A stretch of 64,000 nucleotides of DNA. Source: a virus. The notes beneath the pieces were generated by a model that had not been told where the DNA came from, searched no databases, and saw only the letters and a list, made by a program, of their open reading frames with translations. Positions 1 to 64,000 of the stretch are shown in pieces. Numbering within the stretch: position 1 is the first letter of the stretch; each line of letters opens with the position of its first letter. Location of the stretch: positions 19,890 through 83,889 of IMG/VR virus record IMGVR_UViG_3300042875_000652. One strand, given 5' to 3'. The position numbers were made by a program, and so were the translations under genes.

Positions 1-428
1 ATAAAAAGTATTTTTCTTGCTGGCATGTCTCGGGTTCCGTATTGATGAAACCTGGCTATGGGACTGTCGATAACAAAAGTCCCCTCCATCTCGGTTATTA
101 CATTTTTTGAACTAGACGCCATATTGGCAACGCTTCTAAAAAGTTCTCCAGTTATCATCATCATCGGAGCGCCAGGATAACGTTCGGCTTTTTGAAACGC
201 ATAGTCATCATCAAGAGGAGGCCATGCCCCCTTTAACATCGCCTTTGCAGACATCGCACCCATCGTTGTAAAGTTTTTTGAATAAGCTCTTTGTAAGTAG
301 TCTTTTCCCCATTGCAAAACCGGCCTCATGTCATTGGCTCTGTCTCGCATGTTTTGCAGTCTGTCTACAGTATCTTTGCCCTGCCAGTCAACGTCCGTGA
401 CTGTTACTAAAACGTTTCTTGAGGCCAC
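1..428 (-). CDS. Phage virion morphogenesis / tail completion protein (gpG-like), C-terminus cut by window edge
   Basis: The reading frame is open from a GTG at 428 to the window edge, about 142 codons, so the C-terminus is missing. The visible part has the stretch HQYGTRDMPARKILF, the signature of the Mu gpG-like virion morphogenesis (tail completion) family, in which a H-x-x-G-T-x-x-x-P-A-R motif sits near the end. These proteins act at the head-tail junction or tail terminus during assembly. No ATG lies upstream in frame before the overlap with the preceding gene becomes long, so GTG, four bases after the upstream stop, is the best start. It follows the connector gene at 433..1077 on the same strand, as expected for head-tail joining genes. 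Family call is from the motif; the exact role is inferred. Confidence 0.75.
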   Translation of the reverse strand, partial: MASRNVLVTVTDVDWQGKDTVDRLQNMRDRANDMRPVLQWGKDYLQRAYSKNFTTMGAMSAKAMLKGAWPPLDDDYAFQKAERYPGAPMMMITGELFRSVANMASSSKNVITEMEGTFVIDSPIARFHQYGTRDMPARKILF

Positions 429-432
429 GTCG

Positions 433-1077
433 TTATACCCGAACTCGTCTATATTTCCTAATCGAACCAAGCTCGCTATCAAGGAATCCAGTCACAAGAG
501 GGCCAGTACCACGCGTATTTAAGTCTTTTACGCCAACAACGTCGTCGTACATATTCTGCATTTCACGTGAAGCCGCTCTGATGATTAAGAGCCTAAAGAT
601 AGGTATTGATGTTCCGTCTAGGCCGGCGGTATAAGTTATTGTCACTAAATCGTCGGACCATCCGTAGTAGTAATCAATTCCATATTTTCTAGTGATGTAA
701 TCGACCTCTTCTTGGAGAACTTTTTCTGCTCCAAAAAGCGGTTTTACTTTTACTTCGTCAACCGAAACTATAGGAGTATTTTTTAGATAGACGGTTGGTG
801 GAGGAGTGGCCCAAGTCGTTGTGTCGTTGCTTGGGCTCGAAGTATAGGAAGAGTTGTACGTGTTGTCGTTTGATGTCAAAAACGAACCCATTGGTACTCC
901 TGTGTGATTGGAGTCAAGACGTATTTCCTCGGTAAATTCTTGGACCTCTATTGGTCGCTTAAGGAAAGCTTCCATTTCACTTTGAAGGCCAGCCAGGATT
1001 ATTTCTGCAGCGTCTTCTTGGCGAGCGGACAATTTGATGTCCATATATGTCTTAATGTCGTTGACTGAGACAATCAT
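433..1077 (-). CDS. Head-tail connector (gp6-like) protein
   Basis: A 214-residue protein whose N-terminal 45 residues form the helical pattern typical of phage head-tail connector (gp6/gp15-like adaptor) proteins: a short VNDIKTYMDI helix, then a long helix with LQSEMEAFLKRPI leading into beta strands. The C-terminal third has the GLDGTSIP...LLIIRAASREMQNMY helix common in these adaptors, and the protein ends basic. A good ribosome site (GGGAG, about six bases before the ATG) fixes the start. An unusual Ser/Thr/Asn-rich insertion lies at residues 67-88. It is followed after four bases by the tail-completion gene. The adaptor would form the ring below the portal. Family assignment is by sequence pattern only. 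Confidence 0.7.
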   Translation of the reverse strand: MIVSVNDIKTYMDIKLSARQEDAAEIILAGLQSEMEAFLKRPIEVQEFTEEIRLDSNHTGVPMGSFLTSNDNTYNSSYTSSPSNDTTTWATPPPTVYLKNTPIVSVDEVKVKPLFGAEKVLQEEVDYITRKYGIDYYYGWSDDLVTITYTAGLDGTSIPIFRLLIIRAASREMQNMYDDVVGVKDLNTRGTGPLVTGFLDSELGSIRKYRRVRV

Positions 1078-1195
1078 GGCGGCTCCCGGTTAAAGCGATG
1101 TTGCAAATAAATGTTGTATCAAATTCTAACACCTAGTAATGACCTGGCCGAACACTGGGGTTGCTCGCAAGGTGATTCCGGTGTAGATTACGGAG
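1078..1195. promoter_or_regulatory. Divergent intergenic region between the connector gene and the paralog pair
   Basis: 118 bases separate a leftward gene (start 1077) and a rightward gene (start 1196), so promoters for both directions must lie here or further upstream. AT-rich stretches are present but I cannot point to a convincing -35/-10 pair in either direction. The rightward gene also lacks a normally spaced ribosome site. Confidence 0.3.
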
Positions 1196-1498
1196 ATGAG
1201 CGATTCATCAAAATTTAATCCAACTGTTGAATTCGACAACAAAGAGATATCTGAAGCCAATATGAGCGTTTTAGATAGGGTCACTCAAGCGTTATTTGCA
1301 TTATTTATGCCGGAGGGCGGAATTGAGTCTCCTGACGAAATTGACGATTTAGCAAATCAGTCTTTTGAAATGGCCACTGTAGTCATGGCAGTTGCGGGAA
1401 TGAGCATTGTTGGGGAAAACATCGACGGCGATTATGTTGCACGGTTCAAGCCCTATAAGTCCTTTAGTGACTTTGCTATTAAAAACAATATTCAATAA
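1196..1498 (+). CDS. Small acidic hypothetical protein, paralog of the next gene
   Basis: 100 residues, no recognised domain. Residues 24-95 align with residues 24-98 of the following gene: both share a V/I-x-D-R-x-x-Q-x-L-F helix, a central M-A-T-V/L-x-M-A helix followed by G-x-x-I-x-G, and an ending Y-x-A-x-F-x-P-x-x-S. The pair is therefore a tandem duplication that has diverged. A GGAG directly touches the ATG, too close to work as a ribosome site, so translation may be leaderless or start elsewhere. The two genes are an isolated rightward island between leftward genes. Function unknown; the hydrophobic central helix could be a dimer interface. Confidence 0.7.
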   Translation: MSDSSKFNPTVEFDNKEISEANMSVLDRVTQALFALFMPEGGIESPDEIDDLANQSFEMATVVMAVAGMSIVGENIDGDYVARFKPYKSFSDFAIKNNIQ

Positions 1499-1510
1499 AG
1501 AAGGATAAAT

Positions 1511-1948
1511 ATGTCAGAACAAGAAATTAAGGGCACTTTGTTTGCGGACCAAAACGCAAGAAGAGCCGCGACTGTAAACATTGTGGACAGGCTTCATCAG
1601 GGATTATTTTACTACTACACCGAGCATGAGCCTGAAATAGAAGATGACGACATAAAAGTAGAGTTGGGCGATTACATGTGGCAGGTTGCAACTACCCTTA
1701 TGGCCATGTGCGGATTAAGAATTATTGGAACAGAAAGCTCAACTGGAAGATATTTAGCCACTTTTGAACCAGTAGAGTCTGTAAAGCAATTTTTACTGGA
1801 AAAAGACTTCGGACAGGAAAATGATTATTACTATGAAGATTTTCTAGAGGATGCTGAACCGGATGCCGGACTAGGACTGCATAGTTGGAGGCTGATGGAT
1901 GAGAAAGAAGTTCTAGGGGACGAAGAGGACGAGATTACAACCCTTTAG
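1511..1948 (+). CDS. Small acidic hypothetical protein, diverged tandem paralog
   Basis: 145 residues. The first 98 residues are homologous to the gene at 1196..1498 (IVDRLHQGLF, QVATTLMAMCGLRIIG, YLATFEPVESVKQFL). It adds an acidic tail of about 45 residues rich in Asp, Glu and Tyr. AAGGA precedes the ATG by a normal distance. The gene follows its paralog by 12 bases and ends 12 bases from the end of the convergent gene at 1961. No known function. An acidic tail on one copy only may mean the two form a heteromer or have separate partners, but this is speculation. Confidence 0.7.
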   Translation: MSEQEIKGTLFADQNARRAATVNIVDRLHQGLFYYYTEHEPEIEDDDIKVELGDYMWQVATTLMAMCGLRIIGTESSTGRYLATFEPVESVKQFLLEKDFGQENDYYYEDFLEDAEPDAGLGLHSWRLMDEKEVLGDEEDEITTL

Positions 1949-1960
1949 AAATTTATCTTT

Positions 1961-2737
1961 TTACTTATTTTTTCCGGCTCTTTGGACTGTTGTTTTTGTT
2001 TTCGCCTGACCACTTTTGGCTCTTGTTGCGCTCGCAGGTGTTTTGGGTCCTGAAACTTTTTTCTTACGTTGCTCTGCTCTTTGCTGAGACCTCGCCAATC
2101 GAGGACGGATACCTATTCCTGGCTTCGTGACGGCAGAGTCTCCTCTTACTCGGTTCATCAAGTCGGAACTAGCCGCTCCCCGTGCCGTGTCTTTCTTGCC
2201 GCCTCTTGCTTTAGTAATTTGCAGCCCGTCGACTCTATCTTTAAAGTTTGACGAATTGATTCCGCCTTTCTTTATCGACCTTTTGCCTATCTCCACTCCG
2301 TTCCTGTTCAAACGCTTGGTTGCTTTTGCTTCAAGCTCACGGAATCTCTTCGAGCGAGTACGTCCTTCGTAGTAAGTTCCTTCTGCAGGCTTCGTTCTAC
2401 TGCCACGACTGTTTCTGCCAGTAGACCTGTCCAGCAACTCTTCTGCTACAGACTTCGTCATCGACGAACCGTCTCGAGAGTCTTTTGCTCGTCGACTTAA
2501 TGCCTTGGAGCCACCGTATCGTGCCATCTCAGCCATTTCGCCAAGTTTACCTTTATCGAAATTTGCTTTACTGACACCAAAAACTTTATTAGCCAATTCT
2601 GCAGCATTTGCCAGGGTTGTTCGTTCTCCAGCGTTCGGTTTTTTCCCTAAACGAATGTTGGCTTGAATTTCCTTAACCTTGTCAACAAAGTAGGCCGCAT
2701 CGTCGGATATGTCTGGGCCGTAACGTACTCCTGGCAT
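1961..2737 (-). CDS. Basic low-complexity hypothetical protein, last gene of the terminase operon
   Basis: 258 residues, not recognised. The N-terminal third (to about residue 85) looks helical and folded (DDAAYFVDKVKEIQANIRLGKK). The remainder is strongly basic and rich in Lys, Arg, Ser and Gly, with a C-terminal tail of KKK, RAKSGQAKTKTT type, suggesting nucleic acid binding or packing with DNA. AAGGA lies about six bases before the ATG. It is 44 bases downstream of the IbrB-like gene. Being so basic it could be a minor virion or DNA-condensing protein; there is no direct evidence. Confidence 0.6.
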   Translation of the reverse strand: MPGVRYGPDISDDAAYFVDKVKEIQANIRLGKKPNAGERTTLANAAELANKVFGVSKANFDKGKLGEMAEMARYGGSKALSRRAKDSRDGSSMTKSVAEELLDRSTGRNSRGSRTKPAEGTYYEGRTRSKRFRELEAKATKRLNRNGVEIGKRSIKKGGINSSNFKDRVDGLQITKARGGKKDTARGAASSDLMNRVRGDSAVTKPGIGIRPRLARSQQRAEQRKKKVSGPKTPASATRAKSGQAKTKTTVQRAGKNK

Positions 2738-2781
2738 AATGTTCCTTACTTAAAGTCTTTTTACAAATATACCAGAAATAT

Positions 2782-3339
2782 TTATCTGTCAGGATTGGGG
2801 GGTCTTTCGATAGAGACCGTAGATGACTCTAGTGAGCCAGGCGGAGCCTCAATAGGAATCCATGCTCTGGCGTAATTGTGCTCTTTAATTTTTCTCACTT
2901 TATAGAGACTTCCGTCAAGCATTAGAGAGAGTTCTTCCGAACGCATGCAAAGCATGTCTTCAAAATCTGAAATACCGTATTTACCAGAACGTCTAAGTGT
3001 TCGGATTATGTCTGATGTTTTAGGAGCCAACACATGGGAGTGTCCCCTATTGAGCCGAAGGTGCATCATCATGGCGTCCATTTTGTCAACGTCGTGGTAC
3101 ACGACCGGTATTTTTCCATCGCTCATAGCAAGAATTTGCGGAATATTTGTTGCCAGCAAGTATCTTTCCGAGCCGTCGATTATTTCCCCAGTGGCAAGCC
3201 TGACGTGTATCGGCTGAATGAAGCCAAACTGAGACAAGGAGGCAGAGATAACAAGCATCTCTGGACGCAGGGTGTAGGTAGCTTTCCATTCAGGAACAGA
3301 AAGCAGGGACGGTTCAACGTATTCGATTTTAATATTCAT
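2782..3339 (-). CDS. ParB-like (IbrB-type) domain protein
   Basis: 185 residues. The ParB/Srx-like fold is visible in residues 1-90: VEPSLL, a region predicting a strand-helix, SLSQFGFIQPIHVR, then GEIIDGSERYLLA (the G-x-x-I-x-D-G-x-x-R box), then VVYHDVDK. It overlaps the end of the PAPS-reductase-like gene at 3329 by 11 bases, so the two are translationally coupled. In E. coli an adjacent pair of the same two families, IbrA (PAPS-reductase-like) and IbrB (ParB-like), jointly activates expression of eib prophage genes. The order here, IbrA-like then IbrB-like, is the same. Whether this phage pair regulates transcription or modifies DNA is not known. Confidence 0.75.
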   Translation of the reverse strand: MNIKIEYVEPSLLSVPEWKATYTLRPEMLVISASLSQFGFIQPIHVRLATGEIIDGSERYLLATNIPQILAMSDGKIPVVYHDVDKMDAMMMHLRLNRGHSHVLAPKTSDIIRTLRRSGKYGISDFEDMLCMRSEELSLMLDGSLYKVRKIKEHNYARAWIPIEAPPGSLESSTVSIERPPNPDR

Positions 3340-4468
3340 AGATATCTGCTCTTTCTAGTTCTAGCGCTCGCACAGCATGAGCGCGAGTTTTGGGACCCAC
3401 AGGGGTCGGTGAATTAACGTCAATATCATTAAGCATTAAGTTTCTTATCAACCAGCTGACTGGATATCCATGAGGGTCACCAAGATGTTTTTTTCTAAAT
3501 TTTGAAACATAAACACGAGCCTCCGTCTTTCGCCTATCACCTATCAGGTACTTGTCGATAAACGCAGACGCCCCATCAAATCCTCTTCGCGCATAACTTT
3601 CTATGAGTTTTTCTGAATCGAAATCAGCCCATAAGCGTCTTTGAGCGTCTATGTAAGGAAAGCAATCAAACAGTCTGTCATAAAATTCCGGTTCAGTAGC
3701 AACCACATCACCTATTCTGCGAATTGCCGTAGCATGAAGTGGAATACCGACCCTCGTATTGCTCCCTGTGGTTACGGCCAGGTCGTAGTACTCGCAATAC
3801 TCAGCGTCATGCTCTTCAATAATGAACTTAAATACATCATTTGTATTCCAGTCATATATTATTTTTGCAAACTTTAACGGGATTCCCTTTTTCAACTTAT
3901 ATGGGATATTGATGTAGTTCTCATGAAGCTTTTGAACCACGGAGCGATAACGAACCATTGATTCACTGGCTCTAACACCAGTCAGGAAAGCTACGTTCCC
4001 CCTTTTTCCCTGCATTGTGTAATAGTCCGTCTGTTCAGGAAGAGAAACTTCATGAGTTAAACCAAAATGCTTACCACTAATAGCCCATGGAGGCATCGGC
4101 CTAACCCATCTATCTTGTTCGAATCTTTGCTGGCTCCACAAAATAGTAGTAAGCCTATGACCCAAAAACCATATCTCTGCAGGATAAGGAAGGCAGTACC
4201 ACTCCATATCCACCCAGTCGTAGTTGCGAACCTTTTCCACGTACTTTACGACAGTGGGACTGACCATCTCTTCGTCTCGAAAGATTACCTTTACCGGACC
4301 AAGGCCTCGCTCTTCATGTATTTCTTTTGCTAGATACAGAATCGCAGTGGAGTCTTTCCCTCCAGAGAACTGTACGCAGACAGTGTCGAAAGTGTCGTAG
4401 ACGTGCCGTATTCTCTGTCTTGCAGCGTCAACGCAGGACATATCAAGAAATAGGCGCTGACGAGTCAT
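3329..4468 (-). CDS. PAPS reductase / N-type ATP pyrophosphatase family protein (IbrA-like)
   Basis: 379 residues. The P-loop SGGKDS at residues 35-40 marks the N-type ATP pyrophosphatase (adenine nucleotide alpha hydrolase) fold shared by PAPS reductases, DndC and IbrA. Further family features are VIFRDEEMVSP, the tryptophan-rich YDWVDMEWYCLP region and GVRASESMVRYRSV. It would bind ATP or an adenylated sulfur compound. Classical sulfate reduction is unlikely because the partner gene is a ParB-like protein (3339), not a sulfur-assimilation gene. The gene starts directly after the stop of the 67-residue gene (TAAATG). Alternatives are a DndC-like modification protein or an IbrA-like regulator; the paired context favours IbrA. 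Confidence 0.8.
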   Translation of the reverse strand: MTRQRLFLDMSCVDAARQRIRHVYDTFDTVCVQFSGGKDSTAILYLAKEIHEERGLGPVKVIFRDEEMVSPTVVKYVEKVRNYDWVDMEWYCLPYPAEIWFLGHRLTTILWSQQRFEQDRWVRPMPPWAISGKHFGLTHEVSLPEQTDYYTMQGKRGNVAFLTGVRASESMVRYRSVVQKLHENYINIPYKLKKGIPLKFAKIIYDWNTNDVFKFIIEEHDAEYCEYYDLAVTTGSNTRVGIPLHATAIRRIGDVVATEPEFYDRLFDCFPYIDAQRRLWADFDSEKLIESYARRGFDGASAFIDKYLIGDRRKTEARVYVSKFRKKHLGDPHGYPVSWLIRNLMLNDIDVNSPTPVGPKTRAHAVRALELERADIYEY

Positions 4469-4672
4469 TTAGTATCTTGCGATTTGAGTGAGGCGTGATA
4501 CCTCGGCACGAAGCTCGTTGTTCTCGCGCATCATGTTTTCGGCTACGCCTTTCCAGTACGTGGCCTCAGAGATGCGAGTATCGAGCGCCTCCAAAACTTC
4601 AGCGCACTCAGCCGGCGATACTTTTCCTTTGCCGAGAAGGTATCTGCATTTTTGTTCTATGGTCTGTTCCAT
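4469..4672 (-). CDS. Small coiled-coil hypothetical protein
   Basis: 67 residues. The second half (WKGVAENMMRENNELRAEVSRLTQ) has a clear heptad pattern and should form a coiled coil. Two cysteines lie in the first 25 residues. AGGA stands seven bases before the ATG. The gene sits between the ParB-like gene (ends 4681) and the IbrA-like gene (starts 4468) with almost no spacing, so it belongs to the same transcript. Function not recognised; an oligomerising adaptor is possible. Confidence 0.65.
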   Translation of the reverse strand: MEQTIEQKCRYLLGKGKVSPAECAEVLEALDTRISEATYWKGVAENMMRENNELRAEVSRLTQIARY

Positions 4673-4680
4673 TGGTAATC

Positions 4681-5544
4681 CTATATTTCTATGTGTTGGT
4701 CTATGAAGTCGATTAGTTTTTCAGCCATTGTTACGCCAGCAATAGCTGGGTCAGCCTTGAGCCATTTCATGAATTCATACCATCGTGCTTGTTGGTCTGT
4801 ATTGTCAAACACGATTGTGTACTGAACAACAGCTCTTGGTGCGGACCCAGGGGCTATTGTTGTTGAGCCCCTAATGACAGCATCGTTTTGATTCATGCCT
4901 GGCATTATGTCGATTCTTTGTTTCCCGTCTCCTGTTTGGGTTACCGAAACAACATTTCTGTCCATTTCTGGTGCGTCCTTAACTGGAACATCTTCATCAG
5001 AATCTTCATAGTCGGAAAACTTGTCAAGTCGAGAACTGAATCCGTTCCCGTAGTCGGAATTAATTACAGGGGCCATAAATCCTGCTCCGGGCTCAATAAC
5101 CCGATTGTCTTCTCTGATAAAGCGTTGTTCGATTTCGGCTGTTGAGAATTCATCCCAACCCAGTCCGGTTAAAAGTTCTGGATAGAAGTCGACCATTTCT
5201 AAAACAAACTCTTCAAGAAGTTCTGGCTCGGTGTATCCGAGTTCCATTGTTCGGTTGTCAGCGATAGCAAAAGCCATAGCCCTAGTGTCATCAACGTCAT
5301 ACTGGACAGCGGCTATTTTGTCCCACCCAAGCAGTTTTGCTGCTTCTAGCTGATGGTTACCAGCTATTACGGTTGCTGTACCGTCCTTGTTGGGTCTTAT
5401 CACTATTGGCTTAATTTGACCGAACTCGGCGTACGAAGCCATAATCGCATTAACGTCTCCTCTGCGTGGATTGTTATGAAGGGACTCTAGAAGATTTATA
5501 TCAAAAGCTAGAGAAGTTAAGGATTCGTGTATTCCATTAGCCAT
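4681..5544 (-). CDS. ParB-like nuclease domain protein
   Basis: 287 residues. A typical ParB N-terminal domain covers residues 15-100: the NNPRRGDV box, YAEFGQIKPIVIRP, then VIAGNHQLEAAKLLGWDKIAAV (the G-N-H-x-x-x-A-x-x-x-G-W motif seen in many phage ParB-like proteins) and RAMAFAIADNR. A C-terminal domain (residues 215-287) with VVQYTIVFDNTDQQARWYEF is shared with phage ParB proteins that act near DNA methylases or terminases. ParB domains bind or hydrolyse CTP in classical ParB and act as nucleases in some phage relatives. This is the second ParB-like gene in the operon and is not closely similar to the one at 2782. Confidence 0.85.
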   Translation of the reverse strand: MANGIHESLTSLAFDINLLESLHNNPRRGDVNAIMASYAEFGQIKPIVIRPNKDGTATVIAGNHQLEAAKLLGWDKIAAVQYDVDDTRAMAFAIADNRTMELGYTEPELLEEFVLEMVDFYPELLTGLGWDEFSTAEIEQRFIREDNRVIEPGAGFMAPVINSDYGNGFSSRLDKFSDYEDSDEDVPVKDAPEMDRNVVSVTQTGDGKQRIDIMPGMNQNDAVIRGSTTIAPGSAPRAVVQYTIVFDNTDQQARWYEFMKWLKADPAIAGVTMAEKLIDFIDQHIEI

Positions 5545-5546
5545 GC

Positions 5547-5894
5547 TTATACCTGAGACCTTACGTTAGCGTTAAGCGTTCTTATTGCATCCATTGATGC
5601 ACGAACGGAGAACAGTTTTTCTCTTTTAGATTTAACCAGAGCCTCGGCACACTTGTATTCAAAATGCTCTTGGTCTAATTTGTAATCAGCCCATGCTTCG
5701 CGCTCTTTGATTGAACCCTTAGCTGACAGGTATTCTCGTGCCCAGTTAGCTTTGTAAAAAGCTTCCTTTTTGGCCATGTCCATGGACAGAGATTCAAACT
5801 GTTCTGTTTCCTCTTCCAAAGAGTCCATTAAACGAATCAATTCTTGTTCAATGTCAACTTGGCTTATTGGGGAATTTCTCATATTTTTATTCAC
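5547..5894 (-). CDS. Helical hypothetical protein in the recombination cluster
   Basis: 115 residues, almost entirely helical, with charged heptads (LIRLMDSLEEETEQFESL and KCAEALVKSKREKLFSVRASMDAI). The long frame begins with GTG at 5894; an ATG four codons later (5882) has an AGG at more usual distance and may be the true start. It lies two bases after the resolvase and two before the ParB-like gene. Not recognised. Small helical proteins often accompany phage resolvase and annealing genes, so a recombination accessory role is a reasonable guess. Confidence 0.6.
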   Translation of the reverse strand: MNKNMRNSPISQVDIEQELIRLMDSLEEETEQFESLSMDMAKKEAFYKANWAREYLSAKGSIKEREAWADYKLDQEHFEYKCAEALVKSKREKLFSVRASMDAIRTLNANVRSQV

Positions 5895-5896
5895 AC

Positions 5897-6412
5897 CTAT
5901 TCTTCTAGTGGAGACCAGTCTACTTTGTCAAGTGCAGAAAGTTGCTCTTTTGTCCAGTCCCATTGTGAATCTATTCCTAGGCGAACCATACCCATTCGTT
6001 CAAGAACCCACGCATCACATTCGTCATTGCCGGAGGCTCCACTGAAGATGATTCCAGTCTTTGCTGAGATGGCAGAAATGACTTCTCCCTTTGATGCATT
6101 TCCTCTTCCAGTTGCAAACTTTGCACGACAGGTGGGCGGGATTTCAACAATAGGAATATTGCATTCAAACAGCGTCATCCGGATGCAACCACCGAGTTCG
6201 CCAATACTGAATGCTTGTCCACTTCGGGAAGCAAACGAGTAACCCTCAATCAGAACGCAAGCAATTTCGTTTTCCAAGCACTGATGCAATACTTCCTTCG
6301 TAACATCAGACAAACGCTCCGCACCTCGTGTCTTGGGACGGATAACACTAGTCGTTCCGTTCATAGATATGCCCGTGGATGTCAGGGAGAGGTCGAGACC
6401 CATGAGGCGCAT
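5897..6412 (-). CDS. RuvC-like Holliday junction resolvase
   Basis: 171 residues from ATG 6412; a TTG at 6442 extends the frame but has no support. The RNase H-like fold is clear: first strand GLDLSLTSTGI with the first catalytic Asp at residue 7, then VLIEGYSF with the catalytic Glu, then NASKGEVISAISAKTG and the last acidic pair in GNDECDAWVL. This is the arrangement of phage and poxvirus-type RuvC relatives, which cut branched DNA during recombination or before packaging. It follows an HNH nuclease gene after a 121-base gap holding a stable hairpin, and is grouped with Rad52-like and RecB-like genes. Confidence 0.85.
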   Translation of the reverse strand: MRLMGLDLSLTSTGISMNGTTSVIRPKTRGAERLSDVTKEVLHQCLENEIACVLIEGYSFASRSGQAFSIGELGGCIRMTLFECNIPIVEIPPTCRAKFATGRGNASKGEVISAISAKTGIIFSGASGNDECDAWVLERMGMVRLGIDSQWDWTKEQLSALDKVDWSPLEE

Positions 6413-6429
6413 AATAAATCTGACTATAG

Positions 6430-6478
6430 CAAAGAAATACAAAGGCAGGCAGTCGCGTTATTGCCGCGCCAGCCTGCC
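6430..6478 (-). terminator. Hairpin with T-rich tail upstream of the resolvase gene
   Basis: GGCAGGC at 6444-6450 pairs with GCCTGCC at 6472-6478, and inside them CGCG at 6454-6457 pairs with CGCG at 6465-6468. Read on the minus strand the hairpin is followed by TTTGTATTTCTTTG. It sits about 30 bases before the resolvase start, so it may act as a partial terminator or attenuator inside the operon. The T-run is interrupted, so termination would be weak. Confidence 0.45.
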
Positions 6479-6533
6479 CATGTACCTATAATGTCCCCAG
6501 GTAGCGATTCTAAGGAGTGATTAAATAATACAT

Positions 6534-6902
6534 TCATTCCCATGAATGTTTTGCTAGTCCTAAGGAAAAAGCTAAAGAAGGCTCTTCACCAATCCTGGTA
6601 TGACACGCTCTGCAGACTGTTACCAAGTTTTCTTCGTCAAGTATTGACCCGCCTTGAGACCTTCTTATTAGCTCATGCACATCAACGCTGTTTTTGTGAA
6701 TAAATGTTGTCAAGCCGTCATGTTTGGCAAAAACTGGACACGCAAAGCAAAGAGGAAACTCGGCAAGCATAGAAGAAACTATTTTGCGTCTCTCAACATA
6801 AACCTGTTCCGTTTTTTTGCTTCTTTTTGGGATTGGTTTAGTCCCTCGGTTTAGTGAGGTTCGTTTTAACGGTGTTCGCTTTAGTGGTTTCCTTGGCTTC
6901 AT
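6534..6902 (-). CDS. HNH endonuclease
   Basis: 122 residues. A basic N-terminus (PRKPLKRTPLKRT repeats) leads to an HNH fold: a cysteine pair at CFACP, then VDVHELIRRSQGG with the first His, then LDEENLVTVCRACHTRIGE with the second zinc pair and final His. The KRTPLKR leader followed by HELIRRSQGG is characteristic of stand-alone phage HNH enzymes encoded near terminase and recombination genes, which may assist packaging or cut branched DNA. It is the sixth gene of the operon that begins with terminase. A homing role cannot be excluded, though the location favours a recombination or packaging role. Confidence 0.8.
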   Translation of the reverse strand: MKPRKPLKRTPLKRTSLNRGTKPIPKRSKKTEQVYVERRKIVSSMLAEFPLCFACPVFAKHDGLTTFIHKNSVDVHELIRRSQGGSILDEENLVTVCRACHTRIGEEPSLAFSLGLAKHSWE

Positions 6903-6922
6903 CTAAGCTAAAGAATACAGCA

Positions 6923-7438
6923 CTAGAGGTTGTCGTTGTTTATAGAATCAAAAGTCCACTTACTGTCAAGGCATTCCCACAAAGAACGGTCAATTGCCGT
7001 ATCTTCCAGGTCAAAGTCTCTCATTAGTGTTCTGTGAGCAATGATTGCTCTTCTATAGAAATCGACTTCCTTCCACCCGTCTTCTAGGGTGGATTCGCCA
7101 GTCTCAATCATTACGCAGACTTCGTCAAGCCGACGGTCAACGTGGTACTTAAACCTGTTTATTCGTGTTGCTTTTTCATTGTAATAGCGCTGTGTTTCGT
7201 CGTTAAGTTTTTTAAACTTGAAGTCCAGCGACGAGTATCGTTTCTGGTCAGATTCACTATCTGCCTCAATACTCTCTATTTGTCTTTGAAGGTTTTCGGA
7301 TAGGGCGAGCAAGGCTCTTTTCCATCTATCCCAGTTTTCGACCAGCCTGAGCTCCGCGCGCTCCAAAGGGTTAACTTTGTTTTTTACCTCTTCGGCGACC
7401 ATGCGAGCAAAAGTGTCATCATTCCATCTTGAGTTCAT
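6923..7438 (-). CDS. Coiled-coil hypothetical protein
   Basis: 171 residues, highly charged and helical throughout. Residues 30-100 have long heptad runs (LALSENLQRQIESIEADSES and FKFKKLNDETQRYYNEKATR). It starts 13 bases after the nuclease gene and ends 20 bases before the HNH gene, so it is in the same transcript. No domain recognised. It could be an SbcC-like spacer or accessory factor for the RecB-like nuclease, but this is only from the neighbourhood. Confidence 0.55.
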   Translation of the reverse strand: MNSRWNDDTFARMVAEEVKNKVNPLERAELRLVENWDRWKRALLALSENLQRQIESIEADSESDQKRYSSLDFKFKKLNDETQRYYNEKATRINRFKYHVDRRLDEVCVMIETGESTLEDGWKEVDFYRRAIIAHRTLMRDFDLEDTAIDRSLWECLDSKWTFDSINNDNL

Positions 7439-7450
7439 ATATTTTTTGGG

Positions 7451-8230
7451 TCACTGCCACGCAGGGCATATTTTCTTAAATCCACACCAGTTACATAGAA
7501 TGGTTTTGTTGGGTTCAAAATATCCATTCTTGCAGCGCTCTTCTATGCCTGCTCTTACTTCTGCAATCACTGAAGCAACTTTCTGCACATCTTCTGCGGT
7601 TACTTCTTTTGCGAACCTAACCCCATCTTTTAGGTATAGAAGCTCTATCTCAAACTTCTTGGCCTCTATGCCGAGGCTTTTGAGGAGCTGAGTATAGATA
7701 ATTAGCTGAAAATACTTATCTTCAATGTAATTCTTTTTTGGTGTTTTGCCTGTTTTGTAATCAGAAACTTTTGCGGTATCACCATCTAGATGTAGACGGT
7801 CTATGAATCCATGAAGTTTGATTCCGGATATCTCGCCTTCCACATGCTCTTCAATACCCCATGGCTCAACCTCTTGCGGCTGCTCCAGCATCCAGAGGTT
7901 TTCAACACACCACCAAGCAGACCACCTAAAGAGACGCAGTTCTTTTTCCCCACGGATTAACGTGGTAACTTCTGCTTCCCATTTTGCAGCCCATAAATCT
8001 CGCGCCAGTTGGCGAGCGGTTTCTTGGGTTCTTTGTTCGGAAGGAAGAGCGTACATTGTTTCTAGGATTTCATGAACAAAGTTGCCAAGCATTGTTGCTT
8101 CTGTCGGAGAATCCCTAAGTCCATCAATCTTGCTGTACTTAAACTTCATAGGACATTGCTGGAATGTAGATATTGAAGAAGGGGAAAGCAGTTCTGGGGC
8201 CTGCATGAGCCCGTCTTGGTCAGTTGTCAT
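7451..8230 (-). CDS. RecB/Cas4-like PD-(D/E)XK exonuclease with iron-sulfur cysteines
   Basis: 259 residues from ATG 8230, which overlaps the annealing gene by 11 bases; an upstream TTG at 8293 would overlap it by 74. The nuclease core shows SPSSISTFQQCPMKFKY, GNFVHEILE with the motif I His, GFIDRLHLD with the metal Asp, and VSDYKTGK, the D-x-K box. One cysteine near the N-terminus (QQCP) and three at the C-terminus (CNWCGFKKICP) match the 4Fe-4S cluster of Cas4 and AddB-type nucleases. Together with the Rad52-like protein made from the same transcript it forms a two-part exonuclease plus annealing recombination system, analogous to lambda Red. Confidence 0.85.
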   Translation of the reverse strand: MTTDQDGLMQAPELLSPSSISTFQQCPMKFKYSKIDGLRDSPTEATMLGNFVHEILETMYALPSEQRTQETARQLARDLWAAKWEAEVTTLIRGEKELRLFRWSAWWCVENLWMLEQPQEVEPWGIEEHVEGEISGIKLHGFIDRLHLDGDTAKVSDYKTGKTPKKNYIEDKYFQLIIYTQLLKSLGIEAKKFEIELLYLKDGVRFAKEVTAEDVQKVASVIAEVRAGIEERCKNGYFEPNKTILCNWCGFKKICPAWQ

Positions 8231-8912
8231 CTGTTTTTGCAACAAGAGTTGCACCAAACGATAAACGCATTGCCTCAACAACGAGGGTGTCAATGTCTTC
8301 TTCAGTTACGGTTGCGCGAGTTGGCTTTGCTTTTCCATTTGAATGACTGGTCCAAAAAGCGTTCAATGAGTCTTTTTGCTCTTGCGTCAGTGTTTTTGCA
8401 ACTGAAACAAAGTTGGTCCATTTTTCATCAATCTCTGATGGTGCTTCTGCCTGTGGCGCTGGCATAGACGATGCGTATTCGGCGTCTAAGGCGTCTGCAG
8501 AGCGTGCGAGGTATAGGCCGACACCCAATAGCTGAGCAGCCTTTTTAAGAGCATCAGAGACAGCACCTTTAAAGTCGTTTCCGAGGTCAAGTGGCTTATT
8601 GTCTTTCTTCTGACGCTTCACTGAGGAACCACCGAAACCGTGCTTAATGACGGTTAAATCACCTATGGTGGCAGTTAACGATACGTGAGCAACAATCTCA
8701 TCCGTATCTACATCGTCACGGCGAACGGAAACGATTTCAAACGACCAGTTGTCAACGCCCAAAACTTTGTTAAGACGATTAATGACTTCACTTATCGGAA
8801 GATAGATGAGCGAAATTCCACCCTTGATTCTTGTGCGTTCCATTTCTTCCGAGAAAGGCTCTGCTAAAAGACGCGAAATGTTTTCAGAGTTATTGATATT
8901 GATAGACGACAC
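8220..8912 (-). CDS. Rad52-family single-strand annealing protein
   Basis: 230 residues, GTG start with a perfect AAGGAG seven bases before it. Residues 30-145 show the Rad52/Rad22 fold: GGISLIYLPISEVINRLNKV, WSFEIVSV, VSLTATIGDLTVIKHGFG, and the LGNDFKGAVSDALKKAAQLLG helix typical of Rad52 and Sak-type phage recombinases. The C-terminal part (160-230) has a second helical region with KSLNAFW-like character. It would coat single strands and promote annealing together with the nuclease at 7451..8230. A small helical protein gene lies just upstream (8941..9438), a usual companion in actinophages. Confidence 0.85.
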   Translation of the reverse strand: MSSININNSENISRLLAEPFSEEMERTRIKGGISLIYLPISEVINRLNKVLGVDNWSFEIVSVRRDDVDTDEIVAHVSLTATIGDLTVIKHGFGGSSVKRQKKDNKPLDLGNDFKGAVSDALKKAAQLLGVGLYLARSADALDAEYASSMPAPQAEAPSEIDEKWTNFVSVAKTLTQEQKDSLNAFWTSHSNGKAKPTRATVTEEDIDTLVVEAMRLSFGATLVAKTDDN

Positions 8913-8940
8913 GTAGGTCTCCTTGTTTAGTTAATTATGT

Positions 8941-9438
8941 TTATGTATTTTTAGGTTTGCGAACGATAATGCTTGTTTTAAGTTCGCCAGTCTCACTGAA
9001 GTTATCAGCATTTAGACCAATTTTGTTTAGCTCTTTAATTCTCCAGTACGAAGGAGCACAGTAGGAAAGCATTTCCTCTGCTATTTCTTTTGGAGACTTT
9101 GTTACTTCTCCGGTATCCATGTCGATAGACATTTTTACAAGACGTTCTGCGACGGCCGAGCCAAGCTCCAAGTGCTTCCAGCCTTTTCTGTCGTAGGCTG
9201 ATTTTTTCTCAATAGTAGTACCGTCAGAGAGGGACAAGATTTCTACTGAACCCATGATTTCAGACAGAGCGTGTGCAAAGGAATCATAGACGAGCGCCAC
9301 GTCTTTTTTTAAAAGATTCAACTCTGCGAGTCCTTGGCCGGCATCTTCAGGTGAAGGCTCCCCCGATATAAATAAAGATAATTCTTTGTCAAGGTTGACC
9401 AAAGAAGAGCGGAGCTCTTGGATTTTTTCCAAGCTCAT
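8941..9438 (-). CDS. Hypothetical protein beside the annealing protein
   Basis: 165 residues, helical N-terminus (EKIQELRSSLVNLDKELSLF) and a middle region with LSDGTTIEKKSAYDRKGWKHLELGSAV. No known fold recognised. Genes of this type often sit beside phage recombinase genes, so a recombination accessory is plausible. GAGG about eight bases before the ATG supports the start. It is 36 bases downstream of terminase. Confidence 0.6.
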   Translation of the reverse strand: MSLEKIQELRSSLVNLDKELSLFISGEPSPEDAGQGLAELNLLKKDVALVYDSFAHALSEIMGSVEILSLSDGTTIEKKSAYDRKGWKHLELGSAVAERLVKMSIDMDTGEVTKSPKEIAEEMLSYCAPSYWRIKELNKIGLNADNFSETGELKTSIIVRKPKNT

Positions 9439-9474
9439 TACTAGTACCTCATTTAAGTTTAGATAGGTGATTTA

Positions 9475-10788
9475 CTAGATGAGTATAGAAGCTCGTTTGC
9501 GTTGTGGCAACCCCAGGCCGGTTAGATACGTAAATGCTCCAACTGCAGAGTCTATTTGGTCGTCATGGTTTGAGGCTTCCGGGAATGAAGAAAATTCATC
9601 CAACCAATCTGTCAACCACGAAGCACGAACTAGTCTCACGTTCCCGTTTGAAGCGGCAGCAGCAAAAGGTCTAGCTCTCGTGACTTTGTCCCCTGTTGGA
9701 CGCATTGCCCCGAAGTCGTACCCAGGAATCACGTATCTGGCGTACTGGTCAACCAAGGCCTTGCCTGAAGAACCGGGCTCCTGCTCCATTCTGATGGCAA
9801 CACCAAAACCGTCTTCTTCTGCCGTCTTGGCGATGAGTTGCTCCACCTTTTCACCCCTGACTCTGGCCTTTTTTACGTCAAGAACATAGGCCACGCCGCC
9901 GTCAAACATCATGAGAGTTCCTACGGTCCAGTCAGGGTCCGGATATCCAGCATGTGGCTCCGTTGCGGCAAGGTCCCAAAACCGAACCACCCTGGCCGAG
10001 TTGGTTATGACGGGTATCTCTTCTGGGTCAATAACAAGAAAGGCCTCGCGCTGAAAGAGGCTACCAAGGGTCGTTGACCACCAGTCTCCTTCTTCTAGGC
10101 GTCGTCTTTCAACAGGGTCCAGCTCTGAAAGGGCCTGACGGTACGAAACGGCGTCAATTCCAGGGTTATCCTTAAGCGTAGATGGCACGAATACGCGCCC
10201 GGTCTCTTTGCCTTCCACGATAAACCTCTGTCGCACCCAGTTGGGGGCTGGGTTGGATGCAGCCCTCATTCTTAGTGGAACCTGAGATATTGGACCGCTG
10301 GCAGGTCGACGAAGACGGGAGAAGAGGTATCTATAGTCAGATTCTCTAATTTCGGTAACTTCGTCCATTCCTATGAACTGGAATTCCGAACCCTTGTATC
10401 GCAGGTAGTCGTTTACGTTGTTTAGGTAACCGAAGGAGATACGAGCCCCAGATGGGAAGGTGGCAACGAAAGTATTGTTGTTCCAGTGAACGTCATCATA
10501 GTTGCTCATCCACGCCCTGAATCGGTCCATCAAGGCTCCAGGCAAGGAAAGGTCAGCAAACGTTCTACGACAGAGAAGGGCTGAATAGCCAGGAACGTCT
10601 ACATACTGCAGTGCCGCCATCAGAAGGGCTGAGGACTTTCCTCCTCCGGCCGCACCTCCAAATAATGCCTCTATAGAATTGGTTCTTAAAAATACTTTTT
10701 GGTTAATAGAGGGTTCTTCTGGACAGAATGGTGGCAGCTTTGGGCTCAGGTACTCAAGTACTTCATCCCAGTTAGATTTTGTAGCCAT
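9475..10788 (-). CDS. Terminase large subunit
   Basis: 437 residues from ATG 10788 (a TTG six codons earlier is unsupported). The ATPase half has Walker A GGAAGGGKSS at about 44-53, and Walker B FIGMDEV. The C-terminal nuclease half shows FWDLAAT (first Asp), the RMEQEPGSSGK strand, and SNHDDQIDSAVGAF with the final metal-binding Asp pair. This is the packaging motor that pumps DNA into the prohead and cuts it. The gene points away from the portal gene, which starts only 346 bases to the right on the other strand. It heads the long leftward operon. A candidate small subunit is far away, at 47168..47836. Confidence 0.95.
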   Translation of the reverse strand: MATKSNWDEVLEYLSPKLPPFCPEEPSINQKVFLRTNSIEALFGGAAGGGKSSALLMAALQYVDVPGYSALLCRRTFADLSLPGALMDRFRAWMSNYDDVHWNNNTFVATFPSGARISFGYLNNVNDYLRYKGSEFQFIGMDEVTEIRESDYRYLFSRLRRPASGPISQVPLRMRAASNPAPNWVRQRFIVEGKETGRVFVPSTLKDNPGIDAVSYRQALSELDPVERRRLEEGDWWSTTLGSLFQREAFLVIDPEEIPVITNSARVVRFWDLAATEPHAGYPDPDWTVGTLMMFDGGVAYVLDVKKARVRGEKVEQLIAKTAEEDGFGVAIRMEQEPGSSGKALVDQYARYVIPGYDFGAMRPTGDKVTRARPFAAAASNGNVRLVRASWLTDWLDEFSSFPEASNHDDQIDSAVGAFTYLTGLGLPQRKRASILI

Positions 10789-10859
10789 GAGATATATATT
10801 GACCAATCAATTAAAGCCCTTAGTGCATTTGGGGCAATTTGTGCGCTACTGTATGTTAC

Positions 10860-11126
10860 ATGCCCCCAGCGTCATCGAACACAAAGACCAGAAGAGCCAA
10901 GCTAATAAAAAGAGTAAAAACAAAAGGCTCTAGCTTTGTAAGAATTATTAAAGCGCCATTTGTATTCGCCGCTAGACAAGTCAATAGACCAAGGTCCGCA
11001 AATGTACTGATGTTTTGCTTTATACTGTTTACTAGTATTGGAGCAGGAATGATATTCATGCCTGCCGGTTGGGTGGTTGCCGGTGTCGGCTGTGGAATTT
11101 TTGGCTTTCTTTTGGGACTTGAGTAG
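10860..11126 (+). CDS. Small membrane protein with two transmembrane helices
   Basis: 88 residues from ATG 10860; an in-frame TTG at 10839 is a less likely start. A basic N-terminal region (about 50 residues, many Arg and Lys) is followed by VLMFCFILFTSIGAGMIF and GWVVAGVGCGIFGFLLG, two hydrophobic spans. Positive-inside logic puts the N-terminus in the cytoplasm. No ribosome site is evident. It lies eight bases before the portal gene. Holin-like topology is possible, but the position before portal is not typical for lysis genes, so function is open. Confidence 0.6.
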   Translation: MPPASSNTKTRRAKLIKRVKTKGSSFVRIIKAPFVFAARQVNRPRSANVLMFCFILFTSIGAGMIFMPAGWVVAGVGCGIFGFLLGLE

Positions 11127-11133
11127 GTAATAG

Positions 11134-13188
11134 ATGGGCTGGAATGCGCCTCAAAACAAAGGCTTGGGCTCACAATCAAGCAAAAATCTAGGATACGGAG
11201 CCCCCATATCCATGAACCCGTCCCTCGCTGGGAAGGCGTATCGTGACTCTTGGGACATAGAGCGCGCTTACCGCGAAGGCATGTCTAAAATCACTTGGGT
11301 CAATAGGTGTATTGACGCAATCTCGGGAAACCAAGCGCGCTTGCCGATGATTTTAAGAAAAGACAATTCAAAACATGGCGAAATTATCAAGGGGCGCGAA
11401 GCAAATCGTAATCCCCTGCTGGAGATTTTAAATAATAAAGCCAATGTCGGAGAAAACTCTTTTATTTTTAGATACAGGCTTTCTGCTCAGCTCATGCTGG
11501 GTACTCGTGGAGCTTTTATAGAAAAGATACGTGGACGTGATGGTGGAATCATTGGGCTCAACCTTCTTCCACCTCAGTCAACAGCACCAATACCAGACCC
11601 TAAAACGTTTGTTTCCGGCTACGAAGTGCAAATGCCTTATGGTGAGAAAATAATACTCAAGCCAGAAGATGTTTGCTGGGTTAGACGCCCTCACCCTATC
11701 GACCCTTACCTATCGCTTACGCCTCTTGAGGCAGCAGGTGTGGCCATAGAAATCGAAAACCTCGCCAAGATTTACAACAGAAACTACCTTCTTAACGACG
11801 GACGTCCGGGTGGACTTTTAGTTGTTAGGGGTGAAATTGATGAAGACGATAAAGAAGAACTGCGTAACAGATTCAGAGGAAACCTAGCAAGGGCTGGACA
11901 CACTACGGTCATTGCGGCAGACGACGGAGTTGACTTTGTTGACACTTCTGCAAACCCACGTGATGCTGCCTACGTCCAGATGCGACAGATAACTAAAGAA
12001 GAAATACTTTCTGCATTTGGTGTTCCTGAGTCTGTTATTGGTAATGCCTCTGGCAGAACCTTCAGTAACGCTTCAGAAGAGATTCGTGTTTTCTGGATGG
12101 AGACAATGCTTCCCCATCTGGAGCCAATATCTAGAGCGTTAGACGAACTTGATGAAAAGTACTATCTAGATTTTGACACGACCGAAGTTCCAATCCTCAT
12201 GCTTTATAAGCAAGAGCGAGACAAGTATTTACTACAGGAATTCCAGTCTGGATTGATTAGCGCGAACGAGTACAGAACTGGCTCGTCACGCAAGGAAGTA
12301 GATGCCGACTTGGCTGACTCGCTTCTTCAGAATCCAAACCTTATTCCTATTGCGAACACGAAAAAGAAGATGGAAGAAGGCCAGGCTCAGATTCCTGGGG
12401 CTCCTGGGGCTCCTCCGGGAATGCCGGGAATGCCAGAAATGCCAGGGGTACCACCTGGAATGCCTACTCCTGTTCCTCCAATGGCAGAAACCATTCCTTT
12501 GGACACAAATACTATGCAAGGTGCAATGGCCGAAGCAGGTATGGCGGGAGGAGAATTGGCTCAAACCACCATTCCTACCGAGGCACTTGGTGGACTTCCA
12601 CAGCCAATGACTGTTGCGTCTTCTCCTAGCAATCAAATTCAAGTAAAAGAACTGATTGACAAGAGCGAACAGTCAATCGAAAGATGGACCGAAATTCTTG
12701 CAAGAAGCGTTGAGCGCGTAGCGGAAAGACAGCAAAGAGTAGTGCTTGAAAAAGCTAGCGGCTTAAAGTCTAAAAAAGCCTTGATGCACGGAACCCTTGA
12801 TGTTGACTCGGTTTTGTCAATTGAGACATGGAATAAGCAGATAGAGGAAGACATCCGTCCGGTCGTTTCTTCTATTATTAGCGATTCTTTTGAGTCGCGA
12901 GTAAATGAAGCATCTGAAAAGGGAGTAAAAGTAAAAGCTCTCCCAGTTAAGGACCTTCGCGCGATGGTTGATGCTCACGTTTCAAGAATTAAAAGAATAA
13001 ATGAAGCGAATTTTTCAGAAATTAATTCACTTATGATTAAATCTTTTGAATACGCAGACGAAGAAAGACGATATTCGTTCTTTAGAGATGGGTTGGTGGA
13101 AATGTACACCGACTTCTTCGCTTATGGTCAATATCAGCTGGCCGAAAACGAGGCTCGTTCCGCTTGGAACTTTGGTCAAACTGTTTAG
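11134..13188 (+). CDS. Portal protein (HK97 family) with long C-terminal extension
   Basis: 684 residues. Residues 40-400 match HK97-type portals: WVNRCIDAISGNQARLP, FRYRLSAQLMLGTRGAFIEK, LLPPQSTAPIPD, then FGVPESVIGNASGRTFSNASE, the hallmark stretch. The dodecameric portal is the DNA entry channel and docks terminase. A Pro/Gly/Met-rich flexible segment covers about 415-450 and is followed by a 190-residue helical domain that ordinary HK97 portals (about 400-450 residues) lack. The extension resembles the fused C-terminal domains of actinophage portals. The gene ends at a short hairpin and is followed by the first giant protein. Confidence 0.93.
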   Translation: MGWNAPQNKGLGSQSSKNLGYGAPISMNPSLAGKAYRDSWDIERAYREGMSKITWVNRCIDAISGNQARLPMILRKDNSKHGEIIKGREANRNPLLEILNNKANVGENSFIFRYRLSAQLMLGTRGAFIEKIRGRDGGIIGLNLLPPQSTAPIPDPKTFVSGYEVQMPYGEKIILKPEDVCWVRRPHPIDPYLSLTPLEAAGVAIEIENLAKIYNRNYLLNDGRPGGLLVVRGEIDEDDKEELRNRFRGNLARAGHTTVIAADDGVDFVDTSANPRDAAYVQMRQITKEEILSAFGVPESVIGNASGRTFSNASEEIRVFWMETMLPHLEPISRALDELDEKYYLDFDTTEVPILMLYKQERDKYLLQEFQSGLISANEYRTGSSRKEVDADLADSLLQNPNLIPIANTKKKMEEGQAQIPGAPGAPPGMPGMPEMPGVPPGMPTPVPPMAETIPLDTNTMQGAMAEAGMAGGELAQTTIPTEALGGLPQPMTVASSPSNQIQVKELIDKSEQSIERWTEILARSVERVAERQQRVVLEKASGLKSKKALMHGTLDVDSVLSIETWNKQIEEDIRPVVSSIISDSFESRVNEASEKGVKVKALPVKDLRAMVDAHVSRIKRINEANFSEINSLMIKSFEYADEERRYSFFRDGLVEMYTDFFAYGQYQLAENEARSAWNFGQTV

Positions 13189-13199
13189 TTTCACTAAAC
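13183..13199 (+). terminator. Short hairpin with T-rich tail at the end of the portal gene
   Basis: GTTTAGT pairs with ACTAAAC around a TTC loop, overlapping the portal stop codon, and is followed by GATTGTTTGATTTTTATA. A weak intrinsic terminator or 3' end stabiliser is likely. The 126-base gap up to the next gene also contains a TATAAT at 13216-13221 without a convincing -35. Confidence 0.4.
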
Positions 13200-13314
13200 G
13201 ATTGTTTGATTTTTATATAATTTCACTAAAAGTGGATATATAAGCATAGTTGCACCGAACAGACTTCCTAATGTCTTATTATTTTCAGTAGACACAAGAC
13301 GAAGGGTCTCCTGA

Positions 13315-16300
13315 ATGTTGCCTGAACTGTACGAATATAAGTCAACCACGCTCGGAACTTCCTTTGCGACCAAGGGTGGCTCCATCAACCTAGATGAAGC
13401 TCAGGGAATGGTTGAGTGCTTCGTAGCCGGAATAGGCAACAAAGACTCAGTAGGAGACATTGTCACTACTGGTGCGTTCACAAAAAGCCTTCAGCGCCGC
13501 AAGCCTCGTGTTGTTTGGGGCCACAACTGGAATGACCCAATCGGTAAAGTTTTAGAGATTTACGAAGTACCAAATACGGACCCAAGATTGCCTTTGAAGA
13601 TGAAGATGGCAGGAATCGGTGGACTTTTTGCTCGCGTTCAGTTCAACCTTAATTCCGAAAAAGGTAAAGAAGCATTCGCTATGGTTGCCTTCTTTGGTGA
13701 AGAACAAGAATGGTCAATCGGCTATAAGACGCTTCGTGCCCAGTTCGACCAGAAGTCGCAAGCAAACGTTATTTACGAACTTGAACTGTACGAAGTATCT
13801 CCTGTTCTTCACGGAGCAAACCAGCTCACTGGCACTATTTCCGTAAAGTCAGAAGAAGGTGGATATTCCGGTCCAGTTTCCTATATGGAAGAAGACGAAG
13901 AAGAAACCATAAACCGCGCAGAAATTGAAAAGCAATTGGGCTTAATGCTCGGCGCAAAAGTTTCCTTAATGGACGTAAACGGAGAAGAGCTAACCTTTGC
14001 TCGTCGTGCAGATAACGGTGAAGTTGGCCGATACAAGTGCCATTTCAGCGGAGGTCGCGGACGATACATGTTTGGAGCACCTGAGCCAATTACGGTTGTT
14101 GCACCACGCAGACCATCAGTGCCTATGCCCGGAATGCCAATGATGCCAATTGGGTCTCCAGGAATGGTGATGAATCAGCCTCAACGCCCCACGCGTCCGC
14201 CAGCAATGTCTATGCCTGTTGCGATAAGACCAGGACAAAATGGTCCTCAGATTATCGCGCTTCCAGCAGTTGAGTACGAAGATGATGATACTCAAGAATT
14301 TGACCCAACAAACTTGGACAAAGAAGAAGCAGACCTAAGAGACGCACTTCTCAAGATAACAAAACGTCACGGCAAGTTTAATCAAGACTCAGAAGGTGTT
14401 TGGGCCGGATACACGCCAGCTGCCGAAAACTCAATTGCTGGCATAGGCGTAAAATGTGCTAACTGCGTTTTTTATCAAGGTGGCGATAGCTGCAAGATAA
14501 TTGACATGGAAGTTGAATCAGAAGGAAAGTGCCGTTTTGCCGTCATTCCTAATGGAGTTGTCAAAGGTGATTCAACAGTCAAAAAGACATACGAAATCGA
14601 AGAAGAGTTCACTCAAGAAGACTACGTTTCCGACCTTGAAGTAAAATACCCTGGAGAGTTAGCAATAGCAGCCCTGCGTGGAGCTATCGGAAGACGTAGA
14701 AAAAAGCGTCGTAAGTTCAAGTTGCTAAGCGAGTTTGGTTCGCAAAGTGATTGGCCCGAAGAGAAGGCATACCTGTTGCCTGTCGTGCCAAAGTTTGCCT
14801 TCATGGTCAAGCAGGCCCTAGACCCAATATTTGACTATCACGGCGTTGAGTCTTTTGTAGACGTGGATGGAATTGTAATGACGTCTGGCATCAGTTATGA
14901 CTTAATTGATGCGGTAGATACGGCTGTTGATAACCTAAAAAAAAAGTCTATAAATCAAAATGACATCGAATGGAAAGCTGCTAGTTACCGACTTGGTCGT
15001 GCTATTGGTGGTCGTTTAACAAATAAACCAAATATTGGTGGAGGCCGTTCGGCCGGTCGATTCTTTACGTCAATTGGAGCAGAAGATTTTGACCCATTTA
15101 GTGCGCGTGATGCCAACCTAAACGGAATAGTCGGTGAAGGCTTATTCCTTCGTGGTGTTGCTCTAGCCACTCCAGACCCAACACCGGATGGCCCTGGTTC
15201 AATACGCAACCCAAAACCATCCCGCGCTCAAGTACGCAAGCCTGAATCAGAGATTCTTGACCGAGCTGGAGACGGCAAAGTCAAGCCTGTCGGCTCAAAA
15301 CTAAGTAGCGGAAAACTGTTTGACGTTCCACGCATAGACGACCCTGATGTAGATTCTGCGACAAAATACGGCTCCGCTGAGTCACAAAGAGACGAGCTTC
15401 AAGGCGTACTTGATGGTGCTTCAGACAAAGACCAAATAAAGAGACTAAAGCAAGCTATTGCTGAACTCGATAAATACATGAAGAGTGTTGAAAAAACGGT
15501 CGAAGGGGACATGGAACGCGAAAAGCGTCCAACAAAACCCAAGGCACCACAGGTTCTCAACAGAGAAAACACTCAGCTTGCCAGAGGAATAAAGCCTCAG
15601 CGTATACCAATCGCTAGTCAATCGATGACAAGCGTAGAACGTTTCTCTTCTGGGAAACTTCCCGACAAAGCTCAGCTTCCAGAAGGCTCCTCGCAGCTTA
15701 AAGAATTCTACGAAGCGATGGCAGAAGACGTAGTGAAGTTGCTCACGGAGTTAATGAACGACCCAAATAAAGATAAAAACTGGAAACTTCCATGGCGTCG
15801 CCCTGAGCTTTATGCAAGAAACCCTACGCGCGGTCGCGTGTATCAAGGCATGAACCAGATGACTCTTGGCTTGGTTGCAAAATCTCGCGGGTACGAACTT
15901 CCTCGATGGGCCGGAGAAGGTCAATGGAAAAAGCTTGGTGGAAAACTTAAGCCGGGTGGACGAAAGATGGGCGTTTCTATTCTTGTTCCACGAGAAGGAC
16001 GCACTTTCACAGACATAAACGGCAAGGAAGTCGTCGAGGGGCGCTACTACGAGGTACAAACTGTTTATAACGTAGCCGAAGTAGCTGGCCTCCCAAAGAA
16101 ATTTTATGAACCTATCGATGCGGACATAAATCAAGAAACAAGACTTGAAGATTTAGAAAACGTTATTAAGGAAATTGGTCCTGATTTCGTAGAATCATTT
16201 GGTGAGGATGCTTTTTATCGCCCATCAACAGACAAGATTCACATGCCTGCTTTTGAACAGTTTGTTGATGCTACGGCTTTTTATGGGACAGCAATGCACG

Positions 16301-19300
16301 AAACCGTTCATTGGACCTCTCACCCAACACGCCTAAACAGAACTTTAGGTAAAGAATTTGGCGATGAACAATACGCATTTGAAGAACTAATCGCTGAGAT
16401 AGGTTCAGCGTTCGCGTTGGGCGCAATGGGTATTGAGCCAACAATTAGAGACAATCACCTTGTTTATGTAGCAGGATGGTTGAAGAAACTGACAGCAGAC
16501 CCACTTGCCTTGCATAGGGCAATACTTTCAGCCCAACAAGCAAACGACTTCTTGCTAGACCGTTCCTCGACAATGCGAAGACTTGCTGGCATCCCGGACG
16601 ATGAAAGAAAAGGCAAAGACAATGCGTGGCTCGAAGTGCCAATGCTTGCTGGATACGAAGACTCTCCAAGAATCAAGCCGACAACAGGCGTAAGCGGCAC
16701 AATGGAAGACATGCTGGACGTGGAGTTCCCGCAGGACTTCGCACCAGAGGCTAGAAGAACGTCTACTGCGGAACGAGAGATGAGTTCTCTTTCACGAAAC
16801 CTACCAACAAAGACCAAAGATGGAATCGTCATTACTCCGTCTGGAAGACTTTCTAGCGGTAGAGGCCCAATCAAGGGCAAAAACCCTAATGCGCCAGAAA
16901 TAAAGCCCATAGATGAGACAGTAGCGCTCAGGCTTGCATTTGGTTTGTCAAACGAGCCAACCGAAGAGCAGCGAGACATCATGGCGGTTGCCATGAATCT
17001 CATTAGAAACAAAGACCCGCGCATATTGTCTATTCTTGCAGGTGCTGGAACTGGTAAAACCACAACGCTAAAGAGCATCGCATGGGGTCTGCAGAGAGAA
17101 TTCGACCTATGGCCAGAAGGCGACCTTCGGAGACCAGAACAACTCAGATACCTTTCAGATAGGTACGGCGTTGATTTCTCTGGCATGTCCGCGGAACAGG
17201 TTAAGGAATCTGTAGAAAAACTAGCTGAAGAAAAATCAATAAACAATCTTTACTATGCGGTATTTAACAAGAAAAATCAATTCGAAGCAGAATTGGAGTT
17301 TCCAAGAAATACCGGAGTATCAACAACCGACAAGATTTGGTACTGGTCACTAAAACTAGGACAAGGCGACAAAAAATACGGAACAGGAATGCGCAGAAAA
17401 ATGCAATTCGCATTGATTTCGCCTACTGACAGAAAAGTAAATAATCCCGGAGCCAAGAATCCTAAATTCATCAGCGAAGCTCTAACTCCTGACGAACCAG
17501 AAAGACTATTGCCACAGCAGGTACGGGAGCTCTTTGATGGAACAACCGAGTCTTTTGATGGAATTGAACCAGGATACAGAAGTCTTGGTTGGACAAGATT
17601 AGATACTGGAAGTGATTGGAAAGAATTTTTAGATTTTGCAGACGAGAAGCGCTGGAAGGGTCAAGAAACTAGACCAACTTCTGTTCCCATCTTGGACGAT
17701 AAGGGAAAACCAGTAAGAGACGCTAAGGGAAAAATTCAAACAACAATGGAAGATTCGTCTGGATTTATTCTTCCAGATGCGGGCTCAACATTTGTCAGTC
17801 GAGACCAATTCGGTGACCTTTTTAAAAATGCCCTTACTAGATGGAGTCTTTCAAAAGAAGAAAAAGCGTCAGCATGGATGTTTACGCAGCCCGCAATACT
17901 AACGCAAGAGCTAGATACGCCGCGCGGTTCTGGTAAGGACATCAGCCCTGTTGACACCATTTTAGATGAAAAAGATATTCCGGCTCAATGGGTAGAAGCT
18001 TTGCAGGAAGCAATAGACAAATTTTCCGATGGGGATAGCAGTATGCTTCCACCAAGAGATTCTGTCGCAAAACTGTGGATGCTTACGGAGCCAGACCTTC
18101 GCTCAGACCCGGGCTTGATAACGCATACCGAGTCTCAAGAGCGCAAAAAAACTATTCCAGATAGCTACGCGGTTGGAGACACGTATGAGCTTGAAGGCGA
18201 AACATGGATAGTCAAAACAAGAAAAAAGAGTAAAGGCAAAAACGTTCAAGTTACTCTAACCAAGAGAATGGCGACAGAAGAAAAACCACTCAGTGCATTT
18301 TTTGTTGACGAGGCGCAAGACTCAAATGAAATTCTTGAAACAGTGCTCGACAACAATAGAGCCAATCTTCCGATAGTTGTTGTTGGAGATGATAGACAAG
18401 CCGTTTATGCGTTTCGTAACGCGAAAAACATCCTTGAATCCCTAAACGCTGACTATGAATTAACAATTACCGAATCTTTTAGATACGGAGAAGTAATTGG
18501 GCATTTAACGAACCTTGCCTTGGGTATGCAAAACCTTTACCTTGACAAACAGGGCGTCCCTCAGTTGCCATGGAAACACGTTAAAGGCAAAGCTCAGGTT
18601 GTAGTAAACAGACTGTTCGACCCATTGCTTCCTAAAAAAGATAGAAAAGGTCTGGAGCCGGTTGACGAAATCGACGATATGACTCGTGAGTTCCTTCTTA
18701 AGGACTTGGAAGAAAAGTTTTCAACTCCAGAAAAGCGTTTGAATTTCTCTGTACATACGGTTGGAAAGAAAGCTGGAGAAAAATTAACACGCAAAGAGCA
18801 AGATGATAAATTAAGAGAACTAAGAGACTCCATTCTTGAGCCAAAAGCGGGGAAGATAGTCGACAGGGTTGAGGAAGCAAATAAAGAAGTTCCAAATCTC
18901 CCAACCATGATTCTCTGCAGAACCAACGCAGAAATCATTAACGAAACTCTCAAGTTCATTAAACTTGTCGTCGATAGTCCAAATGCGAAAAAAGATGATA
19001 ACGGGTTGCCAATTCTGCCAGAAGTAGTCATTCCTTTAAGCAAGCACGAAGAACTTCTAAAGTTTACGAGACATCTTGAGTACATCTTTATGCCTCAAGC
19101 AGAAAAAAGCAAGCGCGGTCTCCCCGAAGTATCGGGATGGATTGGACCCATCTTCGACCAGGGAGGACTGAAGAGAGTAATAAATCAGGCTTCAGGACAG
19201 CAGGCCAGAAGTGCATACAAACTAATAATGCAGGCCCCTCCTGGCGGCGGCGTGCCTCTTGGGATATCAGGAATGTTAACCCTTCTTCAGGGCAGACAGA

Positions 19301-22065
19301 AAATAGAAATAGATGCGAAAACCGGTAAAGAAAAAATTACTGTTATTCCTGCGTCAATTCTTCCAGAAAGAAAAAGCGTAACGCTTGAGAATTTCAGAAT
19401 AGAACCAGAAGAAATTGACTCAATATCTAAATTTTCTAAAGCCGCATCCGCCCCTCAAGCTAAAGAATCTCAACTACAAAGAATTGTAATAATTCCTCCA
19501 CCCAGCACCTCAACCGATGGTCGAGGTGCTGTATATGCTCAACTTGAAATTATAGGCGGAGACGAAAAGAAACCCGGAAAACCATCCGGACGCATTATCG
19601 TTACCGGTGACGGTGTGGATACCGGTAGACCACAAACACTCCCCGACGGCTCCGAAGCAAGAAACATACCTCCCAACCAAAGAGTAGGTAACGGTCGCTA
19701 TAGAAGAGACCTCGAAAAGGTCATCTTGAATCTTGGTTTATCCGACAAGGTAAAGATAATGCAAGACGCAGAGAGGGGCGGCCCGCGAGCCGGAGGAAAG
19801 CGCAGAGCGTTTGACGGATTTGTAATTGAGGGCGAAAACCTTGAAGAATCAACCAAAATATTAAACGACATTGGCCAAGCAATGAGAGATTCGGCTCAAG
19901 GCCCTGGTGGAGACGTTGAGATTACGACCATTCAGCTTTCAAAAGGCCGAGAGTCAGATTTTGTTGCAGTAGCAGAAGACTTGGGAGACCCTAGCGATTC
20001 ATTGGCTGCAAATATTCCACAAGGACAAGCAGGACTTGCCTTCATGGAGGAAACAAACCTCATCCATGTGGCGTTTTCTCGTGCGAAAAAAATGATTGAC
20101 CCAGGTTGGAAGGGGTTCAAGTATTATCTCCACGACGAATCTACAAAAGACGTCAGGGCAGCAATCAAGAAAGCAGTACAGGACGGCCATATACCGCCAG
20201 AACTAGACAAGGGGGCCTTTGGAGACGAAGGCGGTATTCCTCTTCCTAAGTTCTATGCAGCATTAAACAAGATGAGTCCTGACGATATAGATGAAAATAA
20301 TCTTCCAGACCGAGCAGCGCTTGATGAAAAAGAAATCGAAATTGACCCCGACCTCGTCTTTGACGTGGATAAGGATATTAACGATGTCGTTCGTGACCCA
20401 AGTGATTACGAATCAGAAGTAGACATAGATGACTTGATTGATGCGGACGAAATGGGAGACGATTCTGATGGTCAGATGCGCCTCTCTAGCGGAACCTCAA
20501 ACTTCCCTGGTCCTGGCCGCCGTCTGTCTAGAAGAATGGGCGTAAGAAGCAGTAGTCGCGTCACCCCTGGTGCCATAAGTGCTCAAGACCTTGCTGGAAT
20601 AAGACTCTTTGGAGACCCCAATTCACCCAACAACCGCCGCAAGACGGATTATGCAATGCAGACGTGGGCTGGATTCAGGGAAAGAGGTATCGAAATAAAT
20701 GCCGAAGGAAGAGAACAAACAAAAAACGCCATGAAAAAAGTCGGCGAAGCCATGAAGGCTCGTCAGAACAGGGTTCGGGTTGGGCGAGTTGGAGACAACT
20801 TGCGCAATGATAATCCTTCGGCGGAAACATGGATGCTCTCAGTAGACGCTCTCGCAGAGCAACTTCGCATTCCAGAAGATTTTAATGGCCAGGGCGAATC
20901 CCTTCGTTCTCGTTCTGCGACACGACAAGAGATAGCAAGTCTTTTGGGTTTGAGCGAAATGGACAAGCAGAAGATTCAAAATTCCGATGCTGGAGTAAAC
21001 CACGACGCAGTTCGTCTTTTGGTTGCTGAACTTGGAAATCAACCAGAGCTGGCAGGCTGGCGCTATTTTGCTCCGGTTTCAAGAGACGAAATCAGAAAGA
21101 TAATTCCATCCCCAACAGGAGACACGGAAAGTATCACCCCCCAAGTGGACATGGCAATGGAGAATGCCGGTAGGGCAAACATGCGTGACCGTTTCATTAT
21201 CGAAACGTTCGGCAAAGACGCCTTCCCTCATTGGTTCGACCAAGATGAAGAAGAAGCCATTAGTCCAGCCGAGTACTCTCAATTGGGTGAGGTCGACGAG
21301 AGGGCGAAGTTCCGTGCAACAGGACGATTTGCCCCCGATGACCCATTTGAGGGCGACTCTGAAGCCGAAATTGACCTTTATGGACAAAGCTTTGACGAAC
21401 TTGAGAATCCTCCATCCTTGTCTGCCGATGATGAAATAATCAAACTTGATAAAACAGATAAAAAAGACTTTGAGATTGAGCCTTTGCTTAAATATCTAGG
21501 AATAGATAAGAAAGAGTGGAGAACCAGACTTAGTGAAATTCTTTCTGAAAAGTTTGGAACCGATAGTACTGGAGTCAACCCTGAGTGGGAAAAGCAGGGA
21601 ATCCCAACCGCAACTATTGCTCACATGATTCGTAAAGGAGTCCTGCCAAATGCGGCAGACGTCTGGAAGGACGGCAAGGCAGGGAAACTGTTTGACGAAG
21701 AGATGGAAAGACCCAAGTATGCGGTTTATGAAGCCCTTAACGAATTCATAGACAGAAGCTTCCCGAACAGCAGACTCAACAGCAAAGAAAACCGTAACAA
21801 AATAGTCGGCGCGACAGATATGGGTACCGCACTTCGCGATGCTGCTGCTGCAAAAGGTTCAGCCTGGAGTGCAAAGAAAGGCAACGAGCCAAGGTTCGCT
21901 GTTTCTGAAATGCAAACAATGGTTGACAGGTTTAACGAGATATTCGGAACGGACCATACTCTTGAAGACATTTTCAGCGCCGAGCAATTAAGAAACGCTA
22001 AAACCAGAATTGAAAACGGCGAAACGCTGTCAGGTAAAAAAAGAAAGCCAAAACAGGCTGATTAA
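13315..22065 (+). CDS. Giant polyvalent protein 1: prohead protease, zinc-knuckle, ArdC-like, SF1 helicase
   Basis: 2916 residues. Residues 1-175 form an HK97-type prohead protease with candidate catalytic residues His70 (WGHNWND), Ser134 (EWSIGY) and Glu160 (YEVSPVL). A Met/Pro-rich linker follows, then a cysteine cluster from 381 (KCANC...C...C) and a D-x-N-x-N-G loop at 599. Residues about 781-1100 are ArdC-like: a DUF1738-type ssDNA-binding part (WKLPWRRP) and a zincin with HETVH at 995-999. Residues about 1185-2290 are a UvrD-type SF1 helicase: Walker A GAGTGKTT at 1243-1250, VDEAQD at 1664-1669, VGDDRQAVYAFR and a C-terminal HVAFSRAKK. The last 520 residues are helical and unrecognised. 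[RK]-x-SSG motifs at 662, 776, 1178 and 2389 fall between these parts. Similar fusions are described as phage polyvalent proteins, thought to enter the cell with the DNA. The frame is continuous and uninterrupted, so the fusion looks genuine. Individual domain calls are strong for protease and helicase, good for ArdC. Confidence 0.9.
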   Translation: MLPELYEYKSTTLGTSFATKGGSINLDEAQGMVECFVAGIGNKDSVGDIVTTGAFTKSLQRRKPRVVWGHNWNDPIGKVLEIYEVPNTDPRLPLKMKMAGIGGLFARVQFNLNSEKGKEAFAMVAFFGEEQEWSIGYKTLRAQFDQKSQANVIYELELYEVSPVLHGANQLTGTISVKSEEGGYSGPVSYMEEDEEETINRAEIEKQLGLMLGAKVSLMDVNGEELTFARRADNGEVGRYKCHFSGGRGRYMFGAPEPITVVAPRRPSVPMPGMPMMPIGSPGMVMNQPQRPTRPPAMSMPVAIRPGQNGPQIIALPAVEYEDDDTQEFDPTNLDKEEADLRDALLKITKRHGKFNQDSEGVWAGYTPAAENSIAGIGVKCANCVFYQGGDSCKIIDMEVESEGKCRFAVIPNGVVKGDSTVKKTYEIEEEFTQEDYVSDLEVKYPGELAIAALRGAIGRRRKKRRKFKLLSEFGSQSDWPEEKAYLLPVVPKFAFMVKQALDPIFDYHGVESFVDVDGIVMTSGISYDLIDAVDTAVDNLKKKSINQNDIEWKAASYRLGRAIGGRLTNKPNIGGGRSAGRFFTSIGAEDFDPFSARDANLNGIVGEGLFLRGVALATPDPTPDGPGSIRNPKPSRAQVRKPESEILDRAGDGKVKPVGSKLSSGKLFDVPRIDDPDVDSATKYGSAESQRDELQGVLDGASDKDQIKRLKQAIAELDKYMKSVEKTVEGDMEREKRPTKPKAPQVLNRENTQLARGIKPQRIPIASQSMTSVERFSSGKLPDKAQLPEGSSQLKEFYEAMAEDVVKLLTELMNDPNKDKNWKLPWRRPELYARNPTRGRVYQGMNQMTLGLVAKSRGYELPRWAGEGQWKKLGGKLKPGGRKMGVSILVPREGRTFTDINGKEVVEGRYYEVQTVYNVAEVAGLPKKFYEPIDADINQETRLEDLENVIKEIGPDFVESFGEDAFYRPSTDKIHMPAFEQFVDATAFYGTAMHETVHWTSHPTRLNRTLGKEFGDEQYAFEELIAEIGSAFALGAMGIEPTIRDNHLVYVAGWLKKLTADPLALHRAILSAQQANDFLLDRSSTMRRLAGIPDDERKGKDNAWLEVPMLAGYEDSPRIKPTTGVSGTMEDMLDVEFPQDFAPEARRTSTAEREMSSLSRNLPTKTKDGIVITPSGRLSSGRGPIKGKNPNAPEIKPIDETVALRLAFGLSNEPTEEQRDIMAVAMNLIRNKDPRILSILAGAGTGKTTTLKSIAWGLQREFDLWPEGDLRRPEQLRYLSDRYGVDFSGMSAEQVKESVEKLAEEKSINNLYYAVFNKKNQFEAELEFPRNTGVSTTDKIWYWSLKLGQGDKKYGTGMRRKMQFALISPTDRKVNNPGAKNPKFISEALTPDEPERLLPQQVRELFDGTTESFDGIEPGYRSLGWTRLDTGSDWKEFLDFADEKRWKGQETRPTSVPILDDKGKPVRDAKGKIQTTMEDSSGFILPDAGSTFVSRDQFGDLFKNALTRWSLSKEEKASAWMFTQPAILTQELDTPRGSGKDISPVDTILDEKDIPAQWVEALQEAIDKFSDGDSSMLPPRDSVAKLWMLTEPDLRSDPGLITHTESQERKKTIPDSYAVGDTYELEGETWIVKTRKKSKGKNVQVTLTKRMATEEKPLSAFFVDEAQDSNEILETVLDNNRANLPIVVVGDDRQAVYAFRNAKNILESLNADYELTITESFRYGEVIGHLTNLALGMQNLYLDKQGVPQLPWKHVKGKAQVVVNRLFDPLLPKKDRKGLEPVDEIDDMTREFLLKDLEEKFSTPEKRLNFSVHTVGKKAGEKLTRKEQDDKLRELRDSILEPKAGKIVDRVEEANKEVPNLPTMILCRTNAEIINETLKFIKLVVDSPNAKKDDNGLPILPEVVIPLSKHEELLKFTRHLEYIFMPQAEKSKRGLPEVSGWIGPIFDQGGLKRVINQASGQQARSAYKLIMQAPPGGGVPLGISGMLTLLQGRQKIEIDAKTGKEKITVIPASILPERKSVTLENFRIEPEEIDSISKFSKAASAPQAKESQLQRIVIIPPPSTSTDGRGAVYAQLEIIGGDEKKPGKPSGRIIVTGDGVDTGRPQTLPDGSEARNIPPNQRVGNGRYRRDLEKVILNLGLSDKVKIMQDAERGGPRAGGKRRAFDGFVIEGENLEESTKILNDIGQAMRDSAQGPGGDVEITTIQLSKGRESDFVAVAEDLGDPSDSLAANIPQGQAGLAFMEETNLIHVAFSRAKKMIDPGWKGFKYYLHDESTKDVRAAIKKAVQDGHIPPELDKGAFGDEGGIPLPKFYAALNKMSPDDIDENNLPDRAALDEKEIEIDPDLVFDVDKDINDVVRDPSDYESEVDIDDLIDADEMGDDSDGQMRLSSGTSNFPGPGRRLSRRMGVRSSSRVTPGAISAQDLAGIRLFGDPNSPNNRRKTDYAMQTWAGFRERGIEINAEGREQTKNAMKKVGEAMKARQNRVRVGRVGDNLRNDNPSAETWMLSVDALAEQLRIPEDFNGQGESLRSRSATRQEIASLLGLSEMDKQKIQNSDAGVNHDAVRLLVAELGNQPELAGWRYFAPVSRDEIRKIIPSPTGDTESITPQVDMAMENAGRANMRDRFIIETFGKDAFPHWFDQDEEEAISPAEYSQLGEVDERAKFRATGRFAPDDPFEGDSEAEIDLYGQSFDELENPPSLSADDEIIKLDKTDKKDFEIEPLLKYLGIDKKEWRTRLSEILSEKFGTDSTGVNPEWEKQGIPTATIAHMIRKGVLPNAADVWKDGKAGKLFDEEMERPKYAVYEALNEFIDRSFPNSRLNSKENRNKIVGATDMGTALRDAAAAKGSAWSAKKGNEPRFAVSEMQTMVDRFNEIFGTDHTLEDIFSAEQLRNAKTRIENGETLSGKKRKPKQAD

Positions 22066-22094
22066 AATTTAATTGAACTATCTACTGTTACCAA

Positions 22095-22125
22095 TTCACG
22101 CACGTATAGCGTGATAGGTTATAAT
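22095..22125 (+). promoter_or_regulatory. Candidate promoter with an operator-like inverted repeat
   Basis: A perfect TATAAT lies at 22120-22125, 58 bases before the chosen start of the next gene. The -35 region is poor (TTCACG at 22095, spacer 19). TCACGC at 22096-22101 and GCGTGA at 22109-22114 form an inverted repeat with a 7-base spacer just upstream of the -10, the position expected of an operator. It is not followed by a T-run, so it is not a terminator. Confidence 0.4.
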
Positions 22126-22183
22126 TAGAGACATTTAATGGTTAATGGTCTATCGGTCATTCCTTTGCACTAATAGGAGTTGT

Positions 22184-23827
22184 ATGAATTACGACGAAAA
22201 AGTTACAGTAAGCATTGACGGAAACGGCGATGTGCTTAAGTGCGCCAAGGGTGCCTCTACTTCCGAATGCGGATACGTCAAGGGTGCAGAGCTTTGCGGT
22301 AAGTGCGGCGCTATGCCGGTGGAAATGAAAATGGTTCCAGTAGTCGAACCCGCCGAAGACGAAGACATGGAGAACACCGACGAGCCAATGACGGCTGCTC
22401 CTATGGCTAAGAAAATGAAAAAGAAAACGAATGGAGCACCTATTGCTATGGGTGACGAATCCGACGAACCAGAAATGACCGAAGACGAAATGGCCGCTTT
22501 CATGCCAAAGAAGAAAAAGGGCATGGATGTACCCATGTTGGAAGAAGAAGACGAAGAGAAGATGATGGGCATGTATGCAATGCCTAAGAAGAAAAAAGGA
22601 ATGGGCGTAGCTCTCCCCGTAATGGAAGAGGACGAAGAGGACGAAGAAATGAAGGGTATGGGAATAATGCCTGACGAAACTTACGCAGAAGACGAAGAAA
22701 CGCCTTTGAAGAGAAAGAAAAAAGGCATGGGTGCATCCATGATGGATGACGAAGAAGAAGAAGAAGAAGTCTTGGACAAAGAAGACATGGCTGTAGAAGG
22801 CATGGACCCTGAAGATGAAGATGAAGATGATGAAGAAGAAGAAGAAGAAGAGGATGAAGACGCAGAACTAGGTGTTAAGTCGTTTTCTGCTCGCGATTCT
22901 GAATGGGAAATGATTCGTCAGTCACGTATAAAGTCGCTTGGCCTCAAAGCTTCTGACGTTGGTGTTTCTGGTTATCTTTGTGCTCTTGAGCGTAAAGCTT
23001 ATGGTGGTTCTTCTCCTGTTTGTGATGACTGCCCTGGCGGTTGTGTGTCCGAAAAAGGAATGCCTGGAATTCTCCACGTTGAAGGAATGGCTGAAAAGAT
23101 GTTCGACGGAGTCGTTGTAGATTCTGGATACTCGTCAGATGCAGACATGTTCGTAATTGACGTGCAAGTTAAAGATGGTTCAATTAATGAAGTTTTCGTA
23201 GACGGAAGCAGCGCAGAAATGCTTGGATTCCACAAGCTTGACTCTTCAAGCTTTGAGCAGAAATCAGAAGTCGGTGCGTACACTCTTGTTGACTTCACGG
23301 AAGCAGCAGAAATAGCAGTTAAGTCAATTGACGGAACAGTTATCGCAGTAGAGCCTGACGTGTTCGAAGGTTTTGATGCTTACGCTGTAGAAATAGAAGG
23401 ATTTGACGGCAAGTCCTACGATGTGTTCGTCGCACTAGACGGAGAAGTTCTCGGTTACGACAAGTACGAAGCAGACGAGATTGAGGACATTGAAGCAGAG
23501 GCTGCAGAGATAGCTATCAAGCAAGCCTTTTCTGAAGAACGTCGTATGGAAATGGCCAAGGAAGGAACCGCTCTTGAAGACGGTTCATACCCAATCGCTA
23601 CAGAGACTGACCTAAGAAACGCAATCCAAGCCTATGGCCGCGCAAAAGATAAAGAAGCAGCAAAGAAGCACATCATGAAGCGAGCTCAGGCGTTGAAGCT
23701 TGAAAGTCTTATTCCTGGTAACTGGTTAGCAGGTAGTGACGAAAAGAGTCAAGATGTTAGCGATGCAGAGTTCATGGCTTCCCTTGTTGAGTTTCAATTG
23801 CTTGAAGATTCAGTCGACGAAATCTAG
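22184..23827 (+). CDS. Acidic, repeat-rich scaffold-like protein with PepSY-like domain
   Basis: 547 residues from ATG 22184, which has AGGAG at ideal spacing; an ATG at 22145 has no ribosome site. The first 50 residues hold a cysteine cluster (KCAKG, ECGYV, LCGKCG). Residues about 65-225 alternate basic KKKKGM-type blocks with long Glu/Asp runs. A second cysteine cluster (CDDCPGGC) lies near 285, a PepSY-like repeat (IAVEPDVFEGFDAYAVEIEG) at 385-440, and a C-terminal helix motif with GSYPIATETDLRNAIQAYGR, widely found in phage head proteins. Strong negative charge and a place between protease and capsid suggest an internal scaffold or core protein. There is no direct proof. Confidence 0.65.
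   Translation: MNYDEKVTVSIDGNGDVLKCAKGASTSECGYVKGAELCGKCGAMPVEMKMVPVVEPAEDEDMENTDEPMTAAPMAKKMKKKTNGAPIAMGDESDEPEMTEDEMAAFMPKKKKGMDVPMLEEEDEEKMMGMYAMPKKKKGMGVALPVMEEDEEDEEMKGMGIMPDETYAEDEETPLKRKKKGMGASMMDDEEEEEEVLDKEDMAVEGMDPEDEDEDDEEEEEEEDEDAELGVKSFSARDSEWEMIRQSRIKSLGLKASDVGVSGYLCALERKAYGGSSPVCDDCPGGCVSEKGMPGILHVEGMAEKMFDGVVVDSGYSSDADMFVIDVQVKDGSINEVFVDGSSAEMLGFHKLDSSSFEQKSEVGAYTLVDFTEAAEIAVKSIDGTVIAVEPDVFEGFDAYAVEIEGFDGKSYDVFVALDGEVLGYDKYEADEIEDIEAEAAEIAIKQAFSEERRMEMAKEGTALEDGSYPIATETDLRNAIQAYGRAKDKEAAKKHIMKRAQALKLESLIPGNWLAGSDEKSQDVSDAEFMASLVEFQLLEDSVDEI
22440..22860 (+). repeat. Alternating KKKKGM and polyacidic protein repeats
   Basis: At least three degenerate units each hold a basic KKKKGM or RKKKGM block followed by 10-20 residues of Glu and Asp. 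At DNA level the stretch is dominated by GAA, GAC and AAG codons. The alternation of charge suggests repeated binding motifs and would be prone to length change by slippage. Confidence 0.8.
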
Positions 23828-23842
23828 GAAGGGAGCACCACC

Positions 23843-26800
23843 ATGGTGGATGCCCCTATAAATAGGGAAAGAATCGTAGTTTCGGCGCGGCTTATCGTGC
23901 CTTTGTCGTGCTGCGGTGGATTCAACGAAAAAGCACTTCGCTTTAGGCAGTCAATAAATTCTTCTGTATCTACTGGAAGACTAGAGCCAGAACTTGCATT
24001 AAAAGCAGTCGGTGACGTTTTTAGTTTAAGAAAAAAAACAGCCGAAGATACTGATAATAAAAAAAGAGAATTCACTGGAGACACTCGTCCCGGTGTTGCC
24101 TCAAATGAGTTCGGCTATCGCTGGGACAAATCAGCCAAGTGGGAACCAGGCTCTCGTCTTGTCATAAGCCCGTCGTATACGTCGCGCATGGGAATGGGAA
24201 CCATGCCGAACGTGGGTTGGATTCCTAGAGACGAAAATCAACCAAAGTCTTTTCAGGAAATGATTTCGAGAATTCAATCAGAACCTCAGATTCAGTTACG
24301 AAAATTTAAAGTAAATCCAAAAACTGACGACATAATCCCTGAGTCAGAAAAGATAATTGACCCTTTTGCTATTTCTTCCGGCATGACCATGGAAGAAAGA
24401 CGAAATGCTCAAAGAAAATATCAAATCGATAATCCTGAAGAAAAAAGACTTCCAGGCGCGAGTCTTGAATCACGAGTTCCGGGAGGCTCTCTTTTAAGTA
24501 GAGCAGCAGCTGTTTTTGGTATCCTGAGAGACGAGAACAACAAGTTTCGATGCCCTCCAGGAACTCCGGCAGCAAATCAGTTCACTGACGCAACTGGTTC
24601 CAACTGCTTCGGTTTTAGTGCTTCAAAGTTTTCACGTTTCGCAGCAAGGGAAGCAGCCAGACTTACGGCAGAAGGCGAATACGAGGGGTTGAGAACAAAC
24701 GCTAATGCTTTTTTTGGTTACCTATACGGCGGCAGTCAACAAGCAAGAGGCGTTGCAAGTCCAGAGTTTATTTCCCGATGCGCATACTGGGAAGACCTTT
24801 ATGGAGACAAATTAAAGCCGCCTTCATGGCGCGACACCCCTGTCACAGAAAATCTTCGTCTGTTCAAAAACGGAGCAATACGTGCACAGGACGATATTGC
24901 GAGACAAAAAGCCTCAGCAGTACGTATCTATGATGCTTTAGGAATCGACCCCAGTGACCCAAATGCTCATTTCCAGGCTGTCGAAAAATTACAGAAGATG
25001 CATGTTGATAGTGACGGTGCTGCTGGATGGGACTTAAAGATTTTAAACACTTCTTCTGGTGGAGACGCATCTCGTCTAACTGATTTAGAAGTCAGAGAGT
25101 TTACTGAAGCAAGACTTAAATCAGTTTCAGGGTGGAATCGTTTATCAAACGAAGAACAAAAAAGACTTATTGATTCTGACATTAGAAGGTATCAAGAGAC
25201 AGAACGAGCAATGTTCGAAACACTCTTGGACCAATTCATGCAAAATCCATCAACAGCGAGAGTGCTTGGAAGAGTTGAATATAACTTTTTATCTGATGAC
25301 GAAGCTGGAACAGGAATGTACAGAGATGCCCCCTCTATTGTTCCACGATTAAAACCAGACGGAACACCAGTTCTTGACAAAGCCGGCAACCCCGTAATGG
25401 GCAAAGTTCCCGGAGAACTACGTAGCGTTATTCATATAAACATGAAAGAAATTCTACAAAATCAAGAAACAATGCTTCCAAACATGGGACCAGATGAAAG
25501 ATTGGCAATTTCTGCGATTGGCGCACGAAGCGAAGCCGAAGGTCGTTTAGCGGTTGCAGATTTTCTTGTCAACGTAGACCATACCGCAAGAGGAATGGCT
25601 GGACTAATTGATGGTGTCTACTCTTTCTCTAGTCACATCATGCTTCACGAGCACGCACATAGTATTCAGCTTCAAGTATTCATGGCGAAAATTCAAGAAC
25701 AGATAGACAGCAAAGGTTTCATATCTGTTCCCATAGTAGACAGAAACGGAATCGTTAAAGGGACAAGAAACGTAGACTCAATCTACAGACTGTCCGGCGA
25801 TGACGTTATGGCGATAATGACCGACGTAGCGGACGACATAAACCTGGATTCCTTAAAAGACGCCATGGAGCGCATCAAATCTGTGGCACCTCTTGCTGGA
25901 GCGTATCCAAGAGATGCATACAAAGAAGGCTCAGAGGTTTGGGCTCTTGAAGTAGCAGCAGAACTACACGCCCTTCGCGCGAGAGGCATAATATACGGAG
26001 ACGACATTGACGCAGCTTTAGCCTTTATGGACGACATAGGCGATAGTAGAGCGTCGATTGACAGAGCTCTTGGTGACGAGACCGCAGCGCTTGTTGACAT
26101 GGACGACGTGTTCACTATTCGTCCAGACTCCGTCGTTCCGGACGGCATGCCGGAAGAATCCATAACAGAAGCGCTAGGGGACAGGGACGAACGCATTGCT
26201 TCTGCTCTTCGTGAGGAAATAAAACAATTCAAGACGGGATTCAAAGACCTTCCTGAAGATGAAATGATTTCAGAAGCTGCAATTATTGAATCTCAGAGAG
26301 ATGCTTCAAATAACACGTTAAAGAAACTTAATGATTTCGAGATTGACCCGTCCCTGCCTGAAGACGAGAAAGAGTCAATAAGGGGATATCTAGAGAATCT
26401 TAAGAAGCAAACGCAAATGGAATTGGACTTCCACGACACTAGATACAACGAAGCATCAAAAGCGTGGAGAAAAAAGTACGGCATCGGAGCTAGAGGAGAA
26501 AAAGACAGATTTAAAGAATCCGTTAAGGCAGTCCGTGAAAGAGAAGGACTGTTTGATGATGTTGAAATTGAAGAACTTGCAAAAATAGCAGCTCTCGACG
26601 ACCTTCGTAAGTCTGTAGAAAAAATGCCAGAGAAGAAGATAATTCGACGCCTGGCTGATGACGAAATATACCTAAGCACTCTTGACCCATCTTCCGACGA
26701 GGCTAAAAACCTAATTGAAAAGATTGACGTCATAAAAGAGCAGTATGTACAAAACATGCGTGACGCAGGAGACAAGTCGACGACTGCCAAATTAAAGAAA

Positions 26801-29800
26801 AACCTAGACCAGAGTGTTAAGGATTTAATTTCTCCTCCAGCAAAAAAGAACGTGTCCTTAAAGAGCAAGCAAGAAGCAAAAGACCACGCAACAAAAGAAC
26901 GTCGCCGGGTTCGCGGAACTGCAGAGCAGAAAAAAGCAGTCAAAGAACTCGGAGACATTGCATCTTCGGACGTAGGACAACTGCTTGACCCTGCGGCTCA
27001 GACCAGGGCCGGAAGAGCAATAAACAAAAGAAACGCCAGAATAAAGAGATTGGGACTTACGGTTGATGAAAAATCATCTGAAGAAGGCGACGTTGTCCAG
27101 CAAGTTCAAAATTTGCTAATTCCAGTCATGGAAGTAATCGACGGAACGTCTATTGCTGACCCGTTCGAGATAGAAACAGTTATTGATTTCGATTCAGGAG
27201 TTCTACGAGGAAAAATTGAAGGCAAAGAAATTGAAATGCCTCAATTTGTTTCCGGCAAGGTTCTGACGACGAAAACAAAAAAGCTGGACATGCCAGAAAA
27301 AGGAATTCGCGACAAAGAAACTGGGAAAACCGCTCGCCGCGTAGTTGTACAGGTTCGCGAGGGAGACAGAGGCCTCTTTCCTTCAGCAGGAGAAGACGAC
27401 CAACGCTTTGTTGCTCCACCTGGACGCCTTCGCATTACGGGGATAGACCCCGACGGAACAGTAAGAGCAGAGTTGTCTTATCAAAAAGACTCTGTTGAGG
27501 TCATTGACTCCATGGCATACAGTTTGGAGACAAACAAAACTGATGCAATTTGGGCGCAGAGCCACGGTAAAAAAATCAAAGCAGTAGCAGACAAGTACGT
27601 TAACTCGCGCCGTGAATCAGGTAAGGAATCTACGGGTTCAAGAAGTGATTACGATTCCGTCTCAGAAACCTCAAGCAAAACAGTTGTAGACGAGGTTGTG
27701 GACGCTGGTGGTTCTTTCGGAGAAGGTTTTGACGAACTACCCCCTCACTTGTCGTCTGATGACTCAAGTTCCCGCTTGTCTTCTGGAAAGAAAGACGTAC
27801 TGGGCGCTCCCGCTACGCGCAAGCAAAGAACAGAATTAAGAAATAAGTCAATGTCTTCTCAGGTTAGGGAAGTTAAATCCATTCTTGGAGGAGGACAGGG
27901 GGACTCGGCTGACCCACTGTCAAGGGGTGACATCCACCCAGACGTTGCTCGTTTAATCGCCGATACTCCAGAAGAAGACCTGTTAGCAAGAGCCGAGAAT
28001 ACTGCATACAGAATGCATGAAGGTTTCGATAGAAGAGTACGTGTTCGCGCAACAGATGACGACATTGAGAGACTTTCTTCCACGGGCTCCATAAGGTCCC
28101 CGTTTGCTTCTCCAGACGATGAAGCAAAAAGAACATCACGCAGAGCGCAAAGATACTCAGGAATGGGTCCAGACGAGCGCTCTTCAAGACTGTCTTCCGG
28201 CCGAACTATTGATTCTTCAGAGAATTTAGCTGAAAGAAAAAGGCAAGAAAAAGAAGTTGCAGTTAAGGCTTTTGAAATATTTGACAAAGTCCTTAACGCC
28301 GACGGAAAAAACTTAGACGACATGTCCGAAGCAGAACTCTCTGCGTCTTTCGGTGGGAAAGTAAAGAAATCTAAGAGAAAATCAGTAAGTGCTACAAACG
28401 ACTCGCTTTATGAAGTGGACGACGTGCCGACAGCTATTGCGTTAATGATGTTGGGGCATCACGTTGCTGTTAAAGACCAGGACCTAAGATTGACCGAGCA
28501 ATCACAAAAAGCATTTGAAGAAGAAGTTAAAAATGCTGCAAAGAAACATATTGACGCCCAAAACCCTCACCCTAAATGGGTTCAGTATCAAGAACAGTAT
28601 AAAAAAGATTCTCCAGATTTAGACTATGGAGACCCTGCAGTTGTCAAGGAAATGGAAAAGAACTACGTAGACAGCTATCAAGCAGACCTTTGCGCTTTGT
28701 ATAGTCCGGCACAAAACTTGCTGTGCTCGGGGCATATCGGTATTGATAGAGAAAAAATGCCTCAGACAAACGGAAGGTCTGCAGGCTACGATACTGTCGC
28801 GGTAAGAGCGCTTAAAGCCGGAGAAGCCGCCGGAAAGTTTGAACCTGCAAAGACTATAAAAAGAAACGCTGCAGTAGACGCAGAGTTCGCAGAAGAACTT
28901 AATGCAGCAGTAATTAAAGCCAACGCTGGTCTAGTCAAAAAGGGTAAACCAGAATTAACAGACGAAGAGATTTCAAAAAAACTTTATGAGATAGTTTCAG
29001 AAAAACATTCATTAAGGAATCAATTTGGGGACAAAACACAAGAACAACACAAGGGTGATTCTTACGACAAAATGTCTGATGCTTCGAAAAATTGGCTATA
29101 TGAAAACACTGACTGGAACGACACTGAAGTAAACTTGGAGACACCATTCATAGAATGGCTAAATGGAGTTATTGAGCCAGAAAACGGCGAACCTTCGGTA
29201 ATCCTTAAAGAGGTAAATCCTGGTGATTATGCTCCATCACAGCAGCAGCTAGTTGCATCAAAAGTAGACGGTACCGCTAGGCAAATACAAGAAAAAGCCA
29301 TAGAAGTTGCCGAGGGCATAAGAGCTGATAATCCTGGAATATCGGACGAAGACTTTAGAACAAAATACCTAGAAGAAATGAAAAAGCAATGGTTTATGCA
29401 GCCCATCCTTACTGCAAGTGATGGGTTTATTGTTGACGGTCACCATAGGTGGGCAGGAATAAACGTAGGAAACAGTTCACTTTCGGAAGAATTACGACTC
29501 CCTTTGAATGTTAATGAAATACAAACGGACATAATTGAAGCTTTGACCCTAGGAAAAATCTTCCAAGACGCTTGGGGTATTAAAGAAGCGCGCCTTGGAG
29601 CTGAAAACAAGTGGAAAGAGGGAGAAATAACCGACATTAGTAAAAACGAAATATCTCAACTCATGGACGGTTTGACCAAAAACGTGGGCACCCTTGTGGA
29701 CGAAAAGTACGCAGAAGGAAATTTTGTTCAGCTTGGCTCGATTGGTCTTTCAAACAATCCAGACTACGCAGCACGAGCCAAGGAAAGACAGACTAGTGCT

Positions 29801-31012
29801 CTGACAAGAAGACCCGGCCCAGCAGCAAGAGCTCGTGAACTAGAGCTTGATGCAGCCATTCGTGATGCAGGGAGACAACGTTCGCCAGATGCTCCCGCGG
29901 AAAGAGAATCTGTTGGCAGATTGGCAAAAATGCGTAAAGGAAAGAGACTTAGTAGTGGAAAGACTATCGATGCTCCCGCTTCAGGCAAGACGGTAGGAAT
30001 GTCTCCTAAAAACTACGCAAGCGAATATTATTCAAGAATAGGTCTACCAAGCTCTCTTGACCCAGACATGATGCCAGTAAGTGGATATCTCGTTCATAAA
30101 TCTCACATAGATGCAAAACGTGCTCAGATTACAAAAGGCGGAATGCCTGGAAATCTCAGACCAGATGGTGTGTTTGAAGTAGGGGACGAAGATTTAGTTG
30201 GAGACGGCCTAACGGCCTTGGGTGATATGGAAATAGTTTTGCGCCCTGGAGTGTCAAACCGGGTCGCTTACGGACGAGGCAATGCTCTCACTTCGGCTCA
30301 CAGGCCCGTAATGCTTAACTCACGTAACAGGGACGACGTAGCTGACGCAATCCTTAATGCCGACGGAGTAAACGCTGAAGAAACAAAACGAGAAGCCCTT
30401 TTACACATGCTCTCTTCTTCTTTGAATAACGATTTTTCAAACGCAAACGCATCAAGAAGCTCTAGTGGAAAAATGCCATCTTCGTTCGACAAGAAACTAC
30501 CCGAAGGCTCCACCAGGGAACCTTTTGAGGCTCAGATTTTGGGCGGATTTGACGTTGCTGATATCGAACAAATAAACGTTCCGTTGAGCAAGATTGAGGC
30601 CGCCTCGGCGAAAGAAGACATTTCCGACGTTGTTGATGCCGTATCGATTGCTGACAAGTTAAGAAAAGCCGGATTTTCTCAAGAAGAAATTGAATACTTT
30701 TACTCTATGGGCGGGGGACAATCGTTAGATACAGCAAGCATGTCTATGCTGCGTAAATACAGAGCGTCACAAAAGATGAAAGACGACTTTGCCAAGCGTG
30801 GTCTGAATAATGTCAAGTTTGCTCACCCGAATGGTTTCAATATTGAAGACGCTCGTTCTCACTCTAAGAGCGCCAAAGCAGGCCAGTCTGTTGAGTCAAC
30901 CCTCAAGGACTCTATAGCTGAGGAAATTATTGCAGCAGCGAAAGACTTGCTCAAAGAAATGAAAAAAACAAACAAGCCAAAAGTTACATCTATATTCGGA
31001 GGAAAACTATGA
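23843..31012 (+). CDS. Giant polyvalent protein 2: zincin metallopeptidase, ART-like fold, ParB-like domain
   Basis: 2389 residues, ATG with GGAAGGGAG ahead of it. A two-cysteine motif (C237-P-x-G...F-T-D...C255) lies near the N-terminus. A zinc metallopeptidase with HEHAH at 602-606 and a likely third ligand in WALEVAAELHAL follows. A long coiled-coil stretch covers about 770-1080. Around 1180-1200 RFVAPPGRLRITGIDPDG resembles the last strand of ADP-ribosyltransferases, but the catalytic E-x-E is not evident (EDDQ), so it may be inactive. Residues about 1800-1900 carry a ParB-like domain (DGFIVDGHHRWAG). Near 2230 EAQILGGFDVADIEQI resembles a toxin or ART-type ending. [RK]LSSG or variant sites lie at 1311, 1410, 1449, 2035 and 2205. 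No protease of its own is present. It follows the acidic protein by 15 bases and overlaps the next gene by four. Role as an injected effector set is inferred from family context. Confidence 0.85.
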   Translation: MVDAPINRERIVVSARLIVPLSCCGGFNEKALRFRQSINSSVSTGRLEPELALKAVGDVFSLRKKTAEDTDNKKREFTGDTRPGVASNEFGYRWDKSAKWEPGSRLVISPSYTSRMGMGTMPNVGWIPRDENQPKSFQEMISRIQSEPQIQLRKFKVNPKTDDIIPESEKIIDPFAISSGMTMEERRNAQRKYQIDNPEEKRLPGASLESRVPGGSLLSRAAAVFGILRDENNKFRCPPGTPAANQFTDATGSNCFGFSASKFSRFAAREAARLTAEGEYEGLRTNANAFFGYLYGGSQQARGVASPEFISRCAYWEDLYGDKLKPPSWRDTPVTENLRLFKNGAIRAQDDIARQKASAVRIYDALGIDPSDPNAHFQAVEKLQKMHVDSDGAAGWDLKILNTSSGGDASRLTDLEVREFTEARLKSVSGWNRLSNEEQKRLIDSDIRRYQETERAMFETLLDQFMQNPSTARVLGRVEYNFLSDDEAGTGMYRDAPSIVPRLKPDGTPVLDKAGNPVMGKVPGELRSVIHINMKEILQNQETMLPNMGPDERLAISAIGARSEAEGRLAVADFLVNVDHTARGMAGLIDGVYSFSSHIMLHEHAHSIQLQVFMAKIQEQIDSKGFISVPIVDRNGIVKGTRNVDSIYRLSGDDVMAIMTDVADDINLDSLKDAMERIKSVAPLAGAYPRDAYKEGSEVWALEVAAELHALRARGIIYGDDIDAALAFMDDIGDSRASIDRALGDETAALVDMDDVFTIRPDSVVPDGMPEESITEALGDRDERIASALREEIKQFKTGFKDLPEDEMISEAAIIESQRDASNNTLKKLNDFEIDPSLPEDEKESIRGYLENLKKQTQMELDFHDTRYNEASKAWRKKYGIGARGEKDRFKESVKAVREREGLFDDVEIEELAKIAALDDLRKSVEKMPEKKIIRRLADDEIYLSTLDPSSDEAKNLIEKIDVIKEQYVQNMRDAGDKSTTAKLKKNLDQSVKDLISPPAKKNVSLKSKQEAKDHATKERRRVRGTAEQKKAVKELGDIASSDVGQLLDPAAQTRAGRAINKRNARIKRLGLTVDEKSSEEGDVVQQVQNLLIPVMEVIDGTSIADPFEIETVIDFDSGVLRGKIEGKEIEMPQFVSGKVLTTKTKKLDMPEKGIRDKETGKTARRVVVQVREGDRGLFPSAGEDDQRFVAPPGRLRITGIDPDGTVRAELSYQKDSVEVIDSMAYSLETNKTDAIWAQSHGKKIKAVADKYVNSRRESGKESTGSRSDYDSVSETSSKTVVDEVVDAGGSFGEGFDELPPHLSSDDSSSRLSSGKKDVLGAPATRKQRTELRNKSMSSQVREVKSILGGGQGDSADPLSRGDIHPDVARLIADTPEEDLLARAENTAYRMHEGFDRRVRVRATDDDIERLSSTGSIRSPFASPDDEAKRTSRRAQRYSGMGPDERSSRLSSGRTIDSSENLAERKRQEKEVAVKAFEIFDKVLNADGKNLDDMSEAELSASFGGKVKKSKRKSVSATNDSLYEVDDVPTAIALMMLGHHVAVKDQDLRLTEQSQKAFEEEVKNAAKKHIDAQNPHPKWVQYQEQYKKDSPDLDYGDPAVVKEMEKNYVDSYQADLCALYSPAQNLLCSGHIGIDREKMPQTNGRSAGYDTVAVRALKAGEAAGKFEPAKTIKRNAAVDAEFAEELNAAVIKANAGLVKKGKPELTDEEISKKLYEIVSEKHSLRNQFGDKTQEQHKGDSYDKMSDASKNWLYENTDWNDTEVNLETPFIEWLNGVIEPENGEPSVILKEVNPGDYAPSQQQLVASKVDGTARQIQEKAIEVAEGIRADNPGISDEDFRTKYLEEMKKQWFMQPILTASDGFIVDGHHRWAGINVGNSSLSEELRLPLNVNEIQTDIIEALTLGKIFQDAWGIKEARLGAENKWKEGEITDISKNEISQLMDGLTKNVGTLVDEKYAEGNFVQLGSIGLSNNPDYAARAKERQTSALTRRPGPAARARELELDAAIRDAGRQRSPDAPAERESVGRLAKMRKGKRLSSGKTIDAPASGKTVGMSPKNYASEYYSRIGLPSSLDPDMMPVSGYLVHKSHIDAKRAQITKGGMPGNLRPDGVFEVGDEDLVGDGLTALGDMEIVLRPGVSNRVAYGRGNALTSAHRPVMLNSRNRDDVADAILNADGVNAEETKREALLHMLSSSLNNDFSNANASRSSSGKMPSSFDKKLPEGSTREPFEAQILGGFDVADIEQINVPLSKIEAASAKEDISDVVDAVSIADKLRKAGFSQEEIEYFYSMGGGQSLDTASMSMLRKYRASQKMKDDFAKRGLNNVKFAHPNGFNIEDARSHSKSAKAGQSVESTLKDSIAEEIIAAAKDLLKEMKKTNKPKVTSIFGGKL

Positions 31013-31527
31013 GAGCCGCACTTGTAGCACTTCTTGGGGATTCACGTGTTTATTATGACGTGGACGCAAAAAGAGGCCAGAAGGACGCGGCTGTCGAGAA
31101 AGCTGACGGCTCGGTTGTAAAAATGGATTTAATGCACTTGTCAAGTACGGCTAGAAATCTTACAAAACTACGAAACACTCCTTTTCAAAGGTTCGTATGG
31201 GACTCCCCTAAAGACCCCTTGTCGGGAGCATGGTACGAAACCTTTATTGAGAAAACACGTCCAATAAACGATTCACTCATGGACTCAATGCCAATGCATT
31301 CAGCGCTTGGTAAAAACAAAAAAAAGATAGACAAAACTAAAAAGTCCGTCAAGTCTTTCCAACTGGACGAAATCACTCGCCGCATGCTTTCCAACTCGTG
31401 CTGCAGCGAGGTGGTACAGTTAAACATAAACGATTACGCCTTTAAGTCGCTAGAAGAACGCGACTTTGCGTGGCTTTCAGTTAAGACTATGAGAAGTATA
31501 GAAAAGGCCATAAATGATGAACAGTGA
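31009..31527 (+). CDS. Hypothetical basic protein downstream of giant protein 2
   Basis: 172 residues, overlaps the giant gene by ATGA, so translation is coupled. No domain recognised. It contains two adjacent cysteines (SNSCCSEVV) and a basic central stretch (KNKKKIDKTKKSVK). An LSST tripeptide-plus-Thr lies near residue 45. Position in the head-gene block suggests a minor head or internal protein. Confidence 0.6.
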   Translation: MRAALVALLGDSRVYYDVDAKRGQKDAAVEKADGSVVKMDLMHLSSTARNLTKLRNTPFQRFVWDSPKDPLSGAWYETFIEKTRPINDSLMDSMPMHSALGKNKKKIDKTKKSVKSFQLDEITRRMLSNSCCSEVVQLNINDYAFKSLEERDFAWLSVKTMRSIEKAINDEQ

Positions 31528-32170
31528 CGGAATCAAGGCAGACCCTCTTGGCGGTTTGTTGCCCCAAGAGCTTGTCACTGGGGACATCTTGCGTGGTAGA
31601 GGACCAAGGCGTGGAAACCTTGAGCGCCTCCTCAGATACTGGCGTCCCATCATGAAGAAGCCAGGCGGCTTTCGTAGGTGTCGGGTCATTCTGGTTAACC
31701 ATCCAGAACTGTACCCACTAAACAATATCTGTGCTTGGTTGCATCACGAAACTACTGGTCTTTGGCCAAACGAAGGTTGCCATCATCCAGGTATGAAGAA
31801 CTGCAGGAAGAAGCTCCGGAAACTGACCAACTGGACAGACTCTCAGTTCAATACTTCCCTTTCGGGGAAAAAGCCTAAAAATATGATTAGGACTTCTGGA
31901 GAAAAATCTGATTCACCATTTGGTTCTGATTTGTTCTTTTACGAACAACCAGATACTGATTTTAAATCAAACGAAAATTCGGTCGTAACAGAGTCGGATA
32001 TTTTCCACGCTATGAAGGTTCTGAATGAGTTTTGCGAGATGGAAAAAGATTTTGTGACCTTCTTAAGAAATGACAAAAATTGGCAAATAGAGGGTGAAGA
32101 CGAATCCGGAAAGAAATCCTTTTCTCAGGTTCTGAAAACGTCTTCACTAGAGGATGAGTGCTGTGGATAA
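31514..32170 (+). CDS. Conserved-looking His/Cys-rich hypothetical protein
   Basis: 218 residues. The first half is compact and well patterned: GNLERLLRYWRPIMKKPGG, RVILVNHPELYPLNNICAWLHHETTG, then GCHHPGMKNCRKKLRK. The clustered Cys and His residues could bind zinc. The second half is acidic and looks less ordered, ending in DECCG. It overlaps the preceding gene by 14 bases and the next by 17. Function not recognised; the regular first half suggests a conserved phage fold. Confidence 0.6.
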   Translation: MMNSDGIKADPLGGLLPQELVTGDILRGRGPRRGNLERLLRYWRPIMKKPGGFRRCRVILVNHPELYPLNNICAWLHHETTGLWPNEGCHHPGMKNCRKKLRKLTNWTDSQFNTSLSGKKPKNMIRTSGEKSDSPFGSDLFFYEQPDTDFKSNENSVVTESDIFHAMKVLNEFCEMEKDFVTFLRNDKNWQIEGEDESGKKSFSQVLKTSSLEDECCG

Positions 32171-34181
32171 CGCAAACGACTGCTGTAGCGGGAATGAGAT
32201 ACTAGTAACAAGGGTTTTACTGTTTAACCCTGCTCAAAAACAAAATATTGACTATATCCGCGGGACAAAAACGTTAACTCAAGAAATTACCGATTACAAA
32301 GCTTTGTCTAGAAAATTTGGCAACACCAGAAGAATTCAGCGTAATCAGCAATCTAGTGGAATGCAGTTTAAGGCGAACGCTTTGCGACAGTTGGGAAGTT
32401 CGGCGTTAAGCGTGGCGGTCCCAGGAGATTCTGGCCCACTGCGCTCACCAGTACGTTCTGCTATTTACAGAACAATAACCCCAGGACGCCCAGGGGGTCG
32501 TGGCGGTTCACTTCCTGGGCAAAACAGGGCTCATCGATGCCCAGAGGGATATCAATACGGTGGAAGATTTACAGACAATAGGCTTTCTACTTGTGGTGCA
32601 AAGCTCTTTGCAATCCCCTCTGCTCTCGGTGCAGCAATTGGGGCAGCCAGAGGAGCCCTTACTTCCGGAATATCTTCAGAAACACGTGGAAGAGACCTAA
32701 CAGGGTCACCTTACGACAGCTCAATTATCCTGTCTCGCGCACCTCAAATACCTAAGGTTGGAGCCTTCAACAGTCGTGCGTCTCTAAGTAGGCTAAAAGA
32801 AGAAATAAGCTCAATAGGAAAGTTCAATAAAGAATCGGGCTTAAAAGTAAGAAGAATGATTCGTCGTGACGGCTTTGTACTTGAACCAGTTGTTCCTAAC
32901 AAAGTACTAAGAGCAATCCCTGACAACAGAGACATGGAGGGAGCATATTTCGTGATGTCAGCCCTTTCTCCAAAAGACATCGGAGGAGAAGAGTTGGGCC
33001 TCCTTTCAAACACTGGAGTGACTTCTCTAATTTATGTACTCCCGGGCGGCTCGTCTGTCACGCTAGAAAAAGCGAGAGCGCTAGAAGTTGGTGAAAGAAG
33101 AAAACTTGGAAGAACACTAAATCAAGTTATTGCAATCGACAACTCAAGAGACCCTTCAAAACGCCTCAAAGCACTAGCTGACGCCATTGGTGACGGCATG
33201 CTCTATTCCGAAGATTTCGTAGGAGTTAAAAATCCAAACGAAATAGTCAAGGGCAGAATCAGCTGGGCATCACAGGTGTGGGGAAAGCGCATGATGACGC
33301 AACCCCAGTCTTCGTCTACGCGTGATACAGAATCTTTTGGGCCACGTAGAAAGCTGATATCGAATGTAGATTCAGCAGTTCAGCATCTCATCAATGGTGG
33401 TTCAATGTCAGATATTGACCCAAAAATTATGTCCAAAGTTTTATCCAAGTCAGGCGTGATTCAGAAACAGAAGCTTGCCAACAATATAGTTGCTATCGCC
33501 ACCCCTACAGAGCGTTTGTTTCTTTACAATAAGCCAAACAGGTTTCAGCATATTGGAGAAAGATTTGCTGCTGACGTTCAACAGCAGCTAGGACTGGAAT
33601 CACCAGACGTAATCTTTGCCGACAAACCAGGAGAAGTAAGAAAATTCTTACGACAAGAGGTTACAAGCGCAATCCCTGGTGGCGTCTTCAACCCAGAGAT
33701 AAAGTTCAACGAGCTTGAGCCTTCTGACGTTGCTGCATTAATGGTGTCGGACTACCTGACCGACCAAAGAGAACGCCCACTTACGTCTATCTACACCATA
33801 GATACTCCTGATGCAAGAAGACTTATAGCAGGGCAAAACGCAACATCTGGACTCGTTGATTTGTCCAAGATAGAAATTACAAAACGTATGAATTTGCGTT
33901 TAAATGATTTCTACGCAACACAGCTCACTCCTTCGTATTCTGACTATTATCAGTCGCTCAAGGCGCAGCAAAGAGTTGCATTTATGAAGTTTTTGTCCGT
34001 AATGATTCAAAGAGCAAAAAAATTTAACTCATTAGAGTTTCAAAAATCTCTATCAAAATACGGCCTTTCTGAGGGTGAAAAAATACATATAAATATTCTT
34101 GGCAAACTGTTTGATGCAAGACTAGAAAACTTAAATGCTGGAAAAGATACTCTTAAAAAATTAATTAGTGGAGCTATATAA
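32154..34181 (+). CDS. Possible kinase-like (HipA/PI4K-type) head-region protein
   Basis: 675 residues. Near residues 129-147 it has C-P-E-G...F-T-D...C, with the same 18-residue spacing between cysteines as giant protein 2. Residues 450-590 show a pattern resembling the kinase fold of HipA and PI3/4-kinase-like proteins: LFLYNKP (possible ATP-binding Lys), RFAADVQQQLGLESPDVIF, then ALMVSDYLTDQRERPLTSIY in place of the usual D-x-x-x-x-N-x-D-R. The usual catalytic Asp-Arg-Asn signature is not clean, so activity is uncertain. An SSG near residue 67 resembles the giant-protein motif. The kinase call is a low-confidence inference; the open frame itself is solid. Confidence 0.6.
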   Translation: MSAVDNANDCCSGNEILVTRVLLFNPAQKQNIDYIRGTKTLTQEITDYKALSRKFGNTRRIQRNQQSSGMQFKANALRQLGSSALSVAVPGDSGPLRSPVRSAIYRTITPGRPGGRGGSLPGQNRAHRCPEGYQYGGRFTDNRLSTCGAKLFAIPSALGAAIGAARGALTSGISSETRGRDLTGSPYDSSIILSRAPQIPKVGAFNSRASLSRLKEEISSIGKFNKESGLKVRRMIRRDGFVLEPVVPNKVLRAIPDNRDMEGAYFVMSALSPKDIGGEELGLLSNTGVTSLIYVLPGGSSVTLEKARALEVGERRKLGRTLNQVIAIDNSRDPSKRLKALADAIGDGMLYSEDFVGVKNPNEIVKGRISWASQVWGKRMMTQPQSSSTRDTESFGPRRKLISNVDSAVQHLINGGSMSDIDPKIMSKVLSKSGVIQKQKLANNIVAIATPTERLFLYNKPNRFQHIGERFAADVQQQLGLESPDVIFADKPGEVRKFLRQEVTSAIPGGVFNPEIKFNELEPSDVAALMVSDYLTDQRERPLTSIYTIDTPDARRLIAGQNATSGLVDLSKIEITKRMNLRLNDFYATQLTPSYSDYYQSLKAQQRVAFMKFLSVMIQRAKKFNSLEFQKSLSKYGLSEGEKIHINILGKLFDARLENLNAGKDTLKKLISGAI

Positions 34182-34873
34182 TGAAAATCGGTTTTATCAA
34201 GGATGTTTTTGGAGGAATGCCTCATGTTATGGCAACTTCAAACAACGAAAAAATTCAGGTAAAAGCAATTACCGAATATGGCAAATCAATTGTTTCTGAT
34301 TTTAATTTTGACGCTTACAACATTAAGTCAACAGTGCCTGATGGATTTATTTTTACCGGATTCTTCGAAAACTCAGAAATAGCAGAGGACGAGCCTGTTT
34401 CTAAAGCAATTGAGAAAAAATCGTACCGCTACATCACTACTGTAAAAAACGAGAGAAGCTCAAATCGTGACCCTATCGAAAATACGCCAATCCGGTCGTT
34501 TTCCTCCGCGGTCAATAAACTGAACGCTATTTCTTTCAAGACCAGTAACTTTAAAAACCTTAAGAAAAAATCAGAATTCAAGAGAAGAATAAAGTCAGGA
34601 AAAGTTTTTTTTGACGAAAAATCTCGCGCTGTTAAATCTCATCCTAAAGCACAGTTTGGACAAATAGAGACAGAACTCATATATGGACAATTTGGTCAAG
34701 GGTTTATTAGAAAAACAGCCAATAGAAAAACGGCAGAAACTTCTTCAAGTCGTCGATTGACTCGCAGAGCCAAGACTCTAGAAAGCATTACCCGAGAAGC
34801 AACGGCTGGCCAAAAGGAATCAATTTCAGCACGGGTTTCTTACACTAGAAACGAAATAAAACATGCAAGGTAA
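34181..34873 (+). CDS. Basic hypothetical protein
   Basis: 230 residues, start overlaps the previous stop (TAATG). The first 70 residues look beta-rich (MKIGFIKDVFGGMPHVM, IVSDFNFDAYNI), the rest is basic and Ser/Arg-rich (RRLTRRAKTLESITREATAG). No domain recognised. It belongs to the head-gene block that ends with the capsid gene. Confidence 0.55.
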   Translation: MKIGFIKDVFGGMPHVMATSNNEKIQVKAITEYGKSIVSDFNFDAYNIKSTVPDGFIFTGFFENSEIAEDEPVSKAIEKKSYRYITTVKNERSSNRDPIENTPIRSFSSAVNKLNAISFKTSNFKNLKKKSEFKRRIKSGKVFFDEKSRAVKSHPKAQFGQIETELIYGQFGQGFIRKTANRKTAETSSSRRLTRRAKTLESITREATAGQKESISARVSYTRNEIKHAR

Positions 34874-35534
34874 ATCTCCAGCAAAAGCAAAAGCATTGGC
34901 TCTGCGTCTTGCTCAAGACATAGGGTGTTCCGGCGCACACAAGGATTCAGAAGGAAGATGGATGCCCTGTGCTTCCATGGAAGAGATGGAAAGAATCTCA
35001 AACACTGCCGAGACATCAAGGTGGAGAAGTGTCGTTCCAGGAGCTAAAGAAGCGGGAACAAAAAGAAGTATTGGGAAAAACAAGAAAAAAAGACGCTCTG
35101 ACGGCTGGGAAAACCTAACGGAAGCGCCAATACGGGGAATTGGCTCACTGGAAGGTGGAGGCATCGTTTCGTCTACTTCCTTTAGTGGTAAATCTATTGA
35201 ATGCTGCGAAGAAAAGGGTGTCGGCCCAGAGTTCGTAAGAGATAACGACGTAGACGTCTTTATTGACCCAGAATCAGCCAAGGCTCGTTCTCGCCAGATT
35301 GGGTGCATAGGAATCAGTAGAAGAGTGAGCAAGTCAGGACGCACGGTGTGGATGCCATGTACAAATATGACTGATTATTCCAATAGAACTGGTTCAACAT
35401 CTTTAGGCAGAAGAAACATCAGCAAGAGGCGTGAACGGGAAACCAGAAACGCTGTCAGGACCGTCTTGCGCGAAAAACCAAAGTCAAGCGTCGCAAGGAA
35501 AACATCCCTCACGCGAGAACTCATTGGTAAGTAA
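34863..35534 (+). CDS. Protein with duplicated G-C-x-G...W-M-P-C motif
   Basis: 223 residues, overlapping the preceding gene by 11 bases. It contains two copies of a small motif: DIGCSGAHKDSEGRWMPCAS at about 19-38, and QIGCIGISRR...TVWMPCTN about 130 residues later. Each pairs a Cys after Ile-Gly with a Cys after Trp-Met-Pro, fitting a small disulfide or metal-stabilised loop. A CCEE pair lies between them. The linkers are basic and Ser-rich. Function unknown; the motif may be a peptide tag shared by internal head proteins. Confidence 0.6.
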   Translation: MQGKSPAKAKALALRLAQDIGCSGAHKDSEGRWMPCASMEEMERISNTAETSRWRSVVPGAKEAGTKRSIGKNKKKRRSDGWENLTEAPIRGIGSLEGGGIVSSTSFSGKSIECCEEKGVGPEFVRDNDVDVFIDPESAKARSRQIGCIGISRRVSKSGRTVWMPCTNMTDYSNRTGSTSLGRRNISKRRERETRNAVRTVLREKPKSSVARKTSLTRELIGK

Positions 35535-35576
35535 CGTAATCTATTTACGTACTTTAATTGCAAAATATTATTAGTT

Positions 35577-35590
35577 ACACCGAGAGGTGT
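35577..35590 (+). terminator. Small hairpin with GAGA loop and T-rich tail before the capsid promoter
   Basis: ACACC, loop GAGA, GGTGT, followed by CAATTATCTGTTATTTTTG. The stem is only five base pairs, so it is at best a weak terminator closing the upstream head operon. Confidence 0.3.
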
Positions 35591-35695
35591 CAATTATCTG
35601 TTATTTTTGTTTATACATAAGAGCTGGGTGCTTACCTAAGCCTTGGAAAAACCAACAATAAACAAACCCCACCCAACTCATAAGAGGAGAACCCA
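35590..35695 (+). promoter_or_regulatory. Capsid gene promoter and structured leader
   Basis: A -10-like TATACAT lies at 35612-35618; the -35 region is weak. The predicted transcript start near 35624 falls at GAGCTGGGTG (35621-35630), which can pair with CACCCAACTC (35670-35679) with a single mismatch. The stem ends just before a strong AAGAGGAG ribosome site (35682-35689) and the ATG at 35696. A stem at the very 5' end would stabilise the message without hiding the ribosome site, fitting the high output needed for capsid. Confidence 0.45.
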
Positions 35696-37063
35696 ATGTC
35701 GGAAGACAAGGCACGTACAGAAGAGCTTCAATCAGCTCTTCGCACAAAGATGGCAGACAATAAGACCATCGCAGATTCATTCAAAATCGAGGACGGCACA
35801 GTAGTCGTTACTCCTGAGCAAAAGTCAGCGTTCGACAAGAACATGCGCGACATCAAGGAAATCAAGGGCCTTCTCGGAGACCTTGAGACCATGAACCAAG
35901 TAGACAACTGGGCATCACAGCCATCAGGCGATTCTGCAGGAGCAGCTTATGCTGCCGCCGCAGCAGACCTCAATAGCTTGTCTTCACGTGAAATCAAGTC
36001 AATTGGACAAATGTTCACTGACTCACCAGAGTTCAAGGCACTTAATGGTGGCCGCAATGGAGCAAACATGGTTTCACCATGGCAAATTGCTGCATCGTTG
36101 ACTTCATACACTTCTGGTTACAACGTAAAGGACGTTTACTCGGGTCTGCCAACAACAGCAGTAACCGATAGCCGTCTTGGTTCATTTGGTTCCGTACAGC
36201 GTGACCCAATGGTATTGCCACCAACACGTACAAAGCGTGTTCGTGACTTGTTCCCAGTTCGCAAGACAAACGCTGCTGTTATCGAATACTTCCGTCAGCT
36301 TGGTTTCACAACCTTGCAGGCTGGAGCAGGCGTAAACAGTGCATCATCAGTTGCAGAGCGCAACGCCGGCAATACCGCATTCGGTATCAAGCCACAGTCT
36401 TCATTCGCCTTCGTTGGTGAGCAGGCTCCAGTGCGCACACTTGCACATTGGGAAGCAGCACACCGCAACGTTCTTGCAGACGAGCCACAGCTTCGAAGCA
36501 TTATCGACAACGAATTGATGTACGGTCTCCGTCTCCTTGAGGATAACCAAATCCTTAACGGTAACGGTACTGGTGAAAACTTGTTGGGCGTTCGTAACAC
36601 ACCAAACATCCAGACATACAACTGGTCAAGCGGTGCAACTCTGCCAGTGAAGGACACAAAGGCTGACGCGCTTCGCCGTGCGGCAACCCTTTCCTTCCTT
36701 GCTTACTACGAGCCAAGCGGCATCGTTCTTCACCCGAACGACTGGGAAGACATCGAACTTACTAAGGACTCACAAGGCCAGTACCTCATCGCAGTTTCGG
36801 TTGCAATGGGTGGCGAGCCACGCGTCTGGCGTATGCCAATCGTTGACACTCCTGCAATGACTGAAGGTAAGGCACTTGTTGGAGCCTTCGGTACCGGAGC
36901 ACAGTTGTACGACCGTGAAGAAGCAAGCATCCGCATCAGCGAACAGCATTCGGACTTCTTCGTCCGTAACGCAATCGTTATCCTTGCAGAGCAAAGACTT
37001 GCGCTTGCTGTCAAGCGTCCAGAAGCATTCGTTGAAGTAACCTTCGACAACGCACCAGCCTAA
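35696..37063 (+). CDS. Major capsid protein (HK97 fold)
   Basis: 455 residues. An N-terminal helical region of about 100 residues acts as the delta domain in this family, working as a built-in scaffold and normally removed by the prohead protease. The HK97 core follows: VLPPTRTKRVRDLFPV, FVGEQAPVRTLAHWEAAHRNVLADEPQL, LRLLEDNQILNGNGTGENLLGV, IVLHPNDWEDIELTKD and the final RNAIVILAEQRLALAVKRPEAFVEVTF. S-L-S-S-R at 94-98 lies near where the delta domain should end and partly matches the L-S-S-G motif of the giant proteins. Codon use looks more biased than in neighbours, as expected for the most abundant protein. It has its own leader and terminator. Confidence 0.96.
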   Translation: MSEDKARTEELQSALRTKMADNKTIADSFKIEDGTVVVTPEQKSAFDKNMRDIKEIKGLLGDLETMNQVDNWASQPSGDSAGAAYAAAAADLNSLSSREIKSIGQMFTDSPEFKALNGGRNGANMVSPWQIAASLTSYTSGYNVKDVYSGLPTTAVTDSRLGSFGSVQRDPMVLPPTRTKRVRDLFPVRKTNAAVIEYFRQLGFTTLQAGAGVNSASSVAERNAGNTAFGIKPQSSFAFVGEQAPVRTLAHWEAAHRNVLADEPQLRSIIDNELMYGLRLLEDNQILNGNGTGENLLGVRNTPNIQTYNWSSGATLPVKDTKADALRRAATLSFLAYYEPSGIVLHPNDWEDIELTKDSQGQYLIAVSVAMGGEPRVWRMPIVDTPAMTEGKALVGAFGTGAQLYDREEASIRISEQHSDFFVRNAIVILAEQRLALAVKRPEAFVEVTFDNAPA

Positions 37064-37079
37064 TAAGCACTAAGCGGAA

Positions 37080-37117
37080 CCCCGCCTGTACCTTCGAACG
37101 GTACGGGCGGGGTTTTT
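37080..37117 (+). terminator. Strong intrinsic terminator after the capsid gene
   Basis: CCCCGCC-T-GTACC, loop TTCGAAC, GGTAC-G-GGCGGGG, then TTTTT. Twelve paired bases with one mismatch and an immediate T-run make this the clearest terminator in the window. It isolates the capsid transcript. Confidence 0.93.
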
Positions 37118-37155
37118 GCCTTTTATAACCCAAAAACTATGAGAAGATATCTTAT

Positions 37156-37977
37156 ATGACTAATCCATTTGATGACATCGAAAAAACGTTTGAAGAACTT
37201 CAGGGCTTATCTGACCAAATAGAGGTAGAACTAGCCCTTGAGCAAATAGCTAACCAGTCCATGATTGAGCTGAAGCATATTGAAATGCACCCAATATTCG
37301 ATGAATATTACGGTTCTTTTGTTTTCCAAGAAGTACTAGTCAAAGGTTCAAAAAAACCAGTACTTAAAGACCCAAAGGGTGGCCTGACTGCTGCCGGACG
37401 AGCTTACTTCAAAAGAAAAGAAGGAGCTAGCTTGAAGCCAGGAGTAAAGGGGGCTGCCGATACTCCTGAAAAGATGAGAAGAAAAGGTTCTTTCTTGACT
37501 CGTTTCTTCACAAACCCATCAGGCCCTATGAAAGACGAAAAGGGCAGAGCAACTAGATTGGCTCTATCGGCTGCAGCCTGGGGCGAACCAGTACCTCAAA
37601 ATATCGAAGACGCCAAAAAGCTTGCAGCAAAAGGAAGAAGAATGCTGGAAAGATACCAGAATTCTAAATCTAAGAAATCACATTTTTCTTACGACTACTT
37701 TAATAAGTTTTCGCCAGATAGTTATAACGAATTTATTAATTCAGAAGAACTTAAAGGACTTATCCCTCCTGATGGAATGTTGTTCTTAAATGAATCCATG
37801 TCCGAAGAGCAGCAAGCGATACGCGCATCTCTTCGGAGAAGTGTCTCCGAACTAGCGCCTTCGTCCAAAACCGCATCACAGTCTTATATTTCAGAAGATT
37901 CAGAAGAACTAAAAAGAATGTCTAAGGCAGCAAAAATGATGAAACAGCGTCGTAAGGCTAAGCAAAAAAATGGCTGA
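37156..37977 (+). CDS. Hypothetical protein with a KGGLT...GPM conserved domain (DUF6321-like)
   Basis: 273 residues. The conserved block at about 74-155 runs PKGGLTAAGRAYFKRKEG, LKPGVKG, PEKMRRKGSFLTRFF, GPMKDEKGRATRLALSAAAWGEP. This pattern is a known phage domain of unknown function, which I believe is DUF6321. The C-terminus is basic with KMMKQRRKAKQK. The first gene after the capsid terminator, it overlaps the nuclease gene by 8 bases. Positive charge and repeated GR/GP turns suggest nucleic acid or capsid contact. The family number is from memory. Confidence 0.7.
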   Translation: MTNPFDDIEKTFEELQGLSDQIEVELALEQIANQSMIELKHIEMHPIFDEYYGSFVFQEVLVKGSKKPVLKDPKGGLTAAGRAYFKRKEGASLKPGVKGAADTPEKMRRKGSFLTRFFTNPSGPMKDEKGRATRLALSAAAWGEPVPQNIEDAKKLAAKGRRMLERYQNSKSKKSHFSYDYFNKFSPDSYNEFINSEELKGLIPPDGMLFLNESMSEEQQAIRASLRRSVSELAPSSKTASQSYISEDSEELKRMSKAAKMMKQRRKAKQKNG

Positions 37978-38371
37978 GCAATACTGGTACACAGCAAAAG
38001 TACTCAAGGTAATAGACGGAGACACTCTCGACGTCATGATAGACCTAGGGTTCAGTATTCACCACAAAGCCAGAGTGAGGCTCTATGGAGTAAACACTCC
38101 AGAATCCCGTACAAAGGATTTGGCTGAAAAGGAAATGGGTCTAAAGGCAAAGAGTTTTACTTCAGACTGGACAACACGGCACTCTATTGTCTTTTTAAAG
38201 ACAATCGCCGGCAAGGATGACAAGTACGGAAGAGTCTTGGCTCAAATATATTCCGACAAGGACGTCAAGTCCGAATTAACTGCATGCCTTAATCAGGACA
38301 TAGTTTCATCGGGCTACGCTCGTGAGTACTACGGCCAAGGGGATAAAACTTGGGAAGAATTTAAAAAATGA
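37970..38371 (+). CDS. Staphylococcal nuclease-like (thermonuclease) protein
   Basis: 133 residues, the size of the bare SNase domain without signal peptide. The OB-fold core shows KVIDGDTLDVMIDLGF, ARVRLYGVNTPE and KYGRVLAQIY. Candidate catalytic residues are Arg37, Glu45 and Arg88, with Asp16 and Asp18 near the calcium site; spacing from Arg37 to Glu45 is as in the staphylococcal enzyme. It would cut DNA or RNA in the cytoplasm, for example degrading host nucleic acid for nucleotides. It overlaps both neighbours by a few bases. Confidence 0.88.
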   Translation: MAEQYWYTAKVLKVIDGDTLDVMIDLGFSIHHKARVRLYGVNTPESRTKDLAEKEMGLKAKSFTSDWTTRHSIVFLKTIAGKDDKYGRVLAQIYSDKDVKSELTACLNQDIVSSGYAREYYGQGDKTWEEFKK

Positions 38372-38826
38372 ACGACAATACATGGGGTTCCTATAAAGGA
38401 CCCATAAAAGGCCTTCGCATAGAAGTGAAAGCAGACGAATCCGCTAAATGCCCTACGGCAACAAAAGACGTTTCGGTAAACCTGCTTAATCGCAAAAAGG
38501 CAATCGCTGTTGCTGACTACGGCCCGCTTAATCCAGAAGAGAAAAACGAAGAGTTCTGGTCCAAGCTTGCCGACGAGTGGGAAGTAAGCACCGAAGAGGC
38601 TAAGAAACAGAAATGCGGCAATTGCGCAGTTTTTATTGTCACCCCACAAATGAAGTCATGCATACAAGGCGGACTTGTCGGAGACGATAGAAAAGACGAA
38701 TGGGAAGCAATAGACGAAGCTGGTGAACTAGGATACTGTGAAGCATTCGACTTTAAGTGCGCTTCTAAGAGAACTTGTCGCGCCTGGGTCACCGGAGGAC
38801 CAATACGTGAAGAAAAAGATAAATAA
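38368..38826 (+). CDS. Conserved phage protein with cysteine cluster (zinc or iron-sulfur)
   Basis: 152 residues. From about residue 88 the cysteines are KCGNCAVF...SCIQGG...GYCEAFDFKC...RTCRAWVTGGPI, seven in all. This layout is common in phages of cyanobacteria and actinobacteria and fits a metal site. A related shorter cluster (KCANCVFYQGGDSC) occurs in giant protein 1 at residue 381. Overlaps the nuclease gene by 4 bases. Function unknown. Confidence 0.7.
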   Translation: MNDNTWGSYKGPIKGLRIEVKADESAKCPTATKDVSVNLLNRKKAIAVADYGPLNPEEKNEEFWSKLADEWEVSTEEAKKQKCGNCAVFIVTPQMKSCIQGGLVGDDRKDEWEAIDEAGELGYCEAFDFKCASKRTCRAWVTGGPIREEKDK

Positions 38827-38932
38827 CGTCATTAACTGGCTAGCGGCAATTGTTTCAGCCGTTGTTGTGGCAAGAACAGCTATAAAGATGAAAAAAGCAG
38901 TGAGTCACCCCAACCCTGAAATGTGGGAATGA
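38807..38932 (+). CDS. Small single-span membrane protein, 41 residues
   Basis: GTG at 38807 has GGAGG eight bases before it, an ideal ribosome site placed inside the preceding gene, which it overlaps by 20 bases. The peptide begins VKKKINN and has one hydrophobic stretch VINWLAAIVSAVVVA, followed by a basic segment. One membrane helix with positive ends is expected. Longer upstream ATG frames lack support. Small proteins like this can be holin- or antiholin-like or modulate host membrane enzymes; there is no specific sign here. Its end overlaps the convergent gene at 38905. Confidence 0.6.
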   Translation: MKKKINNVINWLAAIVSAVVVARTAIKMKKAVSHPNPEMWE

Positions 38933-39288
38933 ATTTCGTGCTCGTCGCAAGACGTATAACGCATTCCTGATGTCTCCACCTTGCGTGGATATCCTGGTTC
39001 ACCGCATTTCTCACATACGCTGAAAGAATCCTGCTCGATAGTAAGAATCAGTGAATTGACTTTACTATATTCTTCCATGTTTGAAAGATTGAAGTAAAAA
39101 CGTAGTCCACCAAACTTTTCTTTTATTTGCACAATCGTGTAATTCGGGTCCTGCGTAAATAAAACAGTATCGCATTTCCTTATTAATTCCGCCCAGCCAT
39201 AACCACAGTCAATGGTTGCCGGTATGCCGTCAGCAAAACGGTCAAGGATGTTTTGGAAATCCGGGTCTGAACCTATGTTGATATTCAT
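38905..39288 (-). CDS. Hypothetical protein with QIKEKFGGLRFYF motif and zinc ribbon
   Basis: 127 residues. The middle motif YTIVQIKEKFGGLRFYFNLS recurs in many phage and bacterial hypotheticals. It is followed by a zinc-ribbon-like part, VCEKCGEPGYPR...YTSCDEH, with CxxC and a later Cys and His. AGGAT precedes the ATG. The last 28 bases overlap the convergent membrane peptide gene. Function unknown. Confidence 0.7.
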   Translation of the reverse strand: MNINIGSDPDFQNILDRFADGIPATIDCGYGWAELIRKCDTVLFTQDPNYTIVQIKEKFGGLRFYFNLSNMEEYSKVNSLILTIEQDSFSVCEKCGEPGYPRKVETSGMRYTSCDEHEIHSHISGLG

Positions 39289-39341
39289 GGCTAAATCCTA
39301 TACTCGTTGCGCGTCGGGCAGGGCTTAGGCTTTGTAAGATT

Positions 39342-39416
39342 TGGTGCCCCATGAGAGAATCGAACTCCCGTAAAATGCTTAGAAGGCATTGACTTTATCC
39401 ACTAAGTTAATGGGGC
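39342..39416 (-). tRNA. tRNA-Arg (anticodon UCU), CCA encoded
   Basis: Acceptor GCCCCAT pairs with ATGGGGC, D-stem ACTT/AAGT, anticodon stem AATGC/GCATT with loop CTTCTAA (anticodon TCT), T-stem GGGAG/CTCTC with one G-U pair and loop TTCGATT, then A and CCA. All arms fold normally. Arg codon AGA, read by this tRNA, appears often in the phage genes, so supplementing the host pool is a sensible purpose. The 5' end overlaps the stop of the HNH gene at 39402. Confidence 0.93.
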
Positions 39417-39836
39417 CCGATATGAGTGCTTTGCCCAGTTAAATTGTTGTGCCGTTCTAATTTTATGACAATTTGCACATACAATATCGCATTTTTTAAT
39501 TTCTTCGTATGCCGCTTTGTCTCTTCCAGTATTTACCAAGTGAGACACATTGTACTCTTTTTCCCCACGATGGTCAAATTCTAAAACACGGATATCACTA
39601 TTTCCGCAGTCCATACATGATTTATCTGCTAACCATTCAATGAATTCTTTTTGAATCCTTAATTTTCTATCGTACGCTTTGTCGATATAGTATTTTTTAT
39701 TTTCTTCATAATGCGTCTTAAAATAAACCTTCCTACACTCCCTACAGGAGCTTTGTAACCCATCTTTTTTTCCTACATTTTTAGCAAAACAATTTTTAGG
39801 TTTTACGGTTTTGCACGATGGGCATTCTTTGGTCAT
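39402..39836 (-). CDS. HNH endonuclease whose end overlaps the tRNA-Arg gene
   Basis: 144 residues from ATG 39836 (an ATG at 39869 adds 11 residues; neither has a clear ribosome site). A first zinc pair (CPSCKTVKPKNCFAK) and a CRECRK pair precede the HNH core: CMDCGNSDIRVLEFDHRGEKE, then KCDIVCANCHKIRTAQQ. Its stop codon lies inside the 5' part of the tRNA-Arg gene, sharing 15 bases. Stand-alone HNH genes beside tRNAs are typical of mobile homing endonucleases. A tRNA-like remnant lies just upstream at 39879..39915. Confidence 0.85.
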   Translation of the reverse strand: MTKECPSCKTVKPKNCFAKNVGKKDGLQSSCRECRKVYFKTHYEENKKYYIDKAYDRKLRIQKEFIEWLADKSCMDCGNSDIRVLEFDHRGEKEYNVSHLVNTGRDKAAYEEIKKCDIVCANCHKIRTAQQFNWAKHSYRAPLT

Positions 39837-39878
39837 ATTTAAATTGTACACATTTGGGATTCTGACCATTGTTACTTT

Positions 39879-39915
39879 TAGAAGTCTGTTGCCTTATCCC
39901 TTGGGCCACCGACGC
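39879..39915 (-). pseudogene. 5' half of a tRNA, apparently broken
   Basis: Read on the minus strand this segment has acceptor-like GCGTCGG, TG, a D-arm GCC...AAGGGATAA...GGC, then ACAGA and the loop CTTCTAA, exactly the 5' half of an Arg(UCU)-type tRNA. After the loop the expected TCTGT strand and T-arm are absent. The HNH leader begins there instead. A CCGACGC complementary to the acceptor does exist at 39311-39317 on the same strand beyond the intact tRNA, but no T-arm precedes it and the match could be chance. Confidence 0.45.
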
Positions 39916-40484
39916 TAGAGGGTTGGTTTGTTCTTGCGAGAATGATACAGGTTTCTCTTTTGTTCGTTCAGTTTGTCCCGGTTCACGCGGTTGTACTCCT
40001 TCATGGACTCAATGTTTTTCCCTTTCCTTTTTAAGTCATTGATTCGTTTGCATTCCCTGCAGACCCTATATTCTTCACCAATTTGCCTGCCCTGTTTCTT
40101 TACATATACAAGAGGTTCGAACTCCTCAAAAGAATGACCCTTTTTACAGTGAGTCTGTTTTTTCGTCTGAGGGGGATTTCTTCCTTTTTTGAACATGTCC
40201 TTCATGTTTCCTGAATTTGTATCTAGAAAAAGATGTTCGGGGTTAACGCACGGCGGGTTGTCGCAATGGTGGCAGACAAGTAGGCCCTTTGGTACTTCAC
40301 CTATATGAAAAAGGTAGCTTGAAACATGAGCCCCAATCGCCGGCCTGTCTTGGTAGTACTTGAACGAACCATACCCCTTACTCGTTGGTGCGCCAGTCCA
40401 AATCCAGCAATCTGGAAATTTATCGTTACCAGACTTATCGACCTTCTGAAAAAATCTTTCAATGAGAGGCATATTCTTAGCCAT
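39915..40484 (-). CDS. HNH endonuclease with zinc-finger C-terminus
   Basis: 189 residues from ATG 40484, which overlaps the end of the upstream HNH gene (TAA 40477); upstream extension is unsupported. The HNH core is RFFQKVDKS, CWIWTGAPTSKGYGSF, GAHVSSYLF and VCHHCDNPPCVNPEHLFLDTNSGNM. A C-terminal zinc part THCKKGHSFEE...YRVCRECKRIND follows. It is paralogous to the gene at 40477..41109 with the same domain order. The stop touches the broken tRNA half. Likely a homing endonuclease. Confidence 0.85.
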   Translation of the reverse strand: MAKNMPLIERFFQKVDKSGNDKFPDCWIWTGAPTSKGYGSFKYYQDRPAIGAHVSSYLFHIGEVPKGLLVCHHCDNPPCVNPEHLFLDTNSGNMKDMFKKGRNPPQTKKQTHCKKGHSFEEFEPLVYVKKQGRQIGEEYRVCRECKRINDLKRKGKNIESMKEYNRVNRDKLNEQKRNLYHSRKNKPTL

Positions 40485-41109
40485 TTTTTTTCTTTTCGTT
40501 TCTAATTCGCATACACTCCGCGCACGTCCGATACTTTCGCCCACTTTTTTTCACGAACCACTTCTCCCCATAAACACTAAAGTCATGACCTTTTCTACAG
40601 TGGTTTAGTTTTTTAGGCTCTATTCCCTTTTCCTCGCGTCTGCGCGCAAGTCGCTCTTTCTTCCATCTTTTGTGACAAGCCTTACAATCCCGTGTGACAA
40701 AACCGGTATGTTTGCTGATTCTGTGGATTGTGTTTTCCTCATCATAGAGATGACCGTGTTTGCAGTGCGTCTTTCTGCTCTCTTTATGATTCCCGTGCGT
40801 AACCGAATAGCGCTGATTGTGAGAACGGGTCTCAGCTTCTAAATGGTCCGGACGAACACATGGAGGGTTGTTACATGTATGGCAAACTTCGCGCCCTTCT
40901 GGGACTCGCTTGCCATTTGCTTTTTGCCAGCTATAAACATGGGCACCAAGTTTCTTGTTTACCCCATCTTGCTTGATTGCAAAGTGACCATATTTTTTCA
41001 CAACATAGCCAGTCCATTCCCAACAGTCTGGATAATCTGGATTAGGTCCAGATTTGTCTACCTTCTCCCAGAAACGTTCTTCTTCTGGTATTGGTTTTCT
41101 TCCTGCCAT
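40477..41109 (-). CDS. HNH endonuclease with two C-terminal zinc modules
   Basis: 210 residues. The HNH core RFWEKVDKSG, CWEWTGYVVKKYGHF, GAHVYSWQ and VCHTCNNPPCVRPDHLEAETRSHN matches its neighbour. Two C-terminal zinc modules follow: THCKHGHLYDEENT...RDCKACHKRW and NHCRKGHDFSV...RTCAECMRIRN. The neighbour has one such module, so a repeat was gained or lost. It lies four bases downstream of the ribonucleotide reductase gene, a frequent target of homing nucleases. No intron signs are visible. Confidence 0.87.
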   Translation of the reverse strand: MAGRKPIPEEERFWEKVDKSGPNPDYPDCWEWTGYVVKKYGHFAIKQDGVNKKLGAHVYSWQKANGKRVPEGREVCHTCNNPPCVRPDHLEAETRSHNQRYSVTHGNHKESRKTHCKHGHLYDEENTIHRISKHTGFVTRDCKACHKRWKKERLARRREEKGIEPKKLNHCRKGHDFSVYGEKWFVKKSGRKYRTCAECMRIRNEKKKNG

Positions 41110-41113
41110 GTGT

Positions 41114-43039
41114 CTACTTTACTGGGCAGGCTCCTGTTGCGCAATCTTCCATGTCAATTTCTCCGTCAAACTTTGACTGAACAAGTGGAATAGTGAAATC
41201 AATCTTTGCGACAGTCTTTTCATATTCTTCTTTTGTAATTTCCTCGTATGGAGGAAGAACGAAGTTATGGTCTGTGTGAAGAAGGAATGAAACAGACTTA
41301 ACGCTGTCGTTGTAATTCTTTGAAAGCCATTGCTTGATTTCTTCAAGTTCTTCTTTTCTGTAATACACAGTTACCGAGACGGCATTGTCTGCCCATTCTG
41401 TCTGAAGCTTCTTGACCCACTCCAATTGCTGAACTGCTGTCATTTCGCTGACCAAAATTGACCCCTGCGGTGATTCACAAGGGAACTCAACAACATAACG
41501 GGTGTGGTCTTCTCGTCCATCGATGCCAATATCCCAGACGACCTTGTAACCCCTCTTGCGACAGGCTTCTACGAGCGGGTCGTTCGAGCCAAAACGGACC
41601 CTACGGGTGTAATAGGCTGCAAAGGCCGGATGTATGCCCGGAGTGACTCCAGGGAGCAGAGAGAGCGTCCCAGAGGGCTGTACGGTGGTAAGACGGATGG
41701 ACTTCGGAAAGCCTTTTTCTGCTGAGTACTCGGCGTCAAGGTCACGAAGGTAGTCGTATGTCGTGGAGAGCCAAGAAACCTGCTGTTCGGAGGCTTGAAG
41801 CACTCCTGTGACGCTTTGTCCAATTCTGGCGTTCTTGCGAACAATCTTGGTTGTCTTTTCAAACGGGTAAGAAAGTCGTGTTATCTGCTTTTGTGTCATA
41901 TAAAGAAGACGAGAGATAGACATCAACTGTTTTACGGACTCTACGTTCGGCAGGAAGATTGTGGACAAGTTGCACGACTCTCCATCTGCTAGGCCAATTT
42001 CAGCGCATGGATTAAAGCCTTCAATTGAGTTGTCAACGTTCTTTTCGCCAAGTCGACCAACGGCTCTTGCAAGCTTTCTGTTAAGGAATCCGTATGGTTC
42101 GCCAGAACCGTCGTAACCCTTCCAAATCTCAGCAGGAATCTCGTCCCAACCATCGGCATAGATAGAGTTGTTGCTGTTTGCTCGCCATGCAGGAATGTTT
42201 CCACTTCCCCAGTTCTTGGCACGCTGGAAAAGAACGTCGTCAGGGTCACCTGCGGCTATTTGCGCCGACCGACGCGACGAGCCGGAAACAACAACGCGAC
42301 CAATAATGTTACAAATATCCAAAACATCGATAGACCGAAGCTTCTTTCCTACTCTGTTTTCCAGAACCTTGCAGATATCCTCCACGCCCTCAATAAGAGC
42401 GCCAGGACCCGATGCGGTTCCGCCCATCTTGCTCAACTTTGCTCCGTACTCTCGTACAAGAATTGTTGAATAAGTAAAAGACTTACCAGTATCAAAGTAT
42501 GACTTCAATACGGCATGTAGTAGACGGCTCCAGCCCTCTCGTGAGTCTGGAACAATAATATTTGCATCGTTTGTTCTTTCGTGCGAGATAACAACGCCAG
42601 ATTTGACCTTTGGAAGGTCGTGAATCTTTGAACGCTCTACTGAAAAACCAACTCCGCCGCCAAGCATCAAGTAATTGAAAAGAAACTCAAAGTCATCTAT
42701 CTTTTCAATGTTTGTGAAGTAGCAGTTGTTCAAGGATGCTCCGCCAAAAGATTCAACCATTGGGGTTCCAAGCTGCCAAAGCGCCCTACCGCTTACTGAG
42801 CACCTCAAGTGATACATGTGGTCAAAAAGTTCTTCGGCTTCTTCTCTAGTGTAAGGAACGCCGATAGCAACTGCTCCATTGACAACTCGCTGAATTGTTT
42901 CAGCCCATGTTTCTATGTTTCCATTCTCTTTCAAGCGACCATAGGTGCGCAAAAAAACGATTTCACCCATTCCGTTAAAGCCCCAAGGGACTTGCTTGTT
43001 CGCGTATGAAGCAATAAATTCATCGTCAATGAGGTTCAT
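41114..43039 (-). CDS. Class II (adenosylcobalamin-dependent) ribonucleotide reductase
   Basis: 641 residues. Recognised by GRALWQLGTPMVESFGGASLNN, VERSKIHDLP, the active-site loop NPCAEIGLADGESCNLS with thiyl-radical Cys and Glu, TTVQPSGTLSLLPGVTPGIHP, and the C-terminal redox pair CATGACPVK at 633-641. There is no radical-bearing small subunit gene nearby and the architecture is that of the monomeric B12-dependent enzyme. It converts ribonucleotides to deoxyribonucleotides for phage DNA synthesis, needing host cobalamin and a thioredoxin-type reductant; a phage thioredoxin is at 60275. Slightly shorter than the bacterial monomeric enzyme. Confidence 0.92.
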   Translation of the reverse strand: MNLIDDEFIASYANKQVPWGFNGMGEIVFLRTYGRLKENGNIETWAETIQRVVNGAVAIGVPYTREEAEELFDHMYHLRCSVSGRALWQLGTPMVESFGGASLNNCYFTNIEKIDDFEFLFNYLMLGGGVGFSVERSKIHDLPKVKSGVVISHERTNDANIIVPDSREGWSRLLHAVLKSYFDTGKSFTYSTILVREYGAKLSKMGGTASGPGALIEGVEDICKVLENRVGKKLRSIDVLDICNIIGRVVVSGSSRRSAQIAAGDPDDVLFQRAKNWGSGNIPAWRANSNNSIYADGWDEIPAEIWKGYDGSGEPYGFLNRKLARAVGRLGEKNVDNSIEGFNPCAEIGLADGESCNLSTIFLPNVESVKQLMSISRLLYMTQKQITRLSYPFEKTTKIVRKNARIGQSVTGVLQASEQQVSWLSTTYDYLRDLDAEYSAEKGFPKSIRLTTVQPSGTLSLLPGVTPGIHPAFAAYYTRRVRFGSNDPLVEACRKRGYKVVWDIGIDGREDHTRYVVEFPCESPQGSILVSEMTAVQQLEWVKKLQTEWADNAVSVTVYYRKEELEEIKQWLSKNYNDSVKSVSFLLHTDHNFVLPPYEEITKEEYEKTVAKIDFTIPLVQSKFDGEIDMEDCATGACPVK

Positions 43040-43128
43040 AATTTCCTGTCAGGTAGGTCACTTAATAACTGTGAGTAAATGAGTGTAGCGCAAAAACGAA
43101 TAAAGAAAAAGTCGAGAGACGATGAAAT

Positions 43129-43458
43129 TTATTTTATGAAACCGTATTCTTTTGCGGTGGTCAAAGGAATGTTTTTTCCCTTTTTAAAGACAAGAATCTT
43201 CGTAATTATGCCGGGTGCAATTTCACGTTCTTCAAAATAATCTTCTTCAATATAAAAAGTTAACGAGTTGTCTAACGAAGATGAAGTGTTGTATCCCCAT
43301 ATTGTCTCCGGAGCGGGAGTATCTCCTACGCAGTCCCCAGTAGGGTGACCACAGACCGGACATGGTTGTCTGTCTGCCCTGTGGATATCTATTCCGGAGG
43401 AGTCGTTTCTAAAGAGCGATGATTCGCCAAATCCAGCGCTGTTATAAAATTCAGACAT
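43129..43458 (-). CDS. Hypothetical protein with CPVCGHPTGDC zinc motif
   Basis: 109 residues. The motif CPVCGHPTGDCVGD at residues 33-46 is recurrent in actinophage small proteins and probably binds zinc. The rest is beta-rich (FYIEEDYFEEREIAPGIITKILVFKKG). It lies 89 bases before the reductase gene on the same strand. Function not known. Confidence 0.65.
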   Translation of the reverse strand: MSEFYNSAGFGESSLFRNDSSGIDIHRADRQPCPVCGHPTGDCVGDTPAPETIWGYNTSSSLDNSLTFYIEEDYFEEREIAPGIITKILVFKKGKNIPLTTAKEYGFIK

Positions 43459-43471
43459 AATATAAGTTTAC

Positions 43472-44110
43472 TTAAATTAATCTCTGCATTATAAAACCTA
43501 GGTCGGAAATCTTAGATGTTGCTGTGGTTAGATTGTCTCCAATGACGGAATCGTCTGGGTCCATCTGCAAAACCCTGCGGAGCATGGTCGGGTACTTGGT
43601 CTGGCGAGTGTATTCGTCGGCTTTTTCTGGATAAACCAACACCTCTTTCCAGCTCACTTTTCTGCCTACTTCAATCTTGTACGGCGCTGCAACCATTGAA
43701 ACGGGAGAAACGTGGTCAGTATCTTCATCAATGGACGTGTGGCTAACGGTTATGCATTCGTAAACCGGGAGACTTTGGTCAGCAAAAGCGGTGGCAAGGT
43801 CCATGTTCTTGGTCTTATAAGAGTCCAGGGAGCAATATCCTTCTGAAACCATAGTTATCGCAGTTGACCACATGTCCGTCCTGAGGACTTTGCATAACTC
43901 TTTACATCTATTAAATCTAGTTTCAGGGTCAAGCTTGCCAGTTTCCCCATTCATTTGGCAAATCGCTATGAGGGTGTTATCTAGCCATGCTAAAAAATGA
44001 ATCGAGAGCTCTTCTCCTAGTCCATGTTCACTGACTGCTTCATCCTTGGCCATTTGGGCCGAGGTCAATGCCAGTGCCATTTTACTAAAATCATTTACAT
44101 ATTGCTCCAC
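43472..44110 (-). CDS. Hypothetical protein, GTG start
   Basis: 212 residues, first gene of a leftward group. Mostly helical with MALALTSAQMAKDEAVSEHG and a central LRTDMWSTAITMVSEGYCSLD. No domain recognised. The frame opens with GTG at 44110; ATG 44080 is an alternative, and neither has a good ribosome site. The upstream gap to 44203 is a divergent promoter region. Confidence 0.6.
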   Translation of the reverse strand: MEQYVNDFSKMALALTSAQMAKDEAVSEHGLGEELSIHFLAWLDNTLIAICQMNGETGKLDPETRFNRCKELCKVLRTDMWSTAITMVSEGYCSLDSYKTKNMDLATAFADQSLPVYECITVSHTSIDEDTDHVSPVSMVAAPYKIEVGRKVSWKEVLVYPEKADEYTRQTKYPTMLRRVLQMDPDDSVIGDNLTTATSKISDLGFIMQRLI

Positions 44111-44202
44111 GAAAAAATCTTAGTCAATGACCCCCGGAATCCGGGTAAACAAATAAAGTTGTTTTACCCTGTACGACATACCCGTACGCTATTGTTTTAG
44201 CC
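44111..44202. promoter_or_regulatory. Divergent intergenic region with small inverted repeats
   Basis: Leftward (44110) and rightward (44203) genes start from here. CCCGG-AAT-CCGGG forms a short hairpin and GTACG...CGTAC a second palindrome. Either could be an operator. No clear -35/-10 pair is seen. Confidence 0.35.
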
Positions 44203-44529
44203 ATGAGCGATAGCAAGAAAAAAACATCATCAAAAAAAGCACCAGTCAAGAAGGCTGTAGCCAAGAAAAAGGCTCCGGCCAAGAAGGCTCCCGCTAAGAA
44301 AGCTGCGGCTCCAAAGAAGAAGAGCGTTAAGCCTGCCGTTGAAGCAGCAGCAATTCATGAAGCATTGCACGAATTGGAAACGATTAAAATTAATTTTGTT
44401 GATGGAACATCTGAATTCAAAGATTTCATTTCATCCACTACAAACGAGATTAAAGACCTTGTGAAAAAGGAAGCCCCTGCTCGCGTTGGCACCCTGAAGA
44501 GAATCTTCTCAAAACTGTTTAAGCGTTAG
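44203..44529 (+). CDS. Histone H1-like Lys/Ala/Pro-rich protein
   Basis: 108 residues. The first 48 residues are nearly only Lys, Ala, Pro and Ser in KKAPAKKA-type repeats, like histone H1 tails, AlgP and mycobacterial HupB tails. The C-terminal 60 residues form an amphipathic helical domain (ALHELETIKINFVDG) ending in KRIFSKLFKR. Binding and compacting DNA is the likely role; it might be packaged or act on host nucleoid. First gene of a rightward operon with weak ribosome site. Confidence 0.7.
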   Translation: MSDSKKKTSSKKAPVKKAVAKKKAPAKKAPAKKAAAPKKKSVKPAVEAAAIHEALHELETIKINFVDGTSEFKDFISSTTNEIKDLVKKEAPARVGTLKRIFSKLFKR

Positions 44530-44556
44530 TCTTTCCGAGAGGAAAGCTTCGCCCAA

Positions 44557-44967
44557 ATGACAACAGAACGACGAAAAGCCCCACGTAGGGCCATTGTTTC
44601 TATTGAAAAAATAGGAGCATGGGGACAACTAACGTATCAGCACAAGCTTTCTTGTGGTCATATTGATGTTAGAAAACGCAAAGCTTCATCGAGTGATATT
44701 GCGTGCATGTGGTGCTTGCGCGCTAAAGAAAAACAAGTAGAGCTCAAGTCTTTTACCGCACCTTCTCCTTCAAACGTTTTTTACGATGACGATTTAGCAG
44801 AACAAGAAACTCGGATAGAAAAAACCAGAGCAGCGATTGCTTCTAGAATAGGTGTTCCAATGGAAGCAGTAGATGTTGCTTCAGAAGATATCAATGGTCA
44901 ACTTGTGATTCGCAGCGCAGTCGTGTATCTTTCATCACGCGATGTAATCCGTATCGCAGGAGAATAA
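44557..44967 (+). CDS. Hypothetical protein with small Cys/His motif
   Basis: 136 residues. LSCGHIDVRKRK...IACMWCLRAKE gives a probable zinc site (C, H, CxxC) in the first 60 residues. Residues 85-136 form an alpha/beta region (IASRIGVPMEAVDVASEDINGQL). GAGGAA 11 bases ahead of the ATG may be the ribosome site. Stands before WhiB, so a regulatory role is possible but unsupported. Confidence 0.6.
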   Translation: MTTERRKAPRRAIVSIEKIGAWGQLTYQHKLSCGHIDVRKRKASSSDIACMWCLRAKEKQVELKSFTAPSPSNVFYDDDLAEQETRIEKTRAAIASRIGVPMEAVDVASEDINGQLVIRSAVVYLSSRDVIRIAGE

Positions 44968-44997
44968 TTTCGCTTCACGGCAAGACAGGGTTTACTA

Positions 44998-45321
44998 GTG
45001 AACAATATTGAACGTATAGACAGTATTCCCGAAGGTGGTAGTTGCACCGGAAAAGACCTCAATATGTGGTTTCCCATGGCGGACAAATCTCAGCCAGGAA
45101 AATTCTCAGACAATTATCGCAAAGCAAAAAAAGATGCTGTGCTCGCGAAGAGCATTTGCAAAGATTGTTCCGTTCGTTTAGAGTGTTTGTCTTACGGCTT
45201 GTATCACGAATCTTTTGGTATATGGGGTGGAGCGTCAGAACGTGAGAGGCATCAAATGAGAAGAAAACTAAACATCATTATGATTCCTAAAGTCCCCGTC
45301 AACCTACTCCTGCCTCGGTGA
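44998..45321 (+). CDS. WhiB-family transcriptional regulator
   Basis: 107 residues, GTG start. The four iron-sulfur cysteines fit the WhiB pattern: C16, C54, C57 and C63 (C-x2-C-x5-C), followed by GIWGGASERER, the GVWGG turn and basic helix. WhiB proteins carry a 4Fe-4S cluster and bind the main sigma factor to alter promoter choice. They occur only in actinobacteria and their phages, where a phage copy (WhiBTM4) is known to block host WhiB2 function. This one could redirect host transcription. The next gene is the primase-helicase, nine bases on. Confidence 0.88.
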   Translation: MNNIERIDSIPEGGSCTGKDLNMWFPMADKSQPGKFSDNYRKAKKDAVLAKSICKDCSVRLECLSYGLYHESFGIWGGASERERHQMRRKLNIIMIPKVPVNLLLPR

Positions 45322-45329
45322 CCATCTAG

Positions 45330-47171
45330 ATGACAAATCCTTCTTTAGAAACTGAAAATTTTCTAGCCTTATTGGACGGTGTTCGCAAGGCTGGCTCTGG
45401 ATGGATTGCACGCTGCCCATGCAGAAACGATGACGCCAACCCGTCTCTCTCTGTTGGACAAGGAATGGACGGCAGAGTTCTCGTTACCTGTCATCGAGGA
45501 ATGTCCTGCAACGTAGAAGAGATATGCACTGCCGTTGGTTTAAGTGTTGCTGATTTGATGCCACGAAAAGACGATTCTGACTATCTACAGAACAAAGATT
45601 ATCGTCCAGTTTCTCCACCAAAAAGCTCAGAACAGCAGAAAAAGCCAGTGGTCGCAAAATCTACACCCTCAACAAAACAAACATTAGTAGCAACCTATGA
45701 CTACACGGACGAAAACGGAAAGCTGATATTTCAAAAGCTTCGATACGTAGACGAGAATGGTAAGAAAACATTTAGTCAGCGAAAGCCAGACTCCAGGGGT
45801 GGCTGGGAGTACAGTCTCGGCGACATTCCTAAGGTTCTCTATAATCTTCCCGCAGTTGTAAACTCAAAGCAGTTCGATGCTCCTGTATGGGTTGTGGAGG
45901 GCGAAAAAGATGTAGACACGTTGACTGACGCTGGTTATATTGCTACAACCATGCCTGGTGGTGCTGGGAAATGGCTTGATATTCATACCGAACCACTTGC
46001 TGGTTTAGTTGTAGAAATAATCGCCGACAAAGACGAGGTTGGATTAAAACACGCTTTAGATGTTTGTAAAAAACTTAAGGCAGTGGGATGCGACGCTCAA
46101 GTGTGGGTATGTCCAGAACACAAGGACATAACAGACCATCTTCAGGCTGGTAGAGCCATTGACGAGCTGATTCCGTATATTCCGGAAGAAGAGGAACCGC
46201 AACAAACTTCTGCAGATGGATTTAATGAAGTAGTCGTTTCTGAATCAAAGATTACAGACGAACTTTCTCCTGAAGATTTGGCTCTAACCAAAATTCAAGA
46301 AATCTTAGACAGAAGCGACCTGAATAATAAACAAAAAATAGCAAAGAGTGGCCTTATTCTCGCAACGGCTACCGTGTCTTTCACATTAGACACTGGTCGT
46401 CTTGTTCACTGGAACGATTTCATCAACGAGTCCGATGGTGACACTTACGATTGGGCTATACCTGGCCTTATTGAAAAAGGAGAAAGAGTTATTGTTGTTG
46501 CTGCCGAAGGTGTCGGTAAAACAATGTTGGCTAGACAGGTTGCGCTTCTTTCAGCGGCTGGAATACATCCGTTTTCGTTTCAGCCCATGAAACCAATCAC
46601 AACACTTACTGTTGACCTTGAAAACCCAGACAGAATCATTAGAAGAACTGGTCGCTCCATAGCGCTTCAAGCCATGTCGCAGGGTCGCGTGTCTCGCCTG
46701 AACGCCGAATTGTTAACTCGTCCGTCTGGTATGGATTTACTCAAGGCGAGCGATAGGGCGATTCTTGAAGAAGCGCTTGATACGGTCAAGCCTGAGCTTT
46801 TGGTTATAGGTCCTCTTTATAAAGCGTTTCTAGACCCAGGTGGCAGAACTTCTGAGTCAATAGCGTTAGAAGTTGCAAAATACTTGGACACGATTAGAAC
46901 CATCTATAAATGCGCTCTCTGGATTGAGCATCACGCTCCACTTGGGACAAGCATGACAAGTAGAGACCTGCGTCCGTTTGGTTCAGCGGTCTGGTCTAGG
47001 TGGCCAGAGTTCGGTATTTCTCTCCAGCCAGACCCAACGGCATTAGGAGGCTACGTTTATGATGTACGCCATTTCAGAGGTGCTCGTGACGAGCGCCAAT
47101 GGCCTACTAAAATAAAGAGAGGCGTCAGATTTCCATTTGAGGTCGTCGAGTGGTCTAAGGCTGTTAAATGA
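45330..47171 (+). CDS. Bifunctional primase-helicase (zinc ribbon, Toprim, RecA-like ATPase)
   Basis: 613 residues. Residues 28-70 are a DnaG-type zinc site (ARCPCRNDD...VTCHRGMSC). The Toprim domain shows VVEGEKDVDTLTDAG and IIADKDEVGLKHA (about 190-245). The C-terminal half is a RepA/DnaB-like ATPase with Walker A AAEGVGKT at 391-398, TLTVDLENPD, LLVIGPLYKAF (Walker B region) and IEHHAP. It would unwind DNA and lay primers at the phage fork. No DNA polymerase is in the window. Followed by an overlapping HTH gene. Whether the primase part is active cannot be told; core Toprim acids are present. Confidence 0.88.
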   Translation: MTNPSLETENFLALLDGVRKAGSGWIARCPCRNDDANPSLSVGQGMDGRVLVTCHRGMSCNVEEICTAVGLSVADLMPRKDDSDYLQNKDYRPVSPPKSSEQQKKPVVAKSTPSTKQTLVATYDYTDENGKLIFQKLRYVDENGKKTFSQRKPDSRGGWEYSLGDIPKVLYNLPAVVNSKQFDAPVWVVEGEKDVDTLTDAGYIATTMPGGAGKWLDIHTEPLAGLVVEIIADKDEVGLKHALDVCKKLKAVGCDAQVWVCPEHKDITDHLQAGRAIDELIPYIPEEEEPQQTSADGFNEVVVSESKITDELSPEDLALTKIQEILDRSDLNNKQKIAKSGLILATATVSFTLDTGRLVHWNDFINESDGDTYDWAIPGLIEKGERVIVVAAEGVGKTMLARQVALLSAAGIHPFSFQPMKPITTLTVDLENPDRIIRRTGRSIALQAMSQGRVSRLNAELLTRPSGMDLLKASDRAILEEALDTVKPELLVIGPLYKAFLDPGGRTSESIALEVAKYLDTIRTIYKCALWIEHHAPLGTSMTSRDLRPFGSAVWSRWPEFGISLQPDPTALGGYVYDVRHFRGARDERQWPTKIKRGVRFPFEVVEWSKAVK

Positions 47172-47836
47172 GTGACGAAAAATCAAAACCAATTACTACT
47201 AAAGAGTTTCTGAACGAGAGAGACATGCGCATTTTCAAAATGCGTCAAGCAGGAACTTCCGTAAATGAAATAGCCAGAAGATTTGGCGTTTCCTCAGCCT
47301 CGGTGTCTAGGTCTATTCAGCGCCAACTTGAAAAGATGAACAAGGAAGCCATCCTTGCCTACCCTGAGGTACTGAGAATGGAGCTGGAGCGTTTAGACAA
47401 CCTACAGCAAGCAATATGGCCCATGACGCAACACAGACGCATAGTCGGTGACGATGGAACAGAAATGCAGATAGAGCCGGACCTGAAGGCGATACAGCAA
47501 GTTCTTTCCATAATGGACAGAAGAACGAAATTGCTTGGCATGGAGCAGACAAACGTGAACGTAAACGTTGACGGAACACTGAACCAGACAGTTCGCGCAA
47601 CTATTGCTGGACAACCAGGCGTAACTATGCCTGCAGTTGGTTTCGACGCCGAATCAGAAGCAAGAAAACTGTTGGAATTGATGGCAATTTCTGGAGTGTT
47701 GCCAGAGGAGACTGTTTATGCAATTCTTAGAAAAAACCAAGAAGATGAAGGTTTAATTATCGACGCTGAAGTAGTATCTGACTCAACGGATGAGCCAAAC
47801 TACAGGGACCCAAGCGATGATGATATCGAACAATGA
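47168..47836 (+). CDS. HTH DNA-binding protein, candidate terminase small subunit
   Basis: 222 residues. A helix-turn-helix lies at about 20-50: MRIFKMRQAGTSVNEIARRF, then VSSASVSRSIQRQL. A long helical segment MELERLDNLQQAIWPMTQHR and IQQVLSIMDRRTKLLGME follows, and the end is acidic. This order (HTH, then central helical oligomerising region) and the RRTKLLG motif are typical of small terminase-like proteins, which bind packaging sites. It is far from the large subunit (9475..10788), so a different DNA-binding role is also possible. Overlaps the primase by ATGA. Confidence 0.65.
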   Translation: MSDEKSKPITTKEFLNERDMRIFKMRQAGTSVNEIARRFGVSSASVSRSIQRQLEKMNKEAILAYPEVLRMELERLDNLQQAIWPMTQHRRIVGDDGTEMQIEPDLKAIQQVLSIMDRRTKLLGMEQTNVNVNVDGTLNQTVRATIAGQPGVTMPAVGFDAESEARKLLELMAISGVLPEETVYAILRKNQEDEGLIIDAEVVSDSTDEPNYRDPSDDDIEQ

Positions 47837-48143
47837 AAATGAAGAACTTGACAATATTCGCGTAGCTATGGACAAGGTTGCAGAAACCTTGACACCCACC
47901 ATCTCGCCTTTAATTGACGCTTCAGACGGTCCAGCAGACAAACAGGTCCTTATTCGTACCAACGACTACGAAAGAGGCAGATGGAAAGAAGCTGCCAATA
48001 TAGAGCAGGTAACCCTTTCTGCGTGGATTAGAAACATTCTTAATTCCGAAGCCAAGAGACTGCTTGAATGCGACCACCCAATGGAAATGATGCGTTTCTA
48101 TCCTTGGGCCAAGATATGCACCAAATGCGGCAACCGCCTTTAG
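47817..48143 (+). CDS. RHH-like small protein with C-terminal zinc pair
   Basis: 108 residues from ATG 47817, preceded by GGGA at a fair distance; ATG 47790 would add nine residues. Residues 45-85 (VLIRTNDYERGRWKEAANIEQ, then TLSAWIRNILNSEAKR) fit a ribbon-helix-helix fold, with a strand then two helices. C-H at LECDHP and C-x2-C near the end (ICTKCGNRL) fit a zinc site. It overlaps the HTH gene. A transcription repressor is likely but not proven. Confidence 0.6.
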   Translation: MMISNNENEELDNIRVAMDKVAETLTPTISPLIDASDGPADKQVLIRTNDYERGRWKEAANIEQVTLSAWIRNILNSEAKRLLECDHPMEMMRFYPWAKICTKCGNRL

Positions 48144-48178
48144 TTTACGCATATCTTCTAATGGTATTATTTAACTAA

Positions 48179-51100
48179 ATGTCTTCCGATAATGAATTCC
48201 CCATCCCTTTCGAGGAGTCCAGACGCGGTCTGGCGGCTAACCAAGAGGAAAAAGCGGCCGTAGGGCGACTTGGTCAGTATTTAGCTTCTCGCGGAGTTAA
48301 TAGACCGACAATCGGCGAAGGGCGCAAAAAAAGAAGAAGCGGCAATATCGAGCTTCCCACTGGCGGCAAGCCAGGCCAAAGAAACCCTACCGGTTCGAGA
48401 AGAGACGTTGACGGCGATGGCTGGGCAGACGAGGGAACCACCAAGCCAGTATGGGTCGGCACCGAGAGTCAAGCAGGTAAGCCAAATACTGTTGCTCGTC
48501 TTTCTAGTGGCATGGTGCAACTTTCACCAACAGAGCGGCACGACTATGGCGCTCTTGTGGCGTCAAAAAAAGTTCAAGCGAAAGACGTCAAAGGCAAAGG
48601 CGGAGAATACAGAATAGTCATAACGACATCGGGAACCGTAGCCGCATTTCTTGATTCAGACATTGAGAAAGAAAGAAACAACCTTCTCGACAGATTTAAC
48701 GAGCTAGGCAAAAATCCTTTTACAAACAAAGAAGCCCCCCTTGCATTGAAGGACATTGATGACCGGGATGTACTAAGAGGACTGCTCGATGACCAGCGAA
48801 AAATTAAACCATCAGCAGGAATGCAGGTCTACCTATCCGGCAAAGGCATTGAAGTTTTCGGAATAGAAACAAGAGAAAAACACCGCCGTCGTGGATTAGC
48901 AACAGAGATGTTTAACTTTCATCGTGAAGTATTTCCCGACCAAGACCTCCAACATAGCGACGCGTTGACTGATGACGGTAGGGCTTTTGCCGACGCGACT
49001 CCCACTGTCTCCGTATCGGCAAAACTTTCCTCTGGCAAAGGACGTAATACAAAGCTAAACGTTACGCGCTATGGAAAAGACGACGAATACGCGCAGGTAT
49101 CGTCTTTTGAAATTGACGGCAAAGTGTTTGAGATTTCTCGTGGTGGAGACTCTCCCGGCAGAGACATGTACAACGGTTACATCTCTGCGTTCGACGAGGA
49201 TAAAAACGTTGCATACATCGACTACAATATGGATACAGAAAACAAGAAAGCCGTTGTGGCAATGGTTTTCACCGATGAAGAATATCGTCGTCAAGGAATA
49301 GCCGAAGCCCTTCTTGATTCTTTTGTGACAGAAAATCCCGACTACGAGATAAGCCCTGGTGGCACCACCGACGAAGGTGGAGACTGGTGGCGTTCGGTTA
49401 CTGGTGGGGATGGACCAATAAAAGCAGAAAAAGCTACACAAACGCAAGAAGGTCTCTTTTCACCACGCAAAGGAGAGCAGGGAGACTCCGGCTCAAGGCT
49501 TTCTTCTGGAAAAAAATATCAGGAGATAGTTGATTCCCAGCCATCGTTAAGCGAAGATAAAAAACAATCGATAGCTAATTTTCTTGATGATATTGTGTCA
49601 GAAGAATTTCAAAAAGAAGATATTTATGTGCTTGATACCGGTCCGACGCCACCAAGGCCTCCCGGAATGCCAGAACCAAAGCCGAGACAAATACTTAAAG
49701 ACGATGAAAAAAGAACTCTAGAAAAAGAACGAGTTCGCAACTTGTTAGCCGAAGTATTTAAAGGCGAGATGACCCTAGACAAAGACGTCATCATCACCGC
49801 TGACGACGGGACACAATTAAACATAGGAAAAAAAGTCCTAGTAGAAATAATGCCGCAATCTTCCTATGCGCCAGCGATAAAGGTAAAAAAGGCTTCTGAA
49901 AAAGACCTTGCGGAACAGGATGAATTAGGACTGTATGAAGAAAATATAAAAGAGGGTGACTTAGTAACAGAACTGCAACTTGAATTCAGGATTAAGCCAC
50001 TTCCTGAGTACAGCGACGCACTCTTGGCTATATTTAATGATGAAGATGGAAAAAGATACATTTCCAGAGAAGACGGTACACCGGCTCTTGCGACGGGATA
50101 CAGAACATTCATTCAGGTGTCTGGAGATGACAAAGACGTTCGAATTGTCTCTCACGATTCTTTTTACATCAACAATCGTGCCCAAGGTCAAGGAATTGGG
50201 TCTGTTTTTAATGCTAGAAATGAAAAATTATACAACGAACTTGATGTTCGTTCCATAATTACTTGGGGTAATTCCGGCAGTGGTTCAACCGGTGCTGTTC
50301 ATTGGCCAAAAAATGGTTTCTCTTGGGCAGGAGAGAAAGATAAGCAGGATTTTATAAAATTAATTGATGAGGCAATCGTCAATACTCCAGAAATGTTTTC
50401 TGAAGAAGATAGAAAAAAGATATCTTCCCTGTACAGAAAAAATAACGATACTGGATTGTTTGAGACGGAAGCCACGGCAGAAGAGTTTGTAGATTTTCCT
50501 AAAGCAGACGAAGTTTTTTCTAATGCAAATGCTCAATTCTTCTACTCAAGACCACTAAGAGAGCTGGCTGGGGCTTCTTCTGGAAGTAGCGGTTCAGCAA
50601 GGCTTTCCAGTGGTAGAGCTCCTCGATACCCGCGCGAACCAACGCTGGGTGCTTTCCTTGAAGGAGCGCAAGAAAGATTTGAAGGCGTTGATTCCTGGGA
50701 GGAGTTCAAGGAGCGCTATGCCGAAACCGAAATGGTATTTCTTGACTACGAAACAACCGGATTAGATTTCGACGAATTCGGTAAAGCAACCACAAACGGT
50801 AACCCAACGCAAATTGGTCTTGTAAGAATGAAGAACGGCAAAGAAATAGGCCGTTTAAATCTTTTCATGAACCCCGAACAGCCTCTTGGTGAATGGTCTT
50901 TAGCAAACCTTAAAGATGCAGATGGTAATCCAATAACCAACGAATGGCTTGCTACGCAAATGCCAATGGCGGAAGCCCATAGACAAGTTGCTGAGTTTAT
51001 TGGACCAGACGCAATCATTGGTGTACAGAATGCAACGTTTGATAAGAGAGTGCTTGAAGATGCGTTAGAAAGAGACGGCATAGATTGGCGTCCTTCTGGC

Positions 51101-54100
51101 TATCTTGACACAAGAGACATAAGTGCAATGACCTTGCCTGTATGGAGCGAAGAGAGCCCAGAAGGTCCCTATATAACCGATAGAGACGGAAATAAAAAAC
51201 CATCCAGCAGTCTTGCTGCAATAACCGAATATTTGGATGTTGAATTAGGTGAGGGTCACCACAACGCCGATGCCGACGCTTTCGCAACCAGTCAGGTTAT
51301 GCAGAAGATAATCGATAGAGCCATTGAGAACGGATGGTCCACTGACGTCTTGGATAAAGAAAAAAGAGACGCAAAACTAAAAGCAGACAACGATAAATTT
51401 AACGCAGATATTGAAAAGTTTGAATCAGACAAAGAGTCTTTTGTTTCAGCCCAGAAAGAAGAGGAAAGCACAAGGCTTTCTTCTGGAGCTAGAGCCAAAA
51501 GAAGCATTCCGCCGATATCTGAAATTAGGAAAGAAGTAGGGAGATTCTATAGAGAATCAGAAATGTCAGATGCAGATGTTGTTCGTACGTATCTTCAAAT
51601 TAGAAACCGTGATGCAGAGGAATTATACGAATCAAGACATACTAGCGGCAGGGAAATATCCGACGAAATAGGTGAGCATTTCTCAAGGTTTCGAGACTTC
51701 ATAGATAATGAGAGAATCTCAATAGACGGAATGAGCGATAGTGAAATTCTAGAAATCTTAAAAAAAGGAAAATATCGTTCAACAATAGATTCGTACGACA
51801 ACGCAATAGACAATATTGGACCTGTTCCCTCAAAGAATTCAAATCGTCTTTCTTCCGGCAGACAGCGCGAATTAATACCAATGAATGCTCCGTCAAAGGA
51901 GCGAAAAGGAACTGGTGCTACTGGCTACAGAACTCAAGACTCTTCAGGAAATTTGATTAGTAGGTATTCCTCAACGTGGCTTTCCGGTTTGAGTTCTGAT
52001 GAAATTTCTAAGGTTGTTGTTCCTGTCAATGCTGATGAGCATTTCGAGATGTGGGCTGACGATATTGCTGGACCAAACTGGCGAGCCAGTAAAAAACAGC
52101 AAAAATTCATCAAGAACTACTATGAGGAGCTACAAAAAGACTCAACTAATATTCCTGTTGATTATTCTCCAGAATCAATAGCTGCTACCCAGAAATTAGT
52201 AAAAGACCTGCTGGATTCTTCCCCTTCTGTTATGTGGGTAATGCAAAACTTCGGAGCACCATTGATTGTTCCGTTCACTCGCGAAGGAATGGACGCTTAC
52301 GAAAACAGTCCAGACATGAAAGAACGACTAGAGCTTCTTGCCAAGCAACGCGGAACAGAAAAAATCCCATTTGTTAGCGGACTTGCAAATCGTTCCTTGG
52401 GGTCTATAGGTATTTCTCCACGAGCCCTGATAGATAGAGAATCGTTACTTAATGACGACAAGGGTGTTTACCCAATAAGTTTAGACCCAGACCGGGTTCC
52501 GGCACCACGAGATGCTCACATAGATAGGTCCCTAGAAGGAACACTCGTTCACGAGTTTGGACACTGGATACATCACAGAGCGCTTTGGGATACGGAAACA
52601 AACGGCGCTTCAGGAAAAATGCGCTCATATTATGGAACTGGAAAGCTTTCTGACCCAAGATACGTAGCTTCGCTTGATGTTGCAGAAGAATACGGTGACT
52701 ACGAAACTGACGACAAGAGAATAGAAATCTATTCGCAGTTCATCGACCTGACTGGAAGAAGCCCTGAAGAAATGTTCAGAGCCCACCCCGATGAGCCTCT
52801 CCTATCCACCTCTTACGGAAACATAAACAAAAGAGAGGCCATGGCAGAAGCCTTTGTTGCAATAATGCATCCAAACAAGGAAATGCCAGAAAAGACCCTG
52901 AGCAAGAAACTCAGAAAAGACATTTATACGCTAATTGGCGTTGACGAAAAAAACCTTCCATGGAGCGATTCTAAAGCTGGCTCGGAAAATCGCCTTTCAT
53001 CGGGTGCCAAAAAAGACAAACGCAAAACAATTTTCTCAAGATTCAGAAAAGAAGAAACTGAAGAAGCAACCGTTGAGGAAAAAAGGAAACCTCCAGTAGT
53101 GGAGAGACCTGAAGGCCTGGTTTCGTTCGCTACCGAACCGTCAGAAGAATTGCTTAAAGCCTTACCAATACCTGATGAAGACACCTTAAAGAACGAGTTA
53201 CTAAAAGACGTACAGTCTATAGCGTTGGAATTCGACAAAGGAGCCTATGGAAGTATTGACTCGATAGGGATGGGTTCAAGAGCTTCTATTATTGCCAAGA
53301 AAGCAATTACCGCAAACCTGTCTCGCTCGGTAGATTTTGATGTTGAAGATTTTATTAAAGTTTTTTCTGCAGGCAACGACCGTTTCGGTTTTCACAGTAC
53401 GGAAACTTTTAAAGCAGTACAAAAAATGTACGAAACTGTAAAAAACCTACCAGCAGATGCTGCGAGCACGGAAAGAAGAACGGCTGCTAGGGGTGCTTTT
53501 GATACAAAAAGCGGACGTATTATTTCGGCAAAAATACATGACGACATTCTTGGTAGAGCACGATATTACGACGAAATATTAGACAGGCTAGAAAAAGAAA
53601 ACTTTGACGAACTTTTTGGCTCCTCTTTTGATGAATTAATGGCTACAGACGGTAGCGAAAAATCACTTTTTACCCCTTATTTAATGACGAAACTTGGAAC
53701 TGACGATATTAGAAGAGAGTTTCTAGAAGAGATAGAGCCACGGCGTGGACTTTTAAACCGCCTTATCGAAGCAGTTGAACTACAAGAAAGTAAAGCTTTC
53801 GGGCTTGCCAGAATAGGGGAAATAAATCCCAACACGGGAGAACGCGATTATGAAGTAATTTCATTACTGGGTCGTGGAGTAAACATGGGCGTCATGGATG
53901 CAATGTCGTCTCTTGATATTAGTGATGAAGATTATGGTCAAAAATTTGCAGATATTATGTCTGAGTTTAAAGGTTGGCTAACGGCAGAAAAACTCATGAA
54001 AATACGCGACTCGGGTTTGCTTAAAATAGATAGTTCAAACATTGATTCGCCAGAAATTAAAAAAGCACTAAAAGAGCATCTAGTAGCAAACGTACGTTCT

Positions 54101-57100
54101 AGAGCTGGAAATTTTGAATCAAAGCGGGAAAGCTACACAAACAAAACGGGAGTTGTGTTCTTTGATTTAGAGACAACCGAAGGAAAACGACTTGTTCGAG
54201 AATCTCTGATTTCCGACCTTATTCATACTTGGGCAATCTCGGCCAACAACGCAAACCCGGTTGCTCTTGCAGTTCAGCATGAAATAAGAAAGATGTTTGG
54301 ATTGACCGAAGCCGTGGGTTGGTCAACTTGGCCGCTTAAAGCTCTTCTCCCGGAAGAAAGGGAGGAAATGTCGGCTCACGAATTTGACGGAGCTCCCGAA
54401 TTGACGGATGCTCAATCAGCAATGATTAGACCGATTCTCCAAAATATATATGATGCTACTCAGCTTTATTACAAAACAAAAGGGGTTACACACGTACCCA
54501 TATACAGAGGATTTTCTCAGAATAATATAGATTTAACCCCGGGAGTTATTTCACCGATAGAAACAACAATGCGGCCACTATCTTCATGGAGCACGAGCTC
54601 GGGAGTCGCTTTGGGTTTTAGTAATTCTGGAGGAGAAGTAGGTGGACCTTTGGAGCCTACACTGCTTAAAGCTTTTGTTCCCGTTGAAGATATATTTTCA
54701 CACCCATTGAGCGGGTTTGGGTGTCTTTCTGAAGATGAAGTAGTTGTTATTGGCAAGCCGGTCAAGGCTTTTGCGATTCTCGCGTACGACAGTGAGGAAG
54801 CAACACGTGCTAGAAACAGATTAAAAAACGCATCGATGTCAGCTATTGCCGGAGAAGGGAGAGCGTCTAAATTAACTACTTCAAATATTGAAGAGCTTAT
54901 AAAGCCTGGTTCAGATTTGTCATTCATAGACGGAAGCGACCTAGACATAGAAGACGCAGACCTACGCAGTGCAGACCTCACTGAAGCAAACTTATCCGGC
55001 GCAAGCCTGGTTGGTTCCAACCTGTCTGGCGCAAACTTAACAAACGCAAAGCTGAATAACGCAAACCTGTCTGACTCAAATCTGATTGGCGCAGACTTGT
55101 CTCGTGCAGACTTGCGTGGTGCAAACCTGGGTGGCGCAGACCTGTCCGGTGCAGACCTGACGGGTGCAAACCTAATAGATGCTGACCTCTCAAATGCAAA
55201 CCTGGAAGGCGCAAGACTTGAAAACGTAAGACTGGGTAGCGTAGACCTGTCTGGTACAAACTTGACTGACGCAGACCTCACTGGTGCAAACGGCCACAAT
55301 ATAAACCTGAGTGGTGCTGACCTGACCAATGCAAACTTTACTGCTGGATTCCTTATGAATGCAAACTTGACTGATACAAACCTGAGCGGTACAGAATTGA
55401 GTTCTGCAAACCTAATGGGTGCGAAGCTGAATAAAGCAAACCTGACTGGCGCAAATCTGTCTTCTGCAGACATGGCTGATACAGACCTGACTCGTGCAAA
55501 CCTAAGTGGTGCAAACCTAAGTGGTGCAGACCTAAGAATAGCAAACCTCACTGAGGTGGACTTAACGGGCGCAGACTTGACTGGCGCAGACCTAACCCAA
55601 GCAAACCTCACTGGCGCAAACCTTGAAGCGGCAAACCTGACTGGTGCAAACCTCACTGATGCAATAATGCCCGAGGGATACGTCACGGCCGATAACCAGT
55701 CCTCTGAATCGGTCCAAAAACTTTCTTCAGGCAAGAAATCACACACTCCAGAATGGAAAACAGTTGAAGAGATTGTTGATTTTGAAGTTCTTGGAGCATC
55801 TCCTGATGATAGCGAAGAAGACAGAGACGATATAGTCAAAGAGTCTGTTGGTGGAGACTGGATGCAATGGGACCCATGTCGCGAAATAAGAACAGCCGCA
55901 TACGAACTTGCTGGAATAGACGAGTACTCAGAACGAGACCCAAATATCACTCAAAGTGGTGGGTTCTTTGGAAACTCAAGATTTGACACAGCTATTTCTC
56001 CCGAAAAGAGAACCGAACAAGCCCGCTATCTTATGGCAAGCATTGTCGATTCTTTAACGAACAAAGCAAGATACGAAAAACAGCCTTATCTATATAGAGC
56101 AATGGCGTTTTCGTCTCCAGAAGAAGGAAAACAGTTCTTCGACACAATGAAGGTCGGTAATCAGGTAGATATACCGTTACTTGCTTTTGTTGAAATAGGT
56201 CCATCTCCTAGTGGGGACCATTTCTTGACAAGATTCGGCAACGACGCTCTCTTGGTGCTAGAAGACTTCCCTGGGTCATATCAAACGGGCGGAACATTTG
56301 AGCCAGTCTTCTCTAGCAGGTATGAAAGCGACACTCTTTACAACGTCAATGAATTTGCAGAAGCAATATTGGCTGATATAGAAAACGGAGTCTCTGACGA
56401 AGAGAATATTGAGAACGATACCGAGTTTGCTAACAGGCTTATAAAACTTGTTGATGATTATCAAAAGTCCAGAGACCCGGCAGAGAGACGACAACTAAAA
56501 ACAGACATAAAAGACACGCTGGATGAAGTGGGGAATGAAACCATAAAGCTTGAATGGGAAGGTGAGTCACTGCCTGAAGACCACGAAGATTATTACCTCG
56601 CTATGGAAGACGAGGAAACAGGAATGACTCCACGTGAATACGTTTCTGGAGGAAGACTTGAAGTTGTTAGCGTAAATCCAGACCCAACAAAGACTTACAA
56701 AGAAATAATCACGCTTCGCCAAGTTGGTGCTTTTGACCCACAAGAAAAGGGTGCTCTAGTTCTCAAAACCGACGGAGAAAACAGCACGAGATTATCCTCT
56801 GGCAAAAATCCTTCAAAGAAAGCAAAGCCAAAGAGCGTTCAGCTTCACGATGACGAATTTGAGAAAAAGTTTAATCAAAAAGTCCCCGATGGAGAGGGTG
56901 ACTGCTTTAGTGAAGCAATACAGCAGGCTAGAAAACTGGCCGATGCCTACGAAAATGTAAAAATAGTACATGGCTATCCTCTTGGTACCGGAGGAGAAGC
57001 AGAAGGGCTCAGATTCCCACATGCATGGACAGAGTTCGAGAGAGACGGTCTGGTGTGGGTACGGGATTACTCAAACGGCAACAGAGTAGAGTTTCCACAG

Positions 57101-57208
57101 ATTCTCTACTATGGCATTGGAAATATTGAAGAAGCAGACGTAAGTAGATACGACATTAAGGAAGCAGAAGCAAACATGATAGAAAACGAACACTATGGCC
57201 CTTGGTAA
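48179..57208 (+). CDS. Giant polyvalent protein 3: three GNATs, DEDDh exonuclease, zincin, two ART-like domains, pentapeptide repeats
   Basis: 3009 residues divided by nine exact [RK]LSSG motifs at 107, 282, 440, 808, 1099, 1223, 1605, 2514 and 2871. In order: a short lead with a D-x-D-x-D-G loop at 76-81; a GNAT-like part with RRRGLA; a second GNAT with EYRRQGIAEALLDSF; a third with NNRAQGQGIG; a DnaQ-type 3'-5' exonuclease (D856-x-E858 in FLDYETTG, NATFDKRVLED, HHNADADA); a helical segment; a zincin with HEFGH at 1458-1462; an ADP-ribosyltransferase of R-S-E type (Arg2110 in YRGFS, SSWSTS, Glu2185-x-Glu2187) followed by pentapeptide repeats about 2245-2495; a second ART-like part with Arg2640; and a last domain with Cys2909, His2948 and Asp2963 as a possible papain-like triad. 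Each domain is bounded by the motif. No ribosome site is obvious. Domain calls for exonuclease, zincin, GNAT 2 and ART 1 are firm; others less so. The head-packaged role is inferred. Confidence 0.9.
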   Translation: MSSDNEFPIPFEESRRGLAANQEEKAAVGRLGQYLASRGVNRPTIGEGRKKRRSGNIELPTGGKPGQRNPTGSRRDVDGDGWADEGTTKPVWVGTESQAGKPNTVARLSSGMVQLSPTERHDYGALVASKKVQAKDVKGKGGEYRIVITTSGTVAAFLDSDIEKERNNLLDRFNELGKNPFTNKEAPLALKDIDDRDVLRGLLDDQRKIKPSAGMQVYLSGKGIEVFGIETREKHRRRGLATEMFNFHREVFPDQDLQHSDALTDDGRAFADATPTVSVSAKLSSGKGRNTKLNVTRYGKDDEYAQVSSFEIDGKVFEISRGGDSPGRDMYNGYISAFDEDKNVAYIDYNMDTENKKAVVAMVFTDEEYRRQGIAEALLDSFVTENPDYEISPGGTTDEGGDWWRSVTGGDGPIKAEKATQTQEGLFSPRKGEQGDSGSRLSSGKKYQEIVDSQPSLSEDKKQSIANFLDDIVSEEFQKEDIYVLDTGPTPPRPPGMPEPKPRQILKDDEKRTLEKERVRNLLAEVFKGEMTLDKDVIITADDGTQLNIGKKVLVEIMPQSSYAPAIKVKKASEKDLAEQDELGLYEENIKEGDLVTELQLEFRIKPLPEYSDALLAIFNDEDGKRYISREDGTPALATGYRTFIQVSGDDKDVRIVSHDSFYINNRAQGQGIGSVFNARNEKLYNELDVRSIITWGNSGSGSTGAVHWPKNGFSWAGEKDKQDFIKLIDEAIVNTPEMFSEEDRKKISSLYRKNNDTGLFETEATAEEFVDFPKADEVFSNANAQFFYSRPLRELAGASSGSSGSARLSSGRAPRYPREPTLGAFLEGAQERFEGVDSWEEFKERYAETEMVFLDYETTGLDFDEFGKATTNGNPTQIGLVRMKNGKEIGRLNLFMNPEQPLGEWSLANLKDADGNPITNEWLATQMPMAEAHRQVAEFIGPDAIIGVQNATFDKRVLEDALERDGIDWRPSGYLDTRDISAMTLPVWSEESPEGPYITDRDGNKKPSSSLAAITEYLDVELGEGHHNADADAFATSQVMQKIIDRAIENGWSTDVLDKEKRDAKLKADNDKFNADIEKFESDKESFVSAQKEEESTRLSSGARAKRSIPPISEIRKEVGRFYRESEMSDADVVRTYLQIRNRDAEELYESRHTSGREISDEIGEHFSRFRDFIDNERISIDGMSDSEILEILKKGKYRSTIDSYDNAIDNIGPVPSKNSNRLSSGRQRELIPMNAPSKERKGTGATGYRTQDSSGNLISRYSSTWLSGLSSDEISKVVVPVNADEHFEMWADDIAGPNWRASKKQQKFIKNYYEELQKDSTNIPVDYSPESIAATQKLVKDLLDSSPSVMWVMQNFGAPLIVPFTREGMDAYENSPDMKERLELLAKQRGTEKIPFVSGLANRSLGSIGISPRALIDRESLLNDDKGVYPISLDPDRVPAPRDAHIDRSLEGTLVHEFGHWIHHRALWDTETNGASGKMRSYYGTGKLSDPRYVASLDVAEEYGDYETDDKRIEIYSQFIDLTGRSPEEMFRAHPDEPLLSTSYGNINKREAMAEAFVAIMHPNKEMPEKTLSKKLRKDIYTLIGVDEKNLPWSDSKAGSENRLSSGAKKDKRKTIFSRFRKEETEEATVEEKRKPPVVERPEGLVSFATEPSEELLKALPIPDEDTLKNELLKDVQSIALEFDKGAYGSIDSIGMGSRASIIAKKAITANLSRSVDFDVEDFIKVFSAGNDRFGFHSTETFKAVQKMYETVKNLPADAASTERRTAARGAFDTKSGRIISAKIHDDILGRARYYDEILDRLEKENFDELFGSSFDELMATDGSEKSLFTPYLMTKLGTDDIRREFLEEIEPRRGLLNRLIEAVELQESKAFGLARIGEINPNTGERDYEVISLLGRGVNMGVMDAMSSLDISDEDYGQKFADIMSEFKGWLTAEKLMKIRDSGLLKIDSSNIDSPEIKKALKEHLVANVRSRAGNFESKRESYTNKTGVVFFDLETTEGKRLVRESLISDLIHTWAISANNANPVALAVQHEIRKMFGLTEAVGWSTWPLKALLPEEREEMSAHEFDGAPELTDAQSAMIRPILQNIYDATQLYYKTKGVTHVPIYRGFSQNNIDLTPGVISPIETTMRPLSSWSTSSGVALGFSNSGGEVGGPLEPTLLKAFVPVEDIFSHPLSGFGCLSEDEVVVIGKPVKAFAILAYDSEEATRARNRLKNASMSAIAGEGRASKLTTSNIEELIKPGSDLSFIDGSDLDIEDADLRSADLTEANLSGASLVGSNLSGANLTNAKLNNANLSDSNLIGADLSRADLRGANLGGADLSGADLTGANLIDADLSNANLEGARLENVRLGSVDLSGTNLTDADLTGANGHNINLSGADLTNANFTAGFLMNANLTDTNLSGTELSSANLMGAKLNKANLTGANLSSADMADTDLTRANLSGANLSGADLRIANLTEVDLTGADLTGADLTQANLTGANLEAANLTGANLTDAIMPEGYVTADNQSSESVQKLSSGKKSHTPEWKTVEEIVDFEVLGASPDDSEEDRDDIVKESVGGDWMQWDPCREIRTAAYELAGIDEYSERDPNITQSGGFFGNSRFDTAISPEKRTEQARYLMASIVDSLTNKARYEKQPYLYRAMAFSSPEEGKQFFDTMKVGNQVDIPLLAFVEIGPSPSGDHFLTRFGNDALLVLEDFPGSYQTGGTFEPVFSSRYESDTLYNVNEFAEAILADIENGVSDEENIENDTEFANRLIKLVDDYQKSRDPAERRQLKTDIKDTLDEVGNETIKLEWEGESLPEDHEDYYLAMEDEETGMTPREYVSGGRLEVVSVNPDPTKTYKEIITLRQVGAFDPQEKGALVLKTDGENSTRLSSGKNPSKKAKPKSVQLHDDEFEKKFNQKVPDGEGDCFSEAIQQARKLADAYENVKIVHGYPLGTGGEAEGLRFPHAWTEFERDGLVWVRDYSNGNRVEFPQILYYGIGNIEEADVSRYDIKEAEANMIENEHYGPW
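54912..55665 (+). repeat. Pentapeptide repeat tract, about 50 units
   Basis: A 15-base unit encoding A-(N/D)-L-(S/T)-G/x repeats in frame for about 250 residues inside giant protein 3. GCAAACCTGACTGGT-like units vary at third positions. Such repeats fold as a right-handed quadrilateral beta helix that can mimic DNA, as in gyrase-protecting Qnr and MfpA proteins. It follows directly on the first ART-like domain within the same LSSG-bounded segment. Confidence 0.93.
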
Positions 57209-57428
57209 AAAAGAAGACCAGAAAAAAGTTTTTAGCTTAGAACTGAACCAAATAGGGGCCAGAGGGCTGCCTACTGTAAAAAGACGCACAACTGGGAAAA
57301 ATAAATCAAAGCCCGAACCAGAAGAGAGCAAACCCTCTTTCCTGGACATACCGTCTTTAAATACCCCGATGCCATCCAGATACGTCAAGCCACTCAAGAC
57401 TCGAAAGAAAAAAGATGGCGACGAATAG
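57195..57428 (+). CDS. Small basic hypothetical protein
   Basis: 77 residues, overlapping the end of giant protein 3 by 14 bases and the next gene by 14. Rich in Lys, Pro and Arg (TVKRRTTGKNKSKPEPEESK); probably unstructured. Not recognised. Coupling to the giant gene suggests co-expression. Confidence 0.55.
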   Translation: MALGKKEDQKKVFSLELNQIGARGLPTVKRRTTGKNKSKPEPEESKPSFLDIPSLNTPMPSRYVKPLKTRKKKDGDE

Positions 57429-57669
57429 AGTAAACATTGACGATTCCCAAGAGAACGCAGACTGGGCCAAGTATCGACAGATAGACATCCCTGGTGTTGA
57501 AAGCATCTATGACGTGCTTAGATTCGTAGGGATTGACTTCAGCGGGGAAGACGGCTCACAGGTAATCGTTGACTTCGCAAAATCCCATCCATGGCTTTAC
57601 ACGTTAAACGCCGAAACTGCATGGATAATAGGTGAAGCGGAAAAAGCGATTAAAGAAAATGAAAAATGA
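57415..57669 (+). CDS. Small hypothetical protein
   Basis: 84 residues with a compact alpha/beta look: VESIYDVLRFVGIDFSGEDG, then WLYTLNAETAWIIGEAEKAI. No family recognised. The start ATG follows the AAAGATGG stretch inside the previous gene; overlapping spacing on both sides supports a real gene. Confidence 0.6.
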   Translation: MATNRVNIDDSQENADWAKYRQIDIPGVESIYDVLRFVGIDFSGEDGSQVIVDFAKSHPWLYTLNAETAWIIGEAEKAIKENEK

Positions 57670-58151
57670 GAGACCATAAAAATTCCCCAGATTCACCAGC
57701 ATGGGTCGAAGAGGCCGCATCTGTTTTTACAGACGGAGCGCCAGATGTTCTTGAAAAAACAGCAAAGATGTCCTACACGAAACCAGACGTGCGTGAACGG
57801 ATAAAAAATAGAATAATGGCTGGCTCCAAAGGTGGCAAACCTGGACAGTGGAGCGCCCGCAAGGCTCAGTTACTGGCTATGGAGTACAGGAAGGCCGGTG
57901 GAGGCTACAGAGGGGCTCCACGTAAGGCGCAGCGCTCATTAAAGACGTGGACTCGTGAGAAATGGAGCACGTCAGATGGCAAGCCAGCGATACGTAAGGG
58001 CGGAACCCGTAGGTATCTTCCAGCAAAGGCGTGGGCAAAACTGACGCCAGCACAAAGAGCTGCGACAAACAGGAAAAAAATACTTGGCAGCCGAAAAGGT
58101 AGCCAGTTCGTTTCAAACACTGAAGCTGCTAAAAAAGCAAGAAAAAGATAA
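57666..58151 (+). CDS. DUF5872-type basic protein
   Basis: 161 residues. The conserved pattern is KPDVRERIKNRIMAGSKGGK, PGQWSARKAQLLAMEYRKAG, AQRSLKTWTREKW, RYLPAKAWAKLTPAQRAATNRKK and a basic tail. This matches the phage and giant-virus domain I know as DUF5872. It is strongly basic and conserved Trp residues suggest nucleic acid contact. Function unknown. It overlaps the previous stop (ATGA). Confidence 0.75.
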   Translation: MRDHKNSPDSPAWVEEAASVFTDGAPDVLEKTAKMSYTKPDVRERIKNRIMAGSKGGKPGQWSARKAQLLAMEYRKAGGGYRGAPRKAQRSLKTWTREKWSTSDGKPAIRKGGTRRYLPAKAWAKLTPAQRAATNRKKILGSRKGSQFVSNTEAAKKARKR

Positions 58152-58163
58152 TAAGGTATTCCT

Positions 58164-58349
58164 ATGCCATCACGTTTTGATGAAAACAATGAAGAGTACT
58201 TAAGCCTCTTGTTTCAATACGAAAGATACGTACAGCACAGTGTTGGAACTTACGAGGACTTTGACGACTGGCTAGAAATAAGCTATGGTTCCTCAAAGAA
58301 AAAAGTACTCAAAAGAAATACTAAAAATCACAAAGACAAGGACTCCTGA
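58164..58349 (+). CDS. Small hypothetical protein
   Basis: 61 residues; aromatic acidic first half (EEYLSLLFQYERYVQHSVG) and a basic tail with KNHKDKDS. AAGG precedes the ATG by nine bases. Not recognised. Confidence 0.55.
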   Translation: MPSRFDENNEEYLSLLFQYERYVQHSVGTYEDFDDWLEISYGSSKKKVLKRNTKNHKDKDS

Positions 58350-58350
58350 T

Positions 58351-58512
58351 ATGACTTTCCCCGGAATCGACGCAGACATAAAACTCCTTGCTGACTTAAA
58401 CGCCATTGACTCAAAAAGAAATCATGACGGAGAAGAAAGAGGACTCGATTTGATAGCCGTCCTAGAACACTCCTACAGGAATGCCAAAAAAGAAGCCGAA
58501 ACAGAAGACTAG
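58351..58512 (+). CDS. Small hypothetical protein, 53 residues
   Basis: Starts at ATG 58351 with AAGGA eight bases ahead; a frame extension to 58285 overlaps the previous gene and is unlikely. Acidic helical peptide (DADIKLLADLNAIDSKRNH). Its end overlaps the convergent gene at 58509 by four bases. Confidence 0.5.
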   Translation: MTFPGIDADIKLLADLNAIDSKRNHDGEERGLDLIAVLEHSYRNAKKEAETED

Positions 58513-58757
58513 TTTTTTGCGGACTTCTTCGGTGCGTTTTTTTGAGCTGTCGAAAGCTCTTTAACGAGGTCTTTCATCTCTGCCTCATAAATTGCATTGA
58601 ATTCTTCGGCATGACGTGCCTTGAGAACCATATGAGCCCTCCGACGTGCTTCCTGTCGGACCGAGTTGCGCATTTGTGATTCAGCCTTTTGTTCCGGACT
58701 GTGCTTAGGCCGACCTCGGTTGATTCCCTTTTCGCGAAGCTTGCTATATTCTGACAT
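58509..58757 (-). CDS. Small basic helical protein
   Basis: 82 residues, Arg/Lys/Glu rich: YSKLREKGINRGRPKHSPEQ, then ARRRAHMVLKARHAEEFNAI and a C-terminal KKSAKN. The GRPKHSPEQ stretch resembles AT-hook-like motifs (GRP core). May bind DNA. It lies downstream of the SSB terminator on the same strand. Confidence 0.55.
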   Translation of the reverse strand: MSEYSKLREKGINRGRPKHSPEQKAESQMRNSVRQEARRRAHMVLKARHAEEFNAIYEAEMKDLVKELSTAQKNAPKKSAKN

Positions 58758-58867
58758 TATTGACTCCCAGTTTTATGTAGGTGGATGGGTAAGGAAATCA
58801 TAAACAAGGTTTTGGTTTTTTGCAACATATTTCAAACATTTTTTAAAAATATATATCTATGTAAGCT
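58758..58867. other. AT-rich intergenic gap
   Basis: A 110-base gap between the small gene at 58757 and the SSB terminator. It is AT-rich (TTTTTTAAAAATATATATC) and should hold the promoter for the gene starting at 58757, but I see no clear promoter elements. Confidence 0.3.
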
Positions 58868-58918
58868 TGGACAAAACAAAACACCCAGCCTTTGAGAAAA
58901 TCTCGCCAGCTGGGTGTT
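58868..58918 (-). terminator. Intrinsic terminator of the SSB gene
   Basis: A perfect 10-base stem pairs 58880-58889 with 58909-58918 (GCTGGGTGTT against AACACCCAGC). Read on the minus strand it is followed by TTTTGTTTTGTCC. It lies 50 bases after the SSB stop. Confidence 0.85.
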
Positions 58919-58968
58919 CTGTTGGTTCTGTAAACCGTTCTCAGACGCTCAGTGCGCCCGTGAGCGGA

Positions 58969-59445
58969 CTAAAACGGGTCTGAGTCAATTTCCTCAAGAA
59001 GGCCGCCAGCAGGTACCTTTGCGGTATTTGGGCGGGTTCTGCGCTGTTGGTCTGATTGTCCACGAGGGGCTGCTGACTGGGCATTCTCGCTTCGCTGACG
59101 ACGCTCAATGGTCTCAAGTGACTTTGTTGAAATAGCAACTTCTTCTGCTACGAGTTCAACTGCTGAACGCTTGATGCCTTCTTTGTCTTCGTATGAACGC
59201 TGCTCTAGGCGGCCATACACGATGACGCCAATTCCCTTTTCGAGAGTGCGAGCTGAGTTCTCAGCCAAGTAACGCCAAGCGGCGATGTTGAAGTAGCTTG
59301 TCTTCTCTTGCTTCTCTCCAGCTTGGTCATACCAAACATGTGTAGATGCTACGGAAAAGCTCAGTTTTGCTTGTCCTGATGTTGTGTAGGTGAGTTCGGG
59401 GTCTGCTGTCAGGTTCCCGACCACTGTAATTGGGGCCAAATTCAT
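58969..59445 (-). CDS. ssb: Single-stranded DNA-binding protein
   Basis: 158 residues. The OB fold spans 1-110: ITVVGNLTADPELTYTTSGQ, AKLSFSVASTHVWYD, YFNIAAWRYLAENSARTLEKG and VIVYGRLEQRSYEDKEG. A Gln/Arg/Ser-rich linker follows, and the C-terminal acidic tip DSDPF is the partner-binding tail of bacterial SSB (usually ending DDDIPF-like). It would form tetramers on single strands during replication and interact with the annealing protein and primase-helicase. It has its own terminator. Confidence 0.95.
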   Translation of the reverse strand: MNLAPITVVGNLTADPELTYTTSGQAKLSFSVASTHVWYDQAGEKQEKTSYFNIAAWRYLAENSARTLEKGIGVIVYGRLEQRSYEDKEGIKRSAVELVAEEVAISTKSLETIERRQRSENAQSAAPRGQSDQQRRTRPNTAKVPAGGLLEEIDSDPF

Positions 59446-59523
59446 GGGTTATCTCTTTTCTATATGGTTGCCCTCGGAATGGGTCATTCCTGGACAAGCA
59501 CACGATACACGTCCTGCGCTAGT

Positions 59524-59787
59524 ATGTCAACCATGAATTCAAAAAACGGAACAGAACTTAGACTCTCCCTCATAGACCTATTTGCCGAAACAATATCTAA
59601 CTTTATGGGGCTAGAATCAGCTAGTCCGGAAGAGGCTCGTGAAACACAAATGGCTGCTGAAGACATCTCTGAACTAATAGCAGGAATGCTTGGATTGACT
59701 GTTGATGATGGCCTCAATGAAAAGGGTGAAATGAGCGTAACGATGAGCCGTGAAACACCAGAAGAATATCAATTAGTAGCAGGATAA
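59524..59787 (+). CDS. Small acidic helical protein
   Basis: 87 residues from ATG 59524 (59533 and 59464 are alternatives; none has a clear ribosome site). Helical and acidic: LRLSLIDLFAETISNFMGLE, AAEDISELIAGMLGLTV. Not recognised. Its stop overlaps the next start (TAATG). Confidence 0.5.
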   Translation: MSTMNSKNGTELRLSLIDLFAETISNFMGLESASPEEARETQMAAEDISELIAGMLGLTVDDGLNEKGEMSVTMSRETPEEYQLVAG

Positions 59788-60236
59788 TGAAGGAATCATT
59801 CGATATCCCAGCCCGGTCTTTTGACTTCAAAAAAGACTTAGAGTTTGGGCTACAAAGCGAAAAAGAGATAGAGGGGTTTCTTGATGATTTGTCTAACGGT
59901 TCCTTTGAGGTAAAAACAGACCGCTACCGAAATGGGAGAATGGTCATAGAAACCGACCAGAACCCTAGAGCCATAACAGACGCAGACGGAAACAGAATCT
60001 GGCACAAAAGTGGAATAAATGTAACCACGGCCAAATGGTGGGTCTATGTATTTTCTCCGTCTCAGGGCTTTGTTGTTGTGGATGTTGCTCGCGTGAAAAG
60101 ATACCTGCGGGCAAACCATGAAACATTCAACGAGTCAACCAAGATAAATCTTGGCGGAAACGACAATCCTGCTCGTGGTTTTCTTCTAATGAAAGAACAC
60201 GTTCAGGATTTGCTAATCAATCAAATCTACGACTAG
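59787..60236 (+). CDS. Possible PD-(D/E)XK-type nuclease
   Basis: 149 residues. DFKKDLEFGLQSEKEIEGFL followed by SFEVKTDRYRNGRMVIE resembles the Glu and E-x-K metal site of PD-(D/E)XK nucleases, with the strand-turn-strand around E-V-K, and SGINVTTAKWWVYVFSPSQ as the next strand. Size suits a Holliday resolvase or small endonuclease. The match is by pattern only. Confidence 0.5.
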   Translation: MKESFDIPARSFDFKKDLEFGLQSEKEIEGFLDDLSNGSFEVKTDRYRNGRMVIETDQNPRAITDADGNRIWHKSGINVTTAKWWVYVFSPSQGFVVVDVARVKRYLRANHETFNESTKINLGGNDNPARGFLLMKEHVQDLLINQIYD

Positions 60237-60274
60237 ATTAAAAGACATCAAGACACGAAAGCAGTATTAAAAAA

Positions 60275-60604
60275 ATGACAAAAGAACTAAACGCAAACAC
60301 TTTTGATGAATTTATCCAAAGCGCAGATAAACCAGTCATTGTTGACTTTTGGGCACCCTGGTGTGGGCCTTGCAGAATAATTGCACCACTCATCGATGAA
60401 CTGTCAACAGAAATGGCCGAAGAAGTAATATTTGCAAAAATGGACATAGAAGAGTTTCCAGAATTTGGCAAGCGTTACTCCGTAATGTCAATTCCTGCTT
60501 TTGCAATGTTTAAAGACGGCGCATTCGGCGGACTAGTGCCTTCGAGGGGCGGTTACAGCAAAAGCCGCTTAACAGAAAACATTCGAATAGCCATCGCTCT
60601 TTAG
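60275..60604 (+). CDS. Thioredoxin
   Basis: 109 residues, full single-domain length. Active site WCGPC at 29-33 after VIVDFWAP, then [28 protein letters not shown] with the cis-Pro. It reduces disulfides, and in this phage probably feeds electrons to the class II ribonucleotide reductase (41114..43039). The C-terminal codons form one arm of a hairpin with the start of the tRNA-like element. Confidence 0.95.
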
Positions 60605-60622
60605 CCACAAAAAGCGATGGCT
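60589..60622 (+). promoter_or_regulatory. Long hairpin joining the thioredoxin end to the tRNA-like element
   Basis: AGCCATCGCTCTTT (60589-60602) pairs with AAAAAGCGATGGCT (60609-60622) with one mismatch; ten bases are perfect. It includes the thioredoxin stop and the first bases of the acceptor-like GCTGGAG, so hairpin and acceptor stem would compete. No T-run follows, so it is not a classic terminator. Confidence 0.6.
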
Positions 60623-60699
60623 GGAGTATCCCCTCACTCTTATAAAGTGTAGAAAGGGTAGATGGTGACACGCGAGTTCAAGTCTCGCCTCCAGCACAA
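60620..60699 (+). tRNA. tRNA-like element with atypical core
   Basis: Acceptor GCTGGAG (60620-60626) pairs perfectly with CTCCAGC (60689-60695). A perfect T-arm GCGAG-TTCAAGT-CTCGC precedes it. Between them is CACT-CTTATAA-AGTG, an anticodon-like hairpin (TAT, Ile-type), but there is no D-arm before it and 20-odd odd bases after it (GTGT...ACAC can pair). The encoded end is CAA, not CCA. Either a degenerate or non-canonical tRNA, or a tRNA mimic. Confidence 0.5.
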
Positions 60700-60709
60700 A
60701 GAAGGAATT

Positions 60710-60868
60710 ATGAAAAAATTAACAGATTACGAAAAACTAGTACTACACATATCGCGAGAGCTTCACGACCGTCTAGTACTGGTGTCGGAAAAAGAAAAAC
60801 TATCAGTAGGCTCGCTTCTCAGAAAAGCAATACACGAGTACTTAGATAAAAACAGCAATCAAAAATAA
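60710..60868 (+). CDS. Small ribbon-helix-helix-like protein
   Basis: 52 residues; ATG 60710 has GAAGGA at good spacing. LVLHISRELHDRLVLVSEKE, then SVGSLLRKAIHEYLDKN fits the strand-helix-turn-helix of Arc/CopG-type repressors. The tRNA-like element lies just upstream. Probable DNA-binding regulator. Confidence 0.65.
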   Translation: MKKLTDYEKLVLHISRELHDRLVLVSEKEKLSVGSLLRKAIHEYLDKNSNQK

Positions 60869-60881
60869 AAGGGAATAAAAA

Positions 60882-61238
60882 ATGGAAATGCCTGACCTAC
60901 CTCCAGAGCAAAAACGCGAAGAAGAGCGCAGAGCTCTCAGATTCTGGATTGAGCATTGTCACGCTCTTGAAGAAAAGCTCTCGCAAACAAGAGAAGAAGC
61001 AGAACAATTAAAAAGTCTTCTCAAAATCTGGATGCCTGAAGTGATGAGTGCACGCTCGCAAGACTATTGGGCCGCTGGATGGCTTGACACTCTCGATACA
61101 GAACTCCCCAAGATGGATTCAGACATACACGACGCAGCAACAATTCTCGGAGAAATCCCTACCTACTGGGACGGAAATAGTGACCCTGAGATACATGCGA
61201 CTTGGCGAACATACTCACCCCCATCGAAAGCACTATGA
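60882..61238 (+). CDS. Helical hypothetical protein
   Basis: 118 residues. A charged coiled-coil (EERRALRFWIEHCHALEEKL, SQTREEAEQLKSLLK) is followed by a Trp-rich part. Not recognised. Overlapping or near-abutting neighbours suggest one transcript with the following small genes. Confidence 0.55.
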   Translation: MEMPDLPPEQKREEERRALRFWIEHCHALEEKLSQTREEAEQLKSLLKIWMPEVMSARSQDYWAAGWLDTLDTELPKMDSDIHDAATILGEIPTYWDGNSDPEIHATWRTYSPPSKAL

Positions 61239-61247
61239 AAGGTAAAA

Positions 61248-61550
61248 ATGCCAAACAATAAAGGAACCATAGGAAAATTTACACAAGCAGGAATTGAGAA
61301 CGATGTCGTTTACGTCATATGGCATACGTCAGACCCAGCAGAAAGATGGTTTGTGACAATCGAAGAAACCAAAGAGCGAGCAATTCTAAAGTCACTAATC
61401 GACAGACGACCACACCCTGCAAATCATGGCTATACCCAGGATGCATGGGCCTACGAAATAGTCAACGAAAAAACATGGCTACGAATGAACGCTGGGGGAT
61501 TACCAATCCCGCCTAAATCTGTGATGCCGAATTCAAGCACACATAAATAA
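61248..61550 (+). CDS. Hypothetical protein
   Basis: 100 residues, mixed alpha/beta (VVYVIWHTSDPAERWFVTIE, AYEIVNEKTWLRM). Not recognised. AAAGGTAAAA before the ATG is a moderate ribosome site. Ends in a flexible Pro/Ser-rich tail. Confidence 0.55.
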   Translation: MPNNKGTIGKFTQAGIENDVVYVIWHTSDPAERWFVTIEETKERAILKSLIDRRPHPANHGYTQDAWAYEIVNEKTWLRMNAGGLPIPPKSVMPNSSTHK

Positions 61551-61566
61551 AAAGAAAGAAAGAACA

Positions 61567-61815
61567 ATGAGTAACACAAAATTCACCAACACCACTTATC
61601 GCGAATGGGAAACTGGCAAATACAAACTAGGCCCCATCCCAGAGTCGTCAGAAAAACAAATTGAATTACTGGAGCATGCCATTTATGAAATGTTTGAATG
61701 GCTCATGGAGGAACTCGACTACGACAATCCAGGCAGTGTTTCCGACCGCCTATCTGACCAAGTGAACAAGATTGCCCATAGGGCATACGAAAGAGGATGC
61801 GAGCTTAAAGGGTAA
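61567..61815 (+). CDS. Small acidic hypothetical protein
   Basis: 82 residues, helical with EKQIELLEHAIYEMFEWLME. GAAAGAA precedes the ATG. Not recognised. Lies directly before the tRNA. Confidence 0.55.
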   Translation: MSNTKFTNTTYREWETGKYKLGPIPESSEKQIELLEHAIYEMFEWLMEELDYDNPGSVSDRLSDQVNKIAHRAYERGCELKG

Positions 61816-61821
61816 TAAATC

Positions 61822-61898
61822 GGGCCCTTAGCTCAGTTGGTTAGAGCGCCGGACTCATAATCCGTCAGTCCTGGGTTCAAGTCCCAGAGGGCCCACCA
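61822..61898 (+). tRNA. tRNA with CAU anticodon (Met or Ile2), CCA encoded
   Basis: Acceptor GGGCCCT/AGGGCCC, D-arm GCTC-AGTTGGTTA-GAGC, anticodon loop CTCATAA on stem CCGGA/TCCGT with one mismatch at the outer pair, variable CAGTC, T-arm CTGGG-TTCAAGT-CCCAG, then ACCA. All invariant positions are normal. CAU could be elongator Met or, after lysidine modification, Ile for AUA; sequence alone does not decide. AUA codons are frequent here, which would fit Ile2. Confidence 0.95.
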
Positions 61899-61914
61899 AA
61901 CAGAAAGTAAAAAC

Positions 61915-62076
61915 ATGAAATCCGAAAAACCGATTAACGTCACCATAGCTAACGTCGTGTCTTGGTATGAAGAATCTGAATCCTGCATACTTCATAATCA
62001 TGCTCAGCGAATTCCAGTCACCAGGATTGAAGACAAAGATATTGTTCAATCCATAATTGACAGTGTTTATTCTTAA
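61915..62076 (+). CDS. Small hypothetical protein, 53 residues
   Basis: ATG at 61915 after GAAAGTAAAAAC; stop TAA at 62074. The peptide (MKSEKPINVTIANVVSWYEE...SIIDSVYS) has a plausible fold and lies in the same direction as its neighbours with normal spacing. Not recognised. Confidence 0.5.
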   Translation: MKSEKPINVTIANVVSWYEESESCILHNHAQRIPVTRIEDKDIVQSIIDSVYS

Positions 62077-62104
62077 AAATTATTAATAGGAGAAAAGTGA
62101 AGAC

Positions 62105-62299
62105 ATGGACGAACAGTACACAAAAGAAGACTTATTTGACGATATGGAACATCTTCGAAAAGCAAACTTGATTGAAATAAAAGGCATGAACGAAGACGGA
62201 GAATGGCTGTGGGGACCAACTGCCGAAAGTCTAAATATGTCAGAAGAACATATAATGAAAATAATCGATGGTTGGATTGAAGAAGAAGATGACAAATAG
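62105..62299 (+). CDS. Small acidic protein
   Basis: 64 residues, winged-helix-like outline: YTKEDLFDDMEHLRKANLIE, GMNEDGEWLWGPTAESLNMS. TAGGAG is 14 bases ahead. A short recognition helix followed by a beta pair could be a DNA-binding winged helix, but this is weak. Overlaps the next gene. Confidence 0.55.
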   Translation: MDEQYTKEDLFDDMEHLRKANLIEIKGMNEDGEWLWGPTAESLNMSEEHIMKIIDGWIEEEDDK

Positions 62300-62492
62300 T
62301 CCAGTTTACGCATACTCCTTTCCTCCAGATAATCCGTCTTTCTGCTATCTACTGTGCTCAACTGCAGAGGTGGACGCATGGGAGGTTGTTGGCACACTTG
62401 ACCGACAAATAGCACAACTTGTTGTTACCTCACTAAATCATGCGACCAACGAGCGAACAAGAAATACCAATCAGACACAGGAACTGAGCTAA
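62289..62492 (+). CDS. Small hypothetical protein
   Basis: 67 residues from ATG 62289 (overlapping the prior stop). NSPVYAYSFPPDNPSFCYLL, AEVDAWEVVGTLDRQIAQLV. Not recognised. Its stop shares a base with the rmlA start (TAATG), so translation is coupled. Confidence 0.5.
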   Translation: MTNSPVYAYSFPPDNPSFCYLLCSTAEVDAWEVVGTLDRQIAQLVVTSLNHATNERTRNTNQTQELS

Positions 62493-63550
62493 TGAAGGGT
62501 TTAATTTTATCTGGCGGCTCTGGAACGAGACTTAGGCCAATAACACACACGAGCGCAAAACAGTTAGTCCCCATTGCCAATAAGCCGATACTTTTTTACG
62601 GCATAGAAGACATGGTTAATGCTGGAATAACCGACATTGCAATCATTGTTGGCTCTACGGCGAACGAAGTAATTGAGGCCGTTGGGGACGGTTCGGCTTT
62701 TGGTGCAAAAATAACTTACATAACTCAGGGCGCTCCGCTTGGCTTGGCTCATTGCGTATACATCGCTTCAGATTTTCTAGGTGAAGATAATTTCGTCATG
62801 TATCTAGGAGATAACATGATTGAGTCCAGTCTTACCTCTTTTGTACTTGACGGTATGGCCGGTTTCGACGCAAAACTTCTTCTGAAAGAAGTCGAAGACG
62901 CTAGCCAGTTCGGAGTTGCTGAAATAGGTGATGACGGCCGAATAAAAACATTGGTAGAAAAACCAGCCAACCCAAAATCCAATTTGGCGCTAGTTGGTGT
63001 TTACATGTTTTCAAAAGAAATACATCAAAGCATCAAAAGAATAAAAGCTTCACCGCGAGGCGAACTTGAAATAACGGACGCGATACAAAACTTAATAGAT
63101 TCTGGCAGCAGAGTGGCTTACGAGATACTCGATGGCTGGTGGATTGATACTGGCAAAAAAGACCCTCTTCTTGAGTGCAATAGGCTCGTTCTTGACGCTA
63201 TCGAACGAGACATATACGACAACCCTCTTAACTCTTTTACGGCAGACGGAAAAGTAAAAATAGGAAAGTCTCAGATATACAATTCCAGAATTATTGGGCC
63301 GGTATCTATAGCGGATAATGTAATAATTTCCGATTCGTATATCGGACCATACACATCCATAGGCCCTGACTGCGTTGTGAGAAATTCAGAAATTCAAAAC
63401 TCCGTTCTTCTTAAAGGAAGCACAGTCACAGATATTGCAAGAATGAGCGACTCTCTAGTAGGACGTTCGGCTATTGTAAAACAATCAGAACAAAAACCGT
63501 CAGCACTGAAACTGATGATAAGTGACTACAGCGTAGTAGAGGTAGAGTAA
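62492..63550 (+). CDS. rmlA: Glucose-1-phosphate thymidylyltransferase, long form
   Basis: 352 residues. Nucleotidyltransferase signature GLILSGGSGTRLRPITH at 3-19 with the KQLVPIANKP box, LGDNM, EKPANPKSN and GWWIDTGKKDPLLECN. A left-handed beta-helix C-terminus (SRIIGPVSIADNVIISDSYI) shows it is the long RmlA/RmlA3-like type. It makes dTDP-glucose from dTTP and glucose 1-phosphate, step one of dTDP-rhamnose. Overlaps the next gene by TAATG. Confidence 0.92.
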   Translation: MKGLILSGGSGTRLRPITHTSAKQLVPIANKPILFYGIEDMVNAGITDIAIIVGSTANEVIEAVGDGSAFGAKITYITQGAPLGLAHCVYIASDFLGEDNFVMYLGDNMIESSLTSFVLDGMAGFDAKLLLKEVEDASQFGVAEIGDDGRIKTLVEKPANPKSNLALVGVYMFSKEIHQSIKRIKASPRGELEITDAIQNLIDSGSRVAYEILDGWWIDTGKKDPLLECNRLVLDAIERDIYDNPLNSFTADGKVKIGKSQIYNSRIIGPVSIADNVIISDSYIGPYTSIGPDCVVRNSEIQNSVLLKGSTVTDIARMSDSLVGRSAIVKQSEQKPSALKLMISDYSVVEVE

Positions 63551-64000
63551 TGCCAAAATTTGAAGAGTGTACGGAAATAAAAGACGTATTAATAGTTCAT
63601 CCCGACAAGCACGGAGACGAGCGTGGGTACTTCGTAGAGACATACAGGAGAAACTGGTTCCCTCTGGGTCGAGAAATGGTTCAAGGCAACAGGGGAGACA
63701 GAAAAGCTGGCTGCCTAGTAGGTCTTCATTATCATTTACATCAAGCAGATTATTGGTACGTACCCTTTGGTGCGTGTTTGGTTATTCTTCACGACATTAG
63801 AGAAGGTTCCCCCACTTACGGCAATACCTACACGACACGGCTTGGAATGGTGGACGAGAACACCCACGACCACCGCGGCCTATTCATTCCGCCCGGCGTG
63901 GCACATGGGTTTTACTCAGTAACAGACATGACTATCACCTATATGGTTGATAACTACTACAACAAAAACGACGAGTTGGGAATACTCTGGAACGACCCAG
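63550..64000 (+). CDS. rmlC: dTDP-4-dehydrorhamnose 3,5-epimerase, cut by window edge
   Basis: 150 complete codons before the edge. The cupin fold is seen in GDERGYFVETYRRNWFP, GLHYHLHQADYWYVPFGACL, DIREGSPTYG and FIPPGVAHGFYSVTDM with the conserved G-x-A-H-G. It is the third enzyme in dTDP-rhamnose synthesis. The HYH pair matches the catalytic His region. RmlB and RmlD may lie beyond the window. The set implies the phage makes or alters a rhamnose-type sugar nucleotide, for virion glycans, DNA or host surface. Confidence 0.88.
   Translation, partial: MPKFEECTEIKDVLIVHPDKHGDERGYFVETYRRNWFPLGREMVQGNRGDRKAGCLVGLHYHLHQADYWYVPFGACLVILHDIREGSPTYGNTYTTRLGMVDENTHDHRGLFIPPGVAHGFYSVTDMTITYMVDNYYNKNDELGILWNDP

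Follow-up and report, generated by a model that had tools for sequence, protein, structure and literature searches.

A short lineage-specific motif at module borders of giant phage proteins suggests polyprotein processing in trans

Why would the same five residues recur between the domains of three separately encoded giant proteins of one phage? The question is raised by a window of 64,000 nucleotides, bases 19890-83889 of the 83,889-base IMG/VR virus record IMGVR_UViG_3300042875_000652. Giants 1, 2 and 3 (Table 1) each have a frame that is open across its full length. A preliminary description of this DNA had noticed the motif [KR]LSSG in them, and had proposed that it marks the places where the proteins are cut, perhaps by the protease fused to giant 1, into separate effectors that are injected. 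The Pfam and PHROG domains of giants 1 and 3 combine unrelated conflict-type activities, the combination that characterises polyvalent proteins, and profile searches with giant 2 gave no Pfam, PHROG or NCBIfam match. Ranked by capsid protein, the best annotated phages among the matches listed are Gordonia phages and Brevibacterium phage Cantare, with identities of about 46-52%. The phage family is a freshwater one. Throughout this study ORFs are the longest non-overlapping frames, called mechanically and with some genes missed, and the records may be incomplete. Relatives are named by our own handles (such as G014) where they have to be told apart.

Table 1. Features of the window discussed in the text (positions are those of the window; residues are those of the respective protein)
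Feature	Position	Strand	Evidence or content
Portal gene	11134-13188		
Giant 1, 2916 aa	13315-22065	+	N-terminal S78 prohead protease, ArdC-N, MPTase-PolyVal, UvrD-like helicase; 3 exact sites and RFSSG
S78 (HK97-type) prohead protease domain, candidate reader	13315-13872	+	Pfam PF04586, 4.7e-11
KLSSG, giant 1 residue 662	15298-15312	+	exact
RFSSG, giant 1 residue 776	15640-15654	+	variant
ArdC-N and MPTase-PolyVal region, about residues 790-1100 of giant 1	15682-16614	+	PF08401, PF18818; flanked by sites 776 and 1178
RLSSG, giant 1 residue 1178	16846-16860	+	exact
RLSSG, giant 1 residue 2389	20479-20493	+	exact
Giant 2, 2389 aa	23843-31012	+	HExxH zincin-type motif; 3 exact sites and RLSSTG
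Giant 2 zincin-type region, residues 471-800, HEHAH at 602; rival candidate reader	25253-26242	+	motif and 12-sequence alignment
RLSSG, giant 2 residue 1311	27773-27787	+	exact
RLSSTG, giant 2 residue 1410	28070-28087	+	degenerate; RLSSG in two homologs
RLSSG, giant 2 residue 1449	28187-28201	+	exact
RLSSG, giant 2 residue 2035	29945-29959	+	exact
HK97-fold major capsid protein; KDVYSGLP element	35696-37063	+	presumed natural S78 substrate
DUF6321 protein, 273 aa	37156-37977	+	gene-profile comparison of coded and uncoded genomes
Giant 3, 3009 aa	48179-57208	+	N-terminal module, GNAT, DnaQ-like exonuclease, zincin-type module, pentapeptide repeats; 9 exact sites
RLSSG, giant 3 residue 107, end of N-terminal module	48497-48511	+	exact
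KLSSG, giant 3 residue 282	49022-49036	+	exact
RLSSG, giant 3 residue 440	49496-49510	+	exact
RLSSG, giant 3 residue 808	50600-50614	+	exact
DnaQ-like exonuclease module of giant 3, sites 808 to 1099	50615-51472	+	domain match and Foldseek
RLSSG, giant 3 residue 1099	51473-51487	+	exact
RLSSG, giant 3 residue 1223	51845-51859	+	exact
RLSSG, giant 3 residue 1605	52991-53005	+	exact
KLSSG, giant 3 residue 2514	55718-55732	+	exact
RLSSG, giant 3 residue 2871	56789-56803	+	exact

The three giants contain 15 exact [KR]LSSG sites, whereas their composition predicts 0.039, in keeping with the earlier rough estimate of well below one. All residue positions given in the preliminary description for the exact sites of giants 1, 2 and 3 were recovered (Table 1). 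It had also reported that the motif is absent from other proteins and that the sites fall between recognised domains. A six-frame scan of the window indeed finds no further [KR]LSSG, and no site lies within the best-matching Pfam stretches, for example S78 32-175, ArdcN 797-888, MPTase 946-1069, GNAT 332-381 and RNase_T 853-1040. The tape measure protein of the same record, which is encoded outside the window, has two exact sites. Of the three variants listed before, RFSSG in giant 1 is consistent with the code, and RLSSTG in giant 2 is a real degenerate site, as two homologs have RLSSG at this place; RSSSG at residue 2205 of giant 2 is not kept in three homologs and is probably a chance occurrence. 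The window has four R[FS]SSG elsewhere; their frames, of 20-183 codons, are either short or overlapping with giant 2.

Relatives of this phage show the same excess. Using the S78 domain of giant 1 as the query, we found 541 relatives in IMG/VR and kept the best 80. At least 1000 aa of the S78 giant is present in 66 of these 80 loci, and each of the 66 (near-duplicates included) has at least two [LF]SSG. A further 19 records were taken whole, giving 20 with the window's own; all were picked from S78-matching loci and may be fragments. In 12 LSSG contigs we count 237 [LF]SSG in 131,883 aa of proteins of at least 1000 aa and 19 in 378,296 aa of smaller proteins, a 36-fold difference in density. 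For the first nine records, the proteins of at least 1400 aa hold 11-22 [LF]SSG per record against 0.44-0.59 expected, while the remaining proteins hold 0-3 against 1.0-2.5 expected. These observed and expected counts, together with the contrast between large and small proteins, led us to reject chance or composition as the source of the sites. Among the called ORFs of GMA6, Cantare and ChisanaKitsune (first 50 kb), none encodes a protein of 1400 aa or more; their [LF]SSG counts are 5, 1 and 0 against 1.28, 1.01 and 0.65 expected, and two of the five in GMA6 lie within proteins over 1000 aa. Our search of the genome collection gave three matches, all MAG contigs, and no LSSG-type word is prominent in their plus-strand frames over 600 aa (one of these frames is partly masked).

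The wording of the sites depends on the phage. SLSSG is used in G014, mostly FSSG in G009 and G023, and [KR]LSSG in G000 and G029, and the first motif position is loose in G002 and G005. The site variants of 31 giants with at least three sites each, from 12 genomes, cluster by genome, and none of 5000 label shuffles reaches this clustering; such shuffles ignore the kinship of the genomes, but the giants compared within one genome are non-homologous. In sister lineages LSSG is not in excess and other words take its place, and a matrix of words against genomes is near block-diagonal. The word is ISG[RK]M or I[ST]GKM in G017, G018 and G019, where [IV][ST]GxM occurs 51 times in 32,179 aa of large proteins and 3 times in 70,481 aa of small ones; G022 and G033 have only the looser [IV][ST]GxM (28 in 23,195 aa of large against 3 in 55,589 aa of small proteins), and G026 uses GFASxG, with 21 GFAS in large proteins and none in small ones, all of these counts being partly post hoc because the words were discovered by their enrichment in the giants of the same lineages. 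Support that is independent of these counts comes from the edges of the exonuclease module, which lie at the genome's own word, and from the border tests (both below). In G027 and G028, which have S78, no border word was found. A lineage-specific wording that is common to separately encoded giants suggests a factor that works on the sites in trans, in the manner of a protease. Judged from the sequences, this concerted wording indirectly supports recognition in trans.

Agreement between the motif and domain borders in related phages had been set beforehand as the test on which the idea could fail. We ran it, and the sites track the borders strongly. When giant 3 is compared with its homologs from seven further records, the modules they have in common come in different orders, and these pieces begin and end at or near sites. 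The exonuclease piece, measured from the L/F of the core, extends over 809-1100 in the window, 870-1162 in G012, 587-870 in G006, 103-397 in G014, 1484-1773 in G009 and 2461-2753 in G005. In the border test the motifs were masked, so that they were unable to attract alignments, and circularly shifted sites served as the control. For giant 3, 81.5% of 476 alignment ends lie at most 40 aa from a site against 23.3% with shifted sites, a value that 0 of 500 shuffles reach. The corresponding figures are 45.2% against 13.4% for giant 1, 28.2% against 6.2% for the tape measure protein, and 61.7% against 10.2% for giant 2, where the signal is weak at 10 aa (13 of 500 shuffles reach it). Outside this main set the effect is weaker, with fractions of 0.303 against 0.110 at 25 aa for the ISGxM genomes (code B) and 0.260 against 0.111 at 25 aa for G023, G036 and G029, both above all 500 shuffles. 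Some of the longer alignments cross a site, as at sites 108, 441 and 1606 of giant 3 in at least one homolog.

The exonuclease module, whose fold Foldseek confirmed, can be followed through the different codes. Depending on the phage it is flanked by LSSG, SLSSG, FSSG or ISGRM. In 16 of 18 coded genomes at least one edge of the module lies no more than 15 aa from the word of that genome, and in 10 both edges do; no site is found inside the aligned part in any coded genome. Both edges are without a site in G029 and G026 and one edge in six other genomes; some of these alignments stop early. The sites thus lie at module borders in homologs, with exceptions. The N-terminal module of giant 3 comes first in all eight giant-3 proteins compared. 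A relative of it is found at about residue 560-583 of the S78 giant at six loci of other phages, so that an N-terminal place is not universal for this module. A comparison of 351 inter-site segments with sister phages gave six stand-alone ORFs with a match that covers at least 60% of ORF and segment alike; one of them, a 128-aa ORF of G010, is 50% identical to the module that ends giant 3. In a 20-row AlphaFold2 model of residues 1-1200 of giant 3 (mean pLDDT 68), the segments with pLDDT below 50 include 94-104, 269-289, 395-443, 796-812 and 1093-1129. Sites 282, 440, 808 and 1099 overlap such segments and site 107 begins three residues after one; low-pLDDT stretches free of sites are also present, the longest within 1-75 and 1131-1164.

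We suggest that the motif is a border tag of phage polyproteins that is read in trans and most likely cut by a phage protease, and we put the probability of this at about three in four. The earlier proposal is supported in part. Each giant would be a chain of separately folded modules, and most joins would hold a short tag within a disordered linker. One phage-encoded factor per phage, most likely a protease, would read the tag in trans and cut at or beside it, which would yield several proteins from one translation product. Reader and tag would change together, and this might be why sister lineages use different words (LSSG, FSSG, ISG[RK]M, GFASxG). The cutting, the identity of the cutter, packaging and injection are what we infer from this pattern. 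We also think it more likely than not that these are true dsDNA-phage polyproteins, in which several giants are cut into many effectors and enzymes by one trans-acting protease, and that protease and tags have co-evolved into mutually unreadable codes. Modules could then be exchanged only after their tags had been rewritten.

There are other ways to read a word that recurs at borders. The tag might be a docking motif for a packaging factor, chaperone or unfoldase that occurs about once per module and stays uncut. Docking motifs likewise lie in disordered linkers and co-vary with their partner, and no cut has been observed, but tags at the edges of shuffled units and a few stand-alone module ORFs fit separation better than docking, and we regard this explanation as unlikely. 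Variation of the words by lineage could also be explained by a host protease that reads the sites after injection, with words that follow differences between hosts. The near-confinement of the tag to the giants and the tape measure protein would then be left unexplained, and a host reader seems quite improbable.

The shuffling of modules at the tags raises the question whether the tags might be DNA-level scars or hot spots of this shuffling. Widely differing codons had led to the earlier claim that selection acts on the protein and not on the DNA. The codons do differ, with 14 distinct 15-mers among the 15 sites and both Ser codon families in use. The motif DNA in the window has a pairwise identity of 0.623; random synonymous codons give 0.589 +/- 0.027, and 111 of 1000 sets of them reach the observed value. 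The identity of the 30-nt flanks is at background. In line with the claim, the site DNA has no conservation beyond codon usage, which argues against a shared DNA element as the main cause. Scars would also not account for a wording that is common, genome by genome, to separate giants, and this explanation is very improbable. Least credible of all are ordinary Ser/Gly linkers or a chance repeat. Enrichment of S, K and P and depletion of L, F and Y in the flanks of the sites would suit linkers, but an exact four-residue core, the 36-fold density difference and the other words of sister lineages would not.

Which phage protease might read the tag? Our tentative choice, only slightly favoured over a zincin-type region of giant 2, is the S78 prohead protease of giant 1. 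This domain scores above the cut-off of its Pfam family profile (Table 1) and matches TIGR01543 at 4.3e-13 with 49.6 bits, below the 59-bit cut-off of that model; a PDB sequence search with it gave no match. In the LSSG and GFAS lineages S78 forms part of a giant; the ISGxM lineages have it in a protein of 776-881 aa. Its presence in 20 of 20 contigs proves nothing on the reader, because these contigs were picked by S78 matches. Of 27 records retrieved through the capsid gene, 21 match S78; the six others may be fragments, and five of them have code-type sites. Across different words the S78 domain stays 71-91% identical to that of the window, and the element KD[VI][YF][ST] occurs at every one of 80 capsid loci, regardless of the word in the giants. 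Thus neither the protease nor its presumed capsid site was found to change with the code, and this constancy argues against S78 as the reader of a changing code. The N-terminal region of the capsid protein is delta-type by alignment only, and KDVYSG falls opposite the stretch around the HK97 K103/S104 cut. In two Gordonia relatives the capsid protein has KDVFSSG. We dropped the idea that the capsid carries the same site as the giants (SLTS at 134-137; KDVYSG) because the element does not follow the code. A basic residue before the cut, as in HK97 and phi12, is also not a general requirement, because G014 uses SLSSG.

Cutting might instead be the work of the giant-2 zincin-type metalloprotease, or of the corresponding protein in relatives, perhaps as self-processing that takes place ahead of packaging or after entry. 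In 18 of 18 coded genomes, including each of the five ISGxM genomes, giant 2 or the corresponding protein has a HExxH at about residue 470-603. Across an alignment of 12 giant-2 sequences the HExxH (602-606; H403, E404 and H407 of A2) never varies, and neither does a Glu downstream of it (E508 of A2), while the identity to the window's sequence drops to 28-65%, as would be expected if the reader changes. A prediction that zincins process polyvalent proteins has been published (PMC5512222), and the sites in the tape measure protein suggest a reader that is not confined to the prohead. On the other hand, HExxH motifs occur in uncoded relatives too, the region has no direct link to the tag, and its zincin fold is not confirmed, since the AF2 model gave no Foldseek match against the PDB at E 0.001 or better. 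We consider this cutter possible but doubtful; the probability that remains after S78 and the giant-2 zincin goes to other readers or to none. MPTase-PolyVal was rejected as a universal reader because blastp gave no ArdC-MPTase match in any of the five ISGxM genomes. Restriction to coded genomes (18 of 18 coded, 0 of 5 uncoded) was seen for only two of 104 queries, the exonuclease module and DUF6321, neither of which is a known protease. The called ORFs missed some genes in this set, for instance the capsid genes of G028 and ChisanaKitsune; repeating the profile of these two queries in six frames (first 50 kb of ChisanaKitsune) gave the same result. A Pfam scan of one ISGxM-lineage protein showed DUF6321 and S78 fused, and by eye DUF6321 is apparently present in the S78 proteins of the other four. 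The DUF6321 protein is, from these patterns, a possible candidate for an adaptor.

Prohead proteases are well placed for comparison. That of T4 removes propeptides from head proteins. The prohead proteases of SPN3US and P1 do the same, and in P1 DarA is cut and DarB has an N-terminal packaging signal (PMC10052503, PMC9024508, PMC12810830). HK97 is cut at K103/S104 and the phi12 capsid protein at R128/L129 (PMC10275583, PMC8569155). We counted these capsid and head-protein cuts in favour of S78 as the reader, but the likeness has its limits. The available parts of the HK97 and phi12 papers describe a capsid site, without a strict motif common to two phi12/SaPI substrates, whereas here there are many strict sites outside the capsid. 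Those of the SPN3US and P1 papers describe cuts that nearly all remove N-terminal propeptides, sometimes in several steps, and contain no module-by-module polyprotein or lineage word.

Polyvalent proteins are closer to our giants. Peptidases have been predicted to process them, and a comparison with RNA-virus polyproteins has been drawn (Iyer et al. 2017, PMC5512222). Like the giants, the proteins covered by the available part of that paper are large and multidomain, with ArdC-N, MPTase, GNAT, nucleic-acid enzymes and embedded peptidases. They differ in that the assemblin-like peptidase is described as always C-terminal there and is N-terminal here, and in that no site code is named in this part of the paper, whereas here a lineage-specific border word is common to several giants. 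None of the literature matches listed, a set that covers few subscription journals, describes a site code for the processing of polyvalent proteins. A strict lineage-specific word makes this predicted processing testable and gives the likely boundaries of the mature proteins. It could also help to divide uncharacterised giant phage proteins into their modules, and the natural set of words (LSSG, SLSSG, FSSG, ISG[RK]M, GFASxG) would allow the joint change of a protease and dozens of sites to be studied.

RNA-virus polyproteins are made as one translation product, with the protease in the chain and conserved sites at the joins of the modules. The present case, known from sequence alone, differs from them in that it belongs to a dsDNA tailed phage, in which separate giants have one code and the modules are reshuffled.

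The DUF6321 protein co-occurs with the code, the short lineage-specific tag at the module joins of the giant proteins, and is found in 18/18 coded genomes and 0/5 uncoded ones. In a phage of the lineages that use ISGxM as their tag, a DUF6321 domain is fused in one protein with S78, the prohead protease domain that is one candidate reader of the tags.

Two code-type sites are also found, at residues 36 and 562 of what we take, from its sequence, to be the tape measure protein of the window's record. Among 12 LSSG genomes this protein has two such sites in eight, one in two (one of these proteins being truncated by the record end) and none in two. The G026 protein carries GLASRG at 51 and GFASSG at 633, and the picture varies among the five ISGxM genomes, two of which have no site. 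The reader of the giants' tags may have a tail protein among its substrates.

Feature coordinates (window positions unless a locus is named)
Feature	Position	Strand	Remark
DUF6321 protein	37156-37977
tRNA-Arg gene	39342-39416
tRNA-Met gene	61822-61898
Tape measure protein (presumed)	L143 11570-16300	minus	window's record, outside window
Proteins with the short Cys-containing element	23843-31012; 32154-34181		giant 2; 675-aa protein

Giant 2 and the 675-aa protein have the form RCPxG...FTD...C in common, and this element is invariant as RCPPGTPAANQFTD among 12 aligned giant-2 sequences. Two stretches of giant 3, at residues about 1998-2199 and 2515-2872, gave no family match; by eye, both resemble ADP-ribosyltransferase-type modules. 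G009, a related record, has a relative of the former region without the pentapeptide part. The phage carries its own tRNA genes, for Arg and Met.

The capsid proteins of ScarletRaider and ChisanaKitsune (loci L204 and L160) contain KDVFSSG near the aligned delta-domain cut, a motif resembling the FSSG of giants.
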